IMG/VR virus record: IMGVR_UViG_3300005293_000009
Location: 1-64,000 of that record
Reading direction: 5' to 3' (one strand)
Length of the DNA: 64,000 nucleotides
Source of the DNA: a virus
Both the position numbers and the translations under genes were made by a program. This document shows, piece after piece, positions 1 to 64,000 of this stretch (the first letter of the stretch is position 1; each line of letters starts with the position of its first letter). A model generated the notes under the pieces. That model searched no databases and was not told where the DNA came from. It was given only the letters and a program-made list of their open reading frames with translations.

Positions 1-469
1 CAGCCGACACTTCAGCGGCAGCGGCGGGAGCCACTGCAACAATCTCAACCGGGGTAACGGCTGCGATTTCAGATACCTCAGGCGTGGGTGCCTCAGGAAG
101 CTGCTTGACGACAGCCAGGAGCAGAGAACCTACTGCTGCCGAGACTACGAGAGCCGGGATAGCGCTCCAGTCTACGTCTGTGAACAGGGCCGCAGTTCCG
201 AACGCGGTGACTAGAGCCTGAGCTACCGTCTTGACGACGCGCGACAGAGCCGCGTACCACCAAGGCTGCTCGCCAGGTGTAGTCTCCGAGATTCCCGCCA
301 GGGATGTGATAAGCGAGAGGATGAAACCCATTCCAAAGGCCGAAGCCAGAATGAAGTATTCGGTTCCTGAAGCTGCCAGCGGAACGTAAGGAATCGCGAC
401 CACCGCTGCGGTGCGAAAGGCCCGGATAAGCGCGGCCTTCCACCAATTCGGGTCAGTGATCGTTGCCAT
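1..469 (-). CDS. Holin, r1t-like, with internal duplication (3' end beyond window)
   Basis: Reading leftward from the ATG at 469, 156 residues are visible before the window edge. The ATG is preceded by AAGGAG four bases upstream. Four hydrophobic segments are visible, at about residues 12-32, 40-62, 75-95 and 100-120. The W-K-A-A-L-I-R-A-F-R-T start and the later V-K-T-V-A-Q, T-D-V-D-W-S and L-L-L-A-V-V parts resemble r1t-type phage holins, which form the membrane lesion that releases endolysin. The first half (about 8-60) and second half (about 67-125) look like two copies of one two-helix unit. The visible C-terminal stretch is Ala/Val/Pro/Glu rich and probably cytoplasmic. It is the last visible gene of a leftward block. 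The assignment is inference from pattern; another small membrane protein is possible. Confidence 0.75.
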   Translation of the reverse strand, partial: MATITDPNWWKAALIRAFRTAAVVAIPYVPLAASGTEYFILASAFGMGFILSLITSLAGISETTPGEQPWWYAALSRVVKTVAQALVTAFGTAALFTDVDWSAIPALVVSAAVGSLLLAVVKQLPEAPTPEVSEIAAVTPVEIVAVAPAAAAEVSA

Positions 470-528
470 GATTCTCCTTGCAAGAGGGATAATACCCAGC
501 TAATTACTAGGTACTACCAGTGTAACGA

Positions 529-538
529 CCTTGCAAGG
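529..538. repeat. 10-bp perfect palindrome CCTTGCAAGG
   Basis: A perfect inverted repeat lies in the gap between the leftward DUF7455 and holin genes, upstream of the holin. It could be a protein-binding site or chance; the gap holds no gene. Confidence 0.3.
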
Positions 539-558
539 TTACTAGAATGTCCTAAAGT

Positions 559-822
559 TCAATCAGGCGAGGACTGTGACGGCTTCTTATTGATCTTGTA
601 CGTCTCATCCACGATGTCGATAGCGTGCTCGCGCAAGCCCGCCTCATTGCGGCGGAAGTGGTGCCCGCAGTAAAGCAAGCCCGACTTTGAGCTTGGCATG
701 TTGACCCAGACGAAAGCCTGCGCTCCACACTGATCGCAACGATCATTGATGTTGAGGGTGTCCGAGAGAGGGCGAACCTCTTCTCCCGCTTCCAGTTCTG
801 CGACGATAGGCTCCATGAGCAT
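559..822 (-). CDS. DUF7455-like zinc-ribbon protein
   Basis: An 87-residue protein with a C-D-Q-C-G-A-Q-A pair at about residues 29-36 and a Y-C-G-H-H motif some 20 residues later, which together form a likely Cys3His zinc site. Spacing and the following L-R-E-H-A-I-D-I-V-D-E-T resemble the actinobacterial DUF7455 family, whose role is unknown. AAGG lies six bases before the ATG at 822; an in-frame ATG six bases further in is an alternative start. It lies eight bases after the helix-turn-helix gene and is probably co-transcribed with it and the holin. Confidence 0.8.
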   Translation of the reverse strand: MLMEPIVAELEAGEEVRPLSDTLNINDRCDQCGAQAFVWVNMPSSKSGLLYCGHHFRRNEAGLREHAIDIVDETYKINKKPSQSSPD

Positions 823-830
823 AGTCTACC

Positions 831-1295
831 TTATTTTCCCTTCTTGATACGGTTGATTCCGTAATATAGTGGATTCGCGCTGGACAATCCCATACGCTTT
901 GCGATGTTCGACATAGACAACCCTGCCTCATAGTGCTTGTGCAGGGTCAGGTGGTACTCGTACGGCGTCCCCTCGGCCTTGACCTTGAGAATATCCTCCA
1001 CCGCAGCTTCGTAGGCTTCTGGTGAGAACTTTTTCCGCGCACGATGTGATGACGGCGGTACGTCCTTGTTGACGACTCGCCGCCGAACGCCAGCGTACTG
1101 CACATTCAGACGCTTCGCCATTGCTAGGAGTGAACCGCCCTTCTCGTAGTACTCGCACAGCAAGCGCGTGTATTCGCGGCTCGCGTCGTGCTGAGGCGAA
1201 ACCGTGTCTCTGGAGCCAAAAGCTTTCTTCGCAAGCTCCAGGTGAGGGAGGATGAGGGCTACATACTCATCCAGGAGCGCGCTGTCGGGGGTCAT
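831..1295 (-). CDS. Helix-turn-helix DNA-binding protein (leaderless)
   Basis: A 154-residue protein. I start it at the ATG at 1295 rather than at the longer upstream start, because a -10 TATAAT sits exactly six bases before it and a -35 TTGACT further up, so the message would begin on this ATG. Two helix-turn-helix-like segments are visible: one near residues 52-70 (S-L-L-A-M-A-K-R-L-N-V) and one near the C-terminus (A-G-L-S-M-S-N-I-A-K-R-M-G-L). Both have the spacing of homeodomain-like/resolvase-type helices. It may regulate the adjoining leftward lysis genes, or the rightward genes starting 85 bp away, but no target is shown. Confidence 0.75.
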   Translation of the reverse strand: MTPDSALLDEYVALILPHLELAKKAFGSRDTVSPQHDASREYTRLLCEYYEKGGSLLAMAKRLNVQYAGVRRRVVNKDVPPSSHRARKKFSPEAYEAAVEDILKVKAEGTPYEYHLTLHKHYEAGLSMSNIAKRMGLSSANPLYYGINRIKKGK

Positions 1296-1301
1296 GGTTC
1301 G

Positions 1302-1331
1302 ATTATATACATGCCGTCTCTGCCGAGTCAA
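1302..1331 (-). promoter_or_regulatory. Leaderless promoter of the leftward block
   Basis: The -35 TTGACT and -10 TATAAT are separated by 18 bases. The -10 lies six bases before the ATG at 1295, so the predicted first transcribed base is in the start codon. Confidence 0.8.
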
Positions 1332-1345
1332 GCCGAAATTGCAAC

Positions 1346-1374
1346 TTGACGGAAAGATGTTCGTGAGGTAGGCT
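1346..1374 (+). promoter_or_regulatory. Leaderless promoter, rightward
   Basis: The -35 TTGACG and -10 TAGGCT are 17 bases apart and the -10 is six bases before the ATG at 1381. It is divergent from the leftward promoter at 1302-1331, only 14 bases away, so a bound regulator could affect both. Confidence 0.85.
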
Positions 1375-1380
1375 GCTCTC

Positions 1381-1605
1381 ATGGCAGTTTTCAGAACGAA
1401 GGACCGCGAGAAGCGGCGTGAATGGAAAGCGTATCACGCGACCGCGATGAGCCGCGCCCGCGATGCGGTCTACTGGACCGATCCCGAGACTTCAATCGAG
1501 ACATATGAAGCGGAGCAGTGGGAAGACTACAAGGCCTTCATGATCCGTGAAGGGCAGACGCACGTAAACCACGAACGATTCTTGAAGGAGCTACGCAAAG
1601 CATGA
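1381..1605 (+). CDS. Small hypothetical protein
   Basis: A 74-residue protein of no family I recognise. It is charged, with a basic N-terminus (K-D-R-E-K-R-R-E-W-K) and a Trp/Tyr-rich middle, and is probably helical and cytoplasmic. The start is fixed by the leaderless promoter just upstream. It overlaps the next gene by four bases (ATGA), so the two are translationally coupled. Confidence 0.75.
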   Translation: MAVFRTKDREKRREWKAYHATAMSRARDAVYWTDPETSIETYEAEQWEDYKAFMIREGQTHVNHERFLKELRKA

Positions 1606-2036
1606 CTGATTACCCTGAAGAGATTCTTGGTGAATACGATGACGACGGTACGATGGTGAACAGCCTTGAAAACCTGAAGGAGGCTGTCATCGGCCACCGA
1701 ATCGTGTCCGCCGAGCGAAAGAAGTGGACCGAGAAGCGCTCCTACAGCGACTACGAGTACCCGATGGAGGCCATGGTCCTCACGCTCGACAACGGCAAGG
1801 AGGTCCGCCTGCATGAGGGCGGGGACTGCTGCGCCTACACCGAAGTGCGTGGCTTCCTGCTCAACCCCGAGCTAGTGGATCACGTAATCACTGGCGTAGG
1901 CACGACAGACGGCTTCGATACCTGGCACATCTACGCGGACCTCGGAGACGTAGTGGCGCTGAATGTGGCGTGGTCACCGGGGAACCCCTTCTACTACGGC
2001 TATGGATTCAACATCGAGGTCGTTGACCACTCGTGA
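1602..2036 (+). CDS. DUF7448-like protein
   Basis: A 144-residue protein with the pattern I-V-S-A-E near residue 36, L-D-N-G-K-E, G-G-D-C-C-A-Y-T-E-V near residue 74, and a C-terminal N-P-F-Y-Y-G-Y-G-F. These resemble the DUF7448 family found in actinobacterial phages; its function is not known. It starts within the end of the previous gene (ATGA), and its stop overlaps the GTG of the next gene. Family call is from memory of the motif, moderately sure. Confidence 0.75.
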   Translation: MTDYPEEILGEYDDDGTMVNSLENLKEAVIGHRIVSAERKKWTEKRSYSDYEYPMEAMVLTLDNGKEVRLHEGGDCCAYTEVRGFLLNPELVDHVITGVGTTDGFDTWHIYADLGDVVALNVAWSPGNPFYYGYGFNIEVVDHS

Positions 2037-2203
2037 CCTATACCGTTTACGATTGCGCTTGCGGTGAGCACATAGGTGCTGTAGGCTGGACAGACGGCGT
2101 ACATAACGCGACCTGGCTGTGGCTCAAGCACAATCAGGAGAGGCACCCAGAATGGCTGGACGAACATGACAGAACAAGAACCGACAACCCTTTTCAAGGC
2201 TGA
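2033..2203 (+). CDS. Small Cys/His protein, GTG start
   Basis: A 56-residue frame from a GTG that overlaps the preceding stop (GTGA) to a TGA inside the next gene. It contains C-A-C-G-E-H near the N-terminus, then W-L-W-L-K-H, H-P-E-W and a further His, suggestive of a small metal-binding or treble-clef-like fold. Coupling and residue pattern support a real gene, but it overlaps the nucleotidyltransferase start by 38 bases. Function unknown. Confidence 0.6.
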   Translation: MTYTVYDCACGEHIGAVGWTDGVHNATWLWLKHNQERHPEWLDEHDRTRTDNPFQG

Positions 2204-2909
2204 GTGGGGCTCTCGCGCGTACGGCACGAACACCGCTACGTCCGACCGAGACCTCATTCAGGTCGTCATCGAGCCTCCCGAGTACATCACTGGATTGAGC
2301 GAGTTCCGTCCGAAGCACGAGTCCACCGCCGAGCAGGGCGCTCGCAGCTTTGCCGACGACACCGATACGGTGACGTACGGCCTCCAGAAGTATGCCGCTC
2401 TCGCTGTGGACGGTAACCCTCAGGTGCTCGCTACGCTGTGGCTGCGCGAGTTCATCGAGTACCACGAGTGGTTCAGTTTCCTCCAGAACAACCGCCGTCT
2501 CTGTGTGTCCAAGAACGCCGGTCGAAAGTACCTCGGTTATATGAAGAGCCAGCGATACAACCTCGAAGGTCTGAAGGGCGGCAAGACGAATCGTCCCGAG
2601 CTTGTGCACACTCATGGGTATGATACTAAGTTCGCCATGCACGCAGTTCGCCTGGGATATCAGGGGAATGAACTGATGGAGACAGGCAATATCTCCCTCC
2701 CTATGGAGGGGGAAGCCCTCGAAACTTGCCAGGCTATTCGCGCCGGTAAGATGACGAAGGACGAGTGCCTGGAGCTTCTGACTGTTCTGGAGTTTGGATT
2801 GGAGACCGCTATTCTCCACTCGGACTTCCCGGAGAGGGGAGACCGTGGCCTCATGAGCCAAATCCTGCACGACATCTACCTGATTGATTGGGACCGTAAC
2901 TATGCCTAA
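2166..2909 (+). CDS. RlaP-like nucleotidyltransferase (RNA repair type)
   Basis: A 247-residue protein. Near residue 15 it has G-S-R-A-Y-G-T-N-T-A-T-S-D-R-D, the G-S/x10/D-x-D active-site signature of DNA polymerase beta-fold nucleotidyltransferases, matching the RlaP/YcgL group linked to RNA repair. The catalytic acids would be the two Asp in S-D-R-D. It is followed by a 2H phosphoesterase and, further on, phosphoesterases and a HAD phosphatase, which supports an RNA-end-processing role. The next gene overlaps its end by eight bases. Substrate is unknown; a tRNA or nucleotide-modifying role is equally possible. Confidence 0.8.
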   Translation: MTEQEPTTLFKAEWGSRAYGTNTATSDRDLIQVVIEPPEYITGLSEFRPKHESTAEQGARSFADDTDTVTYGLQKYAALAVDGNPQVLATLWLREFIEYHEWFSFLQNNRRLCVSKNAGRKYLGYMKSQRYNLEGLKGGKTNRPELVHTHGYDTKFAMHAVRLGYQGNELMETGNISLPMEGEALETCQAIRAGKMTKDECLELLTVLEFGLETAILHSDFPERGDRGLMSQILHDIYLIDWDRNYA

Positions 2910-3441
2910 CCTGCCAATGCCTGAGGGGCTGGGGACACCAGACCTCGAATGCGTGATGATTGACATCGCGCCGCTGGACGTGCTCAACATCCTGCACCCG
3001 ACCGCCGAGAATGAACTATTCTTCGGCACCACGCCTGAACTGAAGTACGCTCAGGGCGCGGTCGGTGCGACCAAGCCGCACGTCACGCTGCTGTTCGGCA
3101 TCCACCCGAGCGCGAGCTATCACCGCTGGGTGTGGGCGGTGCTCAAGGATTGGACGCCTGAGCCGATCAAGATCACCGAGGTTGGTGTCTTCCCGGTGCG
3201 TGACGAGGACCAGGAGTATCGGGTCGTCATCGGCCACGTCGAGAAGACCCCGAACCTCCTAGAGGCTCGTGCACGTCTAGAGACCCTAGACTACACAGAC
3301 GGATTCCCCGAATACAAGCCTCACGTCACCCTTGCATACATCAAGCGTGACGCCGACGAGCACCGTTGGATTCAGCGGCTCGGTGAGGAATACAACGGCA
3401 AGGTTTTCCCCGTTACCGGAGTAAATCTGGGAGACGACTGA
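2902..3441 (+). CDS. 2H phosphoesterase (LigT / 2'-5' RNA ligase-like)
   Basis: 179 residues from the ATG at 2902. Two H-V-T-L motifs, with His at residues 60 and 141, are the paired H-x-T signature of 2H phosphoesterases, which open 2',3'-cyclic phosphates or 2'-5' linkages in RNA. The second sits in Y-K-P-H-V-T-L-A-Y, typical of LigT. It overlaps the RlaP-like gene and is presumably co-expressed. Its role may be to process cleaved RNA ends or to degrade cyclic-nucleotide defence signals; the sequence does not decide between these. Confidence 0.85.
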   Translation: MPNLPMPEGLGTPDLECVMIDIAPLDVLNILHPTAENELFFGTTPELKYAQGAVGATKPHVTLLFGIHPSASYHRWVWAVLKDWTPEPIKITEVGVFPVRDEDQEYRVVIGHVEKTPNLLEARARLETLDYTDGFPEYKPHVTLAYIKRDADEHRWIQRLGEEYNGKVFPVTGVNLGDD

Positions 3442-3443
3442 GC

Positions 3444-3472
3444 TTGACAGACCGCATCGCTGCTAGTAAGGT
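3444..3472 (+). promoter_or_regulatory. Leaderless promoter
   Basis: TTGACA and TAAGGT with a 17-base spacer; the -10 is six bases before the ATG at 3479. Confidence 0.85.
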
Positions 3473-3478
3473 AGAAGC

Positions 3479-4087
3479 ATGACAAAGCGATTCTTCACAA
3501 GCGACCAGCACATCGGACATAAGTTCGTTGCTGGCACACGCGGCTTTGCCGACCCCGCTGAGCACGACCGTGTGCTCGCTGAGAAGTGGGATGCGGTCGT
3601 AGGTCCAGACGACACGGTGTTCGTACTGGGGGACATCTCGATCAACCCGAAGCGCGATGGTGCCTGGGACTGGTTTCGAGTCCGCCCCGGCAAGAAGCAC
3701 CTGATCGCTGGAAACCACGATGAGGTCCACGCGATGCACTCCAAGGCGCTTCAGGCGCAGCAGGACCCTCGCTGGACCGAGACGTTTGCCACGATCAACA
3801 CTTGGGCGCGTCTGAAGGTTCAGGGCCGCACGCTGCTGATGAGCCACCACCCGTACGACGGTGAGGGCTCGCGGGATATCGAGGACCGGAATGTCGAGTA
3901 CCGACTGAAGGACTCTGGATTCCCGTTGCTGCACGGTCACACGCACGCCAAGCATCGCGTTCACACGTCTGCGCTGGGTTCCCCCCAGTTTCATGTCGGC
4001 GTGGACGCCTGGGACTTCGAGCTTGTCCCGGAAGCAACCATCGTAGAGTGGCTGGAGTTCCTGCCACCGAGCCCGCAGGGGACGTGA
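3479..4087 (+). CDS. Calcineurin-like metallophosphoesterase
   Basis: A 202-residue protein with all the metal-binding blocks of the family: D9-x-H11, G51-D52, G78-N79-H80-D81, a S-H-H-P motif near 121-124 and G-H-T-H near 153-156. It is predicted to hydrolyse phosphomonoesters or diesters using two metal ions in the cytoplasm. Its close context (nucleotidyltransferase, 2H enzyme, HAD phosphatase) suggests nucleic-acid-end or nucleotide processing. It is transcribed from its own leaderless promoter. Confidence 0.9.
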   Translation: MTKRFFTSDQHIGHKFVAGTRGFADPAEHDRVLAEKWDAVVGPDDTVFVLGDISINPKRDGAWDWFRVRPGKKHLIAGNHDEVHAMHSKALQAQQDPRWTETFATINTWARLKVQGRTLLMSHHPYDGEGSRDIEDRNVEYRLKDSGFPLLHGHTHAKHRVHTSALGSPQFHVGVDAWDFELVPEATIVEWLEFLPPSPQGT

Positions 4088-4092
4088 CAAGT

Positions 4093-4731
4093 ATGAATCC
4101 GCTATACATCTGGGGTGGTCCCTGGCGTGACATCGACTACGTAATACGTGGTCGTGATGTTGTGGACATTGGGCTGCAAAAAACTCACCTGGAGCCTGAC
4201 ACACTTGAAGTAACACTCATAGGGGACTCCGCCGCGCGCATTATCGCGGCTATCGAAGGCTACCTTCCGGATACGGAGCCGACGCCTGAGCCGGTGAATC
4301 GTCAGGACGAGGCGCTAGCTGCGGCCCGCCGTGACGCCCTTGAGGCGAAGCGGCGGGCTCAAGCTGCCGAGGATGCACACACCGCGCTAGAGGATACCCT
4401 CGCTGATTATGAAGGCGAGATTGAGACCCTTCGTGCAGAGGTTGCACGACTTAAAGTTGCAAATGCTATGACGGTTTCCTTCGACCCGGCACCCCCTGGA
4501 GGGCCACGTCCGAACTCAACTGGATTTGCAACAGGGGGGTATGTCAGCGGGAAGGGCCGTACCCTCTCGGAACAGGTCGAGACGCTAGATCGTTGGGTAC
4601 GCAGGGAGCGGGTCCGGAGGCATCCTATGGATGAGCCCTGGCACACCGAGTACCTGAATCAGCCAATTCTGTCGGCTGAGGCCAGAGCACATCTCGAAAA
4701 GTACGACCCCTTTACATACGGAGACAACTAA
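4093..4731 (+). CDS. Coiled-coil hypothetical protein
   Basis: 212 residues from the ATG at 4093, just after the phosphoesterase stop. Residues about 70-140 (A-L-A-A-A-R-R-D-A-L-E-A-K onward) have a strong heptad pattern and should form a coiled coil. The flanks are compact N-terminal and Gly/Pro-rich C-terminal parts. I do not recognise a family. Its stop overlaps the next gene start by one base (TAATG). Confidence 0.75.
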   Translation: MNPLYIWGGPWRDIDYVIRGRDVVDIGLQKTHLEPDTLEVTLIGDSAARIIAAIEGYLPDTEPTPEPVNRQDEALAAARRDALEAKRRAQAAEDAHTALEDTLADYEGEIETLRAEVARLKVANAMTVSFDPAPPGGPRPNSTGFATGGYVSGKGRTLSEQVETLDRWVRRERVRRHPMDEPWHTEYLNQPILSAEARAHLEKYDPFTYGDN

Positions 4732-5624
4732 TGAAGCTAGGCATTCTTGGGGACCTGCACGGCAACATCGCCGCAGGCCGCTTCATGCTGTGGTCGATGG
4801 GCCAGATGGGCATCGATACCGTCATCCATGTAGGTGACTTCGGTATTTACTCGACTAATGACGGTATGAAGTTCGCCAGCAGGATGAACGAATACGCAAA
4901 GTTGCTGGACATCACGATCATTGTGGTGCCAGGTAACCACGAGAACTGGCGAATCATCAACGAGCTTACCGGAGACAACCGGACGAAGCTCGCCATGTAT
5001 CGCTCGAATATCTTCATTGCGCCGCGTGGTTATCGTTACACGTTCGATGGTGTTAGCTTCGTGATGCTCGGTGGTGCGCCCTCGGTGGACCGCAACTGGC
5101 GGGCTGCGGCTGATCGTAAGCGCGCCAACAAGGGCGAGTTCCAGGCTAACCAGAATTGGTATTGGGAAGAGCAGATCACTGCCGCTGACGTGGACTATGT
5201 GGTGGCTGGCGGCTACGCGGACGTGATGATCGGCCACGATGCCCCCCACGGTATCCAGGGGATAGAGAGCCGGATCAAGGGAAACCCTCACGGTTTCCAC
5301 ATTGCTGATATCCTCTATGCGGAGGATGGGCGGAAGCTGATGACTGAGGCTTTTCAGGGTGTGGCACCGCGATTCTTCTTCCACGGCCACTACCACTTCC
5401 CGGTGAACGAGTGGATTCAGCGACCTAAAGGTGAGTATGGTCTTGACAAGACTCACGTAATCGGGCTAGACTGTGAGTTCAACAACTATTCTATGGCGAT
5501 CCTCGACACGGTTGAGCAGAGCGCCTGGAATGTTGACCACAAAACACTGCTCTTCCAATATCGAAAGGATGGAATCGGAACATGGCCCTCGCACGCCTCT
5601 ACGAAGACATCGATGGATGCCTGA
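4731..5624 (+). CDS. Second calcineurin-like metallophosphoesterase
   Basis: A 297-residue protein with G-D-L-H-G near residue 7, H-V-G-D-F near 35, P-G-N-H-E-N near 65, I-G-H-D-A-P-H near 170 and H-G-H-Y-H-F near 220. This is a complete binuclear metallophosphoesterase site, of a different subfamily from the gene at 3479. Larger inserts between motifs suggest a distinct substrate. It is coupled to the coiled-coil gene upstream; the HAD gene starts within its last 43 bases. Confidence 0.9.
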   Translation: MKLGILGDLHGNIAAGRFMLWSMGQMGIDTVIHVGDFGIYSTNDGMKFASRMNEYAKLLDITIIVVPGNHENWRIINELTGDNRTKLAMYRSNIFIAPRGYRYTFDGVSFVMLGGAPSVDRNWRAAADRKRANKGEFQANQNWYWEEQITAADVDYVVAGGYADVMIGHDAPHGIQGIESRIKGNPHGFHIADILYAEDGRKLMTEAFQGVAPRFFFHGHYHFPVNEWIQRPKGEYGLDKTHVIGLDCEFNNYSMAILDTVEQSAWNVDHKTLLFQYRKDGIGTWPSHASTKTSMDA

Positions 5625-6133
5625 ACGCAAGCTGGAACGCTCGCGTATGGCGTGACAAAGAGAACCCTGAAGACCTGGGCGGATACCAGCGTGGCTGGGC
5701 GCACCCCTGTCACGACGACTTCGGCGTAGAGCGGGAAGTGTCCATTGCGAAGTACCGCATGGAGTACAACGAGCGTCTTATCCGGGCGATGAACAACCTC
5801 TCGGTCGAGTTCGTCTGGGCGACCACCTGGCGTCAGGACGCTATCGGGGTGGGCATTCTGATGGGGCTACTTCACAGCCCTCAGCGCGTGCTACACCCGC
5901 TGGACGGTCAGACGCGATTCCCCTCAATCAAATGGAAGTTCGATGCGATCCTCCATGAGCAGGACCACGACCCCTCACCGTTCATTGCCGTGGACGATGA
6001 GTGGGACTCGGATCGGGGCTACTACCGAGAGACCCTTGAGAGCATCGGCGGGCTAGTAATCTGCCCGGATTTCAACTTCGGAATCACCCCAGCGCACATC
6101 TCGCAGATGGAGCGCTACCTGGCAAAGTTCTAG
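5582..6133 (+). CDS. HAD phosphatase of the RNA-repair (HAD_SAK) type
   Basis: A 183-residue protein. Near its start it carries D9-I-D11-G, the HAD nucleophile motif, followed by W-A-T-T-W-R near residue 80 and V-D-D-E-W near 139. These fit the HAD domain of Swiss-Army-knife RNA repair proteins, where it acts as an end phosphatase. AAGGA lies nine bases before the ATG. Overlap with the phosphoesterase gene implies a shared transcript. Substrate is inferred from the family only. Confidence 0.75.
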   Translation: MALARLYEDIDGCLNASWNARVWRDKENPEDLGGYQRGWAHPCHDDFGVEREVSIAKYRMEYNERLIRAMNNLSVEFVWATTWRQDAIGVGILMGLLHSPQRVLHPLDGQTRFPSIKWKFDAILHEQDHDPSPFIAVDDEWDSDRGYYRETLESIGGLVICPDFNFGITPAHISQMERYLAKF

Positions 6134-6147
6134 ATCATCACACATCG

Positions 6148-6199
6148 ACACCCCTGGTAGTATAGAGTGAGCATTGTCTCACTCTTCTACTGGGGGTGT
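6148..6199 (+). promoter_or_regulatory. Long hairpin covering the start codon at 6196
   Basis: Arms 6148-6171 and 6178-6199 can pair through ACACCCC/GGGGTGT, GTAG/CTAC and GAGTGAG/CTCACTC, with two wobble pairs, a small bulge and a six-base loop. The 3' arm contains the GTG start of the following tail gene and its G-rich upstream bases, so the fold would hide the start. No U-run follows, so it is not a typical terminator. Confidence 0.6.
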
Positions 6200-6834
6200 C
6201 TGTGTTTCCTGAGGGAATCATCACGCGAGAACTACTGGTCGGGCCAGCCTACGACCTAACCTCCGGTGTACCCTTTGGCATCCGAGTAATGGTCCAGTCG
6301 AGTCGCGCACTTGTCAAGGACGGGATTCCTGTGCTGCCTAAGCTCACGGTTTACGAAGCCCCGCCAGGCGAGCAGATTTCAATCAGCCTTCCAGTTTGTG
6401 ACCAGCCTGGATACTCTGACGGTCGGGGCAATCCCATCGACGCGGGGCCTGGCGCATTCTCCCACTACTATCATATCGCTACAAGCTACCTGCACAGCGA
6501 GTCGGTAGCGGAGAAGGACCCGACAGTAAAGGTCGCCATTAGTACCGACGATCTGTCTCCGATTGACATCGATGACCTCATTTATTTCCAGAACGGAAAG
6601 CCTGCTGAGATTATTTATGTGCCGGATATCTGGTCTGCTCAGGTTGAAAATATCCCCATCCTAGTAAATGATACAATGGAGGAGTGGCTGGCAGGTACCG
6701 AACTACCGACCACAGCCGCCGACCTGAACGTTCTAGGGTGGCCTGAGTTTATCATTCTAGAACATGACACAGATTCCACGTCCGTACCTGACGGAGCGTT
6801 CATAGTAAGACTGCCTGAGGATTGGACCCCTTAG
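6196..6834 (+). CDS. Probable minor tail protein
   Basis: 212 residues from a GTG at 6196, which lies inside the hairpin described above; no strong purine-rich ribosome site precedes it. The protein is beta-rich and acidic, without membrane segments or catalytic motifs I recognise. The tail call rests on position: it immediately precedes two clear fibre-type genes. It could instead be a fibre adaptor or unrelated. Confidence 0.6.
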   Translation: MSVFPEGIITRELLVGPAYDLTSGVPFGIRVMVQSSRALVKDGIPVLPKLTVYEAPPGEQISISLPVCDQPGYSDGRGNPIDAGPGAFSHYYHIATSYLHSESVAEKDPTVKVAISTDDLSPIDIDDLIYFQNGKPAEIIYVPDIWSAQVENIPILVNDTMEEWLAGTELPTTAADLNVLGWPEFIILEHDTDSTSVPDGAFIVRLPEDWTP

Positions 6835-6857
6835 GCCTACAAATAAGGATAACCATC

Positions 6858-7232
6858 ATGGCAGGACTAACCCAGGCTCTCCAGCAGCAGGTACTTGATA
6901 GCACTGTGCTGTTTCCGACAACCGCCGCTACGGACCACATCGCTTACTCGTCCAACGGCACTTCTGAGGCCGCGATCCTCGCCCGTACCCCTATCGGTGC
7001 TACTGGTTGGGCCGCAGCTACAGCAGCCACCCCCTCGGTGAAGGCAAACAACGCCGTCCTAACCTCGGCAACTGCTTCCGGTTCGGGCACCATCACGCAC
7101 TTCGCGATCTACTCCGCATCAACCGCTGGTACGCAGAAGACGGACTGGCAGGCCCTCTCGGCTTCCCGCGCGGTCGTATCTGGTGACACACTTCAGTGGG
7201 CTATCGGAGCCCTCCAGATCACGCTCGACTAA
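6858..7232 (+). CDS. Small tail fibre / baseplate-type protein
   Basis: 124 residues from the ATG at 6858, with AAGGAT upstream. It is Ala/Thr/Ser-rich. Near the C-terminus it has T-H-F-A-I-Y, then V-V-S-G-D-T-L-Q-W-A-I-G and I-T-L-D. This arrangement is common in small phage fibre-associated proteins that trimerise. It sits between the minor tail gene and the giant fibre and ends at a strong terminator. Confidence 0.65.
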   Translation: MAGLTQALQQQVLDSTVLFPTTAATDHIAYSSNGTSEAAILARTPIGATGWAAATAATPSVKANNAVLTSATASGSGTITHFAIYSASTAGTQKTDWQALSASRAVVSGDTLQWAIGALQITLD

Positions 7233-7251
7233 TCTTCCTGGAATACAGATA

Positions 7252-7278
7252 GGGGCACCGGGGATTTTCCGGTGCCCC
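7252..7278 (+). terminator. Hairpin terminator after the small fibre gene
   Basis: A perfect ten-base stem (GGGGCACCGG / CCGGTGCCCC) with a seven-base loop. No long U-run follows. Confidence 0.75.
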
Positions 7279-7308
7279 TGATTAGCAGTACGGGGAGGGG
7301 GTAGAGTA

Positions 7309-10300
7309 GTGGCGGTCACTTTCGTTCGCAGTCACGTCGCGGAGTTCGTCAAGGCGGCGGGCACGACCGATGCCTACGCGCTGACTTCTCTCGTACCCGC
7401 AGGCAACCTCCTGGTCATGACGCTGGTGCATGACAATGCGGCAGTGGTCGCCAACTCGGTCGTGTCCTCGATCAGCAAGCCTGCCGGGGAGACTGCCTCG
7501 TGGGTGTTCCTCGGGCGAGCACAGCACCCGACATCCACCAGCGCTGGTGCGTTCGCCAACGGTGAGATGTGGGCGATCAAAACCACAGTGGACTGGCCGA
7601 ACGCGACCTCTCTGACGGTCACGTACGGTGCCTCGATCACGATGAAGGCGCAGAACATCCTGGAGTTCTCCGGGGCTGAGGCAGTCCTGCGCTCTACGGT
7701 CGGCACGGCGTACACCGCCGTCGCCGGTGGTGTGGCTATGGCTAGTACCAGCGGCACCACTCCGGTCGTCGGTGACCTCGCTGTCGGCCTGATCTTCGGC
7801 TCCAACCTCTCCGCCGCCCAGTCCGGGGATAACGACACCACGGGCGGCGCGTGGTCTAGCGTATTCGGGCTGGGTTCCACAGGCGGCAATGCGACGACCA
7901 ACAACTTCGGCATTGGCCAATACAAGATCATAACTACCACGTCTCATCAGTCGTTTAGTAGCCCAGGTGCATTGACGACGGGCAACGGTTCCATCGTCGC
8001 GATCCTGCGAGCCACTCCCGACCCGGTGATCAGTCAGGCCGCGTTCCGGTTCTACGAGGACGGCACCGAGTCCGGGTCCATCGCGCTCGCCGCGCAGAAC
8101 ACCGCACCGCTGGTGAACATCTCCGCTGGTGATGCAGTATTCCAGCTTCGGGTGCGGATGCAGGAGACCGGCAACGGCAATGTTCCGCCGACCGACAACT
8201 TCCAGTTGCAGTTCGAGAAGAACGCCAGCGGGACGTGGACGAACGTCTCACCTGCGCCTGGTCCGGTCATGTCCTACGACAGCCCGCGCCTGACCAACGC
8301 GGGCGCAACTACCAGCCGCCTCACCGGAGGCACGGGCTCCTTCGCCGCTGGTGAGATTTCTGAGGGTGGGGTGGTTGACAGCCTCGGCTGGGCGCAGAGT
8401 GGCTACACCGAACTGCTCTACTCGTTGAAGCTGATCGCCGCCGACCTCGCGCCCGGCGACACGCTCCGGTTTCGGGTGCTCCGAAATGGTCTGACAACCG
8501 GAGTAACGTACACTCAAACCCCGACTCTCACTGCTTTTGCCGGTCCTATGCCGCTCGCGGGGACCGTCGCCATTAGGAGCACGGTCCCTGCCGCCTCTCT
8601 TGTCCAAGACTCTGTAGTCCTTACACCACTGTATCCATCCTGGTCCCAGGAATTCGACATCAAAGAGACGACGGTGACTGTGCCGCCAGGGTACGGCATC
8701 CTCGTGGTTGACCTAGCGCAGTTCGACTCCGGGGCGCAGGTTACCGATCTGGCGGTTAACGCTGATTTTCCAGAGGCCGTACACACCAGCGGAAACTACA
8801 ATTTCTGGCTATGCGCTCCAACCCCCGGCTCAGTAAACCTGTGGGCCGAGTATTCGGGGGGTATGCCCTACGACAACGCCGCGATGGTTTGGCTTGTCAG
8901 TCTGAATTCTGACGGAAATCTTCCGGAGATTTACGACATCGACGAACAGTATGATAAGACTGTGGATGTTGCTACGGCATCAAAGGGTGCCGTTATTTTC
9001 GTTATCCACTCCAGAGACGGTTGGGATTTCTACCCAGAGCCCCTACCCTCTCTTGTCGCACTCGTTCCGTCATATATCCAGTCGTCTAACGAGGGATTCG
9101 GATTCTTCCACGCTCTCCCAACCCCAGACAGTGGCTCTATGGCCTTCGGAGTCGATTTCTCTGGCGGCTGGGGTTCGACGGCGATAGGTGTGTCGCTAAA
9201 GCCCGCCCCCCTTGCTGGGGGAGGTACGACACATATCGCGGCTGGTACCATTGCAATATCTAGTACGGCATCCGGAAACGCCACAGTACCAAGCGTCGGA
9301 ACCACTTACCAGGTATCCGGAACAGTATCCGGAGCTACGGCACTAACAGGCACGGCAACGAAGCGTACGCAAGTTACGGGCGCAGTCACTGCGGTGAGTG
9401 TGTCATCGGGTTCCGCCACTAGAGTACCTGTTACGTACCAGGCATCCGGAGTTAAGGTACTTACTTCGACTGTCTCAGGGACCGCCACGGTAGTTGCGGG
9501 CGCTCAGACTTATCCGGCATCCGGAGTTAAGGTACTTACTTCAGCAATTTCTGGCACCGTCTCGAAGAGAACCCAAGTATCGGGGGCGCTCGCTTTCGTT
9601 TCGGTGAATTCCGGAGCCGCGAAACTGACAGCTACGGCTTCCGGAGCGGTGGTGGGTGTGTCCGCTGTTTCCGGAACTCTGTCCAAGACCACTCAGGCCT
9701 TCGGTACTTCCTCTGCGGTATCCTCTGTTTCCGGAAACCCAAACAAGACCACTCAGGCCTCCGGCAGCCTGTCGGTAACTACCGACTCTACGGGTAGCGC
9801 TACAGTGGTGTCCACTGGCACCACATATCAGGCAACAGGTTCTATTAGCGCCTCTAGCTCTGTGTCGGGCACCGTTACAGCCCTTAAGACTATCCTTGCA
9901 CCGGGCACAGAAGTCCGTCGCAACCTGTTCCGCAATCCTTCTCCCTCCAACTCTACTACGCACTTCAGTTCAACGGGGAGCACGCTCTCCCTGGGTGTGA
10001 GCCAGTACGGCGGTCTGGCCGTATCGACGCGCACTACCATCGGCAACTACAGACTCCTGGACATGCTGACCGGCAATACGGTTGTAGCGGGCGAGAGTTA
10101 CCGCTTTCAGTTCGTATTTACGACAACGGAAGCAATGACAGGAATATATATCTATTTCCGTCCAAATGTGACCAGCAATACGAACCAAGTAACCCTGTGG
10201 AGCAACGGGTCTATTGCGAGCCCCCTCAGCTACCTACAGTTCGGCACTAATTTTACGGTACCTGCTGGTGCCGGGGACCTTACCAACTCCGGTATTGTAA

Positions 10301-13300
10301 TAGTGCAGAGCGGCTCCACGGTGGGGTCGGAGCTTAGAGTCGGTCAGGTTCTCCTTGAGCGCGGGGTTAGTGTCATGTCCCCGTGGTTTGATGGGGATTT
10401 GTGGGACACCCCTCAATTCGATTTCCAGTGGGTAGGAACACCAGAGGACTCGGCGTCTGTGGCCCTTGAAGTGGGCTCGAAGATCGCTATCAATTCTTCA
10501 GTATACGGGCCTCCAAAGGATGCTGCACTTAGAGCAGAGTACGGATTCAACGAAGGCAGCGGAGACTTCATTGCCGGTGAGGGACCGGATGCTGTTACTC
10601 TCGAAGGCTCTCCCCCGGCGTGGTACACAGACGGAGTATACGGCACTGCATTTGGTAGCGCCACTGACCCTGACGCTTACTTCTACTCCTCGCTGGATGC
10701 GGCTGGGCTGGATGAGTTCTCCAGCACTATATGGCTAAAGCCTCACACCTCGATATATGGTGGTGGGGAGATTTGGTGGGGGCCTGCCGCACTCTGTTTT
10801 ACTGTAATAGACGGCGTGGCTTCACTATCTTACAAGTTGAGACGCCCCACTGGTGTGACAATCGTCGTCGCGTTCGACACCACTATCCCGATGTTCGCCT
10901 GGTCACATGTTGCGGTAAGTGTTATTCGTCCTCAGGGTGCCATTAAGCTATACCTGAATGGTGTTCTAGTCGAAACGAAGGGATTCTCTCCACACTCTGC
11001 GGCGGGACTCCTCTACGATATTGAGGCGTGGCTTGACACCGTTGCGGTAGATGACTTCAGATTCTTCGAAGGCATTCTTACTGAGTCCGAAGTTTCTGCG
11101 TATATGTTGCAGAGCGTGGGGGAGCCGCCTCCGCCGCTGCCGACATCGGGCGCGATTGCCGTCACATCCGCTACGGACGGGGCTGTCTCCCTACAGCGTG
11201 CCGCTGTCGGTGTTGTCCCTAGCTCATCGTCCGTTTCCGGTACGCCTACAAAGCGCTCTCCGGTGGCGGGTTCGGTTGTAGTGTTGTCTATTGCGAGCGG
11301 TGCGCTCACACTCAAGACTGCCGTCAGCGCCACGCTCCCCATTGTCTCGACGGTGAGCGGCGCACCCATCACGAGCGCTAAGCCGGTAACCGGAACGGTT
11401 ATTGCAGTCTCCGCAGCTAACGGTGCCCCGACTACCCGCACGCAGGTCGCTGGAGCGGTGGCGTCGGGGTCGGCGGTCGCTGGAGCGGTGGCGTCGGGGT
11501 CGGCGGTCGCTGGAGCCGCACCTATTGTCTCTGCAATAACAGGCGCAGCCGGTCGCACGACCTACATCGGCGGTGTCATCTCGGCGGTCACCGCCACATC
11601 TGGATCAATCACTAACCGCACGCAGGTCGTCGGTACGCTGCCTATTGTTTCAACGGTAGCCGGAACAGCTATCCCGCCGACCAGCATCAACGGAACGGTG
11701 TCGGTAGTTTCGTCTTCGGTCGGTATAGTCTTCGCTAGTATGCAGGTAACCGGTGCGGTGGACATCGCCTCGACCGCCAACACCGGATTCGCTTCGCAGA
11801 ATAGTCTTATCGGCGGAACGGTCAGCACTGTCGTCGGCAGTTCCGGTGACGCTATTCGACGTGCGCCTACTGCCGGTGCTGTTCAGATCGTATCGACCGT
11901 TTCCGGTGTTTCGACAAAGCGGACCCCTGTTTCGGGAACTGTCCCTGTAGTCAGTACCACAACAGGAATTTCGAAGCTGACCGGGGTCACGTCAGGTGCG
12001 ATCACTGTAGTTTCGGCTGCGGCGGGCACGTCCACCAAGACCACCCAGGCGGCGGGCACGTCTGCCATTGTCTCCGAGGTAGTCGGGTCGGAGTCGCTAC
12101 GCTCCGCCGTCTCCAGTCAAGTAAATGTCGTCTCGACCCAGACGGGCTCGGTTGCTACAGGGTCGTCTCAGAACGGCATCGTGCGAATCTACTCTGCGGT
12201 GTCCGGTGCTGTTACCGCCACGCTCCCGATAGCGGGGTCGGTCGTAATCACGAGTGACGTTTCCGGTGAGCCGGTCAAGCTCACGTCTGCGGGCGGCGCG
12301 GTAGGGGCATCCAGCGCGGTAAGCGGTGCCTTGACAAAGGTTGGCCCGCTAACGTCTACCGTGGGGCTAGTCTCTAATACTTCTGGGTCGATACGCAGCC
12401 TACTGCCCACCGCAGGCACAGGTACGATCATCTCGACGGGTTCTGGGGCTCCCACTAAGTACACACAGGGGAGCGGGGTCGTCACCGCCACATCTACAGT
12501 GACCGGATTTGTCGTCTCCGGTAACTCCGTTGTCGCTCCTTCCATGCCCATCGTCTCTAGCGTAAGCGGGGCAGTGACCGCCAGGGGTACAACCGCTGGG
12601 GTTGTGCCTGTCCAGGTCGCCGTAACAGGAGCACCGGCGAAGCGCACACCGGTTAGCGGCGCTGCCAGCCTTACCTCGTCTGTATCCGGCGCTCCGACCA
12701 AGCAGACGCAGATTACCGGCACCCCCATTCAAACCATCAGCGGTGTGGGTGGGTCTGTGCTCGGCACACTGGTGGCGGGCGGCATCGTCACCATTACCTC
12801 GACAGTTATCGGAGACACAAACCCGCCGAAGCCTGTGAGTGGTGCCGTATCTGTCGTGTCTACTGTGACCGGCAGTGCGCTGCGTCAAGTTCCGACCTTC
12901 GGTACGGTGTCAGTCGTCAGCACCGCCCAGGGTGTCCCGGCTGGTACCCTCTCCGCCACTTCGGGACCCGTTGTGGTGGGCTCGGGAGTCGCCGGAACTG
13001 TGGCCCTCCGGAGAGTCGCCGGGGGCACCGTTGCTGCTGTCTCGGGTGTTCTCGGGACGGTTGGGAAGGTGTCTTCGGTATCCGGAACCACGGAAATTAC
13101 AGCCGCCACATTCGGTGCAGCTACGCGACTGGTACAGCTTGCGGGTATAGTCACGATCCTCTCCAGCGTGGTAGGCATCTCGTCCTCCCTGGAGACGCTC
13201 CACGTCAAGATCGCGGGACAGGAAATTATGCTCGCTCCGGGTATGCTGTTCTGGAAGAAGAATGGTGTGGAGGTTCCTGTGGGTATCGCGCGTAAGACAA

Positions 13301-13332
13301 ACGGTATCGAGCAGCCGTACTGGACTATTTAG
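7309..13332 (+). CDS. Giant repetitive tail fibre / minor tail protein with LamG-like domain
   Basis: 2007 residues from a GTG at 7309, preceded by a G-rich GGGGAGGGGG run about 8 bases upstream. Residues 1-220 form a beta-rich N-terminal part. About 640-860 and 1285-1960 are arrays of a roughly 20-residue unit with the core S-G-x3-K-x-T-Q-x2-G-x4-V-S. Between the arrays lie an R-N-L-F-R-N-P jelly-roll-like region (about 863-1050) and a LamG/concanavalin-like lectin region (about 1075-1266). The C-terminus is a short non-repetitive cap ending at residue 2007. The protein is predicted to be an extended fibre that binds host surface glycans. A perfect 30-bp tandem duplication lies inside. The reading frame is intact throughout. 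Confidence 0.9.
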   Translation: MAVTFVRSHVAEFVKAAGTTDAYALTSLVPAGNLLVMTLVHDNAAVVANSVVSSISKPAGETASWVFLGRAQHPTSTSAGAFANGEMWAIKTTVDWPNATSLTVTYGASITMKAQNILEFSGAEAVLRSTVGTAYTAVAGGVAMASTSGTTPVVGDLAVGLIFGSNLSAAQSGDNDTTGGAWSSVFGLGSTGGNATTNNFGIGQYKIITTTSHQSFSSPGALTTGNGSIVAILRATPDPVISQAAFRFYEDGTESGSIALAAQNTAPLVNISAGDAVFQLRVRMQETGNGNVPPTDNFQLQFEKNASGTWTNVSPAPGPVMSYDSPRLTNAGATTSRLTGGTGSFAAGEISEGGVVDSLGWAQSGYTELLYSLKLIAADLAPGDTLRFRVLRNGLTTGVTYTQTPTLTAFAGPMPLAGTVAIRSTVPAASLVQDSVVLTPLYPSWSQEFDIKETTVTVPPGYGILVVDLAQFDSGAQVTDLAVNADFPEAVHTSGNYNFWLCAPTPGSVNLWAEYSGGMPYDNAAMVWLVSLNSDGNLPEIYDIDEQYDKTVDVATASKGAVIFVIHSRDGWDFYPEPLPSLVALVPSYIQSSNEGFGFFHALPTPDSGSMAFGVDFSGGWGSTAIGVSLKPAPLAGGGTTHIAAGTIAISSTASGNATVPSVGTTYQVSGTVSGATALTGTATKRTQVTGAVTAVSVSSGSATRVPVTYQASGVKVLTSTVSGTATVVAGAQTYPASGVKVLTSAISGTVSKRTQVSGALAFVSVNSGAAKLTATASGAVVGVSAVSGTLSKTTQAFGTSSAVSSVSGNPNKTTQASGSLSVTTDSTGSATVVSTGTTYQATGSISASSSVSGTVTALKTILAPGTEVRRNLFRNPSPSNSTTHFSSTGSTLSLGVSQYGGLAVSTRTTIGNYRLLDMLTGNTVVAGESYRFQFVFTTTEAMTGIYIYFRPNVTSNTNQVTLWSNGSIASPLSYLQFGTNFTVPAGAGDLTNSGIVIVQSGSTVGSELRVGQVLLERGVSVMSPWFDGDLWDTPQFDFQWVGTPEDSASVALEVGSKIAINSSVYGPPKDAALRAEYGFNEGSGDFIAGEGPDAVTLEGSPPAWYTDGVYGTAFGSATDPDAYFYSSLDAAGLDEFSSTIWLKPHTSIYGGGEIWWGPAALCFTVIDGVASLSYKLRRPTGVTIVVAFDTTIPMFAWSHVAVSVIRPQGAIKLYLNGVLVETKGFSPHSAAGLLYDIEAWLDTVAVDDFRFFEGILTESEVSAYMLQSVGEPPPPLPTSGAIAVTSATDGAVSLQRAAVGVVPSSSSVSGTPTKRSPVAGSVVVLSIASGALTLKTAVSATLPIVSTVSGAPITSAKPVTGTVIAVSAANGAPTTRTQVAGAVASGSAVAGAVASGSAVAGAAPIVSAITGAAGRTTYIGGVISAVTATSGSITNRTQVVGTLPIVSTVAGTAIPPTSINGTVSVVSSSVGIVFASMQVTGAVDIASTANTGFASQNSLIGGTVSTVVGSSGDAIRRAPTAGAVQIVSTVSGVSTKRTPVSGTVPVVSTTTGISKLTGVTSGAITVVSAAAGTSTKTTQAAGTSAIVSEVVGSESLRSAVSSQVNVVSTQTGSVATGSSQNGIVRIYSAVSGAVTATLPIAGSVVITSDVSGEPVKLTSAGGAVGASSAVSGALTKVGPLTSTVGLVSNTSGSIRSLLPTAGTGTIISTGSGAPTKYTQGSGVVTATSTVTGFVVSGNSVVAPSMPIVSSVSGAVTARGTTAGVVPVQVAVTGAPAKRTPVSGAASLTSSVSGAPTKQTQITGTPIQTISGVGGSVLGTLVAGGIVTITSTVIGDTNPPKPVSGAVSVVSTVTGSALRQVPTFGTVSVVSTAQGVPAGTLSATSGPVVVGSGVAGTVALRRVAGGTVAAVSGVLGTVGKVSSVSGTTEITAATFGAATRLVQLAGIVTILSSVVGISSSLETLHVKIAGQEIMLAPGMLFWKKNGVEVPVGIARKTNGIEQPYWTI
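9226..9890 (+). repeat. First array of about 20-residue fibre repeats
   Basis: Repeated coding units with TCCGGA-containing boundaries and the protein core S-G-x3-K-x-T-Q-x2-G. Copies diverge at DNA level but keep period and phase. Confidence 0.8.
11161..13190 (+). repeat. Second array of about 20-residue fibre repeats
   Basis: Some thirty diverged units of the same V-S-x-V-S-G type after the lectin-like region, mostly S-G-x5-T-x3-G-x3-V-S. Confidence 0.8.
11446..11505 (+). repeat. Perfect 30-bp tandem duplication inside the fibre gene
   Basis: Two identical 30-bp copies in tandem, followed by the start of a third, encode V-A-G-A-V-A-S-G-S-A twice (from about residue 1380). Identity at every base points to a recent in-frame duplication. 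Confidence 0.9.
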
Positions 13333-13336
13333 CCGC

Positions 13337-13365
13337 TTGCGTAGACTCGCAGGATCATGTAGAAT
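13337..13365 (+). promoter_or_regulatory. Leaderless promoter
   Basis: TTGCGT and TAGAAT are 17 bases apart, and the -10 is six bases before the ATG at 13372. The -35 departs from TTGACA, but the geometry is exact. Confidence 0.7.
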
Positions 13366-13371
13366 CGCGGG

Positions 13372-13989
13372 ATGCGACTACTATACGACCTGGACGGGAA
13401 CCTCGTCCACTTTGATCGAGGCTATGACCTCATCATGAACACGGACTATATCCACCTGACGGACATTCCGCGCTCGCACGAGCAGACGAGCTTCAACCTG
13501 TGGGATGGGCGTACGCCTGAAGAGCAGGAGGCTATTCGTGAAGTCATGAATCGCCCCGGATTCTATCGAGACCTGGACCCGATTGACGGTGCTGTCGATG
13601 CGGTCAAGGAAGCGGTGGCACTCGGACACGAAGTCCACTTCCTGTCGGCACCATGGACCACTAACCCTACCTGTGCGCAGGATAAGTACGACTGGATTGG
13701 CAAGCACTTCGGTGACGACTGGCGTGACCGCCTGATCCTCGCCAAGGACAAGACCATTGTCTCGGGCGATATCCTGTTCGATGACAAGTACCCGATCCTC
13801 AAGAAGGAGCGCGCGGACTGGACGCAAGTCTTCTTCGATCAGCCATACAACCGCAATGCCGAGGGTCTGCGTATCACATCGTGGCAGACCGACGAGTGGA
13901 AGAACATTATCGAACTGGTTGCAGAACGGAAGCGTGAAGCGGGCGCACGAGCCGATGAACTAAGTTGGGCAGGGAGCGCACCGTGGTGA
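13372..13989 (+). CDS. 5'(3')-deoxyribonucleotidase-like HAD phosphatase
   Basis: A 205-residue protein. D6-L-D8-G-N is the HAD nucleophile block, L-S-A-P-W near residue 90 fits motif II, and K-D-K-T-I with D-I-L-F-D-D-K near 130-140 fits motifs III and IV of 5'(3')-deoxyribonucleotidases. These remove phosphate from deoxynucleoside monophosphates. The next gene is a dNMP kinase, so the pair would tune phage nucleotide pools. The start is fixed by a leaderless promoter. Confidence 0.85.
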   Translation: MRLLYDLDGNLVHFDRGYDLIMNTDYIHLTDIPRSHEQTSFNLWDGRTPEEQEAIREVMNRPGFYRDLDPIDGAVDAVKEAVALGHEVHFLSAPWTTNPTCAQDKYDWIGKHFGDDWRDRLILAKDKTIVSGDILFDDKYPILKKERADWTQVFFDQPYNRNAEGLRITSWQTDEWKNIIELVAERKREAGARADELSWAGSAPW

Positions 13990-14612
13990 CGCAGGTCGTA
14001 GGTATCGGGGGCAAACTAGCCTCCGGAAAGGATGCAATCGCTGACCACCTAGTCGAGAAGCACGGCTGGGTAAAGTTCGGCATGAGTGATGCACTCGCTG
14101 AAGCGCTGTACACGCTGGACCCGTACATCCCGCTTCCGACGCGACTCGGCTGGAAGAACCGCTTCACGGCATTCCTCGCTCGTGTATTCCGGGTTCCGCC
14201 CCGTAAGGTATTCGTCAAGTTCAAGTGGCTCTATGACTCCATGGGGTACGTACGCGCCAAGGAGAATGACGAGGTTCGCCGTCTGCTTCAGGTGCTTGGC
14301 ACCGAGGTCGGTCGGAAGCAGCTTTCGGACGGTGACCTCTGGACCGGTATAATGGAACGTAAGATCAACAAGGCTGTGGCGGAGGGGGTCCCTGGCGTGA
14401 TAGTTACCGGAGTCCGCTTTCCGAATGAACTCGCACTATTCGAGGACATGGACGCGGAAACCTGGTGGGTGGAGCGTCCGAGCCTCAAGTCCACAGTCAA
14501 TGCAGCCCACGCTAGCGAAAACAGCGTGAGTGCTGTAGACTTCGAACGAGTGGTCCTGAACGATGGATCGCTGTCAGACCTGTATCGCAAGGCGGATGCC
14601 CTTGTGACCTAA
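13983..14612 (+). CDS. Deoxynucleoside monophosphate kinase
   Basis: 209 residues from a GTG at 13983, with AGGGAG a few bases upstream; GTG at 13986 is an alternative. G-I-G-G-K-L-A-S-G-K-D near the N-terminus is the phosphate-binding loop. The length, the R-R-L-L-Q-V-L-G-T-E segment and the later V-I-V-T-G-V-R-F-P-N-E block fit T4 gp1-like dNMP kinases. They phosphorylate dNMPs for phage DNA synthesis. It overlaps the nucleotidase gene upstream. Confidence 0.85.
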   Translation: MVTQVVGIGGKLASGKDAIADHLVEKHGWVKFGMSDALAEALYTLDPYIPLPTRLGWKNRFTAFLARVFRVPPRKVFVKFKWLYDSMGYVRAKENDEVRRLLQVLGTEVGRKQLSDGDLWTGIMERKINKAVAEGVPGVIVTGVRFPNELALFEDMDAETWWVERPSLKSTVNAAHASENSVSAVDFERVVLNDGSLSDLYRKADALVT

Positions 14613-14631
14613 GCCGTAAGGAGGCGCAACC

Positions 14632-15018
14632 ATGGACCAGATTCTTTGCCTACAATACCGTCGTCGTGGCAAGCGCCTCCAGATCATCGTGCTGCCGTAC
14701 TCATTCAACGTGAGTGCGGCAGCGCTGATCCGGTTCGTCAGCGCGTACGATGAGAACATCGACCCCATCAAGGGTTGGCGAATGTGGCCGATCACTGGCA
14801 TGGCTACCACGCTGAAGATCAACGAACTTCCGGACTTCGAGGCGGATATTGCCGTCACCGAAATCTTCAAGAGTCAGTGGATGGACCCTGAGCGCGTGCG
14901 TCTAGAGTCGAAGGGGCACGCCAACACCGAGTCCTGGGACATGGGCGACCTTGTAGGAGGCCGCGTCCCGCGCCAGCTTCTAACTCGCATCCATGAGCAG
15001 GTTGACAACTGGGCCTGA
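14632..15018 (+). CDS. Hypothetical protein with strong ribosome site
   Basis: A 128-residue protein not matched to any family I know. The N-terminus is basic (Q-Y-R-R-R-G-K-R) and the rest is mixed alpha/beta with no membrane segment. A full AAGGAGG lies seven bases before the ATG, stronger than almost any other ribosome site in this part of the window. It is probably on the same transcript as the dNMP kinase. Confidence 0.75.
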   Translation: MDQILCLQYRRRGKRLQIIVLPYSFNVSAAALIRFVSAYDENIDPIKGWRMWPITGMATTLKINELPDFEADIAVTEIFKSQWMDPERVRLESKGHANTESWDMGDLVGGRVPRQLLTRIHEQVDNWA

Positions 15019-15030
15019 CGGGTGTATCGT
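15002..15030 (+). promoter_or_regulatory. Promoter with 5' leader
   Basis: TTGACA and TATCGT with a 17-base spacer; the ATG at 15060 is about 30 bases downstream, preceded by AGAAGGAA. The -35 lies inside the end of the upstream gene. Confidence 0.8.
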
Positions 15031-15059
15031 AGTGGGTACAACGACACCAGAAGGAACCC

Positions 15060-15488
15060 ATGTACGCTATCTACTTCGAATTCGGGCGAGGCGATGATGT
15101 CTATCAGTGCCTCTTCATCCCATCCACGTCCATCGGCGCGCACACGATCAAGCCGACGTTCGCTTACAAGGAACTGACCGCCATACGCTCGCGCCGCGTC
15201 TGGGAAGTGAAGACTAACTCCACGTACCGGCTCTCATCCGAGGTTCCTCGTGACACTGCCGACGTGATGAGTCACGAACTTGACCAGCTTCTCGGCCTCT
15301 CCGTCTACATGACGAGCATTCTCGTTGCTCCCGATTGGGTGATCAAGGGGACATTCCCTGTAGAGGTTTCGACCACCGATCTGCTCGCTCTCAAAGAGAA
15401 AGAAGACCGCATGCCCCCGGACCTGAACGCCCGGATCAAGACCATCCGCGACCAGAAGGGGTTCAGCCCCCTTCCTACGAACCGATGA
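15060..15488 (+). CDS. Hypothetical protein upstream of MoxR-like ATPase
   Basis: A 142-residue protein of unknown family, without membrane segments. Its stop overlaps the MoxR-like ATPase start (ATGA), so it may be a small partner of that ATPase; this rests only on the coupling. Confidence 0.7.
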   Translation: MYAIYFEFGRGDDVYQCLFIPSTSIGAHTIKPTFAYKELTAIRSRRVWEVKTNSTYRLSSEVPRDTADVMSHELDQLLGLSVYMTSILVAPDWVIKGTFPVEVSTTDLLALKEKEDRMPPDLNARIKTIRDQKGFSPLPTNR

Positions 15489-16537
15489 CCGTGGATTGGG
15501 CTACCGCAGCGGTAGCAACAACCGTGGCTGACTACAGCCAGACGGACGGCGGTCGCATCATTGCGTCCCTGTCCGCTGACCACTCCCCGGTTCGTAACGA
15601 GCTTGCCCAGCTTCTCGTGGCGAGCCTCGCTCAGCGGCGTGATGGGACGGCGCATCAGTATCTCGCTGGCATCGCTGGCGACCCCAATGCTGCGCAGGGT
15701 GACCCCGATCTGGCTAAGCCTGGCGTTGACGCGGATCGTCCTCAATACATCCGTCCGAACGGCTCGGTCTACTACGCCCGCCACTGGGGGGACTACTGGG
15801 ACGTGGACGTGCTCAAGAAGAGTCGTGACGCGGAGCAGTGGGCACTCCTGCTTGGCCCTCCTGGTACCGGCAAGACCGCCATGACGGAGGCGGCATTCGG
15901 TGACGACCTGCTGACTGTTGTCATCACCGGAGACACGACCGTGAGCGGTATCGTGGGGGGATTCATTCCGGACGGCATGGGCGGCTACCGCTGGGCGCGT
16001 GGTCCGCTTCAGATTGCAGTCGAAGAGGGTCGTCCGATTCTCATTGACGAAATCCTTCTGGCTAACCCTGTCGTCCTTTCCGTGCTCTACCCCCTCATGG
16101 ACGGTCGAGGCTTCCTGGACGTGCAGGAGAACCCCGAGATTGGGATCGTCCACGCCAAGGAAGGCTTCTACATCGTAGGTGCCGCCAACCCGGACGTGCC
16201 GGGTGCTAAGATGTCCGCAGCCCTCGGCTCCCGCTTCCCGATCCATGTGGAAGTGACGACCGACTGGGACCTGGCTAAGGCTCTCGGCGTGGACAACCGC
16301 GTGGTGGACGTGCTCGAAGGCCTGGCGCTCGCAGCTTCCGGTCGCAACTCGTCAATCTCTTGGGCTCCGCAGTTCCGTGAGGCGCTGGCGTTCAAGAGCC
16401 TGGAAGAGAAGTTCGGTCGCAAGTTCGCGATCCACAACCTCATGCGTCTGGTGCCGAAGGCGGACCTGGATGAAGTCACCACCCGCGTAGCTCCGCTGCT
16501 CGGCGGTCTCTCGGCTGTGACACCCGCCAAAATCTAA
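15485..16537 (+). CDS. MoxR-like AAA+ ATPase
   Basis: 350 residues from the ATG at 15485, overlapping the previous stop. Walker A is G-P-P-G-T-G-K-T at residues 124-131, Walker B is I-L-I-D-E near 185-189, and A-A-N-P-D near 233 and the arginine-containing A-A-L-G-S-R-F follow as sensor and finger. The V-S-G-I-V-G-G and M-D-G-R-G-F-L inserts resemble the MoxR/CobS group. MoxR ATPases usually work with a VWA-domain protein to remodel other proteins. A VWA protein is encoded at 41295, about 25 kb away. Ends at a strong terminator. Confidence 0.85.
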   Translation: MTVDWATAAVATTVADYSQTDGGRIIASLSADHSPVRNELAQLLVASLAQRRDGTAHQYLAGIAGDPNAAQGDPDLAKPGVDADRPQYIRPNGSVYYARHWGDYWDVDVLKKSRDAEQWALLLGPPGTGKTAMTEAAFGDDLLTVVITGDTTVSGIVGGFIPDGMGGYRWARGPLQIAVEEGRPILIDEILLANPVVLSVLYPLMDGRGFLDVQENPEIGIVHAKEGFYIVGAANPDVPGAKMSAALGSRFPIHVEVTTDWDLAKALGVDNRVVDVLEGLALAASGRNSSISWAPQFREALAFKSLEEKFGRKFAIHNLMRLVPKADLDEVTTRVAPLLGGLSAVTPAKI

Positions 16538-16540
16538 GCT

Positions 16541-16585
16541 TCTGGGGGGCGAGCTTCGTCGTTGGACTCGCTCCCCAGATTTCTT
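16541..16585 (+). terminator. Intrinsic terminator after MoxR-like ATPase
   Basis: A thirteen-base stem starting TCTGGGG and closing CCCCAGA, with one wobble pair, followed by TTTCTTTC. Confidence 0.85.
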
Positions 16586-16596
16586 TCACATCCGAC

Positions 16597-16626
16597 TTGA
16601 CAACGGAACAACGACACTGATAGTCT
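16597..16626 (+). promoter_or_regulatory. Promoter of rIIA homologue
   Basis: TTGACA and TAGTCT with an 18-base spacer. The leader to the start codon is about 40 bases. Confidence 0.8.
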
Positions 16627-16672
16627 GTAATCACGGCACAGGAAGTGCCCACAACGACAGAAGGAAAAGCTC

Positions 16673-18847
16673 TTGGAACTCGTACAGAACACTGTGACTG
16701 TCCAGTCGAACATGCAGTTCGATGAGACGTTCAAGGTCGGAATCGCGGACGATGACGCGGCAGTCTCGATGGTCATCGAACGCCTCATCAGCGCCTACAA
16801 GAACCCGTATCTCGCCGCTCTCCGCGAGTACACGTCGAACGCCTATGACGAGCACGTAGAGGCTGGCGTCAGCCGCCCGGTCGAGGTCAGCCTCCCGAGC
16901 GCACTCTCACCGGTCCTGAAGGTTCAGGACTTCGGTCGAGGCCTCACCCGCGAAGGCCTGAAGGGCTTCGGCACCATCGGCACGTCCTCCAAGCGTGGCA
17001 CGAACGAACTGACCGGTGGCTTCGGTATGGGCTCCAAGTGTGCTCTTGCGGCTGCTCCGACCTTCACGGTCGTGTCCGTCCGTGACGGCAAGCGCAACAC
17101 GGTGGTCGTGGCTCGTGACGAGAACAACGTCCCCCACATGAACTTCCTCGCGGAGACTGAGACCACGGACGAGACCGGCACTACGGTCATCATCCCCATT
17201 TCGGACGCCAGTAAGTTCGGTGACCTCACCAACTTCTGGACCGGCTGGAAGCCTGGCACCATCCTGGTCGATGACGAGCAGCCGAAGCGCTCCCTCCACA
17301 ACCCGGATCAGTATCGCGCCATGCGGAACGGGATCGCCTACTACGACCTCTCCAACACACCCTCATCGCGTGACGAAGTGCGTGTCGTGATCAACCAGGT
17401 CACCTACGAACTGAACTACAAGGACCTCGGGCTGACCTACAACCAGCGCGAAATCCTGAAGTACTACGTGGTGCGTCTGGATAACGGCACGGTGGAAATC
17501 GCACCGTCTCGTGAAACCCTGCTCTACAATGCCCGCACGAAGGCGGCAGTCGAGGCACGTATGGACGCTGTGCTGTCGCTGTCGGCTATCGAGCAGGCGA
17601 ACGCGATCACGAACGCTCCTGACATCAAGACGGCGCTGACGCTGCTGGACCGGATGCGGAACAACGGATACCCCACCACAGGTATCAAGTTCAACGGTAC
17701 CGGAATCGCTCTGCCGGGTGCGGTCATCAACGGCAACGTTGTCCCGGACGCTATGGGCACCTGGGCTTCCCCCCACCGCGACCACTCCATCAAGACGGGG
17801 TGGCGCGTGGACAAGGAGTTCCGTTCGCTGAGCGGTCGGAAGGTGTGGCTCAACTACGACCACACCAAGTTCGTCATCATCCACAGTGCGGGTGACCCCA
17901 CCCCGTACGGTCGGGCCGGTCGCCGGAAGGCTCACCGCGAGGCTTATGGTGTCGCGGAATACCTCTCCACGATTACCCCCGCCTCCGGTCGTGACTGGAA
18001 CTTCTTCATCACGAGTGAGCCGCTGAAGCGTGTCAACCGTCACTACCGCGACATGGCTGATGTCATCCTTTCCGCTGACGAGTTCAACGCTGTCGTCAAG
18101 ACGGTGCGTGCCGAGGCGGCGAAGGTGGCAAAGGCTGAGAGCGCCGCGAAGAAGGCGAGCCGTAAGCTGGTTGTGCTGGACAACTACTCGTCCTACCGCA
18201 ACCCGGTCGAAATTCCTGCGAGCGATATCGCCAGCAACTACGACTACACGATCATCCTGCGCAATCAGGACGGCGGAATGGGTGAGCGCTTCCGCGACTC
18301 GCTCATGACGAAGGCTCACGCAAACCGGACGTGGAACACCGCGCTCGACAAGCTGCGTCGGGAGTTCAAGGTGGCGGTGGTTCTGGTCGGCAAGAATGAC
18401 AAGATCGATGATCTGCTGCCGTTCATGCCCCCGGTCACCACGTTCCAGGAGCTTGCCGTCCAGAAGATCAAGGCGAGCTACGCGACCGCCTCGAAGTGGG
18501 ACCTCATGGCTCAGCGTGACCGTGACACCGAGTCGGTCGATGTGTTCCGCTACCTCAAGGACCACCACCTTGACCTCATCAACAACAAGAAGACGGTCAA
18601 GTGGGCAAAGGCTGTGCGGGATTACCGTGACACCGGAGCCGAAACTCGTCGTGAGTTTGAATGGCTCTCACACTACAGCACGGAGGTTCGTGACGCCCTG
18701 GCGGGGACCCGTTCGGACGGCATGACGGCTCTCCCTGAGAGCCCCATCAAGCGGTACCCCCTGCTGCGCTCCGTCTACGGACACAGCGCCAAGCCGGAAG
18801 ATGTCGTAGACTACGTGAATCTCCGGGACAAGGCCCTCAAGGGTTGA
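16673..18847 (+). CDS. rIIA: RIIA-like protein (GHKL ATPase domain)
   Basis: 724 residues from a TTG at 16673, with AAGGA about seven bases upstream. The N-terminal domain has the GHKL blocks: the N-box around E53 (E-Y-T-S-N-A-Y-D), D-F-G-R-G near residue 86 and G-G-F-G-M-G-S near 114. The rest is a long protein with an Ala/Lys-rich stretch near 490. Size, domain order and the RIIB-like gene downstream fit T4 RIIA, a membrane-associated protein needed against some prophage exclusion systems. The exact mechanism is unresolved even in T4. Ends 54 bases before the rIIB homologue, which has its own promoter. Confidence 0.85.
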   Translation: MELVQNTVTVQSNMQFDETFKVGIADDDAAVSMVIERLISAYKNPYLAALREYTSNAYDEHVEAGVSRPVEVSLPSALSPVLKVQDFGRGLTREGLKGFGTIGTSSKRGTNELTGGFGMGSKCALAAAPTFTVVSVRDGKRNTVVVARDENNVPHMNFLAETETTDETGTTVIIPISDASKFGDLTNFWTGWKPGTILVDDEQPKRSLHNPDQYRAMRNGIAYYDLSNTPSSRDEVRVVINQVTYELNYKDLGLTYNQREILKYYVVRLDNGTVEIAPSRETLLYNARTKAAVEARMDAVLSLSAIEQANAITNAPDIKTALTLLDRMRNNGYPTTGIKFNGTGIALPGAVINGNVVPDAMGTWASPHRDHSIKTGWRVDKEFRSLSGRKVWLNYDHTKFVIIHSAGDPTPYGRAGRRKAHREAYGVAEYLSTITPASGRDWNFFITSEPLKRVNRHYRDMADVILSADEFNAVVKTVRAEAAKVAKAESAAKKASRKLVVLDNYSSYRNPVEIPASDIASNYDYTIILRNQDGGMGERFRDSLMTKAHANRTWNTALDKLRREFKVAVVLVGKNDKIDDLLPFMPPVTTFQELAVQKIKASYATASKWDLMAQRDRDTESVDVFRYLKDHHLDLINNKKTVKWAKAVRDYRDTGAETRREFEWLSHYSTEVRDALAGTRSDGMTALPESPIKRYPLLRSVYGHSAKPEDVVDYVNLRDKALKG

Positions 18848-18872
18848 CAACCAAAACCGTTACTGCTAGACT
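18844..18872 (+). promoter_or_regulatory. Promoter of rIIB homologue
   Basis: TTGACA and TAGACT with a 17-base spacer. The -35 overlaps the rIIA stop. The leader is about 25 bases. Confidence 0.85.
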
Positions 18873-18901
18873 GGCAGTAATCCAACGAAAGGACAGCCAC
18901 C

Positions 18902-20023
18902 GTGGCATTCTATTCAATTCAGTCCAGCGATGAATTCTCTGGTGCGACCGTCATCTTCCCTGACGGGAGCACGCAGACCATCGCATCGGACAACGCGAAC
19001 TATGAGACGGTCGTCAAGGGCCTTCTCGATGGTTCGCTGTCGGACGATCAGCTTCTCGATCTGATCGCCCCCTTCGAAGCGATCTACAAGACGCTGACGA
19101 AGCTCTCCGAGCGGGTCTCCCGCAAGGGTTCCAAGCTCCTGTTCGACGGCGATGTGGTGAGCAGCAAGCTCAGCAACTTCATCATCGAACTCATGAACGA
19201 GGGCAAGGACGAGGCCTGGAAGGCGTACGTGGCCTTCATGGAGAAGCTGTACACCAACCCCTCCGAGCAGTCGCGTGAGCACCTGTTTCACTTCATCGAG
19301 GACAACGGCCTCCAGCTTACGGCAGACGGTGACCTCCTGCTCTACAAGGGCACCAAGGAGGACGGCAAGTCCACCCACGCCGGTTATGGAATCGTAAACG
19401 GTGTCGAGTTCCAGAACGACTACCTCCAGAACGCGCTCGGCGCTGTCGTGGAGATTCCTCGTTCGCTGGTGGACGAGGATCGTGGCTCGCTCTGCTCGAC
19501 CGGTCTGCACGTCGGTGCGTTCGAGTACGTCACCGGCAACTACGTGTCCACCTGGCCGCGCCTGTGGCTCGTGCTGGTCAACCCGCGCGATGTGGTCGCG
19601 GTCCCGCACGACTACCACTCCAGCAAGATTCGCGTCACGCGCTACGTCGTGGTCGGGGAGCTTGGTGCGACCCGCGAAGCCACGAAGTACGAGGGTCTGA
19701 TCTGGACGCCCGGTGACGTTGCGCCTGAGGCCGACGAGTTCGAAGAGGACGACGAGGACTTCTACGCAGACGAGTACGACGAGGCTGACTACAGCGAGTA
19801 CGATGAGGATGAGGACGAGCCCATTCAGGTTCAGGCTTCTGCCCCGGCTACCGTGGCGAAGTCGGCCACCGACTCGCGTGTCGAAGAGTACAAGAAGGTC
19901 ATCCGCGATCTGATCGCTCAGGACCCGAACGTCTCCCTTCGCCGGTACCGCTCGAAGAAGGTCACCGCTGCTCGCCGTGGCGAGTTCAAGCAGGCCGCTG
20001 AGGAACTGGGCTTCAAGCTCTAA
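18902..20023 (+). CDS. rIIB: RIIB-like protein
   Basis: 373 residues from a GTG at 18902, with AAAGGA upstream. The N-terminal half includes F-H-F-I-E-D-N-G-L, Y-K-G-T-K-E-D and C-S-T-G-L-H-V-G, as in RIIB-type proteins of T4 and actinophages. Residues about 278-315 are a very acidic linker of Asp/Glu/Tyr. A basic helical C-terminal part follows (R-R-Y-R-S-K-K), possibly nucleic-acid binding. In T4, RIIB acts with RIIA in lysis timing and exclusion. Ends at a strong terminator. Confidence 0.85.
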   Translation: MAFYSIQSSDEFSGATVIFPDGSTQTIASDNANYETVVKGLLDGSLSDDQLLDLIAPFEAIYKTLTKLSERVSRKGSKLLFDGDVVSSKLSNFIIELMNEGKDEAWKAYVAFMEKLYTNPSEQSREHLFHFIEDNGLQLTADGDLLLYKGTKEDGKSTHAGYGIVNGVEFQNDYLQNALGAVVEIPRSLVDEDRGSLCSTGLHVGAFEYVTGNYVSTWPRLWLVLVNPRDVVAVPHDYHSSKIRVTRYVVVGELGATREATKYEGLIWTPGDVAPEADEFEEDDEDFYADEYDEADYSEYDEDEDEPIQVQASAPATVAKSATDSRVEEYKKVIRDLIAQDPNVSLRRYRSKKVTAARRGEFKQAAEELGFKL

Positions 20024-20033
20024 CATCAGACGG

Positions 20034-20065
20034 AAAGGGTCCGGGCCTTGTGCCTGGACCCTTTT
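20034..20065 (+). terminator. Intrinsic terminator after rIIB homologue
   Basis: A stem pairs AAAGGGTCC with GGACCCTTT around a G/C-rich loop and is followed by a T-run. The next promoter's -35 lies within the loop. Confidence 0.9.
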
Positions 20066-20076
20066 TCGTGTACGAT
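20048..20076 (+). promoter_or_regulatory. Leaderless promoter embedded in a terminator
   Basis: TTGTGC and TACGAT are 17 bases apart and the -10 is six bases before the ATG at 20083. The -35 is part of the preceding terminator loop. Confidence 0.65.
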
Positions 20077-20082
20077 AGTACT

Positions 20083-20781
20083 ATGGTTCATCTTGTTTAC
20101 TACTGCAAAAACCCCGGCGAAGAGCTACGGTATAGCCTCCGCTCCGCTGCGGCACACGCAAATGTGGATCGGGTCACCATCATCGGGGATGCACCTAGCT
20201 GGCTGAAGTATGCCAAGGTGATCCCAGGGAACCCCACTGCGGATGCTCATGTCAACTCCGTGGCGAACGCGCACATTGCGGCACGGAATTTCAAGGATGA
20301 ATTCATTCTGTGTAATGACGACTTCTACTGGCTGAAGGATGCGCCGGTCGTCTACCCGCGCTGGTTCTTCCGTACGATGACCTCCCACATGGGGCTCTAC
20401 TCCGATCCGCGATCCGCGCATTGGAAGAAGCTCTATATGGACACTACAAAGTACCTCACATATAAGCAGGTACCGATGCCGAAGAGCTTTGAGCTACACA
20501 TTCCGATGCCCGTCCAGGGTGCCGAGCTTGACCGTATTCTCACGATGTCTGCTGCGGACCCGCACCTAGCTGGGCCGGGACTGTGGCGGTCGCTGTACGG
20601 CAACCTAGCGCCGAGCCTGCGGAATGTTCGGGCTATGCAACGAGACGATGTTAAGCTACACTCAATCAAGGCCCTCTCGCCGGATCAGGATTTCCTGTCC
20701 ACGGACGAGAAGACCGCCAAAGACCTACTGCAAATGCTTCGGGATCGGTTCCCGGAGCGCTCACCCTGGGAGAAGCGTTGA
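20083..20781 (+). CDS. Stealth-like glycosyltransferase or sugar-phosphotransferase
   Basis: 232 residues from the ATG at 20083. The F-I-L-C-N-D-D-F-Y-W block near residue 80, the V-I-I-G-D segment and the D-P-H-L-A-G-P-G block fit the Stealth-type sugar-phosphate transferases and related GT-A glycosyltransferases, where N-D-D binds the metal and nucleotide sugar. It may modify host surface or phage glycans or DNA. Length is short for a full Stealth protein. It ends by overlapping a TTG-start gene. Confidence 0.65.
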   Translation: MVHLVYYCKNPGEELRYSLRSAAAHANVDRVTIIGDAPSWLKYAKVIPGNPTADAHVNSVANAHIAARNFKDEFILCNDDFYWLKDAPVVYPRWFFRTMTSHMGLYSDPRSAHWKKLYMDTTKYLTYKQVPMPKSFELHIPMPVQGAELDRILTMSAADPHLAGPGLWRSLYGNLAPSLRNVRAMQRDDVKLHSIKALSPDQDFLSTDEKTAKDLLQMLRDRFPERSPWEKR

Positions 20782-20981
20782 ACGTATCGGCTCGCGAAGA
20801 AGCACTAGCTAAGGAACTGTACACTCAGGACATGGGTGTCCACCAGGGGGAGTTCGTTCCCTGGGAGCAGCAGATCGAGAAAGTGCGAGACAGCTACCGC
20901 CGTCAGGCTATGAAGGTCGTCAACTCCAAGTGGTTCAAGCACCAGCTAGACAAGGCGTTCTATCGAGGCAAAGCTGCATGA
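20778..20981 (+). CDS. Small hypothetical protein, TTG start
   Basis: 67 residues from a TTG overlapping the preceding stop (TTGA). It is charged and helical, with Lys/Arg-rich C-terminus. It shares an ATGA junction with the next gene. Unknown family. Confidence 0.65.
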   Translation: MNVSAREEALAKELYTQDMGVHQGEFVPWEQQIEKVRDSYRRQAMKVVNSKWFKHQLDKAFYRGKAA

Positions 20982-21364
20982 AGCGTATCCTGATTACCGG
21001 CGCACGAGAATGGCAGGATGAGAATGCTGTTCAAGATGCTATCTTCGAGTGGGTCTATTTCAACTCCCCGGAACCCGAAGAGATAGTTGTGGTGCACGGT
21101 GATGCTGCACGCGGTGCGGATCGTATGGCGCGCGACTTCGCTCGCGCCTGTGACTGGATCACGGAAGAGGCGCACCCGGCTGACTGGTCATGGGGCAACG
21201 GCGGCGGGGCTCTGCGGAACATTCATATGGTGAGCCTAGGCGCGGACGTGTGCCTGGCGTTCATCCGGGGGAAGTCTGCGGGAACCAGACATTGTGCTGG
21301 TGAGGCGGCAAAAGCAGGCATCCCCGTAATCCGCTATGTTGACAACCCGGACGAAGAGGCATAG
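20978..21364 (+). CDS. SLOG-type protein (DUF2493/YAcAr)
   Basis: 128 residues. The N-terminal I-L-I-T-G-A-R-E-W and the V-V-V-H-G-D-A-A-R-G-A-D block with later G-I-P-V-I-R-Y fit the DUF2493/YAcAr branch of the SLOG Rossmann superfamily. SLOG domains bind or process nucleotide-derived ligands and occur in anti-phage systems and their phage counterparts. A role in handling NAD- or ADP-ribose-type signals is attractive given the NAD+ genes nearby, but is inference. Confidence 0.75.
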   Translation: MKRILITGAREWQDENAVQDAIFEWVYFNSPEPEEIVVVHGDAARGADRMARDFARACDWITEEAHPADWSWGNGGGALRNIHMVSLGADVCLAFIRGKSAGTRHCAGEAAKAGIPVIRYVDNPDEEA

Positions 21365-21367
21365 ACT
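21339..21367 (+). promoter_or_regulatory. Promoter with short leader
   Basis: TTGACA and TAGACT with a 17-base spacer. A leader of about 28 bases ends in AGGAG before the TTG at 21401. Confidence 0.8.
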
Positions 21368-21400
21368 GGAGGCTCCTTCAACAACGACTAGGAGCAAGAC

Positions 21401-21793
21401 TTGACATTCTTCGACACCGACACTAAGGTGGAAACCGTGACCTCAGATAATTACATCGACGTGAAGTGGGAGTACACCGGCCTCCCAGATGAGAACGGCC
21501 TTCGCCTTCGCACTCGCGATGTGTGGTACGCCACAAAGCCGACCGTCCCAGAATTCCATGTCGTAGACAAAGACGACGCGCCGGTTCCTGACCATGAGGT
21601 CGTCGTGGATACCGCGTGGACCATCGGCAAGGCGGGCCTCAACAACATCATCATCATCTGCGACCGCGATGACATCAACGGACTTCGCGCCCTGCTGAAC
21701 TCGCTCGAATCCGAGTTCGACCGCCGCGATATGGACAAGCTGCACGCGCAGTTCAATGACGCCGACGAAGAGAGCGACAACAACGATGTCTGA
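21401..21793 (+). CDS. Acidic hypothetical protein, TTG start
   Basis: 130 residues from a TTG that follows AGGAG by six bases. The C-terminus is acidic (D-A-D-E-E-S-D). It has a hydrophobic I-I-I-I-C strand in the middle. Family unknown. The start codon is itself part of a TTGACA, but no -10 is correctly spaced to use it. Confidence 0.65.
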   Translation: MTFFDTDTKVETVTSDNYIDVKWEYTGLPDENGLRLRTRDVWYATKPTVPEFHVVDKDDAPVPDHEVVVDTAWTIGKAGLNNIIIICDRDDINGLRALLNSLESEFDRRDMDKLHAQFNDADEESDNNDV

Positions 21794-21809
21794 GTCTCGG
21801 AAGCCGACC

Positions 21810-21838
21810 TTGACAAGCGGGACAAGGGCCTGTAAGCT
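21810..21838 (+). promoter_or_regulatory. Leaderless promoter of the prs-like operon
   Basis: TTGACA and TAAGCT with a 17-base spacer; the -10 is six bases before the ATG at 21845. Confidence 0.85.
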
Positions 21839-21844
21839 ACAGGT

Positions 21845-22021
21845 ATGAACAAGTTCCGCGACAAGATCGCACACGCCGTGTCCAACTGGGTGCTGAACCA
21901 TATCGCCACGGAAGACTACCGTGAGAAGCTGGAGTTCATCATCGTCCTCGGCATGAATGAGCTTGAGCAGCGCGCTCAGGACGAGCGTGAATACATCGCA
22001 TGGAAGAAGGGCCAGGCATGA
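21845..22021 (+). CDS. Small helical protein before the prs-like gene
   Basis: 58 residues, charged and helical, ending K-K-G-Q-A. It is the first gene of a leaderless transcript and is coupled by ATGA to the PRPP-synthetase-like gene. It may serve as a leader cistron that gives the second gene ribosome access. Unknown family. Confidence 0.75.
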   Translation: MNKFRDKIAHAVSNWVLNHIATEDYREKLEFIIVLGMNELEQRAQDEREYIAWKKGQA

Positions 22022-22950
22022 CCATCAAATTCACCGCCAAGCACAAGAGCGGTTTCAGCGTCCACTCTCAGCTTTCCGCGTTCCTCTTCCCCGATGGGGC
22101 GGCGCACATCAAGGGCGCTGACAACGAGGCGAACGAGGGCGAGTTCCTGTACGAGGTCGCGGACCTTCGCGGCTTCAGCCACACCGACCTCTTCACGCTA
22201 GCCATGTGGGCCAACGCCTGCGACAACCGTGCCGTGGACAAGGTGCTCATCCTGCCGTACCTCCCCGGTGCGCGCATGGATCGTGGCAACCCGGAAGGTG
22301 CTGCCGTCTACTCGTGGTTCATCCTGAACGATGTCAACCCCCGCCAGATCATCACCATCGATCCGCACTCGGAGCGGGCACGGAACAATTTCTACGAGGT
22401 CTACGAGCGGGACGGTCGGCTGGACAAGTTCACCGTCTTCCCTGTGGAGCGCATCATCCGCAGGGGAGTGCAGGACGCCACCAGCGACTCCAAGCCGAAC
22501 AACACCTACCAGGGTGTCATCGCCCCGGACAAGGGGGCTCACGACCGAGCAGCGCGTGCTGCGGAGGTCATGGGGGTTCCGGTCTACACCGGAGGCAAGA
22601 CGCGCGACTTCGAAACCGGCAAGATCACCGGCTTCCACATGGAGGACGAGCTTCCCGACGAGGGCCGCTTCCTCATTGTAGATGACATCTGTGACGGTGG
22701 CGGAACCTTCCTCGCTCTCGCTGAGGCTACGGGCCTTCCGAAGGAACGGCTGGACCTGTGGGTCACGCACGGCATCTTCTCGAAGGGGCTCAAGGAACTG
22801 CTGAACCATTTCGGAACCATCCACACCACGGACTCGTACCTCGGCGGTGATGAGAATGACCCCATCCTCGCTCAGGTCATGATGAGCGGGGGGCGTGTCA
22901 AGATTCACCCCCTCACACCCTACCTGTACCCGGAGATTAGCCCCGCCTAG
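22018..22950 (+). CDS. prs: Ribose-phosphate pyrophosphokinase-like (PRPP or ADPR-PP synthetase)
   Basis: 310 residues. L-P-Y-L-P-G-A-R-M-D-R corresponds to the ATP-site block of PRPP synthetases, D-P-H-S-E to the metal/His block, and L-I-V-D-D-I-C-D-G-G-G-T (V221-T230) to the PRPP-binding loop. It should make PRPP from ribose-5-phosphate and ATP, feeding the NAMPT encoded nearby. The sequence is divergent from bacterial housekeeping Prs. A known phage relative (Adps of the NARP1 pathway) instead pyrophosphorylates ADP-ribose; motif reading cannot tell which substrate is used here. Confidence 0.85.
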   Translation: MTIKFTAKHKSGFSVHSQLSAFLFPDGAAHIKGADNEANEGEFLYEVADLRGFSHTDLFTLAMWANACDNRAVDKVLILPYLPGARMDRGNPEGAAVYSWFILNDVNPRQIITIDPHSERARNNFYEVYERDGRLDKFTVFPVERIIRRGVQDATSDSKPNNTYQGVIAPDKGAHDRAARAAEVMGVPVYTGGKTRDFETGKITGFHMEDELPDEGRFLIVDDICDGGGTFLALAEATGLPKERLDLWVTHGIFSKGLKELLNHFGTIHTTDSYLGGDENDPILAQVMMSGGRVKIHPLTPYLYPEISPA

Positions 22951-22954
22951 GGGG

Positions 22955-22984
22955 TTGACAAACCTAACCAGAAAGACGTAGACT
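22955..22984 (+). promoter_or_regulatory. Leaderless promoter of lipoprotein gene
   Basis: TTGACA and TAGACT with an 18-base spacer; the -10 is six bases before the ATG at 22991. Confidence 0.85.
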
Positions 22985-22990
22985 AAGAAC

Positions 22991-23407
22991 ATGAAAACAC
23001 GCACAAAGATCACAGGCGTAGGCCTCGCGGCAGTCCTGGGCGTCTTCGCCCTCACCGGGGCCGCATGTGCCTCCGACGCCGACAAGGCTTCCGAGAACAT
23101 CAGCACCGCCGCCGAAGCCTTCGAGGTCCAGCGTACGCTGGTCGCTACCAACGGCATCACCGGACAGGTCATGCTCTTCGCTGAGGGTCGCTGCTCGTTC
23201 GAGCACCCCAGCAAGATTCGCATCGACATCACATGCAAGTACGGCCCGGATGAGTACCGCCGTCACACCTACATCAAGGGTGATCAGGATCAGGTCGTCA
23301 TCAGCCAGGAAGAGTCCATCGATGTGAGCGAGTACCACTCGCGCATCGTCATCAAGCCGCAGAACGTCATCCCCGAGTTCGACATCATGGTGGGCGAGGA
23401 CGAGTAG
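22991..23407 (+). CDS. Predicted lipoprotein
   Basis: 138 residues with a basic n-region (K-T-R-T-K), a hydrophobic stretch and the lipobox L-T-G-A-A-C, giving a mature lipid-modified Cys near residue 27. The mature part is about 110 residues, mostly beta, with two further Cys that could pair. A phage-encoded surface lipoprotein could exclude superinfecting phages, as known for others, but no homologue is recognised. It sits between the prs-like and NAMPT genes as a single-gene unit with its own promoter and terminator. Confidence 0.8.
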   Translation: MKTRTKITGVGLAAVLGVFALTGAACASDADKASENISTAAEAFEVQRTLVATNGITGQVMLFAEGRCSFEHPSKIRIDITCKYGPDEYRRHTYIKGDQDQVVISQEESIDVSEYHSRIVIKPQNVIPEFDIMVGEDE

Positions 23408-23417
23408 TCCGACCCCT

Positions 23418-23451
23418 AAGTAGCCCCGGTCTTCGGATCGGGGCTACTTCC
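23418..23451 (+). terminator. Hairpin terminator after lipoprotein gene
   Basis: A perfect eleven-base stem (AAGTAGCCCCG / CGGGGCTACTT) with a ten-base loop. Confidence 0.85.
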
Positions 23452-23461
23452 ATATCTGGAC

Positions 23462-23491
23462 TTGACACCGATGCGATCATCGGTATAGACT
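23462..23491 (+). promoter_or_regulatory. Promoter of NAMPT gene
   Basis: TTGACA with TAGACT at 18 bases, or TATAGA at 16. A leader of about 35 bases ends in AAAGG before the ATG at 23530. Confidence 0.8.
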
Positions 23492-23529
23492 GAGTACAGA
23501 CCGAAAGACAATCAACCAGAAAGGCTCGC

Positions 23530-25047
23530 ATGAGCAAGTTCGACCCCATCCAGGCACTCATCGATACCGATGCGTACAAGCTCGGGCATATCCACATGTA
23601 CCCGGAGGGAACCACGCGAGTCCTCTCCAACTTCACCGACCGAGGCTCTCGCATCCCGGACCTGACGCACACGGTCCACTTCGGACTTCAGGCGTTCCTC
23701 CACTCGTGGATCACCGACGCCTGGGCACCCTTCTTCGCGGCGGATGAGGATCAGGTCTGCGACCTGTACGAAGAGTTCACCACGTCTGTCATCGGGCCGA
23801 ACACCATCGGCACGGATCACATTCGTGCCCTGCATAAGCTCGGATACCTGCCGCTCCGCTTCCGCTCGCTGCCGGAAGGTAGCCGCGTCCCGATCCGGGT
23901 TCCGAAGTTCACGGTGGAGAACACCGTACCGGAATTCTTCTGGCTGACGAACTACATCGAGACGGCAATGTCCTCGGAAGTTTGGCAGATCGCCACGTCC
24001 GCCACCATCGCTGACCGCTTCCGTAAGCTGCTCGATGAGTGGGCAATCAAGACGACCGGCTCGACCGAGGGTGTGCAGTGGCAGGGCCACGACTTCTCGT
24101 TCCGTGGCATGGCTGGCGTTCACGCCGCCGCGCTGTCGGGTATGGGGCACGCACTCAGCTTCACCGGCTCGGACAACCTCAACGTCATCCGCGCGGTGGA
24201 CAACTACTACGGCCCTGCCGAGGGTCTGATCATCGGATCGGTCCCCGCTACAGAGCACTCGGTCGCTACCGCCTTCGGCCCTGCCGATGAGCTTGGATAC
24301 TTCAACCGTATCCTGGACCAGAATCCCGCTGGCATCCTCTCGGCAGTCTCCGACTCGTACGACCTGTGGAATGTCCTCACCGATATCCTTCCGCAGATCA
24401 AGGACCGTATCCTCTCGCGTGACGGCAAGCTCGTCATCCGCCCGGACAGCGGCAACCCTGTGGATATCCTCACCGGCACTATCCAGAACACCGACCCGGA
24501 GTGGGGACGTTCAGTCAACACCCGCACGCCTGCCGAAGTCGGCACCGTGGAACTGCTGTGGGATGTCTTCGGCGGCACCGTCAACGAGCAGGGCTACAAG
24601 GTCCTGGACCCGCACATCGGCGTCATCTACGGTGACTCGATCACCTATGACCGCGCGCTGCAAATCTTCCAGCGGCTTGAAGCGAAGGGTTTCGCTTCGA
24701 CCAATGTCGTGTTCGGCGTCGGCAGCTTCACCTACCAGTACCAGACTCGTGACACGTTCATGAGCGCCATGAAGGCGACCTGGGTACAGGTCAACGGTGA
24801 GGGTAAGGACATCTTCAAGGACCCGGCTACCGACAGCGGGACCAAGAAGTCGGCTCGCGGTCGGATCGCGGTCCTTCAGGATTCGACTGGCGACTACTTC
24901 CTGGTGGACAGCACGTCATCGCCCGACGCCTCCGAGATTGAGGGTGGAGATTTCGATCACCTGAATACTGTCTGGGAGGACGGTAAGTTCCTGGTCGAAC
25001 ACACCTTCGCTGAGGTCCGCGCACGTCTGGGGCATATCAATGGCTAA
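23530..25047 (+). CDS. nadV: Nicotinamide phosphoribosyltransferase (NAMPT)
   Basis: 505 residues, close to the usual length of about 490. D-T-D-A-Y-K-L-G-H and N-F-T-D-R-G-S-R lie near the N-terminus; V-P-A-T-E-H-S carries the catalytic His243 and R-P-D-S-G-N-P (304-310) the nicotinamide-ribose site. It condenses nicotinamide with PRPP to nicotinamide mononucleotide in the cytoplasm. The PRPP-synthetase-like, PnuC and NadR-like genes within 6 kb complete an NAD+ salvage route. A Namat-like activity on ADP-ribose pyrophosphate is an alternative if the prs-like enzyme is an Adps. The next gene overlaps its end by eight bases. Confidence 0.92.
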   Translation: MSKFDPIQALIDTDAYKLGHIHMYPEGTTRVLSNFTDRGSRIPDLTHTVHFGLQAFLHSWITDAWAPFFAADEDQVCDLYEEFTTSVIGPNTIGTDHIRALHKLGYLPLRFRSLPEGSRVPIRVPKFTVENTVPEFFWLTNYIETAMSSEVWQIATSATIADRFRKLLDEWAIKTTGSTEGVQWQGHDFSFRGMAGVHAAALSGMGHALSFTGSDNLNVIRAVDNYYGPAEGLIIGSVPATEHSVATAFGPADELGYFNRILDQNPAGILSAVSDSYDLWNVLTDILPQIKDRILSRDGKLVIRPDSGNPVDILTGTIQNTDPEWGRSVNTRTPAEVGTVELLWDVFGGTVNEQGYKVLDPHIGVIYGDSITYDRALQIFQRLEAKGFASTNVVFGVGSFTYQYQTRDTFMSAMKATWVQVNGEGKDIFKDPATDSGTKKSARGRIAVLQDSTGDYFLVDSTSSPDASEIEGGDFDHLNTVWEDGKFLVEHTFAEVRARLGHING

Positions 25048-25408
25048 GACGAATTCGCTCAAGGAAGTTCCGTACGGTACAAAGCGGCTGAGGGTGGGGA
25101 AGGACCTTGTGGAGTACCCTACCCTCCTGGAGTACACCTACGGCAGTCCGGAGTATCCCTCTGCGGGTGTCACCTACAAGGACAACCTGCCGTTCGAGGC
25201 CACGCTGAAGATCGTCTCTCTTGAGCGAGGACGTTCGGCGGCACGATTCTGGTTTCAAGATATTGATACCGGCACCTACTATCCGTTCTTCGGGCAGACC
25301 CTTGTTGATATGTTGGAGCGTACTGTGGCAGATCATGGTGTCGTTGAGGGCACCTGGATTGCCGTCAAGAAGGGTTCCAACTACGGCATCGAACTGTACA
25401 CCCCCTGA
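25040..25408 (+). CDS. Hypothetical protein coupled to NAMPT
   Basis: 122 residues, beta-rich, with A-R-F-W-F-Q-D-I-D-T-G near residue 70 and no membrane segment. It overlaps the NAMPT stop. I do not recognise the family; a small modulator of the NAD+ enzymes is only a guess from position. Confidence 0.75.
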   Translation: MAKTNSLKEVPYGTKRLRVGKDLVEYPTLLEYTYGSPEYPSAGVTYKDNLPFEATLKIVSLERGRSAARFWFQDIDTGTYYPFFGQTLVDMLERTVADHGVVEGTWIAVKKGSNYGIELYTP

Positions 25409-25410
25409 GG

Positions 25411-25439
25411 TTGACACCGGTTACTGGAGACGCTAGGCT
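25411..25439 (+). promoter_or_regulatory. Leaderless promoter
   Basis: TTGACA and TAGGCT with a 17-base spacer, six bases before the ATG at 25446. Confidence 0.85.
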
Positions 25440-25445
25440 TTAATC

Positions 25446-25565
25446 ATGCGAAGACGACTTCGAATCTGGATTTACTGGCTGAGCGAGAACGCCGCAGCCG
25501 TCCGGGGGGATTTCCCCACAGCCCGCTATTACCTCGCCAGGAGAATAGAAGAGGAAAACAAGTGA
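25446..25565 (+). CDS. 39-residue basic peptide
   Basis: Begins M-R-R-R-L-R-I-W-I-Y-W-L and ends E-E-E-N-K. It is the first cistron of a leaderless transcript and overlaps the next gene by GTGA. It may be a real peptide with an amphipathic basic/aromatic helix or a translation-coupling leader. Confidence 0.65.
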   Translation: MRRRLRIWIYWLSENAAAVRGDFPTARYYLARRIEEENK

Positions 25566-25756
25566 CACGTTTTGAAGTAGTCTTTGAGACCGCGCTCTAC
25601 CGCTCGGTGTTCGTTGAGGCCGCTGACAGAGAAGAGGCGGAGACGCTGGCGGTGGAGAATCACTTCCCCGCCAGTGAGCTTCCGCTGCCTCCGGGGTACG
25701 ATCTGAACCCCGACTGGTTTGTTGAAGGAACGGTGCGGGTGCGCGATGACGACTGA
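25562..25756 (+). CDS. Small hypothetical protein
   Basis: 64 residues from a GTG overlapping the previous stop. F-E-V-V-F-E-T and V-F-V-E-A-A-D-R-E-E-A-E form a beta-alpha pattern; a short ferredoxin-like or PepSY-like fold is possible. Unknown function. Confidence 0.7.
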   Translation: MTRFEVVFETALYRSVFVEAADREEAETLAVENHFPASELPLPPGYDLNPDWFVEGTVRVRDDD

Positions 25757-25934
25757 CACCGAACTGCATTCGTCCGACGAGTGGTCGATTCTGCTCGATG
25801 TTCTCGTGGTCAATCCTGACGGATGGGATCGCTCGAACTTTGCACAGGACTGGGCTCGCCCCATTACCCGTCCGGAGTTCATCCGGAAGGTTGGGATGAG
25901 CACCATCGACATGAGAGGGCGGCGGGGCCGATGA
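25746..25934 (+). CDS. Small hypothetical protein
   Basis: 62 residues from the ATG at 25746, overlapping the previous gene by 11 bases and the next by four. Trp-containing, otherwise unremarkable; it ends in a basic R-G-R-R-G-R tail. Confidence 0.65.
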   Translation: MTTDTELHSSDEWSILLDVLVVNPDGWDRSNFAQDWARPITRPEFIRKVGMSTIDMRGRRGR

Positions 25935-26116
25935 CTGATGAGAAGCCTGTAGCCCTCGGCTGGGTAGACGTGGACCAACTTGCCGCACGTATTGAGCGGG
26001 AAGTAGAGCCCTCATTTCTGGAACTGGTTTACGGCAACCCCGCCAACACCAGAACCGTCGAGTCCCTGCTTCAAGAGGTTTACCGCCAGAGGGGGTGCCA
26101 TGTCGGACGTAGGTGA
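25931..26116 (+). CDS. Small hypothetical protein
   Basis: 61 residues, coupled by ATGA to the gene before it and overlapping the next by 17 bases. Helical, with the pattern L-A-A-R-I-E-R-E. Unknown. Confidence 0.65.
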   Translation: MTDEKPVALGWVDVDQLAARIEREVEPSFLELVYGNPANTRTVESLLQEVYRQRGCHVGRR

Positions 26117-26351
26117 CGTGAACCAGGCGCATACGCCTGGCAGCGGTGGCACCCTCGGAGACGAGCTTGAGACCTACCTGCTCGCTGCCCAGCGTGTCCA
26201 TGAGGGCGGCACCATGCTTGACCGTATGGTGTTCCAGTCGCTCCACAACGCGCAGAATGTGATCACCCTCGGCAAGATCATCACCGCTCTTGAGGAAGAG
26301 AATCGGACGCTGATGGAAATGCTGTACGGGGGACTTGACGGAATGGGTTGA
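26100..26351 (+). CDS. Small helical hypothetical protein
   Basis: 83 residues, last gene of this five-gene set of small coupled cistrons. The C-terminal half (A-Q-N-V-I-T-L-G-K-I-I-T-A-L-E-E-E) is a likely helix or short coiled coil. Unknown. Confidence 0.7.
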   Translation: MSDVGDVNQAHTPGSGGTLGDELETYLLAAQRVHEGGTMLDRMVFQSLHNAQNVITLGKIITALEEENRTLMEMLYGGLDGMG

Positions 26352-26363
26352 GTGCGGTAGGCT
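26335..26363 (+). promoter_or_regulatory. Leaderless promoter of pnuC operon
   Basis: TTGACG and TAGGCT with a 17-base spacer, six bases before the ATG at 26370. Confidence 0.85.
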
Positions 26364-26369
26364 TACTCC

Positions 26370-26522
26370 ATGGCAACCAACGAGTTCAGGTCCAGTAACG
26401 GATTCACCGTCCGCACCGTGGACTACCAACACATCTACATCGACAACGTGTACCTCAACCGCCCACACCTGGAGGCGCTTTTGGAGTACGCCGAATATCT
26501 GAGAGAGAATCCAATCCGATGA
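26370..26522 (+). CDS. 50-residue protein upstream of pnuC
   Basis: First cistron of a leaderless message, coupled by ATGA to the PnuC gene. It contains T-V-D-Y-Q-H-I-Y-I-D-N-V-Y. As before the prs-like gene, a tiny first cistron precedes the enzyme gene. Confidence 0.7.
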   Translation: MATNEFRSSNGFTVRTVDYQHIYIDNVYLNRPHLEALLEYAEYLRENPIR

Positions 26523-27448
26523 GCATTCCCCACATCCCCACGCCGGTCTCTGGCGTCGTGCGATTCGTCAAGAACGATATCTTCATCGCGTTTGTGGTCG
26601 CAATCGTCCTGTCGGGGGCGACCTTCGCACTCGGCTTCGCGCTGCACTGGTTCCCGAACGGGGTCAACGGCTTCGAGGTTGCCGCCGCCACGCTGAACTA
26701 CGGCGCGACCTACCTCAGCATCAAGCAGCGCCGGTTCGCCTACACCCTCGGCTTCGTGGCGTCTGCCTTCTGGGCGGTCGCGTACTACCAGTACAACCTG
26801 CTTGGCTCCGCGATCCTCTCGCTGTACCTTGTGGGTCAGCTTATCTATGGCTACTTCCGCTGGGGTCCTGACGGCAAGACGCGCCCGGTGCATAAGTTCC
26901 AGTGGAAGTGGGCGTGGGCCTATGCGCTCGCTACCGTGCTCACCTACGCGGGTGCGGTCGGTATCATTACCCTCTTCGGCGGCAGCTTCGCCTTCTGGGA
27001 TGGTGCCATTCTGGTGCTGACTATCCTCGCGCAGTTCCTCCTGGACAACAAGGTGCTCTCGTCTTGGTACGTGTGGGGTGCCGTCAACGTGATCGGTGTC
27101 GTGCTCTACACTACGGCAGGCGCTCCGTTCGCTGCGGTCCAGCAGTTCATCTTCGGCGTGGCTAACATCTGGGGCTTCATTGCCTGGAAGAAGAGCATGG
27201 AAAATTCGGGTGAAAATTTTTCTGAAAGGGCCATTTCAAAATCAGAGCCCAAAGAAGAATCTCGTCTAATGTTCATAGATGAATCAACGGGCGAGAGCCC
27301 TCTCGTCAAGCGTCTCGTGGGTGAGCAGTACAGCGGAAGCTCGAAGGTGGACGCCACATTCCACCCGCACACGTCTCTGTTCCTGATGAGCGGTGAGAAG
27401 CCGATCATCCGTGACGCGACCACCGAAATCGATCAAATCAAGCCCTGA
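26519..27448 (+). CDS. pnuC: PnuC-type nicotinamide riboside transporter
   Basis: 309 residues with about seven membrane segments in residues 20-225. A-A-T-L-N-Y-G-A-T-Y-L-S and Q-F-L-L-D-N-K-V-L-S-S-W-Y-V-W are typical PnuC blocks. It should move nicotinamide riboside through the cytoplasmic membrane by facilitated diffusion, trapped inside by phosphorylation. The NadR-like gene next to it has the needed kinase domain. Residues about 226-309 form an extra soluble Ser/Glu-rich tail not usual in PnuC; its coding part has an AT-richer stretch near 27200-27280. Confidence 0.9.
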   Translation: MSIPHIPTPVSGVVRFVKNDIFIAFVVAIVLSGATFALGFALHWFPNGVNGFEVAAATLNYGATYLSIKQRRFAYTLGFVASAFWAVAYYQYNLLGSAILSLYLVGQLIYGYFRWGPDGKTRPVHKFQWKWAWAYALATVLTYAGAVGIITLFGGSFAFWDGAILVLTILAQFLLDNKVLSSWYVWGAVNVIGVVLYTTAGAPFAAVQQFIFGVANIWGFIAWKKSMENSGENFSERAISKSEPKEESRLMFIDESTGESPLVKRLVGEQYSGSSKVDATFHPHTSLFLMSGEKPIIRDATTEIDQIKP

Positions 27449-27450
27449 GC

Positions 27451-27479
27451 TTGACACACGAAGGGCCGTCAGGTAGGCT
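27451..27479 (+). promoter_or_regulatory. Leaderless promoter of nadR-like gene
   Basis: TTGACA and TAGGCT with a 17-base spacer, six bases before the ATG at 27486. Confidence 0.9.
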
Positions 27480-27485
27480 GAGAGC

Positions 27486-28535
27486 ATGACAAAAGCTTTC
27501 GTCCTCATGACCGCTCTCCCACCGACCTTTGGTCATCTGGACCTGATCCAGTTCGCCGGTAATCTGTTCGTGGACCAGGTGACTGTGTTGCTGAATACTG
27601 ATCCTCGTGAGCCGCTGGCGAGAGAGCGCTACTACGCGCTGTCTCTGGCTGTCAACAAGCTTGCCCTTGGTGGGAAGATTCATGTGCTGTGGCAGAACGA
27701 AGAGGTCCAGCAGGAGCCTACCGACCCTGACGACCAAGCTTTCTGGGATGACTGGGTAGCTAACCTCGTCCGCTTCGGCTTCGAGCCGGGTGACTACATC
27801 GTAGCGTCTGAGCAGTACGGTGTGCGTCTGGCGGCGGAAGCTCGTGGGAGATTCATGCCTTACGACCGGGACCGCTGGGTGCGCTATACCAAGGGCACCA
27901 AGGCGCGTGAGGATTACCTTCAGGAGTGGAGCAACATTCTCCCCGAGTTCCGTCACAACCTACAGAAGAAGGTGACAATCTTCGGTGCGGAATCCACCGG
28001 CAAGACGACACTGACAGAATCGCTAGCTAGTGACGCATTCTTCGGGATGTCCACTAAGCTGTTCGAGTGGGCGCGTCCGTTCCTGGAAATGACCGGGCCG
28101 GAAGTTACTCGGGAAGGTATGTACCGAATTTGGGAGGGGCAGTATGCTCTCCAGGCTTCGACCTACGAGAATGCGCTGAAGCCGCTCGTGATTCAGGATA
28201 CCGACCTCTTCACCACCATCGGATTCTGGGAGGACTGGGAACCGGATACGGTGCCGCAGGGCATCTACCCGAGCGCTCGCGAAACGCAGAGCGACCTGTA
28301 CATCCTGACAAAGAGCAACATCCCGTTCGAGCACGACATCCTGCGGTATGGGGGAGACGAGCGTCAGACGAGTGATGAGTACTGGCTTGACATCTGTGCG
28401 CGTCATGGGCTAAACTACATAGTACTGGACGGTGACGATCCGAAGGAACGCCTCATGGAGGCTTCTGAAGCGATCTGGGACCTTCTGGAAGACAACCCCC
28501 TGACCTACAAGCGCATCGGAGCAGAATATGCCTGA
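27486..28535 (+). CDS. nadR: NadR-like NMN adenylyltransferase / nicotinamide riboside kinase
   Basis: 349 residues in two domains. The N-terminal M-T-A-L-P-P-T-F-G-H-L-D is a nucleotidyltransferase H-x-G-H-like block, here with H-L-D in place of the second His. The C-terminal domain has G-A-E-S-T-G-K-T (167-174), a P-loop of the NadR kinase type, and Q-D-T-D-L-F-T-T near 240. It would adenylate NMN to NAD+ and phosphorylate nicotinamide riboside brought in by PnuC. No repressor helix-turn-helix is present, unlike enterobacterial NadR. The altered H-L-D should be checked for activity. Confidence 0.88.
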   Translation: MTKAFVLMTALPPTFGHLDLIQFAGNLFVDQVTVLLNTDPREPLARERYYALSLAVNKLALGGKIHVLWQNEEVQQEPTDPDDQAFWDDWVANLVRFGFEPGDYIVASEQYGVRLAAEARGRFMPYDRDRWVRYTKGTKAREDYLQEWSNILPEFRHNLQKKVTIFGAESTGKTTLTESLASDAFFGMSTKLFEWARPFLEMTGPEVTREGMYRIWEGQYALQASTYENALKPLVIQDTDLFTTIGFWEDWEPDTVPQGIYPSARETQSDLYILTKSNIPFEHDILRYGGDERQTSDEYWLDICARHGLNYIVLDGDDPKERLMEASEAIWDLLEDNPLTYKRIGAEYA

Positions 28536-28932
28536 CACCATCACCATCACCGACCCCGGCTGGGACTGGGTATTTACCGCCTGGATTGTCGCGCTACCTG
28601 CGGCGGGGCTCCTGGTCGTGATCACTCTGCTGGCGCTCTCGTTCATCCTGCCGGGGCGGAGCAGACGGAAGGCGCTGCGAGGGGGTGCGAGTGCTATCGG
28701 ATTCATCACCCTCATCCTTGGCGCGTTTGCATTTCTCCTGATTGCGATGATCGGCAGCGATATATACGAGGACCGCATCTATGCGCTTCAGACGGAAGCG
28801 CTAGAAGACGCCGGATTCGAGAAGGTGACGCTCACTTACGACAGATTCACCGCCAGCATGGAGGGGGACTACTTCTCCGGAGTCCTCGTGGAAACTGACA
28901 CCCTCACCTACCAGATTGTGGAAATCAAATGA
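28528..28932 (+). CDS. Membrane protein with two helices
   Basis: 134 residues with hydrophobic segments near 17-42 and 55-78, joined by a basic loop (G-R-S-R-R-K-A-L-R). A soluble domain of about 55 residues follows. It overlaps the nadR-like gene by eight bases and the HD hydrolase by four, so it belongs to the same transcript. Unknown role. Confidence 0.75.
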   Translation: MPDTITITDPGWDWVFTAWIVALPAAGLLVVITLLALSFILPGRSRRKALRGGASAIGFITLILGAFAFLLIAMIGSDIYEDRIYALQTEALEDAGFEKVTLTYDRFTASMEGDYFSGVLVETDTLTYQIVEIK

Positions 28933-29675
28933 TCACCTTCAAGAACGAGAAGCCTCTTAAAGAGTACGACGCAGTTTCGCTGGCAGAAATGCTGCGGGCG
29001 GATTTTGTAGAGAAGTATCCTGCACCGACCGTTCAGCGACTTCAGAATGCAATCCAGGTGGCGAGCTACCTGCACCGCAACGATGTGCGCAGGGGTGCGC
29101 GTAGCACGAGCGTGAGCCCGCCCTACATCGAGCACCCGCTCCGTGTGGCGCTTCGAGCGCTTCGCCGGTTCCAGGTGGCGGACCCTAACGTCATCATCGC
29201 TGCGGTCCTGCATGACACGGTAGAGGACCACGCGCTTGACTTCGTGGACTTCGAGGGTGTGCGTGCCACGGACAAGGGGTACGAGGATCGAGTCGCCCTC
29301 GGGTATCTCTCGCAGCAGTTTGGGTTCGAGGTTGCGAAGTTCGTGGAACTTGTCTCAAACCCGCCGATCACACCCGGCACCCCGAAGGCGGAGAAGATCG
29401 CCGCATACCAGGCACATGTTGCCAAGGTGGTCAACCTCTCCAGCGAAGCGCTCATCATCAAGGTGAGTGACTTCATCGACAATGCTGGGTCGCTACACCA
29501 CCACTACTCGTACGGCGACCCGAAGGTTGGGTATTTCCTGGACCGGTATGAGCCGCTTCTGGAGGTCTACCGAGGCGCACTCAACACCGGCAATCACGAG
29601 TTCTGGGTGGCTAAGGTGCGGGAACGTCTGGATGACGTGGAGAGCCAGTTCGACAAGTTCCGCTCTGTGGCTTGA
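28929..29675 (+). CDS. MESH1/SpoT-type HD hydrolase
   Basis: 248 residues. His69 (E-H-P-L-R-V-A), H95-D96 (V-L-H-D-T-V-E-D) and D181 (K-V-S-D-F-I-D-N) form the metal site of RelA/SpoT-family hydrolases. Like MESH1 and small alarmone hydrolases, it has no synthetase part. It should cleave the 3' pyrophosphate of ppGpp, or related substrates such as NADPH or ppApp. This could silence the stringent response or neutralise alarmone-type toxins during infection. It is placed in the NAD+ operon. Confidence 0.8.
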   Translation: MITFKNEKPLKEYDAVSLAEMLRADFVEKYPAPTVQRLQNAIQVASYLHRNDVRRGARSTSVSPPYIEHPLRVALRALRRFQVADPNVIIAAVLHDTVEDHALDFVDFEGVRATDKGYEDRVALGYLSQQFGFEVAKFVELVSNPPITPGTPKAEKIAAYQAHVAKVVNLSSEALIIKVSDFIDNAGSLHHHYSYGDPKVGYFLDRYEPLLEVYRGALNTGNHEFWVAKVRERLDDVESQFDKFRSVA

Positions 29676-29700
29676 CTTCCGTCTACCCCTACAGTAAGCT
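29672..29700 (+). promoter_or_regulatory. Leaderless promoter
   Basis: TTGACT and TAAGCT with a 17-base spacer, six bases before the ATG at 29707. The -35 overlaps the HD hydrolase stop. Confidence 0.85.
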
Positions 29701-29706
29701 GAGAGC

Positions 29707-30441
29707 ATGACAAACATCAAGACCTACCTGGTCGGCGGCGCTGTGCGCGACGAACTGCTGGGCCTGCGGTCAAAGGACCTGGACTACGTGGTGGTGGTGG
29801 AAGATGCGCCTACCGTCGAGTGGGCCTGGACCGGGATGCGGGATTACCTGATCGACCAGGGCTTCAAGATTTTCCTGGAGACCCCCGAGTACTTCACGAT
29901 CCGGGCGCGCTTCCCGAAGGGTCACGTCAACGAGAAGATCGTGGGTGACTTCGTGCTGGCTCGGAAGGACGGCCCCTACACGGATGGTCGCCGCCCGGAC
30001 TGGGTTGAGGCAGGCACCCTGGAGGATGATCTGCGGCGTCGAGACTTTACAGTCAACGCCCTGGCGAAGGCTGAGGATGGTTCGATCATCGACCTGTTCG
30101 GTGGTCAGGCTGATCTGGCGGATCGGCGTCTGCATGCGGTGGGAGACCCCCGAGAGCGGTTGACCGAGGATGCTCTGCGCGCCTTCCGTGCGGTTCGCTT
30201 CGCGATCACTAAGGGCTTCCACATCGATGACGAACTGTCGAACGCTATGCGTACGCTGCGTGTACTCGATGCGCTGGAACAGAACATTGCCGCCGAGCGA
30301 ATCAAGGATGAACTGCACCGCTGCTTCGCCTTCGATACCGTGATGACAATCAGCTTCCTGACCCGCCACTTCCCAGCGTACCTGCCTATCATGCAGGCAA
30401 AGGGCATTTGGCTTCGTCCGACGATGGAGACCCCGAAGTGA
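29707..30441 (+). CDS. CCA-adding enzyme / poly(A) polymerase-like nucleotidyltransferase
   Basis: 244 residues. G-G-A-V-R-D-E-L-L-G and S-K-D-L-D-Y-V-V carry the catalytic acids; R-R-R-D-F-T-V-N-A-L-A and D-P-R-E-R-L-T-E-D-A-L-R-A-F-R-A-V-R-F are the template-like blocks of class II tRNA nucleotidyltransferases. It is shorter than host enzymes of about 400 residues because most of the C-terminal body and tail domain are missing. It could repair tRNA CCA ends after tRNA-cleaving defences. Confidence 0.88.
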   Translation: MTNIKTYLVGGAVRDELLGLRSKDLDYVVVVEDAPTVEWAWTGMRDYLIDQGFKIFLETPEYFTIRARFPKGHVNEKIVGDFVLARKDGPYTDGRRPDWVEAGTLEDDLRRRDFTVNALAKAEDGSIIDLFGGQADLADRRLHAVGDPRERLTEDALRAFRAVRFAITKGFHIDDELSNAMRTLRVLDALEQNIAAERIKDELHRCFAFDTVMTISFLTRHFPAYLPIMQAKGIWLRPTMETPK

Positions 30442-30692
30442 CCCACAGCGTGTACGTGTTTATGATGACGGTGCCTGAGGCGGACCTAGAGAAGAAGTCG
30501 CTGATGAAGCGATACTGGGCTCTGGGTCTTTCTCAGGCGGTCAACCAGGCTGAGAGCAAAGGCTTCAACGTGATCAAGAGCGTTGAGCCTTCCTACCATG
30601 TGGGTCGGGACGTGGCGTATGACGAGGACGGCAATGTCGTTCGCGGAATGGCTGCGCTGTATGTCGAACTGATGGTGCGTGCGAAGGCTTGA
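30438..30692 (+). CDS. Small hypothetical protein, GTG start
   Basis: 84 residues from a GTG overlapping the preceding stop (GTGA). The pattern Y-V-F-M-M-T-V, helix, V-I-K-S-V-E-P suggests a ferredoxin-like fold. Unknown. Confidence 0.7.
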   Translation: MTHSVYVFMMTVPEADLEKKSLMKRYWALGLSQAVNQAESKGFNVIKSVEPSYHVGRDVAYDEDGNVVRGMAALYVELMVRAKA

Positions 30693-30694
30693 AA

Positions 30695-30721
30695 AGAGCC
30701 TGAAATTATGGGGTATAGTGC
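30695..30721 (+). promoter_or_regulatory. Possible promoter with long leader
   Basis: TTGAAA near 30690 and TATAGT near 30714 have a 19-base spacer, wider than usual in this genome. A leader of about 50 AT-rich bases, with TTTTTCTAGGAAAAA able to fold, precedes the ATG at 30771. Confidence 0.45.
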
Positions 30722-30770
30722 TCCCCTACAAATCACACTTTTTCTAGGAAAAAATTGACAGGAGAATCCA

Positions 30771-30998
30771 ATGGCCGTATACCAGTCCGGTACAGAGCCT
30801 CTAGTGCGCCGAAGGACCTATACGGAGCGTGTCCCGTACCACTGGTACGAGCAGATGTCTGAGGCGGGGATCGCTCGCTACATGCGAAAGCGGAACCATA
30901 TTCCTCGGAAAGCATCGCTCTCGATTGAGACGGATGGGTGGGACCCCAGCTTTCAGGTGTTCGGCTTCAGATGGTACGAAGTTGAAACGAATGCTTGA
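30771..30998 (+). CDS. Small hypothetical protein
   Basis: 75 residues, basic and aromatic (R-R-R-T-Y-T-E-R, H-W-Y-E-Q-M). AGGAGAA lies upstream of the ATG. Unknown family; single gene between promoters. Confidence 0.7.
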   Translation: MAVYQSGTEPLVRRRTYTERVPYHWYEQMSEAGIARYMRKRNHIPRKASLSIETDGWDPSFQVFGFRWYEVETNA

Positions 30999-31024
30999 CT
31001 TCGGATACTCCTATATACTAGAGT
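30995..31024 (+). promoter_or_regulatory. Promoter of secreted-protein gene
   Basis: TTGACT and TAGAGT with an 18-base spacer. The ATG at 31031 is at leaderless distance; a second in-frame ATG with its own ribosome site is at 31061. Confidence 0.8.
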
Positions 31025-31060
31025 AGAGACATGGCGGATGGACCGCCCGAAAGGAACACA

Positions 31061-31846
31061 ATGAAGAAGCTTCTTCAGACTGCCGCTGGCATCGCACTGG
31101 GTGCGGGGCTCGTCGGTGCGTCTCTTGTCGCCGCTGCCCCCGCCAGTGCGGCCAAGCCTACCCCACCGCCCGCGCCGGTCTGCTATGAGACTGCCTGGAC
31201 GATTGAGAATCGTATTCTCATCGACCCAGGAACCCCTACCGTAGCGGACGACTACGTAGAGATTGGTGAGTACGTTGTCTCACCGGGCTCTTTCGTAGAG
31301 GCTGAACAGGGCGGTGTTTATCTTTCGTCGTCCTCATCCTGGACGGGCGGTAACATCTTTGGCACCCAGGCGGTAAACTACGACGCCCCCTTCTCGGAGG
31401 CTGTTAGCGACGAGCCTCAGACGTATTTTACCCCGAACTACGTGGATCACACCTATCAGTACCCTTCGCCTCTCGGTCAGATTGGCGTAGACCTGGACAA
31501 CAACGGGGACGCTGAAACTACACTCACGTTCGATACGTTCGATACGTGGGCCGGAATCTCGGCGGCTAACCCCGAGGCTCGCATCAAGTCTGTGGGGTTT
31601 GTCCTCTCAGGGTTCAGTGAGGGCTGGCTGTCTCATAGCACAGTCGGGGAGAACATCTTCCCCTGGTTCTACTTCGTCAAGGGCTATTGGGGTAAGGACG
31701 CTATTTACGAGTGGGTGCCCGCTGGCACCGGGCATGGCAAGACTGTCCCCGCCAACACGGCTGACATTCGCTACACGGTAACAGGGCAGGTTGAAGTTGC
31801 TTGTCCCTACACCCCGCCTACGAAGCCCGGTAAGGGCAATAAGTAG
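31061..31846 (+). CDS. Secreted protein with Sec signal peptide
   Basis: 261 residues from the ATG at 31061, preceded by AAAGGA. It starts M-K-K-L-L-Q-T-A-A with a long hydrophobic core and an A-P-A-S-A-A cleavage site near residue 30-32. The mature part is acidic, beta-rich, Tyr/Trp/Ser-rich and Pro-rich at both ends; no catalytic motif is visible. An in-frame leaderless ATG at 31031 would add ten residues before the signal, so two start forms are possible. Likely acts outside the membrane, for instance in exclusion or wall processes; no family is recognised. Confidence 0.8.
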   Translation: MKKLLQTAAGIALGAGLVGASLVAAAPASAAKPTPPPAPVCYETAWTIENRILIDPGTPTVADDYVEIGEYVVSPGSFVEAEQGGVYLSSSSSWTGGNIFGTQAVNYDAPFSEAVSDEPQTYFTPNYVDHTYQYPSPLGQIGVDLDNNGDAETTLTFDTFDTWAGISAANPEARIKSVGFVLSGFSEGWLSHSTVGENIFPWFYFVKGYWGKDAIYEWVPAGTGHGKTVPANTADIRYTVTGQVEVACPYTPPTKPGKGNK

Positions 31847-31857
31847 TCACACGAAGA

Positions 31858-31890
31858 CCCCCCGTCTGTTCTTGACAGGCGGGGGTTTTC
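31858..31890 (+). terminator. Terminator overlapping the next promoter
   Basis: A stem of eleven pairs (CCCCCGTCTGT with ACAGGCGGGGG, one wobble) is followed by TTTTC. The 3' arm includes the next -35 TTGACA. Confidence 0.85.
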
Positions 31891-31900
31891 TGTGTAGGCT
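31872..31900 (+). promoter_or_regulatory. Leaderless promoter nested in terminator
   Basis: TTGACA and TAGGCT with a 17-base spacer, six bases before the ATG at 31907. Confidence 0.88.
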
Positions 31901-31906
31901 GTAGGT

Positions 31907-32428
31907 ATGACTACTCTTGTCGGACTGGATTTCGAAATGGCGAACCCCATCGTGGGGTCGCTGTGTGCGTACGGACTGGCGTACGAAGATGGGACCGTGG
32001 AGAGCGGCGTCCTAGCTCTGCATCCTACGAAGGGCGGACGCCAGGAGCGTCAGCGTTTCCACGGTATCTCCCCCGCTGAGACGGCGGCAGGCTTCGGCCC
32101 GCAGGCTCTCTACCGGCGTCTGCTGGCTCTGCCTTCGGACGCGGTGCTCGTAGCACATGATGCTCGGATCGACCGCACCCATCTGTACGCTTGGCTTGAC
32201 ATGTGGGGGCTTCCGCTGCTGGACTTCCGCTGGTTCGACACCCTGCGTATCGCACGTCGAGAGTTCGGCAAGCAGGGGAAGACGGGCGTGGCGGCTATGG
32301 CTGAGCGCATGGGGCTTACCGTGAAGGCGCATGACCCGGCTGATGATGCGCGGGTGGCGCTAGAGATTGCTACGCGCTTCGAGTGGGGACAGTTCCGAGT
32401 GCTTGACAACCCTATCGGCGTCCTGTAG
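31907..32428 (+). CDS. DEDDh exonuclease (DnaQ-like)
   Basis: 173 residues. L-D8-F-E10 is motif I, A-H-D-A-R-I-D near residue 84 motif II, and H-D-P-A-D-D-A-R near 144 motif III of DEDDh 3'-5' exonucleases. Size fits a stand-alone epsilon-type or RNase T-type enzyme. It may proofread, trim RNA ends or degrade DNA. A second such gene is at 33085. Confidence 0.85.
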   Translation: MTTLVGLDFEMANPIVGSLCAYGLAYEDGTVESGVLALHPTKGGRQERQRFHGISPAETAAGFGPQALYRRLLALPSDAVLVAHDARIDRTHLYAWLDMWGLPLLDFRWFDTLRIARREFGKQGKTGVAAMAERMGLTVKAHDPADDARVALEIATRFEWGQFRVLDNPIGVL

Positions 32429-32431
32429 GCT
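32403..32431 (+). promoter_or_regulatory. Leaderless promoter
   Basis: TTGACA and TAGGCT with a 17-base spacer, six bases before the ATG at 32438. It lies inside the end of the exonuclease gene. Confidence 0.88.
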
Positions 32432-32437
32432 GTAGTC

Positions 32438-32623
32438 ATGGAAACAGTCATCGCTATTCTTCTCCTTCTGCTGCTCGTGGTTCTGGGAGTCTGCATGATC
32501 CTGTCGTGGGTGCGTTACAACGTCGAGGGGCGTGGCGGTAGGTATCTCGCTGGTGCGCTTGCGACTACAACATTTGCTGTGGTAGGCTTCTGGTACATAT
32601 TCTTCTCAGGGGCACTCTCGTGA
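32438..32623 (+). CDS. Small two-helix membrane protein
   Basis: 61 residues with hydrophobic segments at about 4-24 and 38-58 and a basic loop between. It overlaps the next gene start (GTGATG). Unknown. Confidence 0.75.
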   Translation: METVIAILLLLLLVVLGVCMILSWVRYNVEGRGGRYLAGALATTTFAVVGFWYIFFSGALS

Positions 32624-32829
32624 TGTACCCGATCCCGGCTGACAACCCCCGGCTGATGGTGTGGTTGTACCACTACATCGTCTGCTTCATCGTTGGATCG
32701 GTGATAGGGCACCTTATCTCCTTCGTACCGGAAGCATGGATAGCACTCATCGTGCTGAATGTGATCGTGCTGACATTCCTCGTGAACAACACAAGTAGAA
32801 AGATGAAAAATTATGAAAGCAACCACTGA
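32620..32829 (+). CDS. Small two-helix membrane protein
   Basis: 69 residues from the GTG at 32620, or 68 from the ATG at 32623. Hydrophobic segments lie at about 13-35 and 40-57, with a charged tail. It is paired with the preceding membrane protein and may form a complex with it. Confidence 0.7.
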   Translation: MMYPIPADNPRLMVWLYHYIVCFIVGSVIGHLISFVPEAWIALIVLNVIVLTFLVNNTSRKMKNYESNH

Positions 32830-33088
32830 AAGCGGAGCCGTGTACGAGTTCACTAAGGACGGATCGAAGTTCCGCCGTCTGAAGAACAAGCTCGCTCGGG
32901 ACCCTGAAGCTGAAGTTCCTCGCGTGGACCTGCGCCAGGACGGCAAGTGGCTGACTCTCTTCCAGCCGGTTGAGCCGGTCGTGGGTCTGCCGATGACTCT
33001 GTTCGTGGAGCCGCTGGACCCGCCGCAGATCGAGGGCGCATCCATCACGGTACGCCACACGTCTGTCGTTGTGGGGGTGGAAGCGTGA
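32813..33088 (+). CDS. Hypothetical protein
   Basis: 91 residues, beta-rich, with a basic R-R-L-K-N-K-L-A-R patch near residue 21. It overlaps both neighbours. Unknown. Confidence 0.7.
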   Translation: MKATTESGAVYEFTKDGSKFRRLKNKLARDPEAEVPRVDLRQDGKWLTLFQPVEPVVGLPMTLFVEPLDPPQIEGASITVRHTSVVVGVEA

Positions 33089-33663
33089 CCATCTTCGCAT
33101 TTCTCGATGTGGAAACCACTGGACTCGACCCGGTAGACAACTACGTCCTTGAGGTTGCCTGGCAGTTCACGGATGATCGGTTCAACCCTATCGGGGAAGG
33201 CCAGTCGTGGATCGTGGACCACGGCCTGAGGGAGCCGACTGTCGCGGCCCAGATTCGGGACTCGGCGTTCATCACCAACATGCATTCGGAGTCGGGCCTG
33301 CTGCTGGACCTGGCGAACCCGAGCGTTCCGAAGCTTCGTATGGATGACATTCTTGATGCGTTCGTAGATAGCGCGCTGGATGTGGGGGCAGCTAATGACC
33401 AGGTTCGCCTCGCCGGATACTCCGTATCATTCGACCGTGAATTCCTCCGGGAGAATGGTTGGCGTGACTTGTTCGAGTCGAAGGCGCTCGGCTTCCAGAT
33501 GCATCACCGCATCCTGGACCTGTCGTCCGTGATCCAGATGTTCGAGGCGGCTGACCGTGAGGTTCCGTCCACCTACAACGAGAACCCACACCGTGCGCTG
33601 GATGACGCTCTCGATGCACTGGAGAAGGCTCAACTCATGGCTCGCGAGATTTCCTGGTCTTGA
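33085..33663 (+). CDS. Second DEDDh exonuclease
   Basis: 192 residues. F-L-D8-V-E10-T-T-G-L-D is motif I, Y-S-V-S-F-D-R-E near residue 112 is motif II and H-R-A-L-D-D-A near 172 is motif III. The layout resembles oligoribonuclease/RNase T-like phage enzymes. It is coupled to the gene before it by ATGA-like overlap. Two different DEDDh enzymes within 2 kb suggest distinct substrates. Confidence 0.88.
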   Translation: MTIFAFLDVETTGLDPVDNYVLEVAWQFTDDRFNPIGEGQSWIVDHGLREPTVAAQIRDSAFITNMHSESGLLLDLANPSVPKLRMDDILDAFVDSALDVGAANDQVRLAGYSVSFDREFLRENGWRDLFESKALGFQMHHRILDLSSVIQMFEAADREVPSTYNENPHRALDDALDALEKAQLMAREISWS

Positions 33664-33688
33664 CAACCGTAGATCAGTGATGTAGGCT
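33660..33688 (+). promoter_or_regulatory. Leaderless promoter
   Basis: TTGACA and TAGGCT with a 17-base spacer, six bases before the ATG at 33695. Confidence 0.88.
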
Positions 33689-33694
33689 AGGAGC

Positions 33695-33847
33695 ATGCAG
33701 CAGCTACAGGAACTCCTCGCCTACATCGCCCTCCTCACTGCGGGGGTGTATGTGTCCGTCATGGCGGTGGCACTCGTAATGAGCTTCGCCACACTCATCG
33801 TCGTGTTCTTGCTGTCTCTTATTACGAAGGATCGGACAAATGGTTGA
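33695..33847 (+). CDS. 50-residue single-helix membrane peptide
   Basis: Mostly one long hydrophobic stretch (about residues 8-43) with a K-D-R-T-N tail. Overlaps the next gene by eight bases. Confidence 0.7.
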   Translation: MQQLQELLAYIALLTAGVYVSVMAVALVMSFATLIVVFLLSLITKDRTNG

Positions 33848-34214
33848 ACTCTTCCTGCTTCTCCCCTTCACACTGATGTCCCTGTCAGCGGGCAAGATCG
33901 CCATAGAACACCGCCGTGCGCTTCGGGGTGGTATCGAGATTCCTCGTACGGGTCGGCTGAGGGCTGTCGCCTCGCTGGACCGTGAGCGCCAGAAGGCTAT
34001 CGAAATCGGTAAGCGTGAGCTTGCGGTTCGTGACGCTGAAGTTTGGGATTGGGCCTTCGAGCGGGCGATAGAGGATGCCGACCCCCAGCGGGCCATTGCG
34101 GAGAGTCGGACGGACGACCGAGCCTGCTACTGCCCTGAGTGTGTAGGGTCGAACGGTGAACCCTACATCGGACTCCCTTGGATTGCCGTTGATCGCCCCT
34201 ATCGGATTGGGTAG
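33840..34214 (+). CDS. Hypothetical protein with Cys pair
   Basis: 124 residues with a hydrophobic N-terminus (about 1-18), a helical Arg/Glu-rich middle and C-Y-C-P-E-C near residue 98, which may bind zinc. Unknown. Confidence 0.7.
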   Translation: MVELFLLLPFTLMSLSAGKIAIEHRRALRGGIEIPRTGRLRAVASLDRERQKAIEIGKRELAVRDAEVWDWAFERAIEDADPQRAIAESRTDDRACYCPECVGSNGEPYIGLPWIAVDRPYRIG

Positions 34215-34216
34215 CG

Positions 34217-34522
34217 GTGCCTATGACTGAAGATCAGATCACCGCTCTCTGTGAGAGTATGCTTCGTGACTGGGGGCTGGACCGCTGGATCATCCGGTGG
34301 GAAGATACGCTGCCTTCCTTCCAGGGTAACCTTGCGGGACACTGTAGCTGGGACGAGCGTGTCATCCGACTGTCTCGGGAGTACGTGCTGGATTACGAGT
34401 CCAGCGATGTGGTGGCGATTCTTCAGCATGAAATTGCACACGCTCGGACACCTGAAGAGAAGTTTCATGGTCCGAGATTCGATTGGAACCTAAGAGAAAT
34501 GAGGTCAGGCTGTGCCACGTAA
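34217..34522 (+). CDS. SprT-like metalloprotease
   Basis: 101 residues counted from the GTG at 34217; an ATG two codons in is an alternative. H71-E-I-A-H75-A-R is the zinc protease motif, and H-G-P-R-F-D-W follows as the third ligand region. It resembles the SprT/Wss1 minimal fold but lacks the zinc ribbon. Relatives cut DNA-crosslinked proteins; a second, longer SprT-like gene is at 52120. Confidence 0.8.
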   Translation: MPMTEDQITALCESMLRDWGLDRWIIRWEDTLPSFQGNLAGHCSWDERVIRLSREYVLDYESSDVVAILQHEIAHARTPEEKFHGPRFDWNLREMRSGCAT

Positions 34523-34691
34523 AGATGGACGACCGCGCATGCCGGTGAAGCTGGGACTGGACCCGCTGCCCTGGGTAGACAAGGAAGACGGCGAAGGTCG
34601 CTGGATTCGTCAGGCTCACCCGGACGGGTGGACCGAGTTCGAGCCGCGTGACGGCTACTCCAAGAATGAAGAGGACTACTATGGCTCGTAA
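34512..34691 (+). CDS. 59-residue hypothetical protein, GTG start
   Basis: From the GTG at 34512, inside the end of the SprT-like gene, to a TAA inside the next gene. It starts V-P-R-K-D-G-R-P-R and has W-I-R-Q-A-H-P-D-G-W. Both ends overlap neighbours, as is usual for real genes here. Confidence 0.65.
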   Translation: MPRKDGRPRMPVKLGLDPLPWVDKEDGEGRWIRQAHPDGWTEFEPRDGYSKNEEDYYGS

Positions 34692-34887
34692 GAGTGCCCC
34701 GCGCCTGCCGGTGACTGGACGATTCTTCTTCTCGGTAGGTAACTACCAGGAGAATGCGGAACTGGACCCGGAGTTTGTGGACCTGTATGCGCGTAATGCG
34801 CAAGGCATCTGGTTCGTGAACGGACTAAAGACTGACGAAAACGAAATCCCGGACGACCTCTGGGAAGTAAGGACCGTGCAACGGTAG
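34681..34887 (+). CDS. Small hypothetical protein
   Basis: 68 residues from the ATG at 34681, beginning M-A-R-K-S-A-P-R. The later part holds a likely beta strand pair. Unknown. Confidence 0.7.
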   Translation: MARKSAPRLPVTGRFFFSVGNYQENAELDPEFVDLYARNAQGIWFVNGLKTDENEIPDDLWEVRTVQR

Positions 34888-34894
34888 AATGGTG

Positions 34895-34900
34895 TACAGT
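34895..34900 (+). promoter_or_regulatory. Leaderless -10 without clear -35
   Basis: TACAGT is six bases before the ATG at 34907, but no TTGACA-like box is found at 16-18 bases upstream. Confidence 0.45.
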
Positions 34901-34906
34901 AAGAGC

Positions 34907-35254
34907 ATGAGCAACACGTCAAACAACAAGCCCGTAGAAACCGTAGACGCTTTCGTCCTTCAGGAGTGCATCCGCATCGCCAACGATGTGACGGAGAGTG
35001 TGGAGCGTCGGCGTAAAGCGTCAGCGTGGGCGAAGAAGCTGGTCGAGTCTGCGGGCTCTAACTGGGAGGGCGGCGGGCGTACCGTGGCGGAGAAGGCTGG
35101 GGTCGAGGTAGACCCTAAGGCTCCGGGCGGACAGCGCGTAGACAGCGGGAGCGGCTATGCCGGGGTCTCGCGTAACAGTGGGCGTGTGGCGGACATCGAG
35201 GCGGGGCAGCTTAGCTCCGAGCTTCACTCGGGACAGCGGGTGTCTCGTGGGTAA
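34907..35254 (+). CDS. Hypothetical protein
   Basis: 115 residues. The N-terminal part is helical (V-T-E-S-V-E-R-R-R-K-A), the C-terminal 60 residues are Gly/Ser-rich and probably disordered. The next gene starts at a GTG in its last codons. Confidence 0.65.
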   Translation: MSNTSNNKPVETVDAFVLQECIRIANDVTESVERRRKASAWAKKLVESAGSNWEGGGRTVAEKAGVEVDPKAPGGQRVDSGSGYAGVSRNSGRVADIEAGQLSSELHSGQRVSRG

Positions 35255-35540
35255 GCGCGTCAAATTCAAGGATGGTGGGGTGCTCCTTTTCGGAAAGTAC
35301 TTCGTGGATGAGGACCTAGCGTTCTGGACCGGGTTCGTGCTGTTCATCCTGTCTATGGGGCTGTCTGTGGTCGCCGCCGCTACCGATTGGTGGGTGCTGT
35401 ATATCCCGTTCTTCCTTATTATCGGGAGTGTGGGGTTGGCTGTTGTGTGGGCTGTCCTCTCGTTCTTCTGGGGCAGATGGGCTGAAGTGTTTCGTAAGGG
35501 GCGTCGGCGGGGACTTGACACCGAGGCTGAAGACCGGTAG
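35247..35540 (+). CDS. Two-helix membrane protein, GTG start
   Basis: 97 residues from a GTG at 35247, with hydrophobic segments at about 28-48 and 52-75. The end W-A-E-V-F-R-K recalls the W-V-E-I-F-R-K end of the gene at 37157, so it may be a distant relative of the membrane pair there. Confidence 0.7.
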   Translation: MGKRVKFKDGGVLLFGKYFVDEDLAFWTGFVLFILSMGLSVVAAATDWWVLYIPFFLIIGSVGLAVVWAVLSFFWGRWAEVFRKGRRRGLDTEAEDR

Positions 35541-35543
35541 GCT
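35515..35543 (+). promoter_or_regulatory. Leaderless promoter
   Basis: TTGACA and TAGGCT with a 17-base spacer, six bases before the ATG at 35550. Confidence 0.88.
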
Positions 35544-35549
35544 GATCGT

Positions 35550-35876
35550 ATGAGCATGCTACGGAATCTATTCGTTGACGACGAGCGGACCCCGCCTCCG
35601 GGAATGGACTGGGAAGTCGTCAAGACGGCAGGAGACGCCTATTCGGCGCTTTCTGGCGCAGAGTATGCCGTAGTCTCCCTAGACTACGTGCTGATCGGCT
35701 GGGAGAGCGGCTTCGATGTGGTGTGGTGGATGCATACCAACAACCGCTGGCCTACGCACGAGCTTCGCGTACATTCGTCCTCCTATATGGGGCGCGCGCA
35801 GATCATCGAGTTCGCTCAGGCGCATGCGCCTAAGGGTCTGCGGGTCATCGATGCTTCTGCTGAGCGGGGGCTGTGA
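35550..35876 (+). CDS. cREC-type receiver-like domain protein
   Basis: 108 residues. L-F-V-D10-D11-E-R-T-P-P and V-S-L-D-Y-V-L near residue 45 fit the cyclic-phosphate-processing receiver domain (cREC), a CheY-like fold found beside RNA-repair enzymes. It adds to the RNA-repair set at 2-6 kb. Assignment is by motif only. Confidence 0.7.
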   Translation: MSMLRNLFVDDERTPPPGMDWEVVKTAGDAYSALSGAEYAVVSLDYVLIGWESGFDVVWWMHTNNRWPTHELRVHSSSYMGRAQIIEFAQAHAPKGLRVIDASAERGL

Positions 35877-36292
35877 TGCATTTGTGGGTTTCGAAGACCG
35901 GACTGGTCCGAGAGGACTGGCGGATCAGGCACGGCACTAAGAGTCGTGTGGCGGCAGGTTGCGAGTGCGACCTATGCAAGAAGGCGGCGCGCTCATTCGA
36001 GATTGCGTCCAAGCAGCCTAAAGAGGCGTCCGCCCCGCTCGCGGTCGGCATGACCGATGTCGGCTGGATCGTGCTACAGATTCAGCGTATGGCGGAGGAT
36101 CGTTCGATCCCTGCCGCTAAGCGTGCGCGTGCCCGCTGGTGGTACCAACGGCTGACGTACGCAGACTCCGCGTCGGCTACCTCCATCGTCCAGGAGAGCG
36201 GCGGGCGTCGGCGCTCGCATAACGCGAGGCGTCTCGTGGCGTCGGACCTAGAGTACAGCGGGGACTACAAGCGCCCGCTGATTCAGACTTGA
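35873..36292 (+). CDS. Hypothetical protein with Cys pair
   Basis: 139 residues from the GTG at 35873, or 138 from the ATG at 35876. C-E-C-D-L-C near residue 30 in a basic context suggests zinc and nucleic-acid binding; the rest is basic and helical. W-R-I-R-H-G-T near the start resembles small HNH-like or WhiB-neighbour proteins but is not conclusive. Confidence 0.65.
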   Translation: MMHLWVSKTGLVREDWRIRHGTKSRVAAGCECDLCKKAARSFEIASKQPKEASAPLAVGMTDVGWIVLQIQRMAEDRSIPAAKRARARWWYQRLTYADSASATSIVQESGGRRRSHNARRLVASDLEYSGDYKRPLIQT

Positions 36293-36317
36293 CAGTTGGA
36301 GCGGGAGCGGGTAGGCT
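36289..36317 (+). promoter_or_regulatory. Leaderless promoter
   Basis: TTGACA and TAGGCT with a 17-base spacer, six bases before the ATG at 36324. Confidence 0.9.
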
Positions 36318-36323
36318 GTAGGC

Positions 36324-36569
36324 ATGACAACTCGAACGCACCCGCTTCTTCGCATCAAGCGATTCTTCCAGGTGGCCGTCAAGCATTACCCCTGGACCTT
36401 CTGGACCGTAGTGGTGATTCTGGCGGCGATCCACATTCCAGTGCTGATCTGGCCTCTGGAGATGGGGGCCGTGGCCCTGGGCCTCTGGGCAGTCATCGTC
36501 GGTGCGACTCTTTTCGTTGGGCTGATCTGGAAGATCGTCACCGAGATTGCGGACGGGGGAGGACGCTGA
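36324..36569 (+). CDS. Two-helix membrane protein
   Basis: 81 residues with hydrophobic segments near 25-45 and 48-70. The stop overlaps the next start by one base. Confidence 0.75.
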   Translation: MTTRTHPLLRIKRFFQVAVKHYPWTFWTVVVILAAIHIPVLIWPLEMGAVALGLWAVIVGATLFVGLIWKIVTEIADGGGR

Positions 36570-36946
36570 TGGGCTGGGCGGGCGGCGGTAAGCGTGTCAT
36601 CGACATGCGCGCGTTCATTGAGAACGAGCTTGCGAAGTGGGAGCTTGGTGCGCTGGTGGCGGTCGTGGGTCCGGAGAAGACGACTGACGACTGGTTCAAG
36701 CTGACTATCAAATACCGCCCTCCGGGCAACGAGCACCGGAAGGATATCCAGTTCTACGACAAGAACATCGTCGTCAACATCGGCTATAGTCGGAAGGCTG
36801 GCTACTGGAACCGCACCTTCATCCGGAAGGCTATCCGGAACGCGGGACAGGAGTTCCAGGAAGAGAAGGTGGCTGCGGTCGTGTGGTCTTCCATGCCGCG
36901 TGAACTGACGACCGGTCGTGACGAGGATGGACGGTTCGCGCTGTGA
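36569..36946 (+). CDS. Basic hypothetical protein
   Basis: 125 residues from the ATG at 36569 (TGATG junction). Rich in Lys/Arg, with W-F-K-L-T-I-K-Y and F-I-R-K-A-I-R-N-A. Possibly nucleic-acid binding; unknown family. Confidence 0.75.
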   Translation: MGWAGGGKRVIDMRAFIENELAKWELGALVAVVGPEKTTDDWFKLTIKYRPPGNEHRKDIQFYDKNIVVNIGYSRKAGYWNRTFIRKAIRNAGQEFQEEKVAAVVWSSMPRELTTGRDEDGRFAL

Positions 36947-37125
36947 GACGGTGCGGATGGTGTGGTGTCGAGCTTCGGTGGTGGCAACTAAACCACTGCC
37001 GAGTTTGCGCCTTCTCGCTGCGGTATGACACGTCTTCGCCGCCTTGTCGGCACGCTTCGCGCTGGGATGGTGTGCCTGACCACGCGCCTTGGTCCTTCAA
37101 GCGCCCTGAGTATCCAATCACTTGA
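36943..37125 (+). CDS. Zinc-ribbon protein, GTG start
   Basis: 60 residues with C-G-W-C and C-R-V-C pairs near residues 4-7 and 19-22, a short zinc ribbon, then a Pro-rich tail. It overlaps the preceding stop (GTGA). Confidence 0.75.
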   Translation: MRRCGWCGVELRWWQLNHCRVCAFSLRYDTSSPPCRHASRWDGVPDHAPWSFKRPEYPIT

Positions 37126-37150
37126 CATCCCTGCGGGGATAGAGTAGGCT
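37122..37150 (+). promoter_or_regulatory. Leaderless promoter
   Basis: TTGACA and TAGGCT with a 17-base spacer, six bases before the ATG at 37157. The -35 overlaps the preceding stop. Confidence 0.9.
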
Positions 37151-37156
37151 GTAGAC

Positions 37157-37501
37157 ATGACAAACAAGAACAACCTCATCTTCTACGAATCGGGGCACTA
37201 CACCCGAGAGGCGTACGGTCATGTGGAAGAGTACCACCCCGCCGTCTTCGTGGTGGCGGGAGGGCGTGCGCGCGTTCCTGTGATGCTGCTCTGGCTGACG
37301 TGGAGCCTCATCCTCGCCGTGCTCTTCGTGATCGACACCTGGACAGGTATTGCGAGCGGGGACATCGCTACGGAGTTCGTCTGGAACCTGTCCCTGTACT
37401 GGGTGCTCGGTCTGGTGGCGGTCTTCGTGATCTACTGGCCGCTGAAGTTCGTCTGGTACGTCCTGTCGTGGTGGGTCGAAATCTTCCGGAAGGCGATGTG
37501 A
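37157..37501 (+). CDS. Membrane protein, first of a tandem paralogous pair
   Basis: 114 residues with an N-terminal soluble part (L-I-F-Y-E-S-G), A-G-G-R-A-R-V-P-V-M-L-L-W-L-T-W, two membrane segments (about 43-60 and 75-95) and F-V-I-Y-W-P-L. The next gene has the same layout and blocks. Likely inner-membrane; function unknown. Confidence 0.8.
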   Translation: MTNKNNLIFYESGHYTREAYGHVEEYHPAVFVVAGGRARVPVMLLWLTWSLILAVLFVIDTWTGIASGDIATEFVWNLSLYWVLGLVAVFVIYWPLKFVWYVLSWWVEIFRKAM

Positions 37502-37848
37502 TGATTACTCGTAAGAAGAATGACTTCCTCTACTACGAGCCGAGCGGGTTTACGCTGAACGGCCTGCACCTAGGTGAAAGGTTCACTGCAAGGCTCGTCC
37601 TCGCTGGCGGCAGGGTGAAGGTGCCCGTATCGCTGCTGTGGGCAACCTGGGCGTTGATCGGTGCGGTAATCTTCACCGTGGAGACGGTGGTGGGCTTGAA
37701 CACCGGAGTGGCGTTCTATGGTCCCTGGTGGACCGTCACCGGCTACTACCTGCTGTTCACCCTCGGTTGGTTCGTCATCTACTGGCCCATCTACGCGGTG
37801 ATCTTCATCGTTCGGACGTGGGTTGATGTTGTCCGGAGCGCGCTGTAG
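37501..37848 (+). CDS. Membrane protein, second of a tandem paralogous pair
   Basis: 115 residues from the ATG at 37501 (TGATG). Shares L-Y-Y-E-P-S-G, A-G-G-R-V-K-V-P-V-S-L-L-W-A-T-W and F-V-I-Y-W-P-I with its neighbour. Codons differ widely, so the duplication is old and the pair has been kept. Confidence 0.8.
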   Translation: MITRKKNDFLYYEPSGFTLNGLHLGERFTARLVLAGGRVKVPVSLLWATWALIGAVIFTVETVVGLNTGVAFYGPWWTVTGYYLLFTLGWFVIYWPIYAVIFIVRTWVDVVRSAL

Positions 37849-37854
37849 TCGCGC

Positions 37855-37883
37855 TTGACGTTCGTCACTAAAGAGAGTAGACT
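37855..37883 (+). promoter_or_regulatory. Leaderless promoter
   Basis: TTGACG and TAGACT with a 17-base spacer, six bases before the ATG at 37890. Confidence 0.85.
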
Positions 37884-37889
37884 GTAGTC

Positions 37890-38036
37890 ATGATCGCACT
37901 TATCCTCATCCTAGCATTCATCGCGGGACTCATCGCCTACTTCGTGGATGGTCGCCTGCCGGTGGCTCTCTCGGTGGCGGGCATCGTCGGGTTGGCAGCA
38001 ACCGTAGCGTCGGTGATCCTGGATGTCTTCGTCTGA
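37890..38036 (+). CDS. 48-residue two-helix membrane peptide
   Basis: Almost wholly hydrophobic, with F-V-D-G-R-L-P as the turn between two short helices. Overlaps the next gene by 14 bases. Confidence 0.7.
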   Translation: MIALILILAFIAGLIAYFVDGRLPVALSVAGIVGLAATVASVILDVFV

Positions 38037-38295
38037 GGGCAGCTTGGCTAAGCCGGTGTGGACCCCGCCCTACTGTGACACCTTCTGGGGTTCGCACGGA
38101 TGCTCGCTGGACCGAGGCCATTCGGGGCCGTGCCTGTGCATCACCGTGTTCTATGACGAAGACGGTCAGATTGAAGAGACCGTCTGTGACGGTAACTGCG
38201 CTCCGCCGTACTTCGGGCCGGATACGGAGTTCTTCTCCAACCATGGGATGCCTACACCTGAGGCTACACTTAGGGCGGCGCATAATGGCAACTAG
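38023..38295 (+). CDS. Cys-rich hypothetical protein
   Basis: 90 residues with six Cys and several His in its first 65 residues (Y-C-D-T-F, G-C-S-L-D-R-G-H, C-L-C, V-C-D-G-N-C), probably a metal-binding fold. Unknown. Confidence 0.7.
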   Translation: MSSSEGSLAKPVWTPPYCDTFWGSHGCSLDRGHSGPCLCITVFYDEDGQIEETVCDGNCAPPYFGPDTEFFSNHGMPTPEATLRAAHNGN

Positions 38296-38452
38296 AATCT
38301 GGAGCCCGCCTGACTACTGGTACAACCAGCCCTCTGACGGACCTGCGGAGGGGGAGAGTCGTGCGGCGTGGAAGAACCGCACCTTCGCCGCGCACTACGG
38401 CAACCCTGGGATGTTCACCCTGGCGGAACTACTGGAAGATGGAGACCGGTGA
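38285..38452 (+). CDS. Small hypothetical protein
   Basis: 55 residues from the ATG at 38285. W-S-P-P-D-Y-W-Y and A-A-W-K-N-R-T-F are aromatic-rich. It overlaps both neighbours. Confidence 0.65.
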   Translation: MATRIWSPPDYWYNQPSDGPAEGESRAAWKNRTFAAHYGNPGMFTLAELLEDGDR

Positions 38453-38814
38453 GCGGGTCGGGGTGGGACTGGGACGCCATTGCTGCGTCCGATTATCCGG
38501 TGGTGGTAAATCCTGCCGCGCTACGGCGGGACATGGTGTACTGCGAGTTCTGGACGCTGAGCCTCCCTTCGGAGTCGTACGGCTACGTGACCGGGCTAGT
38601 CATAGAGTGGTCGGAGTGGCTACGGGTGCGAGAGCAGCGAGCGGGACCCCTGCGTATCGACCTGAGCGGGTACGGGCTGGAGGGTGCGGAGCTTTACCCC
38701 TTCATGCGTGCACGCTTCTCGCTGTGGACCGCTCCGGAGAACCCGCGCTGGCCGCGTACAGTCGTGGCGGTGTGGACGCTGGACGGCGGCTTCAAAAAGC
38801 CGGGTCGGGCTTGA
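38449..38814 (+). CDS. Hypothetical protein, GTG start
   Basis: 121 residues from a GTG overlapping the previous stop (GTGA). Trp-rich, beta-type protein, no family recognised. Its end overlaps the promoter that points into the AT-rich island. Confidence 0.7.
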   Translation: MSGSGWDWDAIAASDYPVVVNPAALRRDMVYCEFWTLSLPSESYGYVTGLVIEWSEWLRVREQRAGPLRIDLSGYGLEGAELYPFMRARFSLWTAPENPRWPRTVVAVWTLDGGFKKPGRA

Positions 38815-38839
38815 CAAAAGCGGCCCGGTGAACTAAAAT
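38811..38839 (+). promoter_or_regulatory. Strong promoter firing into the AT-rich non-coding island
   Basis: TTGACA and TAAAAT with a 17-base spacer, one of the closest matches to consensus in the window. No start codon lies at leaderless distance; the first probable gene starts about 290 bases later. Transcription may make a long leader, a non-coding RNA or a replication primer. Confidence 0.85.
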
Positions 38840-39136
38840 AACTAATCAACAGTCCCCCCAACAGGTAGCAGACTATTGGAAACTAATAAAACTAAACTAG
38901 TGTTTTAGATATTAGTTTTTAGTGGTAGGATATTAGTTAGAGGCCGATTTGCAATCTGGCTGAAAAATGGGGTAAGCTCTTCTAATATAATTAATTAACT
39001 TAAACTTATATACTTATCCGACTACGTACCGGTAGATTAGGAAAAAACGCTACTCCCTATTTCTACTGCTCTTCCTTAGGGAACGTGGTCGGAAAGGTTT
39101 ATTAGTTTTTGTCAGTATACACCAATGGAGATAGAA
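38837..39136. other. AT-rich island with ATTAGT/ACTAAT repeats: candidate replication origin
   Basis: About 300 bases without a gene and far richer in A+T than the rest. ACTAAT or its complement ATTAGT occurs at least five times, the ATTAGT copies near 38927, 38951 and 39099 and ACTAAT copies near 38841 and 38882. TTAATTAA and other AT runs lie near 38990-39010. It sits downstream of a strong promoter. Repeated short sites next to an AT-rich melting region are typical of origins, but no initiator gene is recognised beside it. Confidence 0.5.
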
Positions 39137-39664
39137 ATGAGTGAAGTAATTGACCCGGTAACGGGGATGACCCAGGCGGACCTGGATGCGTTCGTGGAGG
39201 CTCGGAAGGCGAAAGGTCCGAAGCGTGATGCGCGCGTGTGTGTCTGCGGTCACGGTGCCGGTGCACACTTCTCGGTGACGGGGCTTGGCGGGCCTTCGGA
39301 CATCGCAGAGCGTGAAGCGGGAACGATTCGGTGCCAGGCTGGTAAGACGCCGTGCGAGTGCCAGAAGTTTACGTACGTGCTGCGTTCGACTGACATTCGG
39401 TCGTTCATCCAGAAGACGACAGGTCCCGGAGCGGAGCATGCGCTGGCTAAGGGGATCGCGTCTACCCTTGGACGTGGGATCGTGGTGGAGTGGCGCGAGG
39501 ATATCGCCTGCTTCTACTGCGGTAAGGCTCCTTCGGAAGTTGGTGCACTGATTCCGATCCCGTACAATGAGCGTGGTGGTGAAGCGTTCCGTTCGACTGT
39601 GGAGAATCGTCTGCATTGCGCGGGGTGCCGGATCGAGATTCAGAAGCAGGTCTCTGGCGTATAA
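39137..39664 (+). CDS. Multi-cysteine zinc-binding protein
   Basis: 175 residues from the ATG at 39137, with GGAG six bases upstream; an ATG four codons before is an alternative. Cys groups: V-C-V-C-G-H near residue 34, C-Q...C-E-C near 65-75, F-Y-C-G-K near 130 and H-C-A-G-C near 163, suggesting two or three zinc sites. First gene after the candidate origin, so a replication or regulatory role is possible. Family unknown. Confidence 0.75.
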   Translation: MSEVIDPVTGMTQADLDAFVEARKAKGPKRDARVCVCGHGAGAHFSVTGLGGPSDIAEREAGTIRCQAGKTPCECQKFTYVLRSTDIRSFIQKTTGPGAEHALAKGIASTLGRGIVVEWREDIACFYCGKAPSEVGALIPIPYNERGGEAFRSTVENRLHCAGCRIEIQKQVSGV

Positions 39665-39665
39665 T
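39660..39665 (+). promoter_or_regulatory. Leaderless -10 TATAAT
   Basis: A perfect -10 six bases before the ATG at 39672, overlapping the preceding stop. The -35 region is weak. Confidence 0.6.
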
Positions 39666-39671
39666 AGCTTC

Positions 39672-39968
39672 ATGGAAACCGTTGAGCTTCAGGTGCCTGG
39701 AGGCAGGCGTGTAAGTGCGCTTCGCCTTCAGGACCTTCCTGCTGAGCATGTGCTGGCGTTCATGTCGCTGCCGGTGGGGGTCAAGGAGCATATGGGCGTG
39801 AAGCTATTCAAGCTGGCGCTAGGCTCTAACGGGGAAGATGTGCTCGCGGGACTGACGTTCGGAGAGCTTGAGTATCTGATGAGCGAATGGTTCCTGTTGT
39901 CGGGTGAGTCGGAGGCGGAGGACCCGGACGGTCGAGGGCTGGGGCTTGACTGGAATCTGATTCCGTAG
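39672..39968 (+). CDS. Hypothetical protein
   Basis: 98 residues with L-T-F-G-E-L-E-Y-L-M-S-E-W near the C-terminus, reminiscent of phage tail assembly chaperones but isolated from tail genes, so I leave it unnamed. Start set by the TATAAT spacing. Confidence 0.7.
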   Translation: METVELQVPGGRRVSALRLQDLPAEHVLAFMSLPVGVKEHMGVKLFKLALGSNGEDVLAGLTFGELEYLMSEWFLLSGESEAEDPDGRGLGLDWNLIP

Positions 39969-39974
39969 TAGTCT
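39946..39974 (+). promoter_or_regulatory. Leaderless promoter
   Basis: TTGACT and TAGTCT with a 17-base spacer, six bases before the ATG at 39981. Confidence 0.85.
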
Positions 39975-39980
39975 TGGGGT

Positions 39981-40181
39981 ATGGCACTCAAACATACTCA
40001 TACACTCAGCGGTACCGGACCCTTCCCGTTCGAATCGCTCTCGGAACTGGTGACCGCTGTATCGGAGGCGGCAGGCGAGAGCCGAGACTGGAAGAATGAC
40101 ATTACTGTCAACCTCCTCACGGAGAACCGAACCGCAGACGGGGTACGCTACCTCGACTGGGAGATTCAGGTTACCTGGTGA
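39981..40181 (+). CDS. Small hypothetical protein
   Basis: 66 residues, with T-H-T-L-S-G-T-G near the start and D-W-E-I-Q-V-T-W at the end; alpha-beta pattern. Unknown. Confidence 0.7.
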   Translation: MALKHTHTLSGTGPFPFESLSELVTAVSEAAGESRDWKNDITVNLLTENRTADGVRYLDWEIQVTW

Positions 40182-40282
40182 GCTTGCTGGCGGTGGCGGC
40201 TATCCCTCTGCTCGTTGCCGTGATCGCGACTGTTCACGGTGCGGCACTTCATCGGAGTCTTGACAAGCCTGCCTTCGGCTGA
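40178..40282 (+). CDS. 34-residue membrane peptide, GTG start
   Basis: A GTG overlapping the preceding stop begins a short hydrophobic peptide (L-L-A-V-A-A-I-P-L-L-V-A-V) with a basic tail. Too short to be certain. Confidence 0.45.
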   Translation: MSLLAVAAIPLLVAVIATVHGAALHRSLDKPAFG

Positions 40283-40288
40283 TAGCGT
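40260..40288 (+). promoter_or_regulatory. Promoter with leader
   Basis: TTGACA and TAGCGT with a 17-base spacer; the TTG start at 40321 is about 30 bases downstream. Confidence 0.75.
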
Positions 40289-40320
40289 TTAGGCAACTCA
40301 ACAGAAAGTGAAATGAAACC

Positions 40321-40572
40321 TTGACAGAAGCACTCGGCGGGGAAATCCTCGCTACAATCCTCTGGTTCGTACTCGGAGATATCGCCGTGTTCGGCGTGGC
40401 GATGCTCGTGTTCGGACTGTTCGTACTCATCGCGTCGGCTACGGATGCGGAGTGGGTTGCCGGTCTTGGCGTCCTGTTCGCATGGATCGCGGCGATTGCA
40501 ACGGTCGTGATCGTGTGGTGGAACATCATCACGCACGCACTCGCGGCTGGTTCGCTCATCTGGGGGTGGTAA
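40321..40572 (+). CDS. Three-helix membrane protein, TTG start
   Basis: 83 residues from the TTG at 40321. Hydrophobic segments near 9-20, 24-40 and 48-78. No strong ribosome site. The size suits a holin-like or small membrane protein, but there is no lysin beside it. Confidence 0.65.
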   Translation: MTEALGGEILATILWFVLGDIAVFGVAMLVFGLFVLIASATDAEWVAGLGVLFAWIAAIATVVIVWWNIITHALAAGSLIWGW

Positions 40573-40574
40573 CG

Positions 40575-40811
40575 GTGGCTCGGTACGTTCACGGCAGTAG
40601 TGAGCTTCTGGATCACGCGGCGGCGGCTAAGTCGCTGTCGGAGAAGGAAGAGTGGCTTAGACTCTCCAAGAGAGTGTATGCCCTCGGTCCAAGCATCCCG
40701 AGAGGCGCTACCCTCGAAGGGGCGCAGCAGGATGTGGATAATGCTCGCATTGTTCTCGCTGCGGCGTACAAGCTATACACGAACCCGTTCGGGGTGGTGA
40801 AGACGGTCTGA
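40575..40811 (+). CDS. Small helical protein, GTG start
   Basis: 78 residues from the GTG at 40575, just after the membrane protein. A-A-A-A-K-S-L-S-E-K-E-E-W-L-R-L-S-K-R is helical. Its stop overlaps the next start (TGATG). Confidence 0.65.
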   Translation: MARYVHGSSELLDHAAAAKSLSEKEEWLRLSKRVYALGPSIPRGATLEGAQQDVDNARIVLAAAYKLYTNPFGVVKTV

Positions 40812-41110
40812 TGGTTGACCGACTGGTGTTTAGTGTGGACGGGGTTTGGGAGACGCGCGCAGTCGCGCCGTACACCATACCGTCTAACGGATTCATCCAA
40901 CGCGGGGACGCCTGGGTCAACGCTAGTTCGATCACTGTAGTTGCTCTTGAGCATATTCGCCACAAGCCTCTTTACATCCGGATAGAAAGTTGTCAGGGAC
41001 GCCGTACGGATTGGGGCTTCGTGGGTGGCGGACGACCGTTTGACATCCGCGCGGGAGATACGATCCAATTCCAGCCTGGTAATCTAGAATCGAGGATTCA
41101 CTATTACTGA
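40811..41110 (+). CDS. Hypothetical protein
   Basis: 99 residues, beta-rich, no recognised motif. Coupled to the gene upstream by a one-base overlap. Confidence 0.7.
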   Translation: MVDRLVFSVDGVWETRAVAPYTIPSNGFIQRGDAWVNASSITVVALEHIRHKPLYIRIESCQGRRTDWGFVGGGRPFDIRAGDTIQFQPGNLESRIHYY

Positions 41111-41270
41111 CGACGATGCAGAACTTGAACGGCTCGCGGCTGTGATCCGTGCGAACATGCACTGGAAGAAGATGATGGAGGACGGCTACATGTCTGTCGG
41201 CTTTAACACACCGGAAGAGATTGCGCAAGCTGTCTGGGACTCCGGGTTCCGTCCAGGGGTTGACAAGTAG
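41103..41270 (+). CDS. Small protein, uncertain start (ATT or GTG)
   Basis: A frame of 55 residues is open from an ATT at 41103, overlapping the preceding stop, to a TAG at 41270; a GTG at 41142 gives 42 residues. D-D-D-A-E-L-E-R-L-A-A-V-I-R is a good helix and the composition is coding-like. ATT starts are rare, so the N-terminus is open. Confidence 0.5.
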   Translation: MTDDDAELERLAAVIRANMHWKKMMEDGYMSVGFNTPEEIAQAVWDSGFRPGVDK

Positions 41271-41288
41271 CCTCATGGCCGCTATAGT
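41260..41288 (+). promoter_or_regulatory. Leaderless promoter of VWA gene
   Basis: TTGACA and TATAGT with a 17-base spacer, six bases before the ATG at 41295. Confidence 0.9.
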
Positions 41289-41294
41289 TGAAGT

Positions 41295-43040
41295 ATGACA
41301 GGCCACGAGACGCAGCTTCAGCGCATGACCGCAAACCCCGACTGGGTTCGCGTCAGCGGGGACCTGTCCATCCTCTGCAACATGTGGGCAGGTCGCCGCG
41401 ACCTTCAGGTGTACTTGGGTCGTGACGGTGGGAAGGGGAAAGCTTCGGCGTTCTTCGACCCTCGCAGCGCACAGATCGAAATCAATTCGGAGGATGCGTT
41501 CGGTAAGGGTTCGGACGGTTCGCTCGTTGGGGACCTGACTTCTCGCATGGAGCTTGCGAAGTATCCCGTTGCAGGAGGTCTTTCCCTGCACGAGAGCGGA
41601 CACGCACGGCACAGCACCGCAGACTGGGAGGAACTTCGTAAGTCGTTCGACTCGGAAGCGGAGTGGACCGTGTTCGTCCGTCTGGAAGAGACGCGCATCG
41701 AAGGCCTTATGGCCCTCACCTTTCCGCAGGATGTCGGATACTTGCGGGCTAGCACTCGGGAACTGCTGATGGGCGATGACCCTGCGGGGTGGACCGGACG
41801 TGGTGCGGCGCAGCTTCTTGTTGGACGTGCGGAAATCGGTGTACTGGAAGCGTCGGATGTTCAGGCGGTAGAGACTGCACTCGTATCTGCGGGGTGGTCG
41901 CCGTCTGTGTTGACGCGCCTGCGTGAAATCGTGGGAGAGTTTCTTCTGCTGGTTGACCGTGGCGATGATCTTGAGATTATGGTTGCGCTCGCGAAGGAGC
42001 TTCACGCGCTGATGCCTGAGGACCCTGCGGGGGATGAAGACGGAGAAGATTCCGGGATGCCGTCTGACTTGGCGGACGCTATTGCGGATGCGCTGGGGCG
42101 TGCGGCTCAGGGTGGGCGACTGTCCGCTATTGAGGCGGGCGACCGTGCGGAGTCCGCGCGTAAGCGTGAAGAGGCTGATGCGGCTGACCGTATCCAGTCG
42201 GAGAATGAAGCGAAGGCTCGCGAAACGTTTACCGATTCTGGTAATGGGACGGCGAAGGTGCCGTCACAACTACGGACTAACCGAGCACCAACAGGGGACG
42301 AGCGTTCTGCGGCGGTTCGTCTGAGTAGAGACCTAGAGAAAGCGAAGTATCGTGACCGGATCGAAACGGAATGGAACACCGACGTACCGCCTGGGAAATT
42401 CAACGGTGGGGAAGCTATGCGTCTGGATGCTGCGCGGAGTGTCGGCGGAGACACCAGTCGTTACAAGCCGTTCCGCACAAAGCGCTACGAGGAAACTGAT
42501 GAGCCGCCGCTGACCGTAGGCATCATGTCTGATGTGTCGGGTTCGATGAGCGCGGTGCAGGAAGCAGTCGGTACGGCGGTGTGGGTGATGAACGAGGCGG
42601 TATACCGTCTGGACCTCGCAACCTGCGCGGCTGTCTACTTCGGAGAGCGCGTCTACCCTGGACTTCGGAAGGGCGAGCACAGCAGTAGGGTGCGTGAGTG
42701 GAACGGGCGTGACGGCTGGGAAGACTTCGATGGGGCGTTCCGTGCGCTTGACGGTGAGCTTGAACTGCTCAACGGTAAAGGCGCACGACTGTTGGTTGTC
42801 GTGTCGGATGGGCAGTACGGATCAACCGTGCGTGTCAATCAGGCTGAGGCTCGTGATCGCTGGGTGCGGACTTGCGTCCAGAATGGTGTGGGTGTAGTCT
42901 GGCTACAGGTGCGAGGGCAGAAGACGCCGGTTGCAGAGGGACCGGGGATTGAGATTGTGAGTGTCGGGACTTCGATCCTGGACGCTATTGGACCGATAGG
43001 ACAAGCTTGCATCCGTGCATTGTCGCACGCTAGCGCATAA
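41295..43040 (+). CDS. VWA-domain protein with HExxH motif (MoxR partner)
   Basis: 581 residues. H99-E-S-G-H103 with a later E-E-T-R-I-E is a putative zinc-peptidase-like site of the CobT/VWA-peptidase kind. The middle (about 235-330) is acidic and Ala/Arg-rich. The C-terminal VWA domain begins near 405 with D413-V-S415-G-S417, the metal-ion adhesion site, and V-V-S-D-G-Q near residue 500. VWA proteins act as adaptors of MoxR ATPases, one of which is at 15485. The target of such a pair in phages is unknown. Confidence 0.85.
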   Translation: MTGHETQLQRMTANPDWVRVSGDLSILCNMWAGRRDLQVYLGRDGGKGKASAFFDPRSAQIEINSEDAFGKGSDGSLVGDLTSRMELAKYPVAGGLSLHESGHARHSTADWEELRKSFDSEAEWTVFVRLEETRIEGLMALTFPQDVGYLRASTRELLMGDDPAGWTGRGAAQLLVGRAEIGVLEASDVQAVETALVSAGWSPSVLTRLREIVGEFLLLVDRGDDLEIMVALAKELHALMPEDPAGDEDGEDSGMPSDLADAIADALGRAAQGGRLSAIEAGDRAESARKREEADAADRIQSENEAKARETFTDSGNGTAKVPSQLRTNRAPTGDERSAAVRLSRDLEKAKYRDRIETEWNTDVPPGKFNGGEAMRLDAARSVGGDTSRYKPFRTKRYEETDEPPLTVGIMSDVSGSMSAVQEAVGTAVWVMNEAVYRLDLATCAAVYFGERVYPGLRKGEHSSRVREWNGRDGWEDFDGAFRALDGELELLNGKGARLLVVVSDGQYGSTVRVNQAEARDRWVRTCVQNGVGVVWLQVRGQKTPVAEGPGIEIVSVGTSILDAIGPIGQACIRALSHASA

Positions 43041-43041
43041 G

Positions 43042-43085
43042 CTCCGGGGGCTGGTTCGCACTGTCCCGCACACCAGACCCCCGGA
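43042..43085 (+). terminator. Large hairpin after VWA gene
   Basis: TCCGGGGG and CTGGT pair with ACCAG and CCCCCGGA around a 16-base loop. No U-run follows, so it is either a weak terminator or a processing/stability structure. Confidence 0.6.
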
Positions 43086-43104
43086 TCAACCGTAAGGAAA
43101 GAAT

Positions 43105-43215
43105 ATGAGTGAAGCACTACCAGCAATACCGCGCAACGAGGCGCTTGCACGACTCATGGCTCAACTGAAAGAACAACAAGAAAAGGATAAAGACAATGGG
43201 ACCAATTTCGAGTGA
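43105..43215 (+). CDS. 36-residue peptide
   Basis: From the ATG at 43105, with AAGGAAA upstream, to a TGA inside the next gene. Helical with Q-L-K-E-Q-Q-E-K-D-K. The ribosome site is good. Confidence 0.6.
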   Translation: MSEALPAIPRNEALARLMAQLKEQQEKDKDNGTNFE

Positions 43216-43435
43216 TGTACTGATGTTCCTCGCGGAGCTTGAACAGGCCACGAGCGAAATCATCACGAAGTACTACGATGCCAGCGCGGCTGACTGGGAT
43301 GAGAACGGCACCGAGGCAACCAAGAACTTCAAGTTCTACGCGCCTATTCTCGTGAAGGTTGTCACGTCCGAGGATGGGAAGGTGCTGGCTCAGTTCGTGG
43401 AGGAAGGGGTTGACTTCTACCCGGATCAGGAGTAA
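43196..43435 (+). CDS. Acidic hypothetical protein
   Basis: 79 residues with AAGGA eight bases upstream. Acidic, alpha-beta. Unknown; overlaps the peptide before it. Confidence 0.7.
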   Translation: MGPISSDVLMFLAELEQATSEIITKYYDASAADWDENGTEATKNFKFYAPILVKVVTSEDGKVLAQFVEEGVDFYPDQE

Positions 43436-43436
43436 C

Positions 43437-43556
43437 ATGACTGTAGGTGTGAATGACAGCCCCACCCGGTGTGAGCAATGCGGGCGCACCGAAGCGACGT
43501 ACACCTGGGTAGGCCAATGGGTCTGCTCTCTCTGCGAGAGAAAGGCACGACGATGA
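43437..43556 (+). CDS. 39-residue zinc-ribbon protein
   Basis: Two pairs, C-E-Q-C-G and C-S-L-C-E-R, twenty-odd residues apart, form a minimal zinc ribbon. Starts right after the preceding stop and overlaps the next gene (ATGA). Confidence 0.7.
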   Translation: MTVGVNDSPTRCEQCGRTEATYTWVGQWVCSLCERKARR

Positions 43557-43939
43557 CAATCAAGATCGAAACCGAGTGGGGCGTGGTCTATCCATATGCT
43601 CCTGAAGTTGTCCACCCGATGGTGGACCGCGCCTCTGCCGAAGCGCACGCCCGCTCTACCGGGTCGATCCTTATGTGCCGAGACTGGTCTGTGGTTCGAC
43701 AGCAACCCGGCTGTACTGACCATAATCCTGTTCAACATCGTGACGGCAAGCCCGCGTGGTGTAAGCGGTGCGGGCTGACCGCTAGCTTCACTGTTCCGGA
43801 ATTTCGGTTTGTCAAATCCTCCAACGCCCCTCAACCGAGTGAGCAGCATCCGGTTGGAGACGTGGACCCGAGCATGGTCTATCGCCCGACCGAGACGCCC
43901 CGCACGCGGAGAGTTGACAATGGGCCTAGAGGGCAGTAA
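43553..43939 (+). CDS. Hypothetical protein with zinc-knuckle-like pair
   Basis: 128 residues. A-W-C-K-R-C-G near residue 70 plus nearby C-T-D-H may bind zinc. The C-terminal 40 residues are Pro/Arg-rich and disordered. Unknown. Confidence 0.7.
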   Translation: MTIKIETEWGVVYPYAPEVVHPMVDRASAEAHARSTGSILMCRDWSVVRQQPGCTDHNPVQHRDGKPAWCKRCGLTASFTVPEFRFVKSSNAPQPSEQHPVGDVDPSMVYRPTETPRTRRVDNGPRGQ

Positions 43940-43942
43940 GCT
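43914..43942 (+). promoter_or_regulatory. Leaderless promoter
   Basis: TTGACA and TAAGCT with a 17-base spacer, six bases before the ATG at 43949. Confidence 0.88.
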
Positions 43943-43948
43943 GTAGGT

Positions 43949-44218
43949 ATGGAACTTCTACACGACTTCATGCTCTACATCCAGAGCCTCTTCGTTCGCC
44001 CTAAGCGCTCGGATCGCGAGCGACGTAGGTGCACCAGCGAAATCCTGAAGGCTGGACTGCCGGTGTTCATCATCGTTAGTCTGATCGGCACTACGCTTCT
44101 CGCGCTGTTCGTCAACCTCTGGTTCCTCCTGCTGCTTATCGTCATCGCGGTGGGTTGGCCGCTGTGGTACGGCTTTGTCAAGTACCACGCTTCGAAGTAC
44201 GGACTACTCGGATGGTGA
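43949..44218 (+). CDS. Two-helix membrane protein
   Basis: 89 residues with a basic cytoplasmic stretch (R-P-K-R-S-D-R-E-R-R-R) and membrane segments near 34-56 and 58-76. Unknown. Confidence 0.75.
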   Translation: MELLHDFMLYIQSLFVRPKRSDRERRRCTSEILKAGLPVFIIVSLIGTTLLALFVNLWFLLLLIVIAVGWPLWYGFVKYHASKYGLLGW

Positions 44219-44622
44219 ACCTGCACGGGCCGGGGGCGAAACTTCTACCTATCAGCCCTGCAACGTACGATCCGGGCAAGCGAATGCAGGCCGCAACTAT
44301 GGCGGCGTACGTAGGCCTTGGCGTGGCGATGCATGTCCACTCATCCCACACGGAGTTCTGGACGGACAAGCGGGTCCCTCCGTGGAAGATCGACGTGTAT
44401 TCGGCTCGCACCTATAAGGGGCCGCTAGAGTTCGACCGGCGACTAGAGCACCCGACCGAGCCGTGGTCACCATTCGCCCCGCCAGTCAGGACGGCAGAAG
44501 ATCGAATCGAGCAGGCTATCGCGGTCCTGTCCGAGCTAGCGGAGACTGATCCGGTGGCGCTCCAGGCGATTGACATTCTGGAGGGAAGGTTGACAAACCC
44601 AGAACAAGAGAGTAGGCTGTAA
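44212..44622 (+). CDS. Hypothetical protein
   Basis: 136 residues from the ATG at 44212, overlapping the membrane protein stop by seven bases. The C-terminal part (T-A-E-D-R-I-E-Q-A-I-A-V-L-S-E-L) is helical. Unknown. Confidence 0.7.
   Translation: MVNLHGPGAKLLPISPATYDPGKRMQAATMAAYVGLGVAMHVHSSHTEFWTDKRVPPWKIDVYSARTYKGPLEFDRRLEHPTEPWSPFAPPVRTAEDRIEQAIAVLSELAETDPVALQAIDILEGRLTNPEQESRL
44590..44618 (+). promoter_or_regulatory. Leaderless promoter
   Basis: TTGACA and TAGGCT with a 17-base spacer, six bases before the ATG at 44625. Confidence 0.9.
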
Positions 44623-44624
44623 CT

Positions 44625-45011
44625 ATGACAATCGATCTTCGCAACTTCAAGTCCGGTGACCGGGTACGTGCCACCAACCAGAGAAACACGGACACCGCTG
44701 AGTTTACCGTGGATTCGTCCTCCGAGACCCTCCTGTACTCCGCGACCAATGTTTTCAATGCAGAGTCGTGGGACTTCACCCTCATCGAACCGCCCAAGCC
44801 CAAGCTGCCGAAGGTGGCGGGTGTGTACCGTCTGACGCCAGGCAAGTTCGGTGACCGTCACCTGATTCTGACTACGGTGGGTTCGTGGTACTGGATCGAC
44901 TTCACGACCGCGCACAAGAATGATGGTGGCTTCGTGTATCAGGGTGAGCACATCAAGGAGAGCGTCGTGAAGAAGTACGCGGGAGAGCTTCACCTTCAGT
45001 GGGCGTACTGA
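44625..45011 (+). CDS. Beta-rich hypothetical protein
   Basis: 128 residues; F-K-S-G-D-R-V-R-A near the start and Pro/Lys linker near 60 suggest two small beta barrels, SH3-like. Overlaps the next start by one base. Confidence 0.7.
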   Translation: MTIDLRNFKSGDRVRATNQRNTDTAEFTVDSSSETLLYSATNVFNAESWDFTLIEPPKPKLPKVAGVYRLTPGKFGDRHLILTTVGSWYWIDFTTAHKNDGGFVYQGEHIKESVVKKYAGELHLQWAY

Positions 45012-45292
45012 TGACACACGCAACACTGGGGCAGGACTTTCAGCAGTTCCTCCGCGAAGCCTTCCCGAAGCGCACCAAGAAATCTTTCTCCCGCGAGAAG
45101 CGGATCAGCCGCATGCTGTCCGTCGTGATGTTCGTGATGATGCTCGGAGGTACGGCGGCGTCTCTTGCGTCTGCGGCCTTCTTCGGAAACGGATACCTCG
45201 CGTTTCTGATCATCCCCTCGTTAGGGGTTGGCTTCGTGGTCGGGATGTTCGGGGACTGGTATGACGCCAAGTATCATCTGAACGGGCTCTGA
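45011..45292 (+). CDS. Two-helix membrane protein
   Basis: 93 residues from the ATG at 45011. A basic N-terminus (P-K-R-T-K-K) precedes membrane segments near 35-58 and 60-80. Unknown. Confidence 0.7.
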   Translation: MTHATLGQDFQQFLREAFPKRTKKSFSREKRISRMLSVVMFVMMLGGTAASLASAAFFGNGYLAFLIIPSLGVGFVVGMFGDWYDAKYHLNGL

Positions 45293-45313
45293 TGTAAAAC
45301 ATTCTAGACAAAT

Positions 45314-45337
45314 AAATAACATGGTAGTATGTTATTT
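45314..45337 (+). promoter_or_regulatory. Inverted repeat adjoining the HNH gene start: candidate operator
   Basis: AAATAACAT and ATGTTATTT are perfect inverted nine-base arms around a six-base centre, ending on the base before the ATG at 45338. TAGTAT within it could be the -10, so a bound protein would block the promoter. The flank is unusually AT-rich. Confidence 0.65.
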
Positions 45338-45760
45338 ATGACCACTAGAATCTGCACCCGCCGAGAATGCGGACAACCTGAAGAGGGGCTTGGCCTCTGC
45401 CTCGAACATCTAGAAGAGGTAGAGGCCAGGATCACGCAGGGACTCCCGCCTACAGGAACGCTACTCGGAGAATGGGGGCGTTGGCGGACGAACGGTGCTG
45501 GATATCGCATCCGGTCGCGAACCGTCAACGGCGTGCAAGAGTTTCAACTAGAGCATCGTCATGTGATGGAGGAACACCTTGGACGACCACTGGAACGTGG
45601 TGAGAATGTGCACCACCGCAACGGTTTTCGGGATGATAACCGTCTAGAGAATCTAGAGCTTTGGTCAACGGCACAGCCCGCTGGTCAGCGAGTAGCCGAG
45701 AAGCTGGCGTGGGCAAAAATGATCACGGAGCGCTACGGCCCAGAAGAACACCTTCTGTAA
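45338..45760 (+). CDS. HNH homing-type endonuclease
   Basis: 140 residues from the ATG at 45338. C-T-R-R-E-C near residue 5 and C-L-E-H form a zinc site; [16 protein letters not shown] and D-N-R-L-E-N-L-E-L form the His-Me finger nuclease of mobile HNH genes. The AT-rich upstream base composition and single-gene insertion suggest recent arrival. Lies next to a terminase-small-subunit-like gene, a known habitat of HNH genes. Confidence 0.88.
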
Positions 45761-45765
45761 TAGAG

Positions 45766-45771
45766 GTATAA
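45766..45771 (+). promoter_or_regulatory. Possible promoter -10 TATAAT
   Basis: A perfect -10 about 145 bases before the ATG at 45915, with no clear -35. The AT-rich gap 45761-45914 otherwise holds no gene. Confidence 0.4.
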
Positions 45772-45914
45772 TACTTTGTAGACCAACTGAATCGATCCGA
45801 GAAAGAACCCAGGCATTTAAGGGGTTTCGGACGTGAAAGTTGCTGAAAAGCAGGCCGTCTCGTTGAATAAGCGAAGATTTATCCTGCATAGTTCACACTA
45901 CAAAGGATTTGTAC

Positions 45915-46820
45915 ATGCAGGAAATCGAAGCAGGGGAACCCGCTGAGCTAGAGATTGAAGCCCCGCCAGGGCTGCTTCCCGACCTCGAAGCATGGGGCAT
46001 TGTCGAGATTGAGCGTGGTGTTTGCGAAGATACCTTTGAAAACCGGAAGGCTATCCGAGCCAATAAGGGCAAGGCCAATACCGTCTTCGATAGTAATGGA
46101 AACCCAACAGGCTATCTACAGGTGGTCACGGCGGAAATGTACGCCACCGCTCAAGGCCTGTCAAAAAGCGATCTTCTTTCCGACCCGGACGATTACAACT
46201 CCGACTACCTCAACGGTGTCAAGCTCCTGCTCGCTCAGAACGCAGACCACCTGGCACCGACGTGGGTCCTCAATACTACCAAAACTTTTATCCGTCAGCA
46301 AGACCGTATCAAGGAACTCGGCGCAGACGGCGAACTGTACGCCAGCCAGACTCGGCTCGTAACCGTACCGCACCGTTGCAAGACGACGAAGGCTGACGGC
46401 ACGCGATGCTGGGGCTGGGCAGACGGTAGCTCGGACCTGAACGGCATGTGCCGTGTACACGCACGGCGCGCGAACCGCTCCCCCTCACACGGCCTGAGTA
46501 CACGCCAGATTATGCGCAACCGTATGGACTCCGCCGTCCCCGGTCTGTGGGAAAAGCTGGAAGTGCTGACCGACTCGGAAGACGAGCGCATTGCGCTGAC
46601 CGCTATCCGTGACATGATGGACCGTGCCGGTTACAAGGCCGTGGACCACGTTGAGCAGAAGGTCGAAGTAACCGTAACCGACGCCTCGGACGTTGTGAAG
46701 GATCGCCTCAAGAAACTGAAGAAGGGCCAGGACGACAAGGCCGCACTTCTCAAGCAGATGCGTGAAGCAACCGCCGCCGAAGATGTAGTAGACGCGGAGG
46801 TTGTTGACGATGACGAGTGA
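45915..46820 (+). CDS. Terminase-small-subunit-like protein
   Basis: 301 residues from the ATG at 45915, with AAAGG upstream. H-R-C-K, C-W-G-W and C-R-V-H-A form a zinc-like set near residues 156-178. E-D-E-R-I-A-L-T-A-I-R-D-M-M-D-R-A-G-Y and the V-E-Q-K-V-E-V-T-V segment resemble the helical oligomerisation end of phage small terminases. No large terminase lies in the window, so the call is tentative; a DNA-binding protein of another kind is possible. It begins the AACCG-rich zone. Confidence 0.55.
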   Translation: MQEIEAGEPAELEIEAPPGLLPDLEAWGIVEIERGVCEDTFENRKAIRANKGKANTVFDSNGNPTGYLQVVTAEMYATAQGLSKSDLLSDPDDYNSDYLNGVKLLLAQNADHLAPTWVLNTTKTFIRQQDRIKELGADGELYASQTRLVTVPHRCKTTKADGTRCWGWADGSSDLNGMCRVHARRANRSPSHGLSTRQIMRNRMDSAVPGLWEKLEVLTDSEDERIALTAIRDMMDRAGYKAVDHVEQKVEVTVTDASDVVKDRLKKLKKGQDDKAALLKQMREATAAEDVVDAEVVDDDE

Positions 46821-46968
46821 AGCCCGCGAGAAGCTAGAGCAGATGCGCGACCAAATAGTTTTTGACGCACAGGGGGCGCTCTCCCGCGCGGAGCTTCAGC
46901 GTCTACGGCAGTACTGGGGTGACATTACCCAGATTCTCCAGCTTGACACGGACGCCAAGGGCGAGTAA
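46810..46968 (+). CDS. 52-residue helical protein
   Basis: From the ATG at 46810, overlapping the previous stop by 11 bases. E-A-R-E-K-L-E-Q-M-R-D is a clear helix. Its end contains the next promoter. Confidence 0.65.
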   Translation: MTSEAREKLEQMRDQIVFDAQGALSRAELQRLRQYWGDITQILQLDTDAKGE

Positions 46969-46971
46969 ACT
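46943..46971 (+). promoter_or_regulatory. Leaderless promoter
   Basis: TTGACA and TAAACT with a 17-base spacer, six bases before the ATG at 46978. Confidence 0.88.
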
Positions 46972-46977
46972 AAGACC

Positions 46978-47220
46978 ATGCTCACAACCGAACGGCTCGC
47001 CGCACTGCACGCTGTCAAGAACGGCGAGGTAACCGTGCGGAAAGTCAGCGCGCCGGGACTCCCCTGGAGATTCCAGCCTGCCGAGCGAACCGTAGCACTC
47101 GGGTTCCTGCTGAAGGCGGACCTGATTTCGGTAACCGCTGAGTTCGGCCCGAACCGTTCACGACCGTCAACCGTGACACTCACGGATCGAGGGTGGCGTG
47201 CTATTCGAGCTACGGCGTGA
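46978..47220 (+). CDS. Possible winged-helix protein
   Basis: 80 residues. R-L-A-A-L-H-A-V-K and L-T-D-R-G-W-R-A-I-R near the C-terminus have the look of a MarR/PadR-type wing end, but the fold is too short to be sure. Coding strand is packed with AACCG words. Confidence 0.55.
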   Translation: MLTTERLAALHAVKNGEVTVRKVSAPGLPWRFQPAERTVALGFLLKADLISVTAEFGPNRSRPSTVTLTDRGWRAIRATA

Positions 47221-47386
47221 ACTGATCCGGCTTGCGAACCGTAACCGTCTGAGCGCGGAAGCCGTGACCGACCTACTGGACCTCGCGGAGCATCTGAACG
47301 GCCTGGTTGTAGACGAGGATGACCGTGAACTTCTCACCGCCGAGCATGTGCTAGACTTCTGGCAGGAGAGTTTCGATGAATCGTAG
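47198..47386 (+). CDS. Small helical protein, GTG start
   Basis: 62 residues from the GTG at 47198, overlapping both neighbours. L-I-R-L-A-N-R-N-R and V-T-D-L-L-D-L-A-E-H are amphipathic helices. Unknown. Confidence 0.6.
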   Translation: MLFELRRELIRLANRNRLSAEAVTDLLDLAEHLNGLVVDEDDRELLTAEHVLDFWQESFDES

Positions 47387-48131
47387 ACAACGGCAAGCAA
47401 CCGCAACCGCTATCGTGTCTGAAGCGAAGCGGCACGTTGGGTATCGCGCCCAACCGCAGCGCCGTAGCGCCTTTGCCCTTAAGCAGTACCTCGGGAAAGC
47501 GTGGAACGGCACGTTCATAGACCGCGTACTCCATGACGCATTCGGAGACTTCGCGGAAGTGCGGTTTGTGTCAACCGTGTCAGCGCTCGGGTACTACCTG
47601 AACCGTAACCGTGTCTATCACAAGCCCCGGCCCGGAGACATCGCGTTCTTCAACTTCGCATCGAACCCGCTGGAACCGTTCGAGCAACCGCACGTTGGTG
47701 TGGTAATTTCGGTTGAACCGAACGGCTCGTTCCGAACCGTAGAGGGCGAGACTTCACCCGGCACGCCTCAAGGGTCGCAGCTTGCAGACGGTGTATTCGA
47801 GAGAGTGCGGCACGTAACCGATACCGTAGGCTTCGTGCGCCCAACCGTACGGAAGATCGAACCGCTAGACGGCACGCCTACAACCGTGCAGATGAGCTAC
47901 TTCGACTCGAACCCCAGTACGCGCGCCAAGGCAATCGAAACCGTGCAGCGAGCGCTGAACCGTGTACGGCCTGCTTGGACGTTCAACCGTGGCAAGAAGG
48001 ACGGCGAGTTTAAGAGCGCTCTCGGCCTGTACGCTCGTGAGACGGGAACCGTGGAGAACCGTGGCGAACTGACGTACCCGGTACTCGACACCCTCGGAAC
48101 CGAGACCGGCGTGTATACGGTAGACTCATGA
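47376..48131 (+). CDS. CHAP/NlpC-like protein without catalytic cysteine
   Basis: 251 residues, with AGGAGAG before the ATG. W43-N44-G-T-F occupies the place where CHAP amidases have Trp-Cys; P-G-D-I-A-F-F, H106-V-G-V-V and V-E-G-E-T follow as in CHAP domains. The Cys is replaced by Asn, so a standard cysteine hydrolase is unlikely. Residues about 175-251 may bind peptidoglycan or DNA. It could be an inactive wall-binding protein or an unusual lysin. Carries twenty AACCG words on the coding strand. Confidence 0.65.
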   Translation: MNRRQRQATATAIVSEAKRHVGYRAQPQRRSAFALKQYLGKAWNGTFIDRVLHDAFGDFAEVRFVSTVSALGYYLNRNRVYHKPRPGDIAFFNFASNPLEPFEQPHVGVVISVEPNGSFRTVEGETSPGTPQGSQLADGVFERVRHVTDTVGFVRPTVRKIEPLDGTPTTVQMSYFDSNPSTRAKAIETVQRALNRVRPAWTFNRGKKDGEFKSALGLYARETGTVENRGELTYPVLDTLGTETGVYTVDS

Positions 48132-48379
48132 CACGCTCAGAACGGTGCAAGTCTGACGACCTCTTCGACAACGAGCACCACCGATGCATCGGCGCGATCT
48201 ACACCGGCTGGCTCGAAGAAGGCGTGCCGTGTGAGTGCGCCTGCCACAAGCTTCCACGGTGCTTCACACCGTATGTCGCAAACCACGGAACCGGCATCTA
48301 CGACTGCGACCTACACGAAGGGCACGGCGGGAACTTTCACTCACACAGAGGTCGGATACTTTGGTCGAAGCGTGTTTGA
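48128..48379 (+). CDS. Cys/His-rich protein
   Basis: 83 residues with five Cys and eight His; C-E-C-A-C-H near residue 38 and C-D-L-H-E-G-H near 60 suggest zinc binding. Coupled to the previous gene by ATGA. Confidence 0.75.
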   Translation: MTRSERCKSDDLFDNEHHRCIGAIYTGWLEEGVPCECACHKLPRCFTPYVANHGTGIYDCDLHEGHGGNFHSHRGRILWSKRV

Positions 48380-48404
48380 CATCGAGTAAACCGTGTGCTA
48401 GAGT
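48376..48404 (+). promoter_or_regulatory. Promoter of candidate small RNA
   Basis: TTGACA and TAGAGT with a 17-base spacer. No start codon follows at leaderless distance and no good gene before the terminator at 48496. Confidence 0.8.
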
Positions 48405-48410
48405 AGTCTT

Positions 48411-48532
48411 ACGTCCAGGTAGTAAACGCCGAAACGGTATTACGAAACAACGTGCCAAACCGGGTGAGTGGTTCCTGTGCCTCCCCGGCTCTCGGCAAAA
48501 CCCCGCTCATCAGTTACGGCGGGGTTTTGTTG
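48411..48532 (+). ncRNA. Candidate small non-coding RNA
   Basis: About 120 bases between a consensus promoter and a strong terminator. GCCGA near 48428 can pair with TCGGC near 48491, and CCGGG near 48457 with CCCGG near 48484, giving a nested fold. A 29-codon GTG frame overlaps but has no ribosome site. No known RNA family recognised; it does not fold as a tRNA. Confidence 0.5.
48496..48532 (+). terminator. Intrinsic terminator of the candidate RNA
   Basis: A perfect eleven-base stem CAAAACCCCGC / GCGGGGTTTTG with a twelve-base loop and a following T-rich tail. Confidence 0.92.
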
Positions 48533-48570
48533 TTGGTACGGCGTGCCACATAACCGTAACCGGTTTGTGG

Positions 48571-48576
48571 TAGGCT
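48571..48576 (+). promoter_or_regulatory. Leaderless -10 TAGGCT
   Basis: Six bases before the ATG at 48583; the -35 position does not resemble TTGACA, so strength is uncertain. Confidence 0.55.
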
Positions 48577-48582
48577 CGCAGC

Positions 48583-48831
48583 ATGTCCCACGTAGAGATT
48601 CACTGGCTTGAGACCGCAACCGATGCGGCACGCCTGGAGTACGCCGGTCTGCCCCGGCTCGACCTTGAACCGTCACAGTGCACGGCGTGCAACGCAAGAG
48701 TTGGGGAGGTAAACGGCACGAACGGTGATGTCTTCTGGAAACCGTGCGGCCTGGTGCTCAACGGTGATGCAATCGGCACGCTCTGCCGCAAGTGCTTCGC
48801 TCCAGTTGACAAAAGCCTCACGGCACGCTAA
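48583..48831 (+). CDS. Four-cysteine zinc protein
   Basis: 82 residues with C-T-A-C near residue 33 and C-R-K-C near 68, a split zinc ribbon. Unknown function. Confidence 0.7.
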   Translation: MSHVEIHWLETATDAARLEYAGLPRLDLEPSQCTACNARVGEVNGTNGDVFWKPCGLVLNGDAIGTLCRKCFAPVDKSLTAR

Positions 48832-48834
48832 GCT
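48806..48834 (+). promoter_or_regulatory. Leaderless promoter
   Basis: TTGACA and TAAGCT with a 17-base spacer, six bases before the ATG at 48841. Confidence 0.88.
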
Positions 48835-48840
48835 GACGGC

Positions 48841-49083
48841 ATGAGAAGCAACAGCAAACCGGTCCCGATTCGCGACCTGTCCGAAGAGGACCAACGCGGT
48901 CTCGTCGGAAACGTCGTGACCGTGAAGGTCTACGAAGACCTGGAAACACAGGAACCGTCCGCCACACTACATGGGCGGCTCGCCTTGATCGCCCTGACCC
49001 CGGACGGCACCGTCGTAGTCTTCGAGTACCAGCCCAACTTCCAGCCTGTACCGGCGTCTCAGCCGATCACTGTCGAGTGGTGA
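48841..49083 (+). CDS. Small beta protein, first of a likely paralogous pair
   Basis: 80 residues. The order helix, V-V-T-V-K-V, A-T-L-H-G-R-L-A-L, V-V-V-F-E-Y, P-V-P-A is shared with the next gene. Unknown function. Confidence 0.7.
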   Translation: MRSNSKPVPIRDLSEEDQRGLVGNVVTVKVYEDLETQEPSATLHGRLALIALTPDGTVVVFEYQPNFQPVPASQPITVEW

Positions 49084-49089
49084 CCCGGC

Positions 49090-49118
49090 TTGACAACGGT
49101 CGAACGGCACGCTAGGAT
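49090..49118 (+). promoter_or_regulatory. Near-leaderless promoter
   Basis: TTGACA and TAGGAT with a 17-base spacer; the ATG at 49126 is seven bases after the -10. Confidence 0.85.
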
Positions 49119-49125
49119 GGGAAGC

Positions 49126-49389
49126 ATGAAGGACACGTCCAAGACCATCCCACTCGCTGAGGTTGCTAGCTACAGCAACGGTGACCTCATCTATCTGATC
49201 GACCAGGTTGTCGTTCTCGACTTCACGGAGAACGGCGAGACCGCGACCGTAACTGGCACGCTCGAACTGCTGCTTCGAACCGACGAGGGGTTCGCCCTGA
49301 AGTTCGCCGGATACCCGGATGTCGTACCGGTGCCACTCGCCAGCGATGCAACGCTCTCGTTCACCGACTACGAGAAGTGGGGGCTCTGA
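49126..49389 (+). CDS. Small beta protein, second of a likely paralogous pair
   Basis: 87 residues from the ATG at 49126. D-L-I-Y-L, V-V-V-L-D-F, A-T-V-T-G-T-L-E-L and P-V-P-L-A line up with the gene before it. Similarity is low and read by eye. Confidence 0.7.
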   Translation: MKDTSKTIPLAEVASYSNGDLIYLIDQVVVLDFTENGETATVTGTLELLLRTDEGFALKFAGYPDVVPVPLASDATLSFTDYEKWGL

Positions 49390-49391
49390 TC

Positions 49392-49592
49392 ATGGCAGTT
49401 CATGGTGTGAGCGCAACCGCCAAGGGCAAGAACTCGGAACCGGGGGACTGGACCCTCAAGACCAACACCGGCAAGCCGGTACTGGATGAGAAGAACAAGC
49501 CCATCGCTGGGCTCTCATTCCGTTCGGCCAGTGACGCGGCGCGTAGTCACCTGACTCGTACGGGAGAGTACGTCTTCCCGATTCGCGGCTAA
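49392..49592 (+). CDS. Small hypothetical protein
   Basis: 66 residues from the ATG at 49392; a GTG at 49377 inside the upstream gene is an alternative. Contains A-T-A-K-G-K-N-S and A-A-R-S-H-L-T-R-T-G. Unknown; an antisense promoter lies just downstream. Confidence 0.65.
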   Translation: MAVHGVSATAKGKNSEPGDWTLKTNTGKPVLDEKNKPIAGLSFRSASDAARSHLTRTGEYVFPIRG

Positions 49593-49637
49593 GGCTGGGA
49601 GAGGCCTCGTCCACGTCCTCTGTTGTGTTATAAGTAC

Positions 49638-49666
49638 AGCATAGCAGGGTTCCCCCGATAGTGCAA
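49638..49666 (-). promoter_or_regulatory. Leftward promoter with no clear gene
   Basis: On the minus strand TTGCAC and TATGCT are 17 bases apart, followed by a leader with ACAACAGAGGA. It points into the 3' end of the gene at 49392. Only an unconvincing 52-codon GTG frame follows, so it may make an antisense RNA or be a relic. Confidence 0.6.
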
Positions 49667-49677
49667 TACCTAAATGA

Positions 49678-49713
49678 AAGAATTCCGTCTGGACTCCAGG
49701 CGGAATTTCTTTT
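49678..49713 (+). terminator. Intrinsic terminator
   Basis: Twelve-base stem AATTCCGTCTGG / CCAGGCGGAATT with one wobble and a three-base loop, followed by TCTTTTG. Confidence 0.88.
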
Positions 49714-49723
49714 GCCCTAGGAC

Positions 49724-49752
49724 TTGACACCGGCTCCAGCTTGCCGTAGTGT
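49724..49752 (+). promoter_or_regulatory. Promoter with leader
   Basis: TTGACA and TAGTGT with a 17-base spacer. A 34-base leader ends in GAAGGGAAAACA before the ATG at 49787. First of the right-hand leadered class. Confidence 0.85.
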
Positions 49753-49786
49753 AGGAACTACCAACCCGGTCAACGAAGGGAAAACA

Positions 49787-50140
49787 ATGACCAACACACT
49801 CACCCCCGAGCAGCTTGAGCAGCTTGCCAGCATCGAGGTAGGCATGGGAGCGACCTACCGCACGGCACTCGGCGGCATCTACATCCCGTTCACCGTGGTC
49901 GCCGTGCGGCGCGGAGGCAAGGAAGTCGATGTGCGCCGCGACAAGACGATCATCGTGGAGCGCAAGAGCGGCTGGGAAGACAACCACGTCAAGGCGTACG
50001 AGTACGACCCCGAGGGTCGGCTCGAAACCTACACGCTCCGGAACAACGGCCAGTACATCGCAAAGGGCGAGCCGAAAGAGCGCTGGTCCTCGACACTCCA
50101 GATCGGCTACCGCCGTGACTGGACAGACATGAGCATGTGA
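49787..50140 (+). CDS. Hypothetical protein
   Basis: 117 residues, N-terminal helix (P-E-Q-L-E-Q-L-A) then a beta-rich basic part (V-D-V-R-R-D-K-T-I-I-V). Unknown; overlaps the next start by one base. Confidence 0.75.
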   Translation: MTNTLTPEQLEQLASIEVGMGATYRTALGGIYIPFTVVAVRRGGKEVDVRRDKTIIVERKSGWEDNHVKAYEYDPEGRLETYTLRNNGQYIAKGEPKERWSSTLQIGYRRDWTDMSM

Positions 50141-50373
50141 TGAACCGGCTCGCGAAAGACGGGTACGACCGTTGCGAGTGCGGGTGCAAGTACTGGGAGC
50201 ACGACCGCTGTATCGACTGCGGCACGTACATCCGGTCTGCACTCGTGCTCGACGTGAAGGACGCGCAGGAAGACTACGACCGTGCGTCCATCCCCCAGCT
50301 TGCCGCAGCGCAAGCAGAACTGAAGCGTGCGAGAAACCGTCTCGCTCAGCTTGACAAGCAACTTCTAGGCTAG
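50140..50373 (+). CDS. Zinc-ribbon protein with helical tail
   Basis: 77 residues from the ATG at 50140 (GTG at 50137 also possible). C-E-C-G-C and C-I-D-C-G make a ribbon; the remaining part, A-A-Q-A-E-L-K-R-A-R, is helical. Confidence 0.75.
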   Translation: MNRLAKDGYDRCECGCKYWEHDRCIDCGTYIRSALVLDVKDAQEDYDRASIPQLAAAQAELKRARNRLAQLDKQLLG

Positions 50374-50379
50374 TAAGGT
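50351..50379 (+). promoter_or_regulatory. Leaderless promoter
   Basis: TTGACA and TAAGGT with a 17-base spacer, six bases before the ATG at 50386. Confidence 0.88.
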
Positions 50380-50385
50380 AGGAAC

Positions 50386-50763
50386 ATGAGATTCAACATC
50401 GTACACGAGCGCAGTGACACCGTGGTTGGCGAGGCCGACCAGGTGGAGGTCGCGCAGTCCGTACTCTCCGGAATTTACGGCGAGATGTTCGTCGTCATCG
50501 ACAAGTGGAGCGGTGTGGCACTCGACCGCCCTGCCCAGAACGCCGTACCTGGAGCATCAATCCTCACGGAAGAGCAGCTTCCCTGGGGCACCATCGACCT
50601 TCTCTCTCGCGAGGGCAAAAAGGTTCTCGCGATCAAGCTCGTCCGCGAACTGACGCACCTGGGCCTCGGTGAAGCCAAGGATGTCGTTGACCGCCGTGTG
50701 GTCGAAGCCAACCGGCTCGCGCAAGAGCAGGCCCGACTTGACGAAGAGCGTCGGAACTGGTAG
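50386..50763 (+). CDS. Protein with ribosomal L7/L12 C-terminal-like segment
   Basis: 125 residues. Residues 76-103 read G-K-K-V-L-A-I-K-L-V-R-E-L then L-G-L-G-E-A-K-D-V-V-D, the hallmark of the L7/L12 C-terminal domain that recruits translation factors to the ribosome. The N-terminal 70 residues are unrelated to L7/L12. It may bind EF-Tu/EF-G or the ribosomal stalk proteins; similar short domains occur in other actinobacterial and phage proteins with unknown role. Confidence 0.75.
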   Translation: MRFNIVHERSDTVVGEADQVEVAQSVLSGIYGEMFVVIDKWSGVALDRPAQNAVPGASILTEEQLPWGTIDLLSREGKKVLAIKLVRELTHLGLGEAKDVVDRRVVEANRLAQEQARLDEERRNW

Positions 50764-50766
50764 GGT
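50738..50766 (+). promoter_or_regulatory. Leaderless promoter
   Basis: TTGACG and TAGGGT with a 17-base spacer, six bases before the ATG at 50773. Confidence 0.85.
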
Positions 50767-50772
50767 TAAGAC

Positions 50773-51087
50773 ATGAGCACACAGGAAATTCGCCAGGCAG
50801 AACTGGCGCTCGCGGAAGCCAACCGTGCCGTCCGAATCGCGCAGCTTCAACTGGCTCGCGCTAAGAGCCGGGAGCCGGAAGAGCCCCCGGTCGATACGAC
50901 CCTCCAGATCAAGGTCCAGTATCGCGAGGGCGAGAAGGCCTACACGTACGTCGCATACCGCACCCCCGAAGGCTACTGGCTCGTTACGGGTCGGAACTAC
51001 GCGGGCAAGCGGCTCGGGTGGGAAGACATTCTCCACCTGGCTGACAAGAACTATTCGGGTCCCGCGCATCTGCGCGTCCTGAAGTAA
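50773..51087 (+). CDS. Helical/beta hypothetical protein
   Basis: 104 residues: an N-terminal Ala/Glu/Arg coiled segment (about 5-35) and a C-terminal beta part with Y-T-Y-V-A-Y-R. Unknown. Confidence 0.7.
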   Translation: MSTQEIRQAELALAEANRAVRIAQLQLARAKSREPEEPPVDTTLQIKVQYREGEKAYTYVAYRTPEGYWLVTGRNYAGKRLGWEDILHLADKNYSGPAHLRVLK

Positions 51088-51118
51088 CAAGCTGCCGGTT
51101 TCTCCTTCCGGCTTCCCC

Positions 51119-51160
51119 GGCCCCGGCTCGCGTCCTCCCTTCCGCGAGTCGGGGCCTTCT
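51119..51160 (+). terminator. Intrinsic terminator
   Basis: A fourteen-base stem from GGCCCCGG to CGGGGCC with one wobble and a ten-base loop, followed by TTCT. Confidence 0.88.
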
Positions 51161-51162
51161 CC

Positions 51163-51186
51163 GTTTAGTGCCCGGACTCTTACGTG
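51163..51186 (+). repeat. 24-bp intergenic motif, copy 1
   Basis: GTTTAGTG, CCCGGA, CTCTTACGTG. Lies just after a terminator and 35 bases before the next -35. Confidence 0.9.
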
Positions 51187-51221
51187 GTTATGGATGCCGA
51201 AGATAAGGTCATCGCTTATAG

Positions 51222-51250
51222 TTGACATGCGGTACCGGATCATGTAAGCT
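51222..51250 (+). promoter_or_regulatory. Promoter with leader
   Basis: TTGACA and TAAGCT with a 17-base spacer; the leader ends in GAAGGGAAATCGAA before the ATG at 51279. Confidence 0.88.
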
Positions 51251-51278
51251 GGAGCTACGCCGACGAAGGGAAATCGAA

Positions 51279-51488
51279 ATGGCGAAGATGCTGACAGTGC
51301 AGGTTGAGGAAGGCCCCCTGGTCATTCCGGTTGCCGTGGATGTGTGGCAGGAGTGGATCGACGTTCACGCCGACGAGGATGAGGATGGGTTCGCGCTCGC
51401 AGAGGCGTACCTCTACGCCGACGAGGATGGTGCGATCATCTGCCAGTGTTGCGGCGTGAACTACAACCCGGCAGTTGACAAGGACTGA
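51279..51488 (+). CDS. Acidic small protein with Cys pair
   Basis: 69 residues. D-E-D-E-D near 33 and C-Q-C-C near 58. Possible metal binding; unknown. Confidence 0.75.
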   Translation: MAKMLTVQVEEGPLVIPVAVDVWQEWIDVHADEDEDGFALAEAYLYADEDGAIICQCCGVNYNPAVDKD

Positions 51489-51503
51489 AGAGTCCTGTAG
51501 GCT
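51475..51503 (+). promoter_or_regulatory. Promoter with leader
   Basis: TTGACA and TAGGCT with a 17-base spacer; leader ends in GGAAGGGAAATC before the ATG at 51532. Confidence 0.9.
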
Positions 51504-51531
51504 GTAACTACAACGAACAGGAAGGGAAATC

Positions 51532-51849
51532 ATGTTCACTCTCAAGCTCACCGATTCCGATGAGGCACTCCAGGTCGAAGGCATCGACCTCAACGTCTGG
51601 GACTCGAACCTCTACGGCTCTGGACCGGCGCGCGGTATCGTGGTCACCGGATACCCCATGTTCAAGGACGAGAACGGTCTCTGGGACACCGACACCGATG
51701 TCATCCTGTTCAGCGCCGACACCAACTTCAATCCGGAAGAGTGGGACGAAGACGCCTGGTACGGCCTGAGCGAGGACACCGCCCCCGGCGAGGTCCCGAA
51801 TGAAGTCATGACCCTCGTCAATAACATCCTCAAGGAGCTTTCGGTATGA
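51532..51849 (+). CDS. Acidic hypothetical protein
   Basis: 105 residues with many Asp/Glu and Trp, including N-P-E-E-W-D-E-D-A-W-Y. Beta-rich first half. Overlaps the next start (ATGA). Confidence 0.75.
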   Translation: MFTLKLTDSDEALQVEGIDLNVWDSNLYGSGPARGIVVTGYPMFKDENGLWDTDTDVILFSADTNFNPEEWDEDAWYGLSEDTAPGEVPNEVMTLVNNILKELSV

Positions 51850-52037
51850 GCACGATCACCGTTCACCCCCGGTTCGCCACCCTGGAATGGGCGTGCAACA
51901 ACGACGATGAGCACGAGGGTGCGGACGACCAGGAAATCGTCCTCCAGCCTCTCTCGGACATCGAGGATTCCGGCACCGCGATCTGCCCGCAGTGTGGCGA
52001 GGACATGGAACTCGTGAGCGTGACTGTCACGCAGTAG
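51846..52037 (+). CDS. Acidic zinc protein
   Basis: 63 residues with N-terminal W-A-C and C-terminal I-C-P-Q-C-G-E; three or more Cys could bind zinc. Unknown. Confidence 0.75.
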   Translation: MSTITVHPRFATLEWACNNDDEHEGADDQEIVLQPLSDIEDSGTAICPQCGEDMELVSVTVTQ

Positions 52038-52060
52038 TCCCAAAGTAGTGCGGGTCGGGT

Positions 52061-52089
52061 TTGACATCCGGCCCGCATTGCTGTACGCT
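52061..52089 (+). promoter_or_regulatory. Promoter with leader
   Basis: TTGACA and TACGCT with a 17-base spacer; leader ends in GGAAGGGAAACCA before the ATG at 52120. Confidence 0.88.
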
Positions 52090-52119
52090 TGAAGTATCAG
52101 CCAAACGGAAGGGAAACCA

Positions 52120-52581
52120 ATGGCATCTCTCACTCAGACTCAACTCGAAGCGAACGCGCTTCTCCGTCAGCACGGCCTCTACGAGAAGGGGTGGCGGTTC
52201 ATCTGGGACAACGCGAAGACGCGCGGCGGTCAGTGCAAGCACCGCGAGCGCACGATCAGCATGAGCAAGTACCTCGTGCCGCTGTGGTCCGAGGACCAGG
52301 TGACGCAGACGCTCATCCACGAGGTCGCGCACGCGGTCGTGGGTCCCGGCAACGGGCACGGCCCCGTATGGGCGCGGCAGATGCGCGCCATGGGTGTGCG
52401 GGCGGATCGTTGCCACAGCAACGAGACCGTACAGGGCCGGTACCTTGCGATCTGCGACCACTGCGGCGTGGAGGCACACCGCGCGCACCGCATGAGCCCC
52501 GCCATGAAGCAGGGCCGACACCTTCACGCGGCGTGCCGCAAGCCGGTGCGGTGGGTTGACACCGCCACCCTGGTGCGGTAA
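52120..52581 (+). CDS. SprT-like metalloprotease with C-terminal zinc part
   Basis: 153 residues. H67-E-V-A-H71-A is the protease motif, G-H-G-P-V-W-A-R-Q-M follows, and C-D-H-C near 112 with C-R near 145 may be a zinc ribbon. This is closer to full SprT than the protein at 34217. SprT/Spartan relatives clear DNA-protein crosslinks. Confidence 0.88.
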   Translation: MASLTQTQLEANALLRQHGLYEKGWRFIWDNAKTRGGQCKHRERTISMSKYLVPLWSEDQVTQTLIHEVAHAVVGPGNGHGPVWARQMRAMGVRADRCHSNETVQGRYLAICDHCGVEAHRAHRMSPAMKQGRHLHAACRKPVRWVDTATLVR

Positions 52582-52584
52582 GGT
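52556..52584 (+). promoter_or_regulatory. Leaderless promoter
   Basis: TTGACA and TAAGGT with a 17-base spacer, six bases before the ATG at 52591; one of the few leaderless units right of 51 kb. Confidence 0.88.
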
Positions 52585-52590
52585 AGAGGC

Positions 52591-52824
52591 ATGGCAAGAG
52601 AAACGCGCCGGGTCCGGGTCGAAGACATCGATCCGGGCCTTGAGCAGGAGAACCCGCAGACCTGGCTTCGCATCCTGCCGTATGACGGGTGCGGTCAGTA
52701 CAACGCGGATCGCACCATGCGGTACATCAACTGGTGCGACCCGGACGATGACGATGAGTACCCGGTACAGCACGGACAATGGTACCCGGTCGGCACACTG
52801 ATACCGCTTGACTTCTACGTCTAG
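52591..52824 (+). CDS. Small hypothetical protein
   Basis: 77 residues with R-V-R-V-E-D-I-D and acidic D-D-D-D-E-Y; Tyr/Trp-rich. Unknown. Confidence 0.7.
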   Translation: MARETRRVRVEDIDPGLEQENPQTWLRILPYDGCGQYNADRTMRYINWCDPDDDDEYPVQHGQWYPVGTLIPLDFYV

Positions 52825-52836
52825 ACCCTGTAAGCT
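52808..52836 (+). promoter_or_regulatory. Promoter with leader
   Basis: TTGACT and TAAGCT with a 17-base spacer; leader ends in GAAGGGAAATCGAA before the ATG at 52868. Confidence 0.88.
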
Positions 52837-52867
52837 GTAAGTACAAGCCAACCGAAGGGAAATCGAA

Positions 52868-53197
52868 ATGGCAACGTACACAGACGACATTGACCCGGAG
52901 GGCCGCTTCTGGGTCCACGACACCGTGACGGACGATCAGCCGGATGTCGGCATGCCGTTCGGTGAAGCGACGGTCGGGATCGTGGACGAGCACGAGGGCG
53001 GTGTGGTGCTGTACTGCCACGAGGCTTCCGCGCCGTCCATCCTCAAAATGCTCCGCCGATCAGCCGCACCGGGAAAGCTGGTGTTTCAGGGCGCAATCGT
53101 GGACACGCACCAGGAGCTTCCCGAGTCCGAGCGGTTCGTCACGGTCTGGGGCGAGACGGAGTGGTTCGAGCGCGTCAAGCTCGCGCGGTTCGAGTAA
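52868..53197 (+). CDS. Hypothetical protein
   Basis: 109 residues, alpha-beta, with G-G-V-V-L-Y-C-H-E-A near 48 and a basic helix after it. No known family. Confidence 0.75.
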   Translation: MATYTDDIDPEGRFWVHDTVTDDQPDVGMPFGEATVGIVDEHEGGVVLYCHEASAPSILKMLRRSAAPGKLVFQGAIVDTHQELPESERFVTVWGETEWFERVKLARFE

Positions 53198-53230
53198 ACA
53201 GCACGCCGCCTCCGGGCGGCTTTGCTGTTT
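53196..53230 (+). terminator. Terminator overlapping the 24-bp motif
   Basis: AAACAGCA and GCCGCC pair with GGCGGC and TGCTGTTT. The final GTTT is also the first four bases of motif copy 2. Confidence 0.85.
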
Positions 53231-53250
53231 AGTGCCGATCCTCTTGCGTG
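53227..53250 (+). repeat. 24-bp intergenic motif, copy 2
   Basis: GTTTAGTG, CCGATC, CTCTTGCGTG. Eleven bases before the next -35, and sharing four bases with the preceding terminator. Confidence 0.9.
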
Positions 53251-53260
53251 CGGATGCGGC

Positions 53261-53289
53261 TTGACATTGGCGTGCGGATGCGATACGCT
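53261..53289 (+). promoter_or_regulatory. Promoter with leader
   Basis: TTGACA and TACGCT with a 17-base spacer; leader ends in GGGAAGGGAACCCC before the ATG at 53317. Confidence 0.88.
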
Positions 53290-53316
53290 TGAGGTACATC
53301 GAGGGAAGGGAACCCC

Positions 53317-53637
53317 ATGAAGGAATACCAAGTCAGCCTGAGCCTGCCGGTCGAAGCGCTGGACGTTGCGGGCGCGGTCGCAGAGTTTCGCTGGGACGTG
53401 GCGAACGGGCCTGCCTATGTGTACGGCGTGGATACGGGCGAGGAACTGCTGAGCTACGACTCGGAGACTCGCACCGCTACCGCTGGCGCACGGATCGACA
53501 AGGGCGCGCTTGACGCGCTCGCGGATCGCGTGCTTGACCGTGCGGACGTGGACGAGACAGGCTACCTCATCGCGGGCGCGGATGAGGTTCGCGACATCCT
53601 CCGTGACGAGCTTTACAAGCTGCTCGGCATGGTGTAG
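53317..53637 (+). CDS. Hypothetical protein
   Basis: 106 residues. Strand-rich first half, helical C-terminal half (R-V-L-D-R-A-D, V-R-D-I-L-R-D-E-L). Unknown. Confidence 0.75.
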   Translation: MKEYQVSLSLPVEALDVAGAVAEFRWDVANGPAYVYGVDTGEELLSYDSETRTATAGARIDKGALDALADRVLDRADVDETGYLIAGADEVRDILRDELYKLLGMV

Positions 53638-53640
53638 GCT
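53612..53640 (+). promoter_or_regulatory. Leaderless promoter
   Basis: TTTACA and TAGGCT with a 17-base spacer, six bases before the ATG at 53647. Confidence 0.78.
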
Positions 53641-53646
53641 AGAGCC

Positions 53647-53904
53647 ATGGGACAGACACAGACCACCAAGCTCGCCGGTAGCCTCGCGGTCGGGGATCGC
53701 ATCCTCTGGGACGGCGTGCCTGCAACGGTGACGTACCGCCAGAACTACCGGGTGGCGATGCTCCCCGGCGTGCAGACCGAACTCATGGTGCAGGGCGAGA
53801 ACTTCACCGCCGCGACCACGATCAACGCGGGCGATGCGGTCGTCATGGCAGACGAGCCGTGTGCCAAGTGCGCGAACGGGATGCATCGCGGGGTGCTCGC
53901 GTGA
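53647..53904 (+). CDS. Small protein with Cys pair
   Basis: 85 residues, beta-rich, ending with C-A-K-C-A-N-G-M. Unknown; overlaps the next start by GTGA. Confidence 0.7.
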   Translation: MGQTQTTKLAGSLAVGDRILWDGVPATVTYRQNYRVAMLPGVQTELMVQGENFTAATTINAGDAVVMADEPCAKCANGMHRGVLA

Positions 53905-54050
53905 CGCTCGGAGATGAGGCGCAGAAGTACGCCGACCTCGCAACGGGCGCGCTCGAAGAGTCGAAGCGCCGGTCAGACCCCCGCGAAGCCGACCGAGACA
54001 TCGCACGCGCGGCAGTCTACGCGCAACTGGCTCGCGCCGCGCAGAGTTGA
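53901..54050 (+). CDS. 49-residue helical protein, GTG start
   Basis: Ala/Arg/Asp-rich helix with Y-A-D-L-A-T-G-A-L-E-E-S. Overlaps the preceding stop; likely co-translated with it. Confidence 0.65.
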   Translation: MTLGDEAQKYADLATGALEESKRRSDPREADRDIARAAVYAQLARAAQS

Positions 54051-54075
54051 CAGCTTGCCGCCGATGCGGTAAGCT
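54047..54075 (+). promoter_or_regulatory. Promoter with leader
   Basis: TTGACA and TAAGCT with a 17-base spacer; leader ends in GAGAAGGGAAATCTC before the ATG at 54112. The -35 overlaps the preceding stop. Confidence 0.88.
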
Positions 54076-54111
54076 CGAAGTATCACAACGACAACCGAGA
54101 AGGGAAATCTC

Positions 54112-54477
54112 ATGCTCAACCTCTACTCCACCCCCTCACACATCGAGGCACCGGACTTCGGCAAGTACTTCGGGCGTGACGGTCTGGGATACCAGGCCTA
54201 CGCGGAAGCGGAACAGGCGTACATCGACGCGCTGAAAGCGTGGGCGAAGAAGCTCGCACCGGCATCGCCCATCGCTGGCGAGCTTGTCAGCATGCCCTAC
54301 GCGGACGGTGCCGCGCTGTACATCATCGTGCAGTCGTCGGGCAAGCACGGACTCATGCCGGTGCCGGTCGGGGACGCCTGGCGCGACCCGAACTTCGAGC
54401 AGTACGCAACGGTCGCCGCACTGAAAGACATGGTGGCGCGGAACCGACGCTTCGAGAAGGCGCGGGCGCGCGTTTGA
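54112..54477 (+). CDS. Hypothetical protein
   Basis: 121 residues with a helical middle (Y-A-E-A-E-Q-A-Y-I-D-A-L-K-A-W) and basic C-terminus. Its first residues (L-N-L-Y-S-T-P-S-H-I) resemble the start of the DUF7178-like gene at 59949 (L-N-T-I-P-T-P-A-H-I). Confidence 0.75.
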   Translation: MLNLYSTPSHIEAPDFGKYFGRDGLGYQAYAEAEQAYIDALKAWAKKLAPASPIAGELVSMPYADGAALYIIVQSSGKHGLMPVPVGDAWRDPNFEQYATVAALKDMVARNRRFEKARARV

Positions 54478-54502
54478 CACTCTGAACGTGAGGGTGTAGT
54501 CT
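54474..54502 (+). promoter_or_regulatory. Leaderless promoter
   Basis: TTGACA and TAGTCT with a 17-base spacer, six bases before the ATG at 54509. Confidence 0.88.
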
Positions 54503-54508
54503 GGGGAC

Positions 54509-54763
54509 ATGGCAAACGAACCGGACTACATCCTCACGATCAAGATGTCCAAGCACGGCGCGGAGGACGCGCTGGAGAAGTTCGACGGCTGGGAGGGCAC
54601 GCGGCACATCGCGAGCGTCCCGGACGATGACGGTGCGCGCATCGTCACAATCTGGCATGTGCCGAACGCAACCGTAGGCGCGGGGATCATCCTCTCATGC
54701 GGAGGCTGGATCGATGACCTCGTTTGGGGAGACTACCGTCTCATCCCGAATCGGCGTCTGTAG
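54509..54763 (+). CDS. Small hypothetical protein
   Basis: 84 residues. Y-I-L-T-I-K-M-S-K-H-G, helix, H-I-A-S-V-P-D-D-D, strand: a ferredoxin-like order. Overlaps the next GTG start. Confidence 0.7.
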   Translation: MANEPDYILTIKMSKHGAEDALEKFDGWEGTRHIASVPDDDGARIVTIWHVPNATVGAGIILSCGGWIDDLVWGDYRLIPNRRL

Positions 54764-54900
54764 TGGCGCGCGTCATCGACCCCAGCACAGGGGAGGACGT
54801 GCGGACGTGTGCCGGATGCGGCATCGACCATGATGCGGAAGGCTTGACGTGCTTCAACGCGCGGGACTTGTGCATCGACTGTTGTGGCGAGACTCACTGA
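54763..54900 (+). CDS. 45-residue zinc protein, GTG start
   Basis: C-A-G-C-G, C-F-N and C-I-D-C-C give five or six Cys in 45 residues. One-base overlap with the stop before. Probably a zinc ribbon. Confidence 0.65.
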   Translation: MARVIDPSTGEDVRTCAGCGIDHDAEGLTCFNARDLCIDCCGETH

Positions 54901-54916
54901 AAGGCCCTCCGGGGCG

Positions 54917-54940
54917 AACGCAAGAGTATGGGCACTAAAC
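54917..54940 (-). repeat. 24-bp intergenic motif, copy 3
   Basis: Reading on the minus strand: GTTTAGTG, CCCATA, CTCTTGCGTT. Lies between two convergent genes. Confidence 0.88.
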
Positions 54941-54948
54941 GTGCAACG

Positions 54949-54978
54949 CGAAAGGGCACCCTCTCGGATGCCCTTTCG
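54949..54978. terminator. Bidirectional terminator between convergent genes
   Basis: Ten-base perfect stem CGAAAGGGCA / TGCCCTTTCG with a ten-base loop, placed between converging units at 54763-54900 and 54981-55145. Confidence 0.8.
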
Positions 54979-54980
54979 GA

Positions 54981-55145
54981 TCAGTTGGCGAACAGAACCT
55001 TGCGCTTGTCGATCCAATCGACTACGCGGGCCTCTCCAGCGGGGCGACCCTTGAGCCAAGTGCGGGATGCCGCTTCGGTTCCCCGCGCGTAATCCAGCCA
55101 TTCCCCATCAACGAGAATCTGTCCGAGATATTCTTCCAGTTCCAT
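54981..55145 (-). CDS. Small leftward hypothetical protein
   Basis: 54 residues from the ATG at 55145, with GGGAGAGAAA upstream. Acidic N-terminus (M-E-L-E-E-Y), basic C-terminus (D-K-R-K). One of three leftward genes in the right-hand region, each with its own promoter. Unknown. Confidence 0.75.
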   Translation of the reverse strand: MELEEYLGQILVDGEWLDYARGTEAASRTWLKGRPAGEARVVDWIDKRKVLFAN

Positions 55146-55173
55146 TTTCTCTCCCTTTTGACTTGTTACTTCG

Positions 55174-55202
55174 ATACTACAGGAAAGAATGCGGAATGTC
55201 AA
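55174..55202 (-). promoter_or_regulatory. Leftward promoter with leader
   Basis: TTGACA and TAGTAT with a 17-base spacer on the minus strand; leader of about 25 bases. Divergent from the promoter at 55226. Confidence 0.88.
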
Positions 55203-55225
55203 ACTAAGAATCTTCGGATTCTGGC

Positions 55226-55254
55226 TTGCAATGCCGTGCGGATGGGTGTAGGCT
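55226..55254 (+). promoter_or_regulatory. Promoter with leader
   Basis: TTGCAA and TAGGCT with a 17-base spacer; leader ends in GGGAAGGGAACCTAAA before the ATG at 55286. Confidence 0.85.
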
Positions 55255-55285
55255 GGCTTTAGACAGACAGGGAAGGGAACCTAAA

Positions 55286-55903
55286 ATGTCAAACCTCCAC
55301 ACCCGCCACATCACGGCGGTTTTCCGCACGGCGGATGCCGACCTCATTGCGGAAGGCATCGACTGGTACGCGGACGCGCGCCGCGTTGCGGACGCTTACG
55401 CGGTCAAGTACAACGTGCCGGTGTCGGTCGCGGCTGGCGTGCTCGCGGCGCTCTCGCCCCTCAATTCGTGGGGGAACAACGTCAACCTCGCGGGGCGCAT
55501 GCTCGCGTCGGGCGGGACCCTTGAGCGCGGATATCTCAAGGCGAACCTCGCAAAGGCGCGGGCGATCATGGCTACGGGATCACTTGAGCCTTTGGGCGGG
55601 CTCAAGGTGAACAACTTCTACCTCTCGATCATTACGGGCGGCGCGGAAGGCGTGACGATTGATCGCCACGCATGGTGCATCGCGCACAACGATCGTTCGC
55701 GGACAAACTCGATCCCGAAACTCTCGCCTAAGGCGTACGCGGAGATTGCCGAGCGCTACCGCCGTGCGGCTGTAATCCTCTCGAAAGAGTACGGCATGCC
55801 GCTCTCGCCCGCCGTGGTACAGGCGGTAACGTGGGTTGTCTGGCGTCGGCGGTACTGGGGCGCGGGCGCGTTTGACACTTACAACGTGGATGATGTAAAC
55901 TAG
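55286..55903 (+). CDS. DUF7178-like protein A
   Basis: 205 residues. A-G-V-L-A-A-L-S-P-L-N-S-W-G-N-N, K-V-N-N-F-Y-L and V-T-I-D126-R-H128-A are the family blocks. The helical layout with a conserved Asp recalls HhH-GPD DNA glycosylases but the helix-hairpin-helix is not clear. A second copy lies at 59949. Function unknown; a DNA or nucleotide base-handling enzyme is a reasonable hypothesis. Confidence 0.78.
   Translation: MSNLHTRHITAVFRTADADLIAEGIDWYADARRVADAYAVKYNVPVSVAAGVLAALSPLNSWGNNVNLAGRMLASGGTLERGYLKANLAKARAIMATGSLEPLGGLKVNNFYLSIITGGAEGVTIDRHAWCIAHNDRSRTNSIPKLSPKAYAEIAERYRRAAVILSKEYGMPLSPAVVQAVTWVVWRRRYWGAGAFDTYNVDDVN
55872..55901 (+). promoter_or_regulatory. Leaderless promoter
   Basis: TTGACA and TAAACT with an 18-base spacer, six bases before the ATG at 55908. 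Confidence 0.85.
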
Positions 55904-55907
55904 ATCC

Positions 55908-56150
55908 ATGGTTGTTATCTCATTCTTCATTTTCGCCGGGGTTATAGGTTTCGTGACCTATAACCTCGGACGTGCGCGCCGCATGAATCATGGTCTCAAG
56001 CATCGCCCGGATGACTACGCGGTGAACCTCCAGACAGGCGAGATAATCGAACGCGGTTCGGCAGCGTGGAACCTCGCATGCCGTGAGGGTAACCTCGCGA
56101 CAACCCTACAGCCCCAGAATGGCGCGCGGAAAGGTGTGACGTTCGAATGA
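55908..56150 (+). CDS. Small membrane-anchored protein
   Basis: 80 residues with one N-terminal membrane segment (about 2-19) and a soluble tail. Coupled to the redoxin gene by ATGA, so it may anchor or pair with it. Confidence 0.75.
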   Translation: MVVISFFIFAGVIGFVTYNLGRARRMNHGLKHRPDDYAVNLQTGEIIERGSAAWNLACREGNLATTLQPQNGARKGVTFE

Positions 56151-56371
56151 TCACAGTGTGGACTCAAGCGGGATGCGGGCCGTGCTACGCGCTCAAGCGG
56201 GCGCTCAAGGGCATTACGTACCTTGAGCGGGATGCCGCTAGCGCGGACGCCGGTAGGCTCGCGTACTGGCGCGCTCAAGGCTGGCAGACGCCTATCGTAG
56301 AGCATGCGGGCGGGACGTTCGGGGGTTTCGATCCCGCGAAGGTTCGCGCGCTCGCGGACGCGCGCCGATAG
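56147..56371 (+). CDS. Glutaredoxin / NrdH-like redoxin
   Basis: 74 residues with C10-G-P-C13 in V-W-T-Q-A-G-C-G-P-C, Q-T-P-I-V near 48 (the cis-Pro block) and G-G-F-D-P. Size and motifs fit NrdH/glutaredoxin-like redoxins that supply electrons to ribonucleotide reductase. No reductase gene is in the window, so the host enzyme or one outside it would be the partner. Confidence 0.85.
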   Translation: MITVWTQAGCGPCYALKRALKGITYLERDAASADAGRLAYWRAQGWQTPIVEHAGGTFGGFDPAKVRALADARR

Positions 56372-56387
56372 CGCCCCCCTACGGGGA

Positions 56388-56411
56388 CACGCAAGAGTTT
56401 GACCACTAAAC
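56388..56411 (-). repeat. 24-bp intergenic motif, copy 4
   Basis: On the minus strand: GTTTAGTG, GTCAAA, CTCTTGCGTG. Follows a short CCCC/GGGG hairpin after the redoxin gene. Confidence 0.9.
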
Positions 56412-56449
56412 CCGCGCCGAGATTTCTCGCGCGAGTTTCGCATTTCGTG

Positions 56450-56478
56450 TTGCGGTTTGGCGCGGACCATGCTAAGCT
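56450..56478 (+). promoter_or_regulatory. Promoter with leader
   Basis: TTGCGG and TAAGCT with a 17-base spacer; leader holds ACAGAGAGAAA and CAGGGAGAAGCAC before the ATG at 56520. Confidence 0.8.
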
Positions 56479-56519
56479 AGCTTTAGCAAGACAGAGAGAA
56501 ACTAAACAGGGAGAAGCAC

Positions 56520-56771
56520 ATGAACGTTATCGAGATTGTCTACACTGTCGCTCAGATCGCGGTGGGGAACCTCTACATGTGGGATGCGCCGGGAAACCTC
56601 ACCTTCAAGGTTGTGGGGCTTCACCCGGCTCCGGATGCCGCTTTCGCCGGTAACAGGATCGCCCCGTTCGCGGACGTTATCTGGTCCGATGACAATGGGA
56701 AGGTCACCACGATGAACCTCCAGAGCATCGCCTCGGGCGTGCGGATCGGGCAGATCATCCCGACAGACTGA
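56520..56771 (+). CDS. Small hypothetical protein
   Basis: 83 residues, beta-rich, with V-G-N-L-Y-M-W-D-A-P-G. Unknown family. Confidence 0.75.
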   Translation: MNVIEIVYTVAQIAVGNLYMWDAPGNLTFKVVGLHPAPDAAFAGNRIAPFADVIWSDDNGKVTTMNLQSIASGVRIGQIIPTD

Positions 56772-56773
56772 AC

Positions 56774-56805
56774 GCGGGGGAGCTACGGCTCCCCCGCTTT
56801 CGTTT
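56774..56805 (+). terminator. Intrinsic terminator
   Basis: Perfect ten-base stem GCGGGGGAGC / GCTCCCCCGC with a TACG loop, then TTTCGTTT. Confidence 0.92.
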
Positions 56806-56809
56806 GCCC

Positions 56810-56833
56810 GTTTAGTGCCCATATGCTTACGTG
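56810..56833 (+). repeat. 24-bp intergenic motif, copy 5 (diverged)
   Basis: GTTTAGTG, CCCATA, TGCTTACGTG; two mismatches in the second half. Confidence 0.85.
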
Positions 56834-56908
56834 CTCCGGACGTGCGGCGCGTGCCGCGAGCATGCGGCAGGGGTTATCAATCTGTTACCAAAGTCATGCG
56901 GTTTCGGG

Positions 56909-56937
56909 TTTGCAATGACGCCGGATGCGTGTATAGT
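56909..56937 (+). promoter_or_regulatory. Promoter with leader
   Basis: TTTGCA and TATAGT with a 17-base spacer; leader of about 55 bases ends in CAGGAAGG before the ATG at 56995. Confidence 0.75.
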
Positions 56938-56994
56938 AGTAATTACAGAGGGACACCCAGTAAGGGACTCCCCAGAACAGGAAGGTTAGTCATC

Positions 56995-57336
56995 ATGGCT
57001 ACCACCACGAAAGATCGCCGCAACGCCGCTCGCAAGCCGGGGCTCAACGTCACGAACGACGCCGCGCTCCACGCCCTTGTGAATCGCCACAAGGAACTCA
57101 AGGCAATCGAGCGCGCCGCCGCCGAGGCTGAGCGCGAGCGCAAGGGCATCGAGTCCGAACTTCGTGCCGCCATGGGTGACGAAGAGCAGATCGTCGTGCG
57201 CGGTGTCGTCATCGCTCGCCTGTCGTCCGAGCGCAAGACGCAGAAGATCGACAGGGACACGCTCCGCAACGTCTTCCCCGAGGCCTACAGCGCGGTTGTG
57301 TCCTACGCGCCGTATCGCTACATCGAGGTCCTGTAG
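56995..57336 (+). CDS. Coiled-coil protein
   Basis: 113 residues from the ATG at 56995. Residues about 28-60 (R-H-K-E-L-K-A-I-E-R-A-A-A-E-A-E-R-E-R) form a coiled coil; the end (Y-A-P-Y-R-Y-I-E-V-L) is strand-like. It resembles small phage recombination- or nuclease-associated proteins in layout, but no family is certain. Confidence 0.75.
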   Translation: MATTTKDRRNAARKPGLNVTNDAALHALVNRHKELKAIERAAAEAERERKGIESELRAAMGDEEQIVVRGVVIARLSSERKTQKIDRDTLRNVFPEAYSAVVSYAPYRYIEVL

Positions 57337-57345
57337 CCTCACACA

Positions 57346-57378
57346 GAAAGCCCCCGGCCCTTGCGGTCGGGGGTTTTC
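57346..57378 (+). terminator. Terminator containing the next -35
   Basis: GAAAGCCCCCG pairs with CGGGGGTTTTC. The TTGCGG -35 of the next promoter lies in the loop. Confidence 0.88.
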
Positions 57379-57389
57379 TAGTGTAAGCT
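57361..57389 (+). promoter_or_regulatory. Promoter nested in terminator, with leader
   Basis: TTGCGG and TAAGCT with a 17-base spacer; leader ends in AAGGGAGGCCACA before the ATG at 57416. Confidence 0.8.
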
Positions 57390-57415
57390 ATGAGTAACAG
57401 ACAAGGGAGGCCACA

Positions 57416-57652
57416 ATGGCTATCAACACGGCAGGATACCACGTCGCAGGAATCGCGCGGGCGTCACGCATGAACCCCTCGCCCCGCTATGAGGCGCGGG
57501 TGTACGTCATGCGCCATGAGGCGGATGAGCGGCACATCGTGATCGACGCCGAGCTAGGCAAGATCGTGAAGCGGTTCCGCGACACTGAGACAGCGTGGAT
57601 GGACGCCGAGCGCTGGGCGAACGACTACGCCGACAAGGTGCACGCGGAGTAG
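57416..57652 (+). CDS. Small hypothetical protein
   Basis: 78 residues, basic then helical (A-W-M-D-A-E-R-W-A-N-D-Y). Unknown. Confidence 0.75.
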   Translation: MAINTAGYHVAGIARASRMNPSPRYEARVYVMRHEADERHIVIDAELGKIVKRFRDTETAWMDAERWANDYADKVHAE

Positions 57653-57682
57653 GGCGCGGGGCTTCGGCCCCAAACCCAGCAA

Positions 57683-57706
57683 CACGCAAGAGTAGCGCCG
57701 CTAAAC
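57683..57706 (-). repeat. 24-bp intergenic motif, copy 6
   Basis: On the minus strand: GTTTAGCG, GCGCTA, CTCTTGCGTG. Confidence 0.88.
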
Positions 57707-58023
57707 GCGGGAAAAACTGCCGGTAGAACCACTTAGGGGGAGAGTGCGCTAACACTCTCCCCTTGCATCCTCCGGTTCGGATTCACCACTCACGGGTTTC
57801 ACCTGCCAGGGCCGTTGGACACCCCTTAGCGTTGGCCGATATTTAGTTATTGTGCATGTTAGGGTGTGGACTCTTTGGCGGTCGCACTTACCCCTACGGG
57901 GACTCGAATTCCTAGGCTCACGGACTGAACGCCCGGTCTTGCTGTGATCTTCGCCCTTTTGGTTGTCACCAGCTTATCATGGTTGCGGAGCGTATGTCAA
58001 CTTCAATCTCATCCAATTTCAGA
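57707..58023. other. Non-coding region with hairpins, possible structured RNA
   Basis: No plausible gene on either strand. A perfect ten-base hairpin GGGGAGAGTG / CACTCTCCCC sits at 57737-57762. Further along, GGTTCGGATTC at 57773, CCCCTACGGGG at 57891-57901 and a minus-strand TTCGAGT recall tRNA T-arms, but no cloverleaf closes. It may be an RNA of unknown type or the remains of a tRNA locus. Confidence 0.5.
57737..57762 (+). terminator. Strong hairpin, possible terminator
   Basis: Perfect ten-base stem with a CGCTAA loop, followed by TTGC rather than a U-run. Confidence 0.65.
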
Positions 58024-58052
58024 TTTGTTTTCGCGCCAGAGTATGCTAAGCT
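58024..58052 (+). promoter_or_regulatory. Promoter with leader
   Basis: TTTGTT and TAAGCT with a 17-base spacer; leader holds ACAACAGAGAGAAAGGA before the ATG at 58089. The -35 is weak. Confidence 0.65.
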
Positions 58053-58088
58053 TGCCGTAGGCAGAACAACAGAGAGAAAGGAACTGCC

Positions 58089-58298
58089 ATGAACGAGGAC
58101 TTCGAGTCGGAGCTTTACGACGAGGGCTTCCTGGACGACATTGAGTCGTTCTCGGACACGTCCCTCGATGACGAGGACGAGGACTGGGACGACGAGGACG
58201 AGCCCGAGTACGATGACGCGGACTACTGGGACGAGCGCCAGGCCGCGTACGACGACGAGTGGCCCGACCCGCTGGAACTTCCGAGCTACGGGTCGTAG
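58089..58298 (+). CDS. Extremely acidic small protein
   Basis: 69 residues with 32 Asp/Glu and a single Arg, spread along the whole chain with Tyr/Trp in between. Such composition is found in DNA-mimic anti-restriction proteins such as Ocr and in some histone-like inhibitors. No sequence family is recognised. It is a single-gene unit with promoter, ribosome site, terminator and motif copy 7. Confidence 0.8.
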   Translation: MNEDFESELYDEGFLDDIESFSDTSLDDEDEDWDDEDEPEYDDADYWDERQAAYDDEWPDPLELPSYGS

Positions 58299-58303
58299 CG
58301 CAT

Positions 58304-58352
58304 AGCCCCAGGTTTTCAACGCCGGTACTACTCCGGGACCTGGGGCTTCGTG
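58304..58352 (+). terminator. Hairpin terminator
   Basis: Perfect ten-base stem AGCCCCAGGT / ACCTGGGGCT with a 24-base loop. Confidence 0.8.
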
Positions 58353-58359
58353 CTGCCCG

Positions 58360-58383
58360 GTTTAGTGGCGAGACTCTTGCGTT
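58360..58383 (+). repeat. 24-bp intergenic motif, copy 7
   Basis: GTTTAGTG, GCGAGA, CTCTTGCGTT. Lies between convergent units. Confidence 0.9.
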
Positions 58384-58407
58384 GCGCTGCTCGCGCCGCA
58401 AATGACA

Positions 58408-58427
58408 ACAGCCCCTTTCGGGGCTGT
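58408..58427 (-). terminator. Terminator of the leftward gene
   Basis: Eight-base stem ACAGCCCC / GGGGCTGT with a four-base loop, just past the leftward gene's end. Confidence 0.75.
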
Positions 58428-58430
58428 GTG

Positions 58431-58652
58431 TCAGGCGAAGATTCCGCGTGCCGCTTCCCAGGCTTCCTGGGCTCGGGCTTCTTCCCATCCCCGGTTCTCG
58501 TAGTAGCGTTCTACTGCGAGTTCTGCCTGAACCTCAGCGTACGATTCTTCGGCATCCGGGAGGTATTCGCAAATCTGCGCGAAGGTGAATGTAACGCCGG
58601 GGCGAATCAGGCCGCAACGCTTAGCGCGGGCGATGATATCCATGGGGTTCAT
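58431..58652 (-). CDS. Leftward small helical protein
   Basis: 73 residues from the ATG at 58652 with AGGGAA upstream. Begins D-I-I-A-R-A-K-R-C-G-L and ends with a Glu/Ala-rich helix; F-T-F-A-Q-I-C-E-Y could be a turn of a DNA-binding fold. Unknown. Confidence 0.75.
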   Translation of the reverse strand: MNPMDIIARAKRCGLIRPGVTFTFAQICEYLPDAEESYAEVQAELAVERYYENRGWEEARAQEAWEAARGIFA

Positions 58653-58699
58653 TTCGTTCCCTGTCTCTCTGTTTAGTTTCTGTCTTGCTGTATATCTAT

Positions 58700-58728
58700 A
58701 CTCTACAGCACAATGCCGCGAGAGTCAA
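58700..58728 (-). promoter_or_regulatory. Leftward promoter with leader
   Basis: TTGACT and TAGAGT with a 17-base spacer on the minus strand; leader holds AACAGAGAGACAGGGAACG. Divergent from the promoter at 58763. Confidence 0.88.
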
Positions 58729-58762
58729 GCCGAGATTCAAGAAAAAAACTTTCCGTTCTAGG

Positions 58763-58791
58763 TTGACACGTTGCCAGGCATAGGGTAATGT
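58763..58791 (+). promoter_or_regulatory. Promoter of Lsr2-like gene
   Basis: TTGACA and TAATGT with a 17-base spacer; leader of about 45 bases ends in AACAGGAAGAG before the ATG at 58842. Confidence 0.85.
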
Positions 58792-58841
58792 TGTACTTAC
58801 AAGGGCAGAGAGCCCCAAACCACAACAGGAAGAGAAACATC

Positions 58842-59162
58842 ATGCGTACCACCCTCAACATCAAGCACTCGTCCCCCGCCGACCTCGCCCGCGCGCTCCG
58901 CTCCGCCGCCGCGAAGATCGATGCCGGTGACATCACGCCCGGTGCGGACATCACGGTCGGAAGCGTCCGCGTGCAGGTCGCGGTCCCGCAGGAGTCGGAG
59001 AAGCGCGCGTGGGCGCGTGCCAATGGCTACCCGGTCGGTTCGCGCGGTCGCTACTCGAAGGCCCTCGAAGAGGCCTACGCCGCGCACGTCGCGTCGGAGA
59101 AGGCCGCACGCGCCGCAGAGCGCAAGGCCGCACGCGCCGCGAAGGCCCTTGTCAGCGCCTAG
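58842..59162 (+). CDS. Lsr2-like DNA-binding protein
   Basis: 106 residues from the ATG at 58842. R-A-W-A-R-A-N-G-Y-P-V-G-S-R68-G69-R70 matches the Lsr2 C-terminal domain, whose R-G-R enters the minor groove of AT-rich DNA; V-G-S-V-R-V-Q-V precedes it. The C-terminal 25 residues are an Ala/Lys/Arg helix as in histone-like tails. The usual Lsr2 dimerisation N-terminus is not obvious. It could displace or mimic the host silencer. Confidence 0.82.
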   Translation: MRTTLNIKHSSPADLARALRSAAAKIDAGDITPGADITVGSVRVQVAVPQESEKRAWARANGYPVGSRGRYSKALEEAYAAHVASEKAARAAERKAARAAKALVSA

Positions 59163-59188
59163 CGCTCGCGGAAGGTCCCGCTAAGAAT

Positions 59189-59215
59189 CCCCCGGCAAAT
59201 CGCCGGGGGTTTCTT
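59189..59215 (+). terminator. Intrinsic terminator
   Basis: Eight-base stem CCCCCGGC / GCCGGGGG with a five-base loop, followed by TTTCTTG. The next -35 begins at its tail. Confidence 0.9.
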
Positions 59216-59242
59216 GCATTCCCCGCAGAACTATGGTAGGCT
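59214..59242 (+). promoter_or_regulatory. Leaderless promoter
   Basis: TTGCAT and TAGGCT with a 17-base spacer, six bases before the ATG at 59249. Confidence 0.8.
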
Positions 59243-59248
59243 TACAGC

Positions 59249-59401
59249 ATGGACATTACGACACCCTGCCACGGCCTACCCCCGCAGATTGACTATGCGT
59301 TCGAGGGTCGCGCGTACATGCAAGAGCGGGTAGTTGACGGCTTTGGGTGCCCTGCCCCCGGATGCTATCTATCCTGGGATGCCCAAGGCAAAGCGCAATA
59401 G
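59249..59401 (+). CDS. 50-residue Cys-containing protein
   Basis: P-C-H-G and G-C-P-A-P-G-C carry three Cys and one His, a possible zinc site. Start fixed by the leaderless promoter. Unknown. Confidence 0.75.
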   Translation: MDITTPCHGLPPQIDYAFEGRAYMQERVVDGFGCPAPGCYLSWDAQGKAQ

Positions 59402-59404
59402 CGC

Positions 59405-59433
59405 TTGACACAATGGAAAAAGCCTGATAGGCT
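59405..59433 (+). promoter_or_regulatory. Promoter with leader
   Basis: TTGACA and TAGGCT with a 17-base spacer; leader holds GGGAGAGAGG and GGGAAGAGGGAATC before the ATG at 59473. Confidence 0.9.
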
Positions 59434-59472
59434 ATAGACATAGGGAGAGAGGCTCCCAGGGAAGAGGGAATC

Positions 59473-59625
59473 ATGCTCAAGGTCATCGCCACCGGGATCG
59501 CGACCGACTACGCCTTTGAGGCGGAGTTCGCGGAGGCGGCGGCTGAGGATGCCCTCCGCGACTGGTACGCGGACGCGGCGAACTGGCCGCGCTGGGACCA
59601 CGAAGAGGGGAAGTGGGACCTGTAG
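59473..59625 (+). CDS. 50-residue acidic protein
   Basis: A-E-F-A-E-A-A-A-E-D-A-L-R-D-W-Y helix and Trp-rich end (W-P-R-W-D-H-E-E-G-K-W). Unknown. Confidence 0.75.
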   Translation: MLKVIATGIATDYAFEAEFAEAAAEDALRDWYADAANWPRWDHEEGKWDL

Positions 59626-59648
59626 GGTCCCCGCCCCTCGCGGGCCAG

Positions 59649-59672
59649 CACGCAAGAGTCTGCCCACTAAAC
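59649..59672 (-). repeat. 24-bp intergenic motif, copy 8
   Basis: On the minus strand: GTTTAGTG, GGCAGA, CTCTTGCGTG. Its TAG is the stop codon of the leftward gene that follows. Confidence 0.9.
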
Positions 59673-59831
59673 AGAAGAGCCGCGACCCTCGCGGATCGCG
59701 GCGTTCCGTGCCGCCGAGCGCGTGCGCGCTCGCTGTGTGCGGCTGTCGGCGTGCGGACTGGTCCGGGAGCCTTTCCGGAGTTCCTGCATCGCGCGGTACT
59801 GGGCTGTCGGCTCATTCTTGCGCTTGCTCAT
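59667..59831 (-). CDS. 54-residue basic leftward protein
   Basis: From the ATG at 59831 to a TAG inside motif copy 8. Strongly basic (K-R-K-N, T-R-T-Q-R-A-R-T-R-S), likely to bind nucleic acid. Leaderless promoter at the correct distance upstream supports it. Confidence 0.7.
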   Translation of the reverse strand: MSKRKNEPTAQYRAMQELRKGSRTSPHADSRTQRARTRSAARNAAIREGRGSSV

Positions 59832-59837
59832 ACTGAA

Positions 59838-59865
59838 AGCTTAGCACACTCTCGCGAGGATGCAA
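59838..59865 (-). promoter_or_regulatory. Leftward leaderless promoter
   Basis: TTGCAT and TAAGCT with a 16-base spacer on the minus strand; the -10 is six bases before the ATG at 59831. Confidence 0.75.
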
Positions 59866-59889
59866 GACAAAAGTTTTTTTAGTTTGAGC

Positions 59890-59917
59890 TTGCATTCTCG
59901 CTGGAACCTGATAAGCT
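59890..59917 (+). promoter_or_regulatory. Promoter with leader
   Basis: TTGCAT and TAAGCT with a 16-base spacer; leader ends in GAGAGAGGAACCCCAA before the ATG at 59949. Confidence 0.78.
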
Positions 59918-59948
59918 TGCTATCAAGAGCAAGAGAGAGGAACCCCAA

Positions 59949-60560
59949 ATGCTCAACACCATCCCCACCCCCGCGCACATCGTCGCGGCGTTCCACGCCA
60001 TTGATGACCTGGCTGACGTGTCGGCAGGCATCGCATGGTATGAGGATGCCTACGGCATGGCTGAGACGCTGGGCGTCGTCTACGGGTGCACTACGGCACA
60101 GGCGGCAGGCATCATCGCCGCGCTGAGCCCTCAGCAGGGCTGGGCGCAGAACGTCAAGGCGGCAGAGAAATTCCTCGCCACGGGCGCGCGTGTGCACACT
60201 GAGAGCAACATGGGCAAGTGCCGTCGCATCCTCGCGGGTGAGGACATTCTGAAAGTGCTCAACGCACCTAAGACCCAGAATTTCTACCTGGGAATTGTGA
60301 GCATGGGCGTTCAGGGCGTGTGCATTGATCGGCACGCGCTTGATATCGCCCTGGGCGTCCGCCACACTGACGCCTCGCGCCCTGCCATTGGCGCGCGTCT
60401 CTACGTCACCGCCGCACAGGCCTACAGGGACGCCGCTGAGGCCCTGAACGCTGAGGGTGTGGTAATCACCCCGGCAGAGCTTCAGAGCGTCACCTGGGCC
60501 GCACACGTCCCCGTGTGGTCGGGCGTCAAGACGGGTGAGCCGGTCGCGCTGAGCTACTGA
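59949..60560 (+). CDS. DUF7178-like protein B
   Basis: 203 residues, paralogue of the protein at 55286. A-G-I-I-A-A-L-S-P-Q-Q-G-W, T-Q-N-F-Y-L-G-I and C-I-D127-R-H129-A line up. Divergence is large, so the pair is old or came separately. The conserved D-R-H suggests an enzyme; substrate unknown. Confidence 0.8.
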   Translation: MLNTIPTPAHIVAAFHAIDDLADVSAGIAWYEDAYGMAETLGVVYGCTTAQAAGIIAALSPQQGWAQNVKAAEKFLATGARVHTESNMGKCRRILAGEDILKVLNAPKTQNFYLGIVSMGVQGVCIDRHALDIALGVRHTDASRPAIGARLYVTAAQAYRDAAEALNAEGVVITPAELQSVTWAAHVPVWSGVKTGEPVALSY

Positions 60561-60571
60561 GGCAAGGCAAG

Positions 60572-60606
60572 CGCCCTAGAATCTCTCAGAGAATCTAGGG
60601 CGTTTG
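60572..60606 (+). terminator. Intrinsic terminator
   Basis: Nine-base stem CGCCCTAGA / TCTAGGGCG with an inner TCTC/GAGA pair, followed by TTT. Confidence 0.85.
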
Positions 60607-60608
60607 AC

Positions 60609-60638
60609 TTGACAGAATGGCGCGGCATGCCTTATGCT
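60609..60638 (+). promoter_or_regulatory. Promoter with leader
   Basis: TTGACA and TATGCT with an 18-base spacer; leader ends in AGGGAGAGAGGAACCCC before the ATG at 60665. Confidence 0.88.
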
Positions 60639-60664
60639 TGTACTAACAGGGAGAGAGGAACCCC

Positions 60665-60790
60665 ATGGACATCACTCACGAAGACTACTGCGACTGCGGT
60701 GACGCGCAGGCTTGCGCAGAGCGCGAGGCGGAGGCGCACAAGGGCCTCGCGCACGCGGACCCGGTGTGGGTCGCGAGCATCAGCCGCTAG
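60665..60790 (+). CDS. 41-residue Cys-containing protein
   Basis: Y-C-D-C-G-D and A-C-A-E near residues 8-18, with two or three His later. Possible zinc site. Unknown. Confidence 0.7.
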   Translation: MDITHEDYCDCGDAQACAEREAEAHKGLAHADPVWVASISR

Positions 60791-60795
60791 CGGGA

Positions 60796-60824
60796 GGGGC
60801 TGGGCCTACGGGCTCAGCCCTTTT
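60796..60824 (+). terminator. Intrinsic terminator
   Basis: GGGCTGGGCC pairs with GGGCTCAGCCC (one wobble), loop TAC, followed by TTTT. Confidence 0.88.
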
Positions 60825-60837
60825 ACCGGCCCCGGCA

Positions 60838-60861
60838 CACGCAAGAGTATCGGCACTAAAC
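60838..60861 (-). repeat. 24-bp intergenic motif, copy 9
   Basis: On the minus strand: GTTTAGTG, CCGATA, CTCTTGCGTG. Sits 27 bases before the next -35. Confidence 0.92.
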
Positions 60862-60888
60862 TGGGCGGAAATTAGTTTCCATTTCGGT

Positions 60889-60918
60889 TTGACATATGCC
60901 CCCGGCATGCTATAGACT
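60889..60918 (+). promoter_or_regulatory. Promoter with leader
   Basis: TTGACA with TAGACT at 18 bases or TATAGA at 16; leader ends in GAGGGAGAGGAACCCCAGA before the ATG at 60947. Confidence 0.85.
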
Positions 60919-60946
60919 GTAAGTAACGAGGGAGAGGAACCCCAGA

Positions 60947-61147
60947 ATGGCCGCAACAATCGCCGCAGAGTCGGCACTCGACAACCTGATCGAAGAGGAA
61001 TGGTTTGACGCTGAGGGCATCCTGATCAATCGGACGGATGACGGCGCGATCATCGTCTGGTGCGACCGGGAAGTCTACTACATCAGTAGCGAGGGTTTCA
61101 TCAGCCGCCGCGACTTCAAGGGTGGACCCCAGCGGGTCATCCTGTAA
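60947..61147 (+). CDS. Small hypothetical protein
   Basis: 66 residues, acidic N-terminal helix and beta hairpin (I-I-V-W-C-D-R-E-V-Y-Y-I). Unknown. Confidence 0.75.
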   Translation: MAATIAAESALDNLIEEEWFDAEGILINRTDDGAIIVWCDREVYYISSEGFISRRDFKGGPQRVIL

Positions 61148-61156
61148 AAACTAGAG

Positions 61157-61186
61157 TGGCCTGGGGGTTTGACTCCCAGGCCATTC
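61157..61186 (+). terminator. Terminator enclosing the next -35
   Basis: TGGCCTGGG pairs with CCCAGGCCA around a nine-base loop that includes TTGACT of the next promoter, followed by TTC. Confidence 0.8.
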
Positions 61187-61197
61187 TGGTGTAGACT
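61169..61197 (+). promoter_or_regulatory. Promoter nested in terminator, with leader
   Basis: TTGACT and TAGACT with a 17-base spacer; leader ends in GAGGGAGAGGAACCCTA before the ATG at 61224. Confidence 0.85.
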
Positions 61198-61223
61198 ACT
61201 AGTAACGAGGGAGAGGAACCCTA

Positions 61224-61400
61224 ATGGACCTGAACGCACTGGATCGCTGGATCACCGGCAACGACGGCATGGATCAGTACGAGGATTGCCCCTGCGGCGA
61301 TGAGGAATGCGATGGGGAGCACGAGGATGATCGTGACTTCGACAGCATGCCGGGAGGCGCGGACTACGAGGACTGGGAGCCGTTCTTCCCTGAGGACTGA
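61224..61400 (+). CDS. 58-residue acidic Cys-containing protein
   Basis: C-P-C-G-D-E-E-C-D near residue 23 and many Asp/Glu (E-H-E-D-D-R-D, Y-E-D-W-E). May bind metal or mimic nucleic acid. Unknown. Confidence 0.75.
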   Translation: MDLNALDRWITGNDGMDQYEDCPCGDEECDGEHEDDRDFDSMPGGADYEDWEPFFPED

Positions 61401-61428
61401 GAGGGAGGGGTTCGCCCCTCCCTCTCCC
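61399..61428 (+). terminator. Intrinsic terminator with TTCG loop
   Basis: Perfect twelve-base stem GAGAGGGAGGGG / CCCCTCCCTCTC with a TTCG tetraloop; its first bases overlap the stop codon. Confidence 0.9.
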
Positions 61429-61452
61429 GTTTAGTGCCTGTACTCTTACGTG
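61429..61452 (+). repeat. 24-bp intergenic motif, copy 10
   Basis: GTTTAGTG, CCTGTA, CTCTTACGTG. Immediately follows the terminator stem. Confidence 0.92.
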
Positions 61453-61483
61453 ATCCGGTTTCCGCTTTTTATGGGATTCCCGA

Positions 61484-61513
61484 TTGTACTTTGTCCCCCG
61501 TATGGTGTATGCT
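61484..61513 (+). promoter_or_regulatory. Leaderless promoter
   Basis: TTGTAC and TATGCT with an 18-base spacer, six bases before the ATG at 61520. Confidence 0.78.
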
Positions 61514-61519
61514 GTAACT

Positions 61520-61720
61520 ATGAACGAAGACCTGGTGCAGACTCAGCCCATCCTCATCATCCCCCCGCGTCCCGCGCTCCCCGCGCGCGTGCGGACGCGC
61601 AAGCGTGTGAACATGCCGCTGTGGGGATTCATGCTTACGCTCTTCGGCGCGCAGGCTGTGGGCGGAGTCGCCACAATCATCGGGATTGTGGCTCTGGCTT
61701 TGACATTCGGTTCAAACTAG
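61520..61720 (+). CDS. Small membrane protein
   Basis: 66 residues: a Pro/Arg-rich cytoplasmic part and hydrophobic stretch about residues 35-62. Unknown. Confidence 0.72.
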   Translation: MNEDLVQTQPILIIPPRPALPARVRTRKRVNMPLWGFMLTLFGAQAVGGVATIIGIVALALTFGSN

Positions 61721-61728
61721 AGTACGAT
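61700..61728 (+). promoter_or_regulatory. Promoter with leader
   Basis: TTGACA and TACGAT with a 17-base spacer; leader ends in AGAGAGAAGGGAAGCCCCA before the ATG at 61757. Confidence 0.88.
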
Positions 61729-61756
61729 AGTACTAACAGAGAGAAGGGAAGCCCCA

Positions 61757-62065
61757 ATGGCTACTCAGACGGCAATCATCCTCGGCCAGGACGGCACTGT
61801 CACGGAAGTGCAGTACGCCGAAAAGGACTCGTACCCCACGATGCGCAACGCGGTCGGCGGCATGATCGAGTCCGTGTCCTACTGGACGAAGAACATCGAC
61901 GCCTACGTGAACGAAGAGGGCCTGTACACGCCGGGACTGGAAGTGAACCCGTTCGGGCGCAAGGTCTTCGGTCAGCGCTGGATGGGCAACATCGTGATCC
62001 CCCGCGTGACGCCCACGAAGCGCAAGCGCCTCGCGGCGATGGGCCTGCCCATCGCGCAGGCCTAG
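61757..62065 (+). CDS. DUF3846-like protein
   Basis: 102 residues. Strand-rich start (A-I-I-L-G-Q-D-G-T-V-T), V-G-G-M-I-E-S-V, Y-V-N-E-E-G-L and P-F-G-R-K fit DUF3846, a short family common in phages and plasmids and sometimes seen beside conjugation or anti-defence genes. No activity is known. Confidence 0.75.
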   Translation: MATQTAIILGQDGTVTEVQYAEKDSYPTMRNAVGGMIESVSYWTKNIDAYVNEEGLYTPGLEVNPFGRKVFGQRWMGNIVIPRVTPTKRKRLAAMGLPIAQA

Positions 62066-62078
62066 CGCCTCGCACAAG

Positions 62079-62113
62079 CCGCCCAGATGCCGATTAGGTG
62101 TCTGGGCGGTTCT
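62079..62113 (+). terminator. Intrinsic terminator
   Basis: Nine-base stem CCGCCCAGA / TCTGGGCGG with a 13-base loop, then TTCT. Confidence 0.88.
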
Positions 62114-62133
62114 GTGTTAGAGTAGAGATATCG

Positions 62134-62209
62134 CAACGCGGGGCTTTGACTGTGAGACTCAGCGTGAAATCGGAGTAATAGCCTCCGGAGTATGCACCCG
62201 CTTGCGTTG
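62134..62209 (+). ncRNA. Candidate structured RNA
   Basis: About 76 bases between two terminators, closed by CAACGC / GCGTTG with GCGGG / CCCGC next to it, and with an inner GGAG/CTCC hairpin. No gene fits here. No strong promoter directly precedes it, only a TAGAGT at 62118-62123. It lacks a tRNA T-loop. Could be a leader element or a small RNA. Confidence 0.45.
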
Positions 62210-62265
62210 GCCCTAGCCGGTCTCCCTTCCTCTCTGTTCATCCGGCTAGGGCCTCTCTCGTTTTT
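62209..62265 (+). terminator. Intrinsic terminator
   Basis: Perfect twelve-base stem GGCCCTAGCCGG / CCGGCTAGGGCC with a long loop, followed after a few bases by TTTTT. Confidence 0.85.
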
Positions 62266-62292
62266 GACACAGCGCTAGAGTAATGCTAGACT
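62264..62292 (+). promoter_or_regulatory. Near-leaderless promoter
   Basis: TTGACA and TAGACT with a 17-base spacer; the ATG at 62300 is seven bases past the -10. Confidence 0.88.
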
Positions 62293-62299
62293 TGAATGT

Positions 62300-62488
62300 A
62301 TGGCCCTTCCCATCCTCGTCGGCGTAGGGGCGTTCGTGATCTTGGCGATCATGCTCGCCCTTCTTTGGACGAGCGCACGCTCTGACGAGAAGACAGACGC
62401 CGTAACGCAGGAAATCATCATCAAGGCCAATACGGGGCCTGTCATCGTGCACGCGCCCGTTGACACAACGCAAGAGGAGGAACACTAA
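62300..62488 (+). CDS. Small membrane protein
   Basis: 62 residues with one N-terminal membrane helix (about 4-24) and a soluble tail. AGGAGG for the next gene lies in its last codons. Confidence 0.75.
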   Translation: MALPILVGVGAFVILAIMLALLWTSARSDEKTDAVTQEIIIKANTGPVIVHAPVDTTQEEEH

Positions 62489-62677
62489 ATGCGAAACTTC
62501 TGGAATGTAGTACGTGAAGTCGAGTGGTACGCCGTGCTATCTATTGTGCTACTAGTCATCGCGCTAGTGCTCGCCGTGCTTATCGCCGTAGGCGTTATCG
62601 CCCCTCTGCTATGGGTGCTCATTATCGTACTGACACAGGCTGCTGTGGTCGCCGCTGTACTGTCTCACCGGACTTGA
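62489..62677 (+). CDS. Small two-helix membrane protein
   Basis: 62 residues beginning directly after the previous stop, with AGGAGG nine bases upstream. Two hydrophobic helices (about 14-36 and 38-58). The pair may work together; holin-like shape but no lysin nearby. Confidence 0.75.
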   Translation: MRNFWNVVREVEWYAVLSIVLLVIALVLAVLIAVGVIAPLLWVLIIVLTQAAVVAAVLSHRT

Positions 62678-62702
62678 CCCGCTAGCCGGTAGGGTGTATG
62701 CT
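62674..62702 (+). promoter_or_regulatory. Leaderless promoter
   Basis: TTGACC and TATGCT with a 17-base spacer, six bases before the ATG at 62709. Confidence 0.82.
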
Positions 62703-62708
62703 TGTCCC

Positions 62709-63266
62709 ATGGGACAAGCAACAGAGAAGCAGACCACGCTCATCAAGAGCCTGCTGGACGAGCGCGAAGTCGGATCGACTGAAGCGCTCATCCGTGGGGC
62801 TCTGGACTCGGGCTCGCTGGACATTCGTTCGGCGTCCGAGTTCATCACGAAACTCTTCGCCGCGCCTCGCAAGCCGAAGGCCGCGCCTGCGGAGTCGCCC
62901 TGGACGAAGGCGAATGCCGCGCTCGCGAAGGTGGAAATCTCGTTCTACGCGATTCCGGCAGGATACGTCACGGCACAGCGTATCGACCTGTACGGCTCGG
63001 ACTACCTGTTCGTGCGCGTGCGCAACTATCAGGGCAAGCGGTATATCTCGCGCGTGCACGGCGCACCTGGCTCGCCCCGGTACTCGCGTATCGACCCTGT
63101 GACGACTCTGGCGCTCGCGACCATCATGCAGGACCGTCACGTCGAGTTTGCGGCGCTCTGGCACGAGCACAGCGGGCGCTGTGGGCGTTGCAACGCGACC
63201 CTGACGGATCAGGTTTCGCGTGAAAAGGGCCTCGGGCCTGACTGCGCGAAGGTCTGGGGCCTGTAG
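62709..63266 (+). CDS. DUF6011-domain protein
   Basis: 185 residues. The N-terminal part is helical (T-L-I-K-S-L-L-D-E-R-E, A-S-E-F-I-T-K-L-F); the C-terminal C-G-R-C-N-A-T-L-T-D with S-R-E-K-G-L-G-P-D-C is the DUF6011 zinc site. Such proteins are frequent in actinophages, often near recombination or nuclease genes. Function unknown. Confidence 0.85.
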   Translation: MGQATEKQTTLIKSLLDEREVGSTEALIRGALDSGSLDIRSASEFITKLFAAPRKPKAAPAESPWTKANAALAKVEISFYAIPAGYVTAQRIDLYGSDYLFVRVRNYQGKRYISRVHGAPGSPRYSRIDPVTTLALATIMQDRHVEFAALWHEHSGRCGRCNATLTDQVSREKGLGPDCAKVWGL

Positions 63267-63268
63267 GG

Positions 63269-63298
63269 TTCGCATTCTCTCCCGTTGTATGCTAGGCT
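63269..63298 (+). promoter_or_regulatory. Promoter with leader
   Basis: TTCGCA and TAGGCT with an 18-base spacer; leader ends in GGGAGAGAGGAACCCCAG before the ATG at 63326. Confidence 0.72.
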
Positions 63299-63325
63299 AG
63301 GTGCAACGGGAGAGAGGAACCCCAG

Positions 63326-63475
63326 ATGTGCACTTGCGAAAACCCCATCGCTACCGGCTCGGAGTGGTACAAGATTCCGGGCGGGCGCGAGCGGCTGTGG
63401 TGCTGCCACCTGTGCGGAGGCGACCTGCCTGCCGAGACGGAAGGCGGATACAGCGCCTCGCTGATCCAGTACTGA
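63326..63475 (+). CDS. 49-residue Cys-rich protein
   Basis: M-C-T-C-E at the start and C-C-H-L-C-G near residue 26: five Cys and a His, a probable zinc ribbon. Unknown. Confidence 0.75.
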   Translation: MCTCENPIATGSEWYKIPGGRERLWCCHLCGGDLPAETEGGYSASLIQY

Positions 63476-63478
63476 GCG

Positions 63479-63507
63479 AAGGGTGGGCCTGCGGGCTCAC
63501 CCTTTTC
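63479..63507 (+). terminator. Intrinsic terminator
   Basis: AAGGGTGGGCC pairs with GGGCTCACCCTT (one wobble) around a short loop, followed by TTCTCTT. Confidence 0.88.
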
Positions 63508-63515
63508 TCTTGCCC

Positions 63516-63539
63516 GTTTAGCGCCCGTACTCTTGCGTG
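63516..63539 (+). repeat. 24-bp intergenic motif, copy 11
   Basis: GTTTAGCG, CCCGTA, CTCTTGCGTG. Between a terminator and the next promoter, 52 bases before the -35. Confidence 0.92.
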
Positions 63540-63591
63540 GCATTGCTGCGGCGCGCTGCCGAAACTCCCGCGAAACTCGCCACATTCTGGG

Positions 63592-63621
63592 TTGTACTTT
63601 GACGCGAGAGTGTGTTAGGAT
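63592..63621 (+). promoter_or_regulatory. Promoter with leader
   Basis: TTGTAC and TAGGAT with an 18-base spacer; a TTGACG 9 bases inside offers an alternative. Leader ends in AGAGAGAGGGAGACC before the ATG at 63646. Confidence 0.7.
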
Positions 63622-63645
63622 TGTATCAACAGAGAGAGGGAGACC

Positions 63646-63891
63646 ATGGAAACCATCAAGGTCATCAACATCAGCCGGATCAAGAACTCGCGCAACGGGA
63701 ACGCCCGGTTCGAACTCGAACTTCAGGACGGGACGAAGCGCCAGACGGCGGCTGACTCGTCCTACGCCGCTGACGTGGAGAACGCCTATCACGCCTGGGA
63801 CGGCGCGTCAGGGCTGACGGCATCCGTGGAGTACAACGGATGGGGAAAAATCACCCGCTTCGCGGTGCTTGCATTCCACAGCCGAGTATGA
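63646..63891 (+). CDS. Small hypothetical protein
   Basis: 81 residues, beta-rich then helical, with D-G-T-K-R-Q-T near the middle. Unknown. Confidence 0.75.
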   Translation: METIKVINISRIKNSRNGNARFELELQDGTKRQTAADSSYAADVENAYHAWDGASGLTASVEYNGWGKITRFAVLAFHSRV

Positions 63892-63897
63892 TAGGCT
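63869..63897 (+). promoter_or_regulatory. Promoter with leader
   Basis: TTGCAT and TAGGCT with a 17-base spacer; leader holds AACAGAGAGGGGAGCAGAA before the ATG at 63928. Confidence 0.85.
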
Positions 63898-63927
63898 GTA
63901 ATCACAACAACAGAGAGGGGAGCAGAA

Positions 63928-64000
63928 ATGCTCATCATGACGCAGGCACAGGCCGAGGACTTCGGTCTTGAGCACCTGGACATGACCAAGGTCACGATTC
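63928..64000 (+). CDS. Start of a gene cut by the window end
   Basis: 24 codons visible from the ATG at 63928, beginning M-L-I-M-T-Q-A-Q-A-E-D-F-G. The promoter and ribosome site support it; the product cannot be judged. Confidence 0.7.
   Translation, partial: MLIMTQAQAEDFGLEHLDMTKVTI

What the first reader, a model, noticed from the sequence alone, without database searches (positions are those of the whole stretch)
51163..63539. Eleven-copy 24-bp intergenic motif of unknown function
GTTTAGTG, six variable bases, CTCTTGCGTG recurs at 51163, 53227, 54917, 56388, 56810, 57683, 58360, 59649, 60838, 61429 and 63516, always exactly 24 bases. Six copies read on the plus strand and five on the minus. 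All lie in the gap after one transcription unit, usually after a hairpin terminator and before the next promoter. I found none left of 51 kb. The two halves are not inverted repeats of each other and orientation is not tied to transcription, which argues for DNA-level recognition. The closest known concept is the asymmetric stoperator of cluster A mycobacteriophages, but sequence and length differ. A recombination or rearrangement site for this modular region is another option.
Basis: seen in the sequence. Interest (0 to 1): 0.9.

Follow-up and report, generated by a model that had tools for sequence, protein, structure and literature searches.

The report
Phage early-gene boundary sites
A large virus of Microbacterium soil bacteria carries about a dozen copies of a 24-letter DNA tag, placed only in its repeated genome ends and nearly always just after an early gene finishes; the tag is kept by selection while the DNA around it changes freely, so it is very probably a docking site for an unidentified phage protein that marks or seals the ends of early genes.

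Summary
The window holds 12 copies of GTTTAGTG-N6-CTCTTGCGTG (chance 0.03); the 66.4-kb contig holds 14. The virus is an unnamed relative of ~190-kb Microbacterium phages (Zooman, Big4, A3Wally, Cece). In those four complete genomes the 11-12 sites per repeat copy all lie inside the 15.5-18 kb direct terminal repeat, which carries small early-type genes; none lies elsewhere. The distant relative Pumpernickel has its own version (TTAG-N7-TTCTYTTGCGT, spacing +1), about 12 copies, only in its repeat. At eight orthologous gaps the orientation is the same in every genome; the fixed bases are 87% identical there, the spacer 51%, the flanks 28-40%. Sites sit ~40 bp past the upstream stop codon, in tandem or convergent gaps, never in the divergent gaps examined. 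Bacterial genomes lack the motif (one chance hit). Best reading: binding sites of a phage DNA-binding protein acting at transcript ends, stoperator-like, but in both orientations and in apparently virulent phages. Gene-order breakpoints are not enriched at the motif, which speaks against a recombination site. The binder is not identified; a tandem-HTH protein (Zooman gp40) is a candidate with serious counter-evidence. New variant of a known, unexplained kind.

The parts
45850..64000 (.). Direct terminal repeat region (start inferred from the position of the terminase-small-like gene; probably continues past the window, sites reach 66,029 in the contig)
   Evidence: Gene at 45909-46820 matches gene 1 of Zooman, Big4, A3Wally and Cece, which starts 63 bases into their terminal repeat; in those genomes the sites recur at a constant offset at the right end. 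Boundary by homology only.
51163..51186 (+). motif copy, 1 mismatch, after an F13-family gene
53227..53250 (+). motif copy, exact
54917..54940 (-). motif copy in a convergent gap; orthologous to the site upstream of the DUF7178 gene in 5 relatives
56388..56411 (-). motif copy, exact
56810..56833 (+). motif copy of the second subclass (ATGCTTACGTG), upstream of an F6-family gene
57683..57706 (-). motif copy between a + gene and a candidate minus-strand noncoding RNA (convergent)
58360..58383 (+). motif copy in a convergent gap, upstream of the Lsr2-like gene unit
59649..59672 (-). motif copy in a convergent gap, exact
60838..60861 (-). motif copy, exact
61429..61452 (+). motif copy, 1 mismatch
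63516..63539 (+). motif copy, 1 mismatch
48691..48714 (-). possible weak copy (4 mismatches) inside gene F4; A3Wally has one in the same gene; may be explained by coding conservation
58842..59162 (+). Lsr2-like DNA-bridging protein gene (family F7), found in all related genomes where it could be sought; not claimed to be the binder

Best explanation
The 24-mer is an asymmetric recognition site for a phage-encoded, sequence-specific DNA-binding protein. Copies are spread through the early-type gene region that forms the direct terminal repeat, one at the 3' end of many transcription units, just past the terminator. The most likely action is stoperator-like: the bound protein forms a roadblock or boundary that stops RNA polymerase reading from one short early unit into the next or into a convergent unit. 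SHOWN by computation: the sites, their confinement to the repeat, anchoring to 3' ends, conservation of two half-sites with a freer spacer, conserved orientation per site, a matching lineage-specific variant in Pumpernickel, and absence from bacterial genomes. INFERRED: that a protein binds, that it is phage-encoded, that these genes are early, and that the protein blocks or insulates transcription. NOT KNOWN: which protein. The best candidate is the tandem helix-turn-helix protein at the end of the repeat (Zooman gp40 family), at about 30%.
For: Twelve sites against 0.03 expected. All <=3-mismatch sites of Zooman, Big4, A3Wally and Cece lie in the terminal repeat: 11, 11, 12 and 11 per repeat copy, although Zooman has more than 30 gaps of >=80 bp elsewhere without one. 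A 33-bit weight matrix scores nearly all of the 86 sites at 23-39 (two at 14 and 19); the best score in the non-repeat DNA scanned is 7.6. At eight orthologous gaps orientation agrees in all 5-6 genomes; identity is 0.87 for fixed bases, 0.51 for the spacer, 0.40 upstream and 0.28 downstream. Median distance is 39 bp to the upstream stop and 105 bp to the downstream start, not a uniform placement. In the window's contig 5 of 5 convergent gaps hold a site (5 of 6 with G001; one of the five borders a candidate RNA) and 0 of 5 divergent gaps do. Pumpernickel carries TTAG-N7-TTCTYTTGCGT about 12 times, only in its own repeat, with matching orientation at the four comparable positions. One exact hit in 84,980 bacterial/archaeal species genomes, in an unrelated MAG.
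Against: Many terminator-like gaps in the same region carry no site (11-13 gaps of >=40 bp in three genomes, 7 in A3Wally). Both orientations occur, whereas known stoperators lose activity when reversed (PMC9283540). Most sites lie between a terminator and the next promoter, so a roadblock there would act only on read-through. A few copies lie inside genes. The candidate binder's family has at least 116 homologues with near-identical recognition helices in environmental contigs, and 20 of those contigs show the motif only at chance level. Linker length does not track the spacing change: Cece has a shorter linker with the usual spacing.
Confidence: 0.5

Rival explanations
1. Genome-end element: a phage protein binds the dozen sites in each terminal repeat to act on the DNA ends (bridging left and right ends, staged DNA entry, replication-fork arrest or packaging), and the 3'-end position only keeps the sites out of promoters and genes.
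For: Confinement to the terminal repeat in five genomes. Zooman, Big4 and A3Wally carry paired DnaA-box-like TTATCCACA sequences right beside one copy, and no other exact copy was found in the scanned parts of Zooman.
Against: The repeat is also where short early-type units cluster, so confinement follows from a transcription role too. Sites overlap a stop codon and an RBS rather than the repeat ends; the DnaA-box pair is absent from Cece, Pumpernickel, G002 and the repeat of G000.
Confidence: 0.2
2. Operator or activator site for the promoter downstream: the protein switches each early unit on or off from an upstream position.
For: Sigma70-like promoters follow many sites, with -35 boxes 19-42 bp past the motif in several units.
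Against: Distance to the -35 box ranges from about 19 to over 200 bp and orientation is mixed; none of the divergent promoter gaps examined holds a site; the site is anchored to the upstream stop, not the downstream start.
Confidence: 0.13
3. Recombination or rearrangement site for cassette exchange, in the manner of Xer/pdif modules with a variable 6-base core.
For: A bipartite site with a variable core bordering gene units; some single-unit cassettes (Zooman gene 19, gene 39) are flanked by two copies and absent in some relatives.
Against: Gene-adjacency breaks are no commoner at motif gaps (0.85) than at other gaps of >=40 bp (0.92); orientation never flips at eight orthologous sites; the core differs between the two sites flanking a cassette. 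The halves are not inverted repeats.
Confidence: 0.07
4. RNA-level element or by-product of terminators and ribosome-binding sites.
For: Most copies follow a hairpin; one copy overlaps an RBS and codes for TQEEE.
Against: Both orientations are conserved, so two unrelated RNA sequences would be needed; flanking hairpins differ freely while the 24-mer is kept; many hairpin gaps have no motif; no Rfam match.
Confidence: 0.04

Closest known systems
Stoperators of cluster A mycobacteriophages and relatives (L5, Bxb1, TipsytheTRex; Rhodococcus CA)
   Same: Asymmetric, dispersed, intergenic or overlapping gene ends, in many copies, with lineage-specific sequence; recognised by one monomer through two DNA-binding domains in the solved case (PMC9283540, PMC6550527, PMC13313380).
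   Different: 13-14 bp there, 24 bp bipartite here; one orientation relative to transcription there, both here; whole genome there, terminal repeat only here; temperate immunity there, no integrase or repressor among the Zooman annotation read here (130.0-142.7 kb not read).
Repeated intergenic motifs of lytic Microbacterium phages, clusters EC, EI, EG (Jacobs-Sera 2020, PMC7302621)
   Same: Short conserved motifs, 5-12 copies, asymmetric in EC, small intergenic regions, function unknown.
   Different: EC motifs are 18 bp, all in one orientation, 21-30 bp upstream of start codons; these are 24 bp, bipartite, anchored to the upstream stop codon, in both orientations and confined to the terminal repeat.
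Start-associated sequences (SAS/ESAS) of cluster K mycobacteriophages and EF-type motifs
   Same: Repeated conserved motif; one copy here overlaps an RBS and start codon.
   Different: SAS lie immediately upstream of start codons; here only one site per genome does.
SPO1-type host-takeover module in a long terminal redundancy
   Same: Small genes in a long terminal repeat (the SPO1 parallel is from general knowledge; PMC6873191 concerns that gene cluster).
   Different: No comparable 24-bp repeated boundary motif is known to me there.

Membership tests
Cluster A stoperator | Asymmetric site of 13-14 bp | tested here: not met
   Asymmetric, but 24 bp with two conserved blocks (bases 2-8 and 14-24)
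Cluster A stoperator | One orientation relative to transcription | tested here: not met
   34 plus and 9 minus intergenic sites in four phages; 7 and 7 in the window's contig
Cluster A stoperator | Intergenic or overlapping gene ends | tested here: met
   43 of 55 sites intergenic in four phages; others overlap stop or start codons, lie in genes or lie at the repeat edge
Cluster A stoperator | 20-30 sites across the whole genome | tested here: not met
   11-12 per repeat copy, none outside the terminal repeat
Cluster A stoperator | Recognised by the phage immunity repressor; reversal abolishes activity | not testable with these tools
   No binding or reporter data; no repressor or integrase seen in the annotation read
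EC-type intergenic motif | All in one orientation, 21-30 bp upstream of start codons | tested here: not met
   Median 105 bp to the downstream start; both orientations (definition)
SAS/ESAS | Immediately upstream of start codons, in the RBS position | tested here: not met
   Only the F8/F9 copy fits
Xer/pdif-like recombination site | Imperfect inverted-repeat arms around a 6-bp core | tested here: not met
   Arms are not inverted repeats; they look more like weak direct repeats (STTnnGTG)
Xer/pdif-like recombination site | Gene gain and loss joins at the site | tested here: not met
   Breaks 0.85 at motif gaps against 0.92 at other gaps of >=40 bp
Binding site of the tandem-HTH (Zooman gp40) family | Protein and motif occur together | tested here: inconclusive
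   Protein present in all related genomes where it could be sought, but also in at least 116 environmental contigs; the 20 tested show the motif at chance level. The window's contig ends before the gene.

The most novel reading that the evidence does not exclude
A virulent phage uses a dedicated protein and a dozen two-way boundary sites to seal off each early transcription unit in both copies of its terminal repeat: a polarity-independent insulator system that also marks the genome ends, unlike immunity stoperators.
Probability: 0.2. Interest if true: 0.8.

Novelty: new variant of a known kind. Interest (0 to 1): 0.58.

Why it matters
Repeated intergenic motifs of unknown function have been reported in several lytic actinobacteriophage clusters and left unexplained (PMC7302621). 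This set is unusually testable: laboratory phages on Microbacterium foliorum carry it, the sites are long and specific, a diverged lineage carries a switched version, and placement points at transcript ends. If a protein is shown to act there in both orientations, it would extend the stoperator idea from temperate immunity to early-gene control in virulent phages.

Tried and rejected
Host-encoded site: the exact motif occurs once in 84,980 species genomes, in a Rhizobiales MAG. Wider phage distribution: outside this phage group a 30-bp query found only one weak Streptococcus satellite-phage hit among 50,697 phages, and a relaxed pattern in IMG/VR gave scattered single hits. Rfam: nothing. Recombination: breakpoint test negative. 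Gp40-type tandem-HTH protein as a proven binder: rejected as proven because its wider family lacks the motif; the linker-length argument fails on Cece. De novo motif search near gp40 homologues in environmental contigs found other repeated motifs, some promoter-like, not this one; that search also missed the known motif in some positive controls (L041 and L047), so its negatives are weak. Structure search of the gp40 model against the PDB gave no match with E <= 0.001; the model is moderate (pLDDT 76); the viral library gave mostly uncharacterised phage proteins. One deposited relative whose name and accession are blanked in the tool output was left out.
Full report
WHAT IT IS IN. The window is positions 1-64000 of a 66,415-base virus record. 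It carries rIIA/rIIB and NAD-salvage genes. Its nicotinamide phosphoribosyltransferase is 74-78% identical to those of Microbacterium phages Cece, Zooman, Big4 and A3Wally, 186-195 kb each, and 65% to Pumpernickel. The gene at 45909 matches gene 1 of those phages, which starts at base 62-63 of their genomes.

THE OBSERVATION. GTTTAGTG-N6-CTCTTGCGTG occurs 12 times in the window with up to 3 mismatches, against 0.03 expected in shuffles, and 14 times in the contig, 7 on each strand.

WHERE IT OCCURS. In the complete relatives every <=3-mismatch site lies in the direct terminal repeat and recurs at a constant offset at the right end: 11, 11, 12 and 11 per copy in Zooman, Big4, A3Wally and Cece, none in between. 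From those offsets the repeats are about 17.1, 17.7, 15.5 and 18.1 kb. Zooman has more than 30 gaps of >=80 bp outside the repeat without a site. Two more IMG/VR contigs carry it, G001 with 3 copies and G002 with 11. Pumpernickel has no copy of this form but has TTAG-N7-TTCTYTTGCGT, one base longer between the halves, about 12 times per repeat copy and only there; the other three phages searched have none apart from one two-mismatch hit. At the four positions that can be compared, upstream of F5, F6, F7 and at the F8/F9 junction, Pumpernickel sites have the same orientation. (F numbers are protein families defined.)

SELECTION. Across eight orthologous gaps in five or six genomes, orientation agrees in every case. 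Identity is 0.87 at fixed bases, 0.51 in the spacer, 0.40 in 40 bases upstream and 0.28 downstream, the last about random. Sites were chosen by motif score, which raises the identity of the fixed bases to some degree; the constant position, orientation and gene context at orthologous gaps do not depend on that. Eighty-six sites give a 33-bit profile; the best score in the non-repeat DNA scanned is 7.6, while nearly all sites score 23-39 and two score 14 and 19. Bases 2-8 and 14-24 are conserved; the halves are not inverted repeats and share only STTnnGTG as weak direct repeats.

PLACE RELATIVE TO GENES. In four annotated phages the median distance is 39 bp from the upstream stop (quartiles 30 and 50) and 105 bp to the downstream start; mean relative position 0.33 against 0.50 for random placement. 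In the window's contig, which has minus-strand genes, sites lie in the convergent gaps at 54917, 58360, 59649 and 66006, and at 57683 beside a candidate minus-strand RNA. G001 has one convergent gap without a site. None of the divergent gaps seen has one. The two orientations are 34 plus and 9 minus among intergenic sites in the four phages. Copies also overlap the F10 stop codon and the F8 stop, RBS and F9 start. Not every terminator gap has a site: 11-13 gaps of >=40 bp in Zooman, Big4 and Cece and 7 in A3Wally lack one.

MECHANISM. These facts fit a DNA-recognition site for a trans-acting phage factor: long, asymmetric, conserved against drifting flanks, switched as a set in another lineage, and absent from bacterial genomes except one chance hit. 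Anchoring to 3' ends and to convergent gaps fits a boundary or roadblock acting on transcription better than a promoter operator. That step is inference, as is the early timing of these genes, which rests on the gene type and the parallel with other phages. Many sites lie between a terminator and the next promoter, so the effect would be on read-through, not on initiation.

THE BINDER. The last gene of the repeat (Zooman gp40, Cece gp45; Pumpernickel gp49, close to the end) encodes a protein with two helix-turn-helix units; the first resembles sigma factor region 4, and a two-sequence AlphaFold model shows two four-helix units at 13-60 and 94-159. It is flanked by a site on both sides in Zooman and Big4, and in the deposited phages searched it occurs only in this group. 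Against it, at least 116 environmental contigs encode relatives with nearly the same recognition helices, and the 20 tested show the motif only at chance; a near relative with the same gene neighbourhood (L048) lacks it at comparable gaps. I put this candidate at about 30%.

RIVALS. Recombination: adjacency breaks are 0.85 at motif gaps and 0.92 at other gaps of >=40 bp. Genome-end function remains open, since the sites are confined to the repeat and three phages have DnaA-box-like pairs beside one copy.

COMPARISON. Stoperators share asymmetry, dispersion and gene-end placement, but are 13-14 bp, genome-wide, in one orientation and tied to immunity. Cluster EC motifs of lytic Microbacterium phages are the closest unexplained kind, but lie 21-30 bp upstream of starts in one orientation. 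Two literature searches with phage names found no paper on these phages' motif; the library held is partial.

Noticed in passing
window 57725-57975 (-): Candidate noncoding RNA of about 250 nt on the minus strand with a sigma70-like promoter (TTGACA..ATAAGCT) and a strong terminator; no match in the loci searched.
   Followed up: partly
window 55286-55903 and 59949-60560: Two diverged copies of the DUF7178 gene (family F5), about 78% and 49% identical to relatives; each has a small minus-strand gene beside it.
   Followed up: no
L033:15346-15366, L038:15949, L039:13751: Paired DnaA-box-like TTATCCACA sequences directly after a motif copy in the terminal repeats of Zooman, Big4 and A3Wally; absent in Cece, Pumpernickel and G002.
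   Followed up: partly
window 51163-63539: Two motif subclasses, ACTCTTGCGTG and ATGCTTACGTG, with linked bases 15-16 and 20 (Fisher 8e-7, sites not independent).
   Followed up: partly
L046-L125: A large family of tandem-HTH proteins related to Zooman gp40 in environmental phage contigs, with near-invariant recognition helices.
   Followed up: partly
L070, L078, L120; L079, L084: Other repeated motifs near gp40 relatives: CTACCTGATATAAT (extended -10-like) and AGAAAAAATAAATACA; roles not examined.
   Followed up: no
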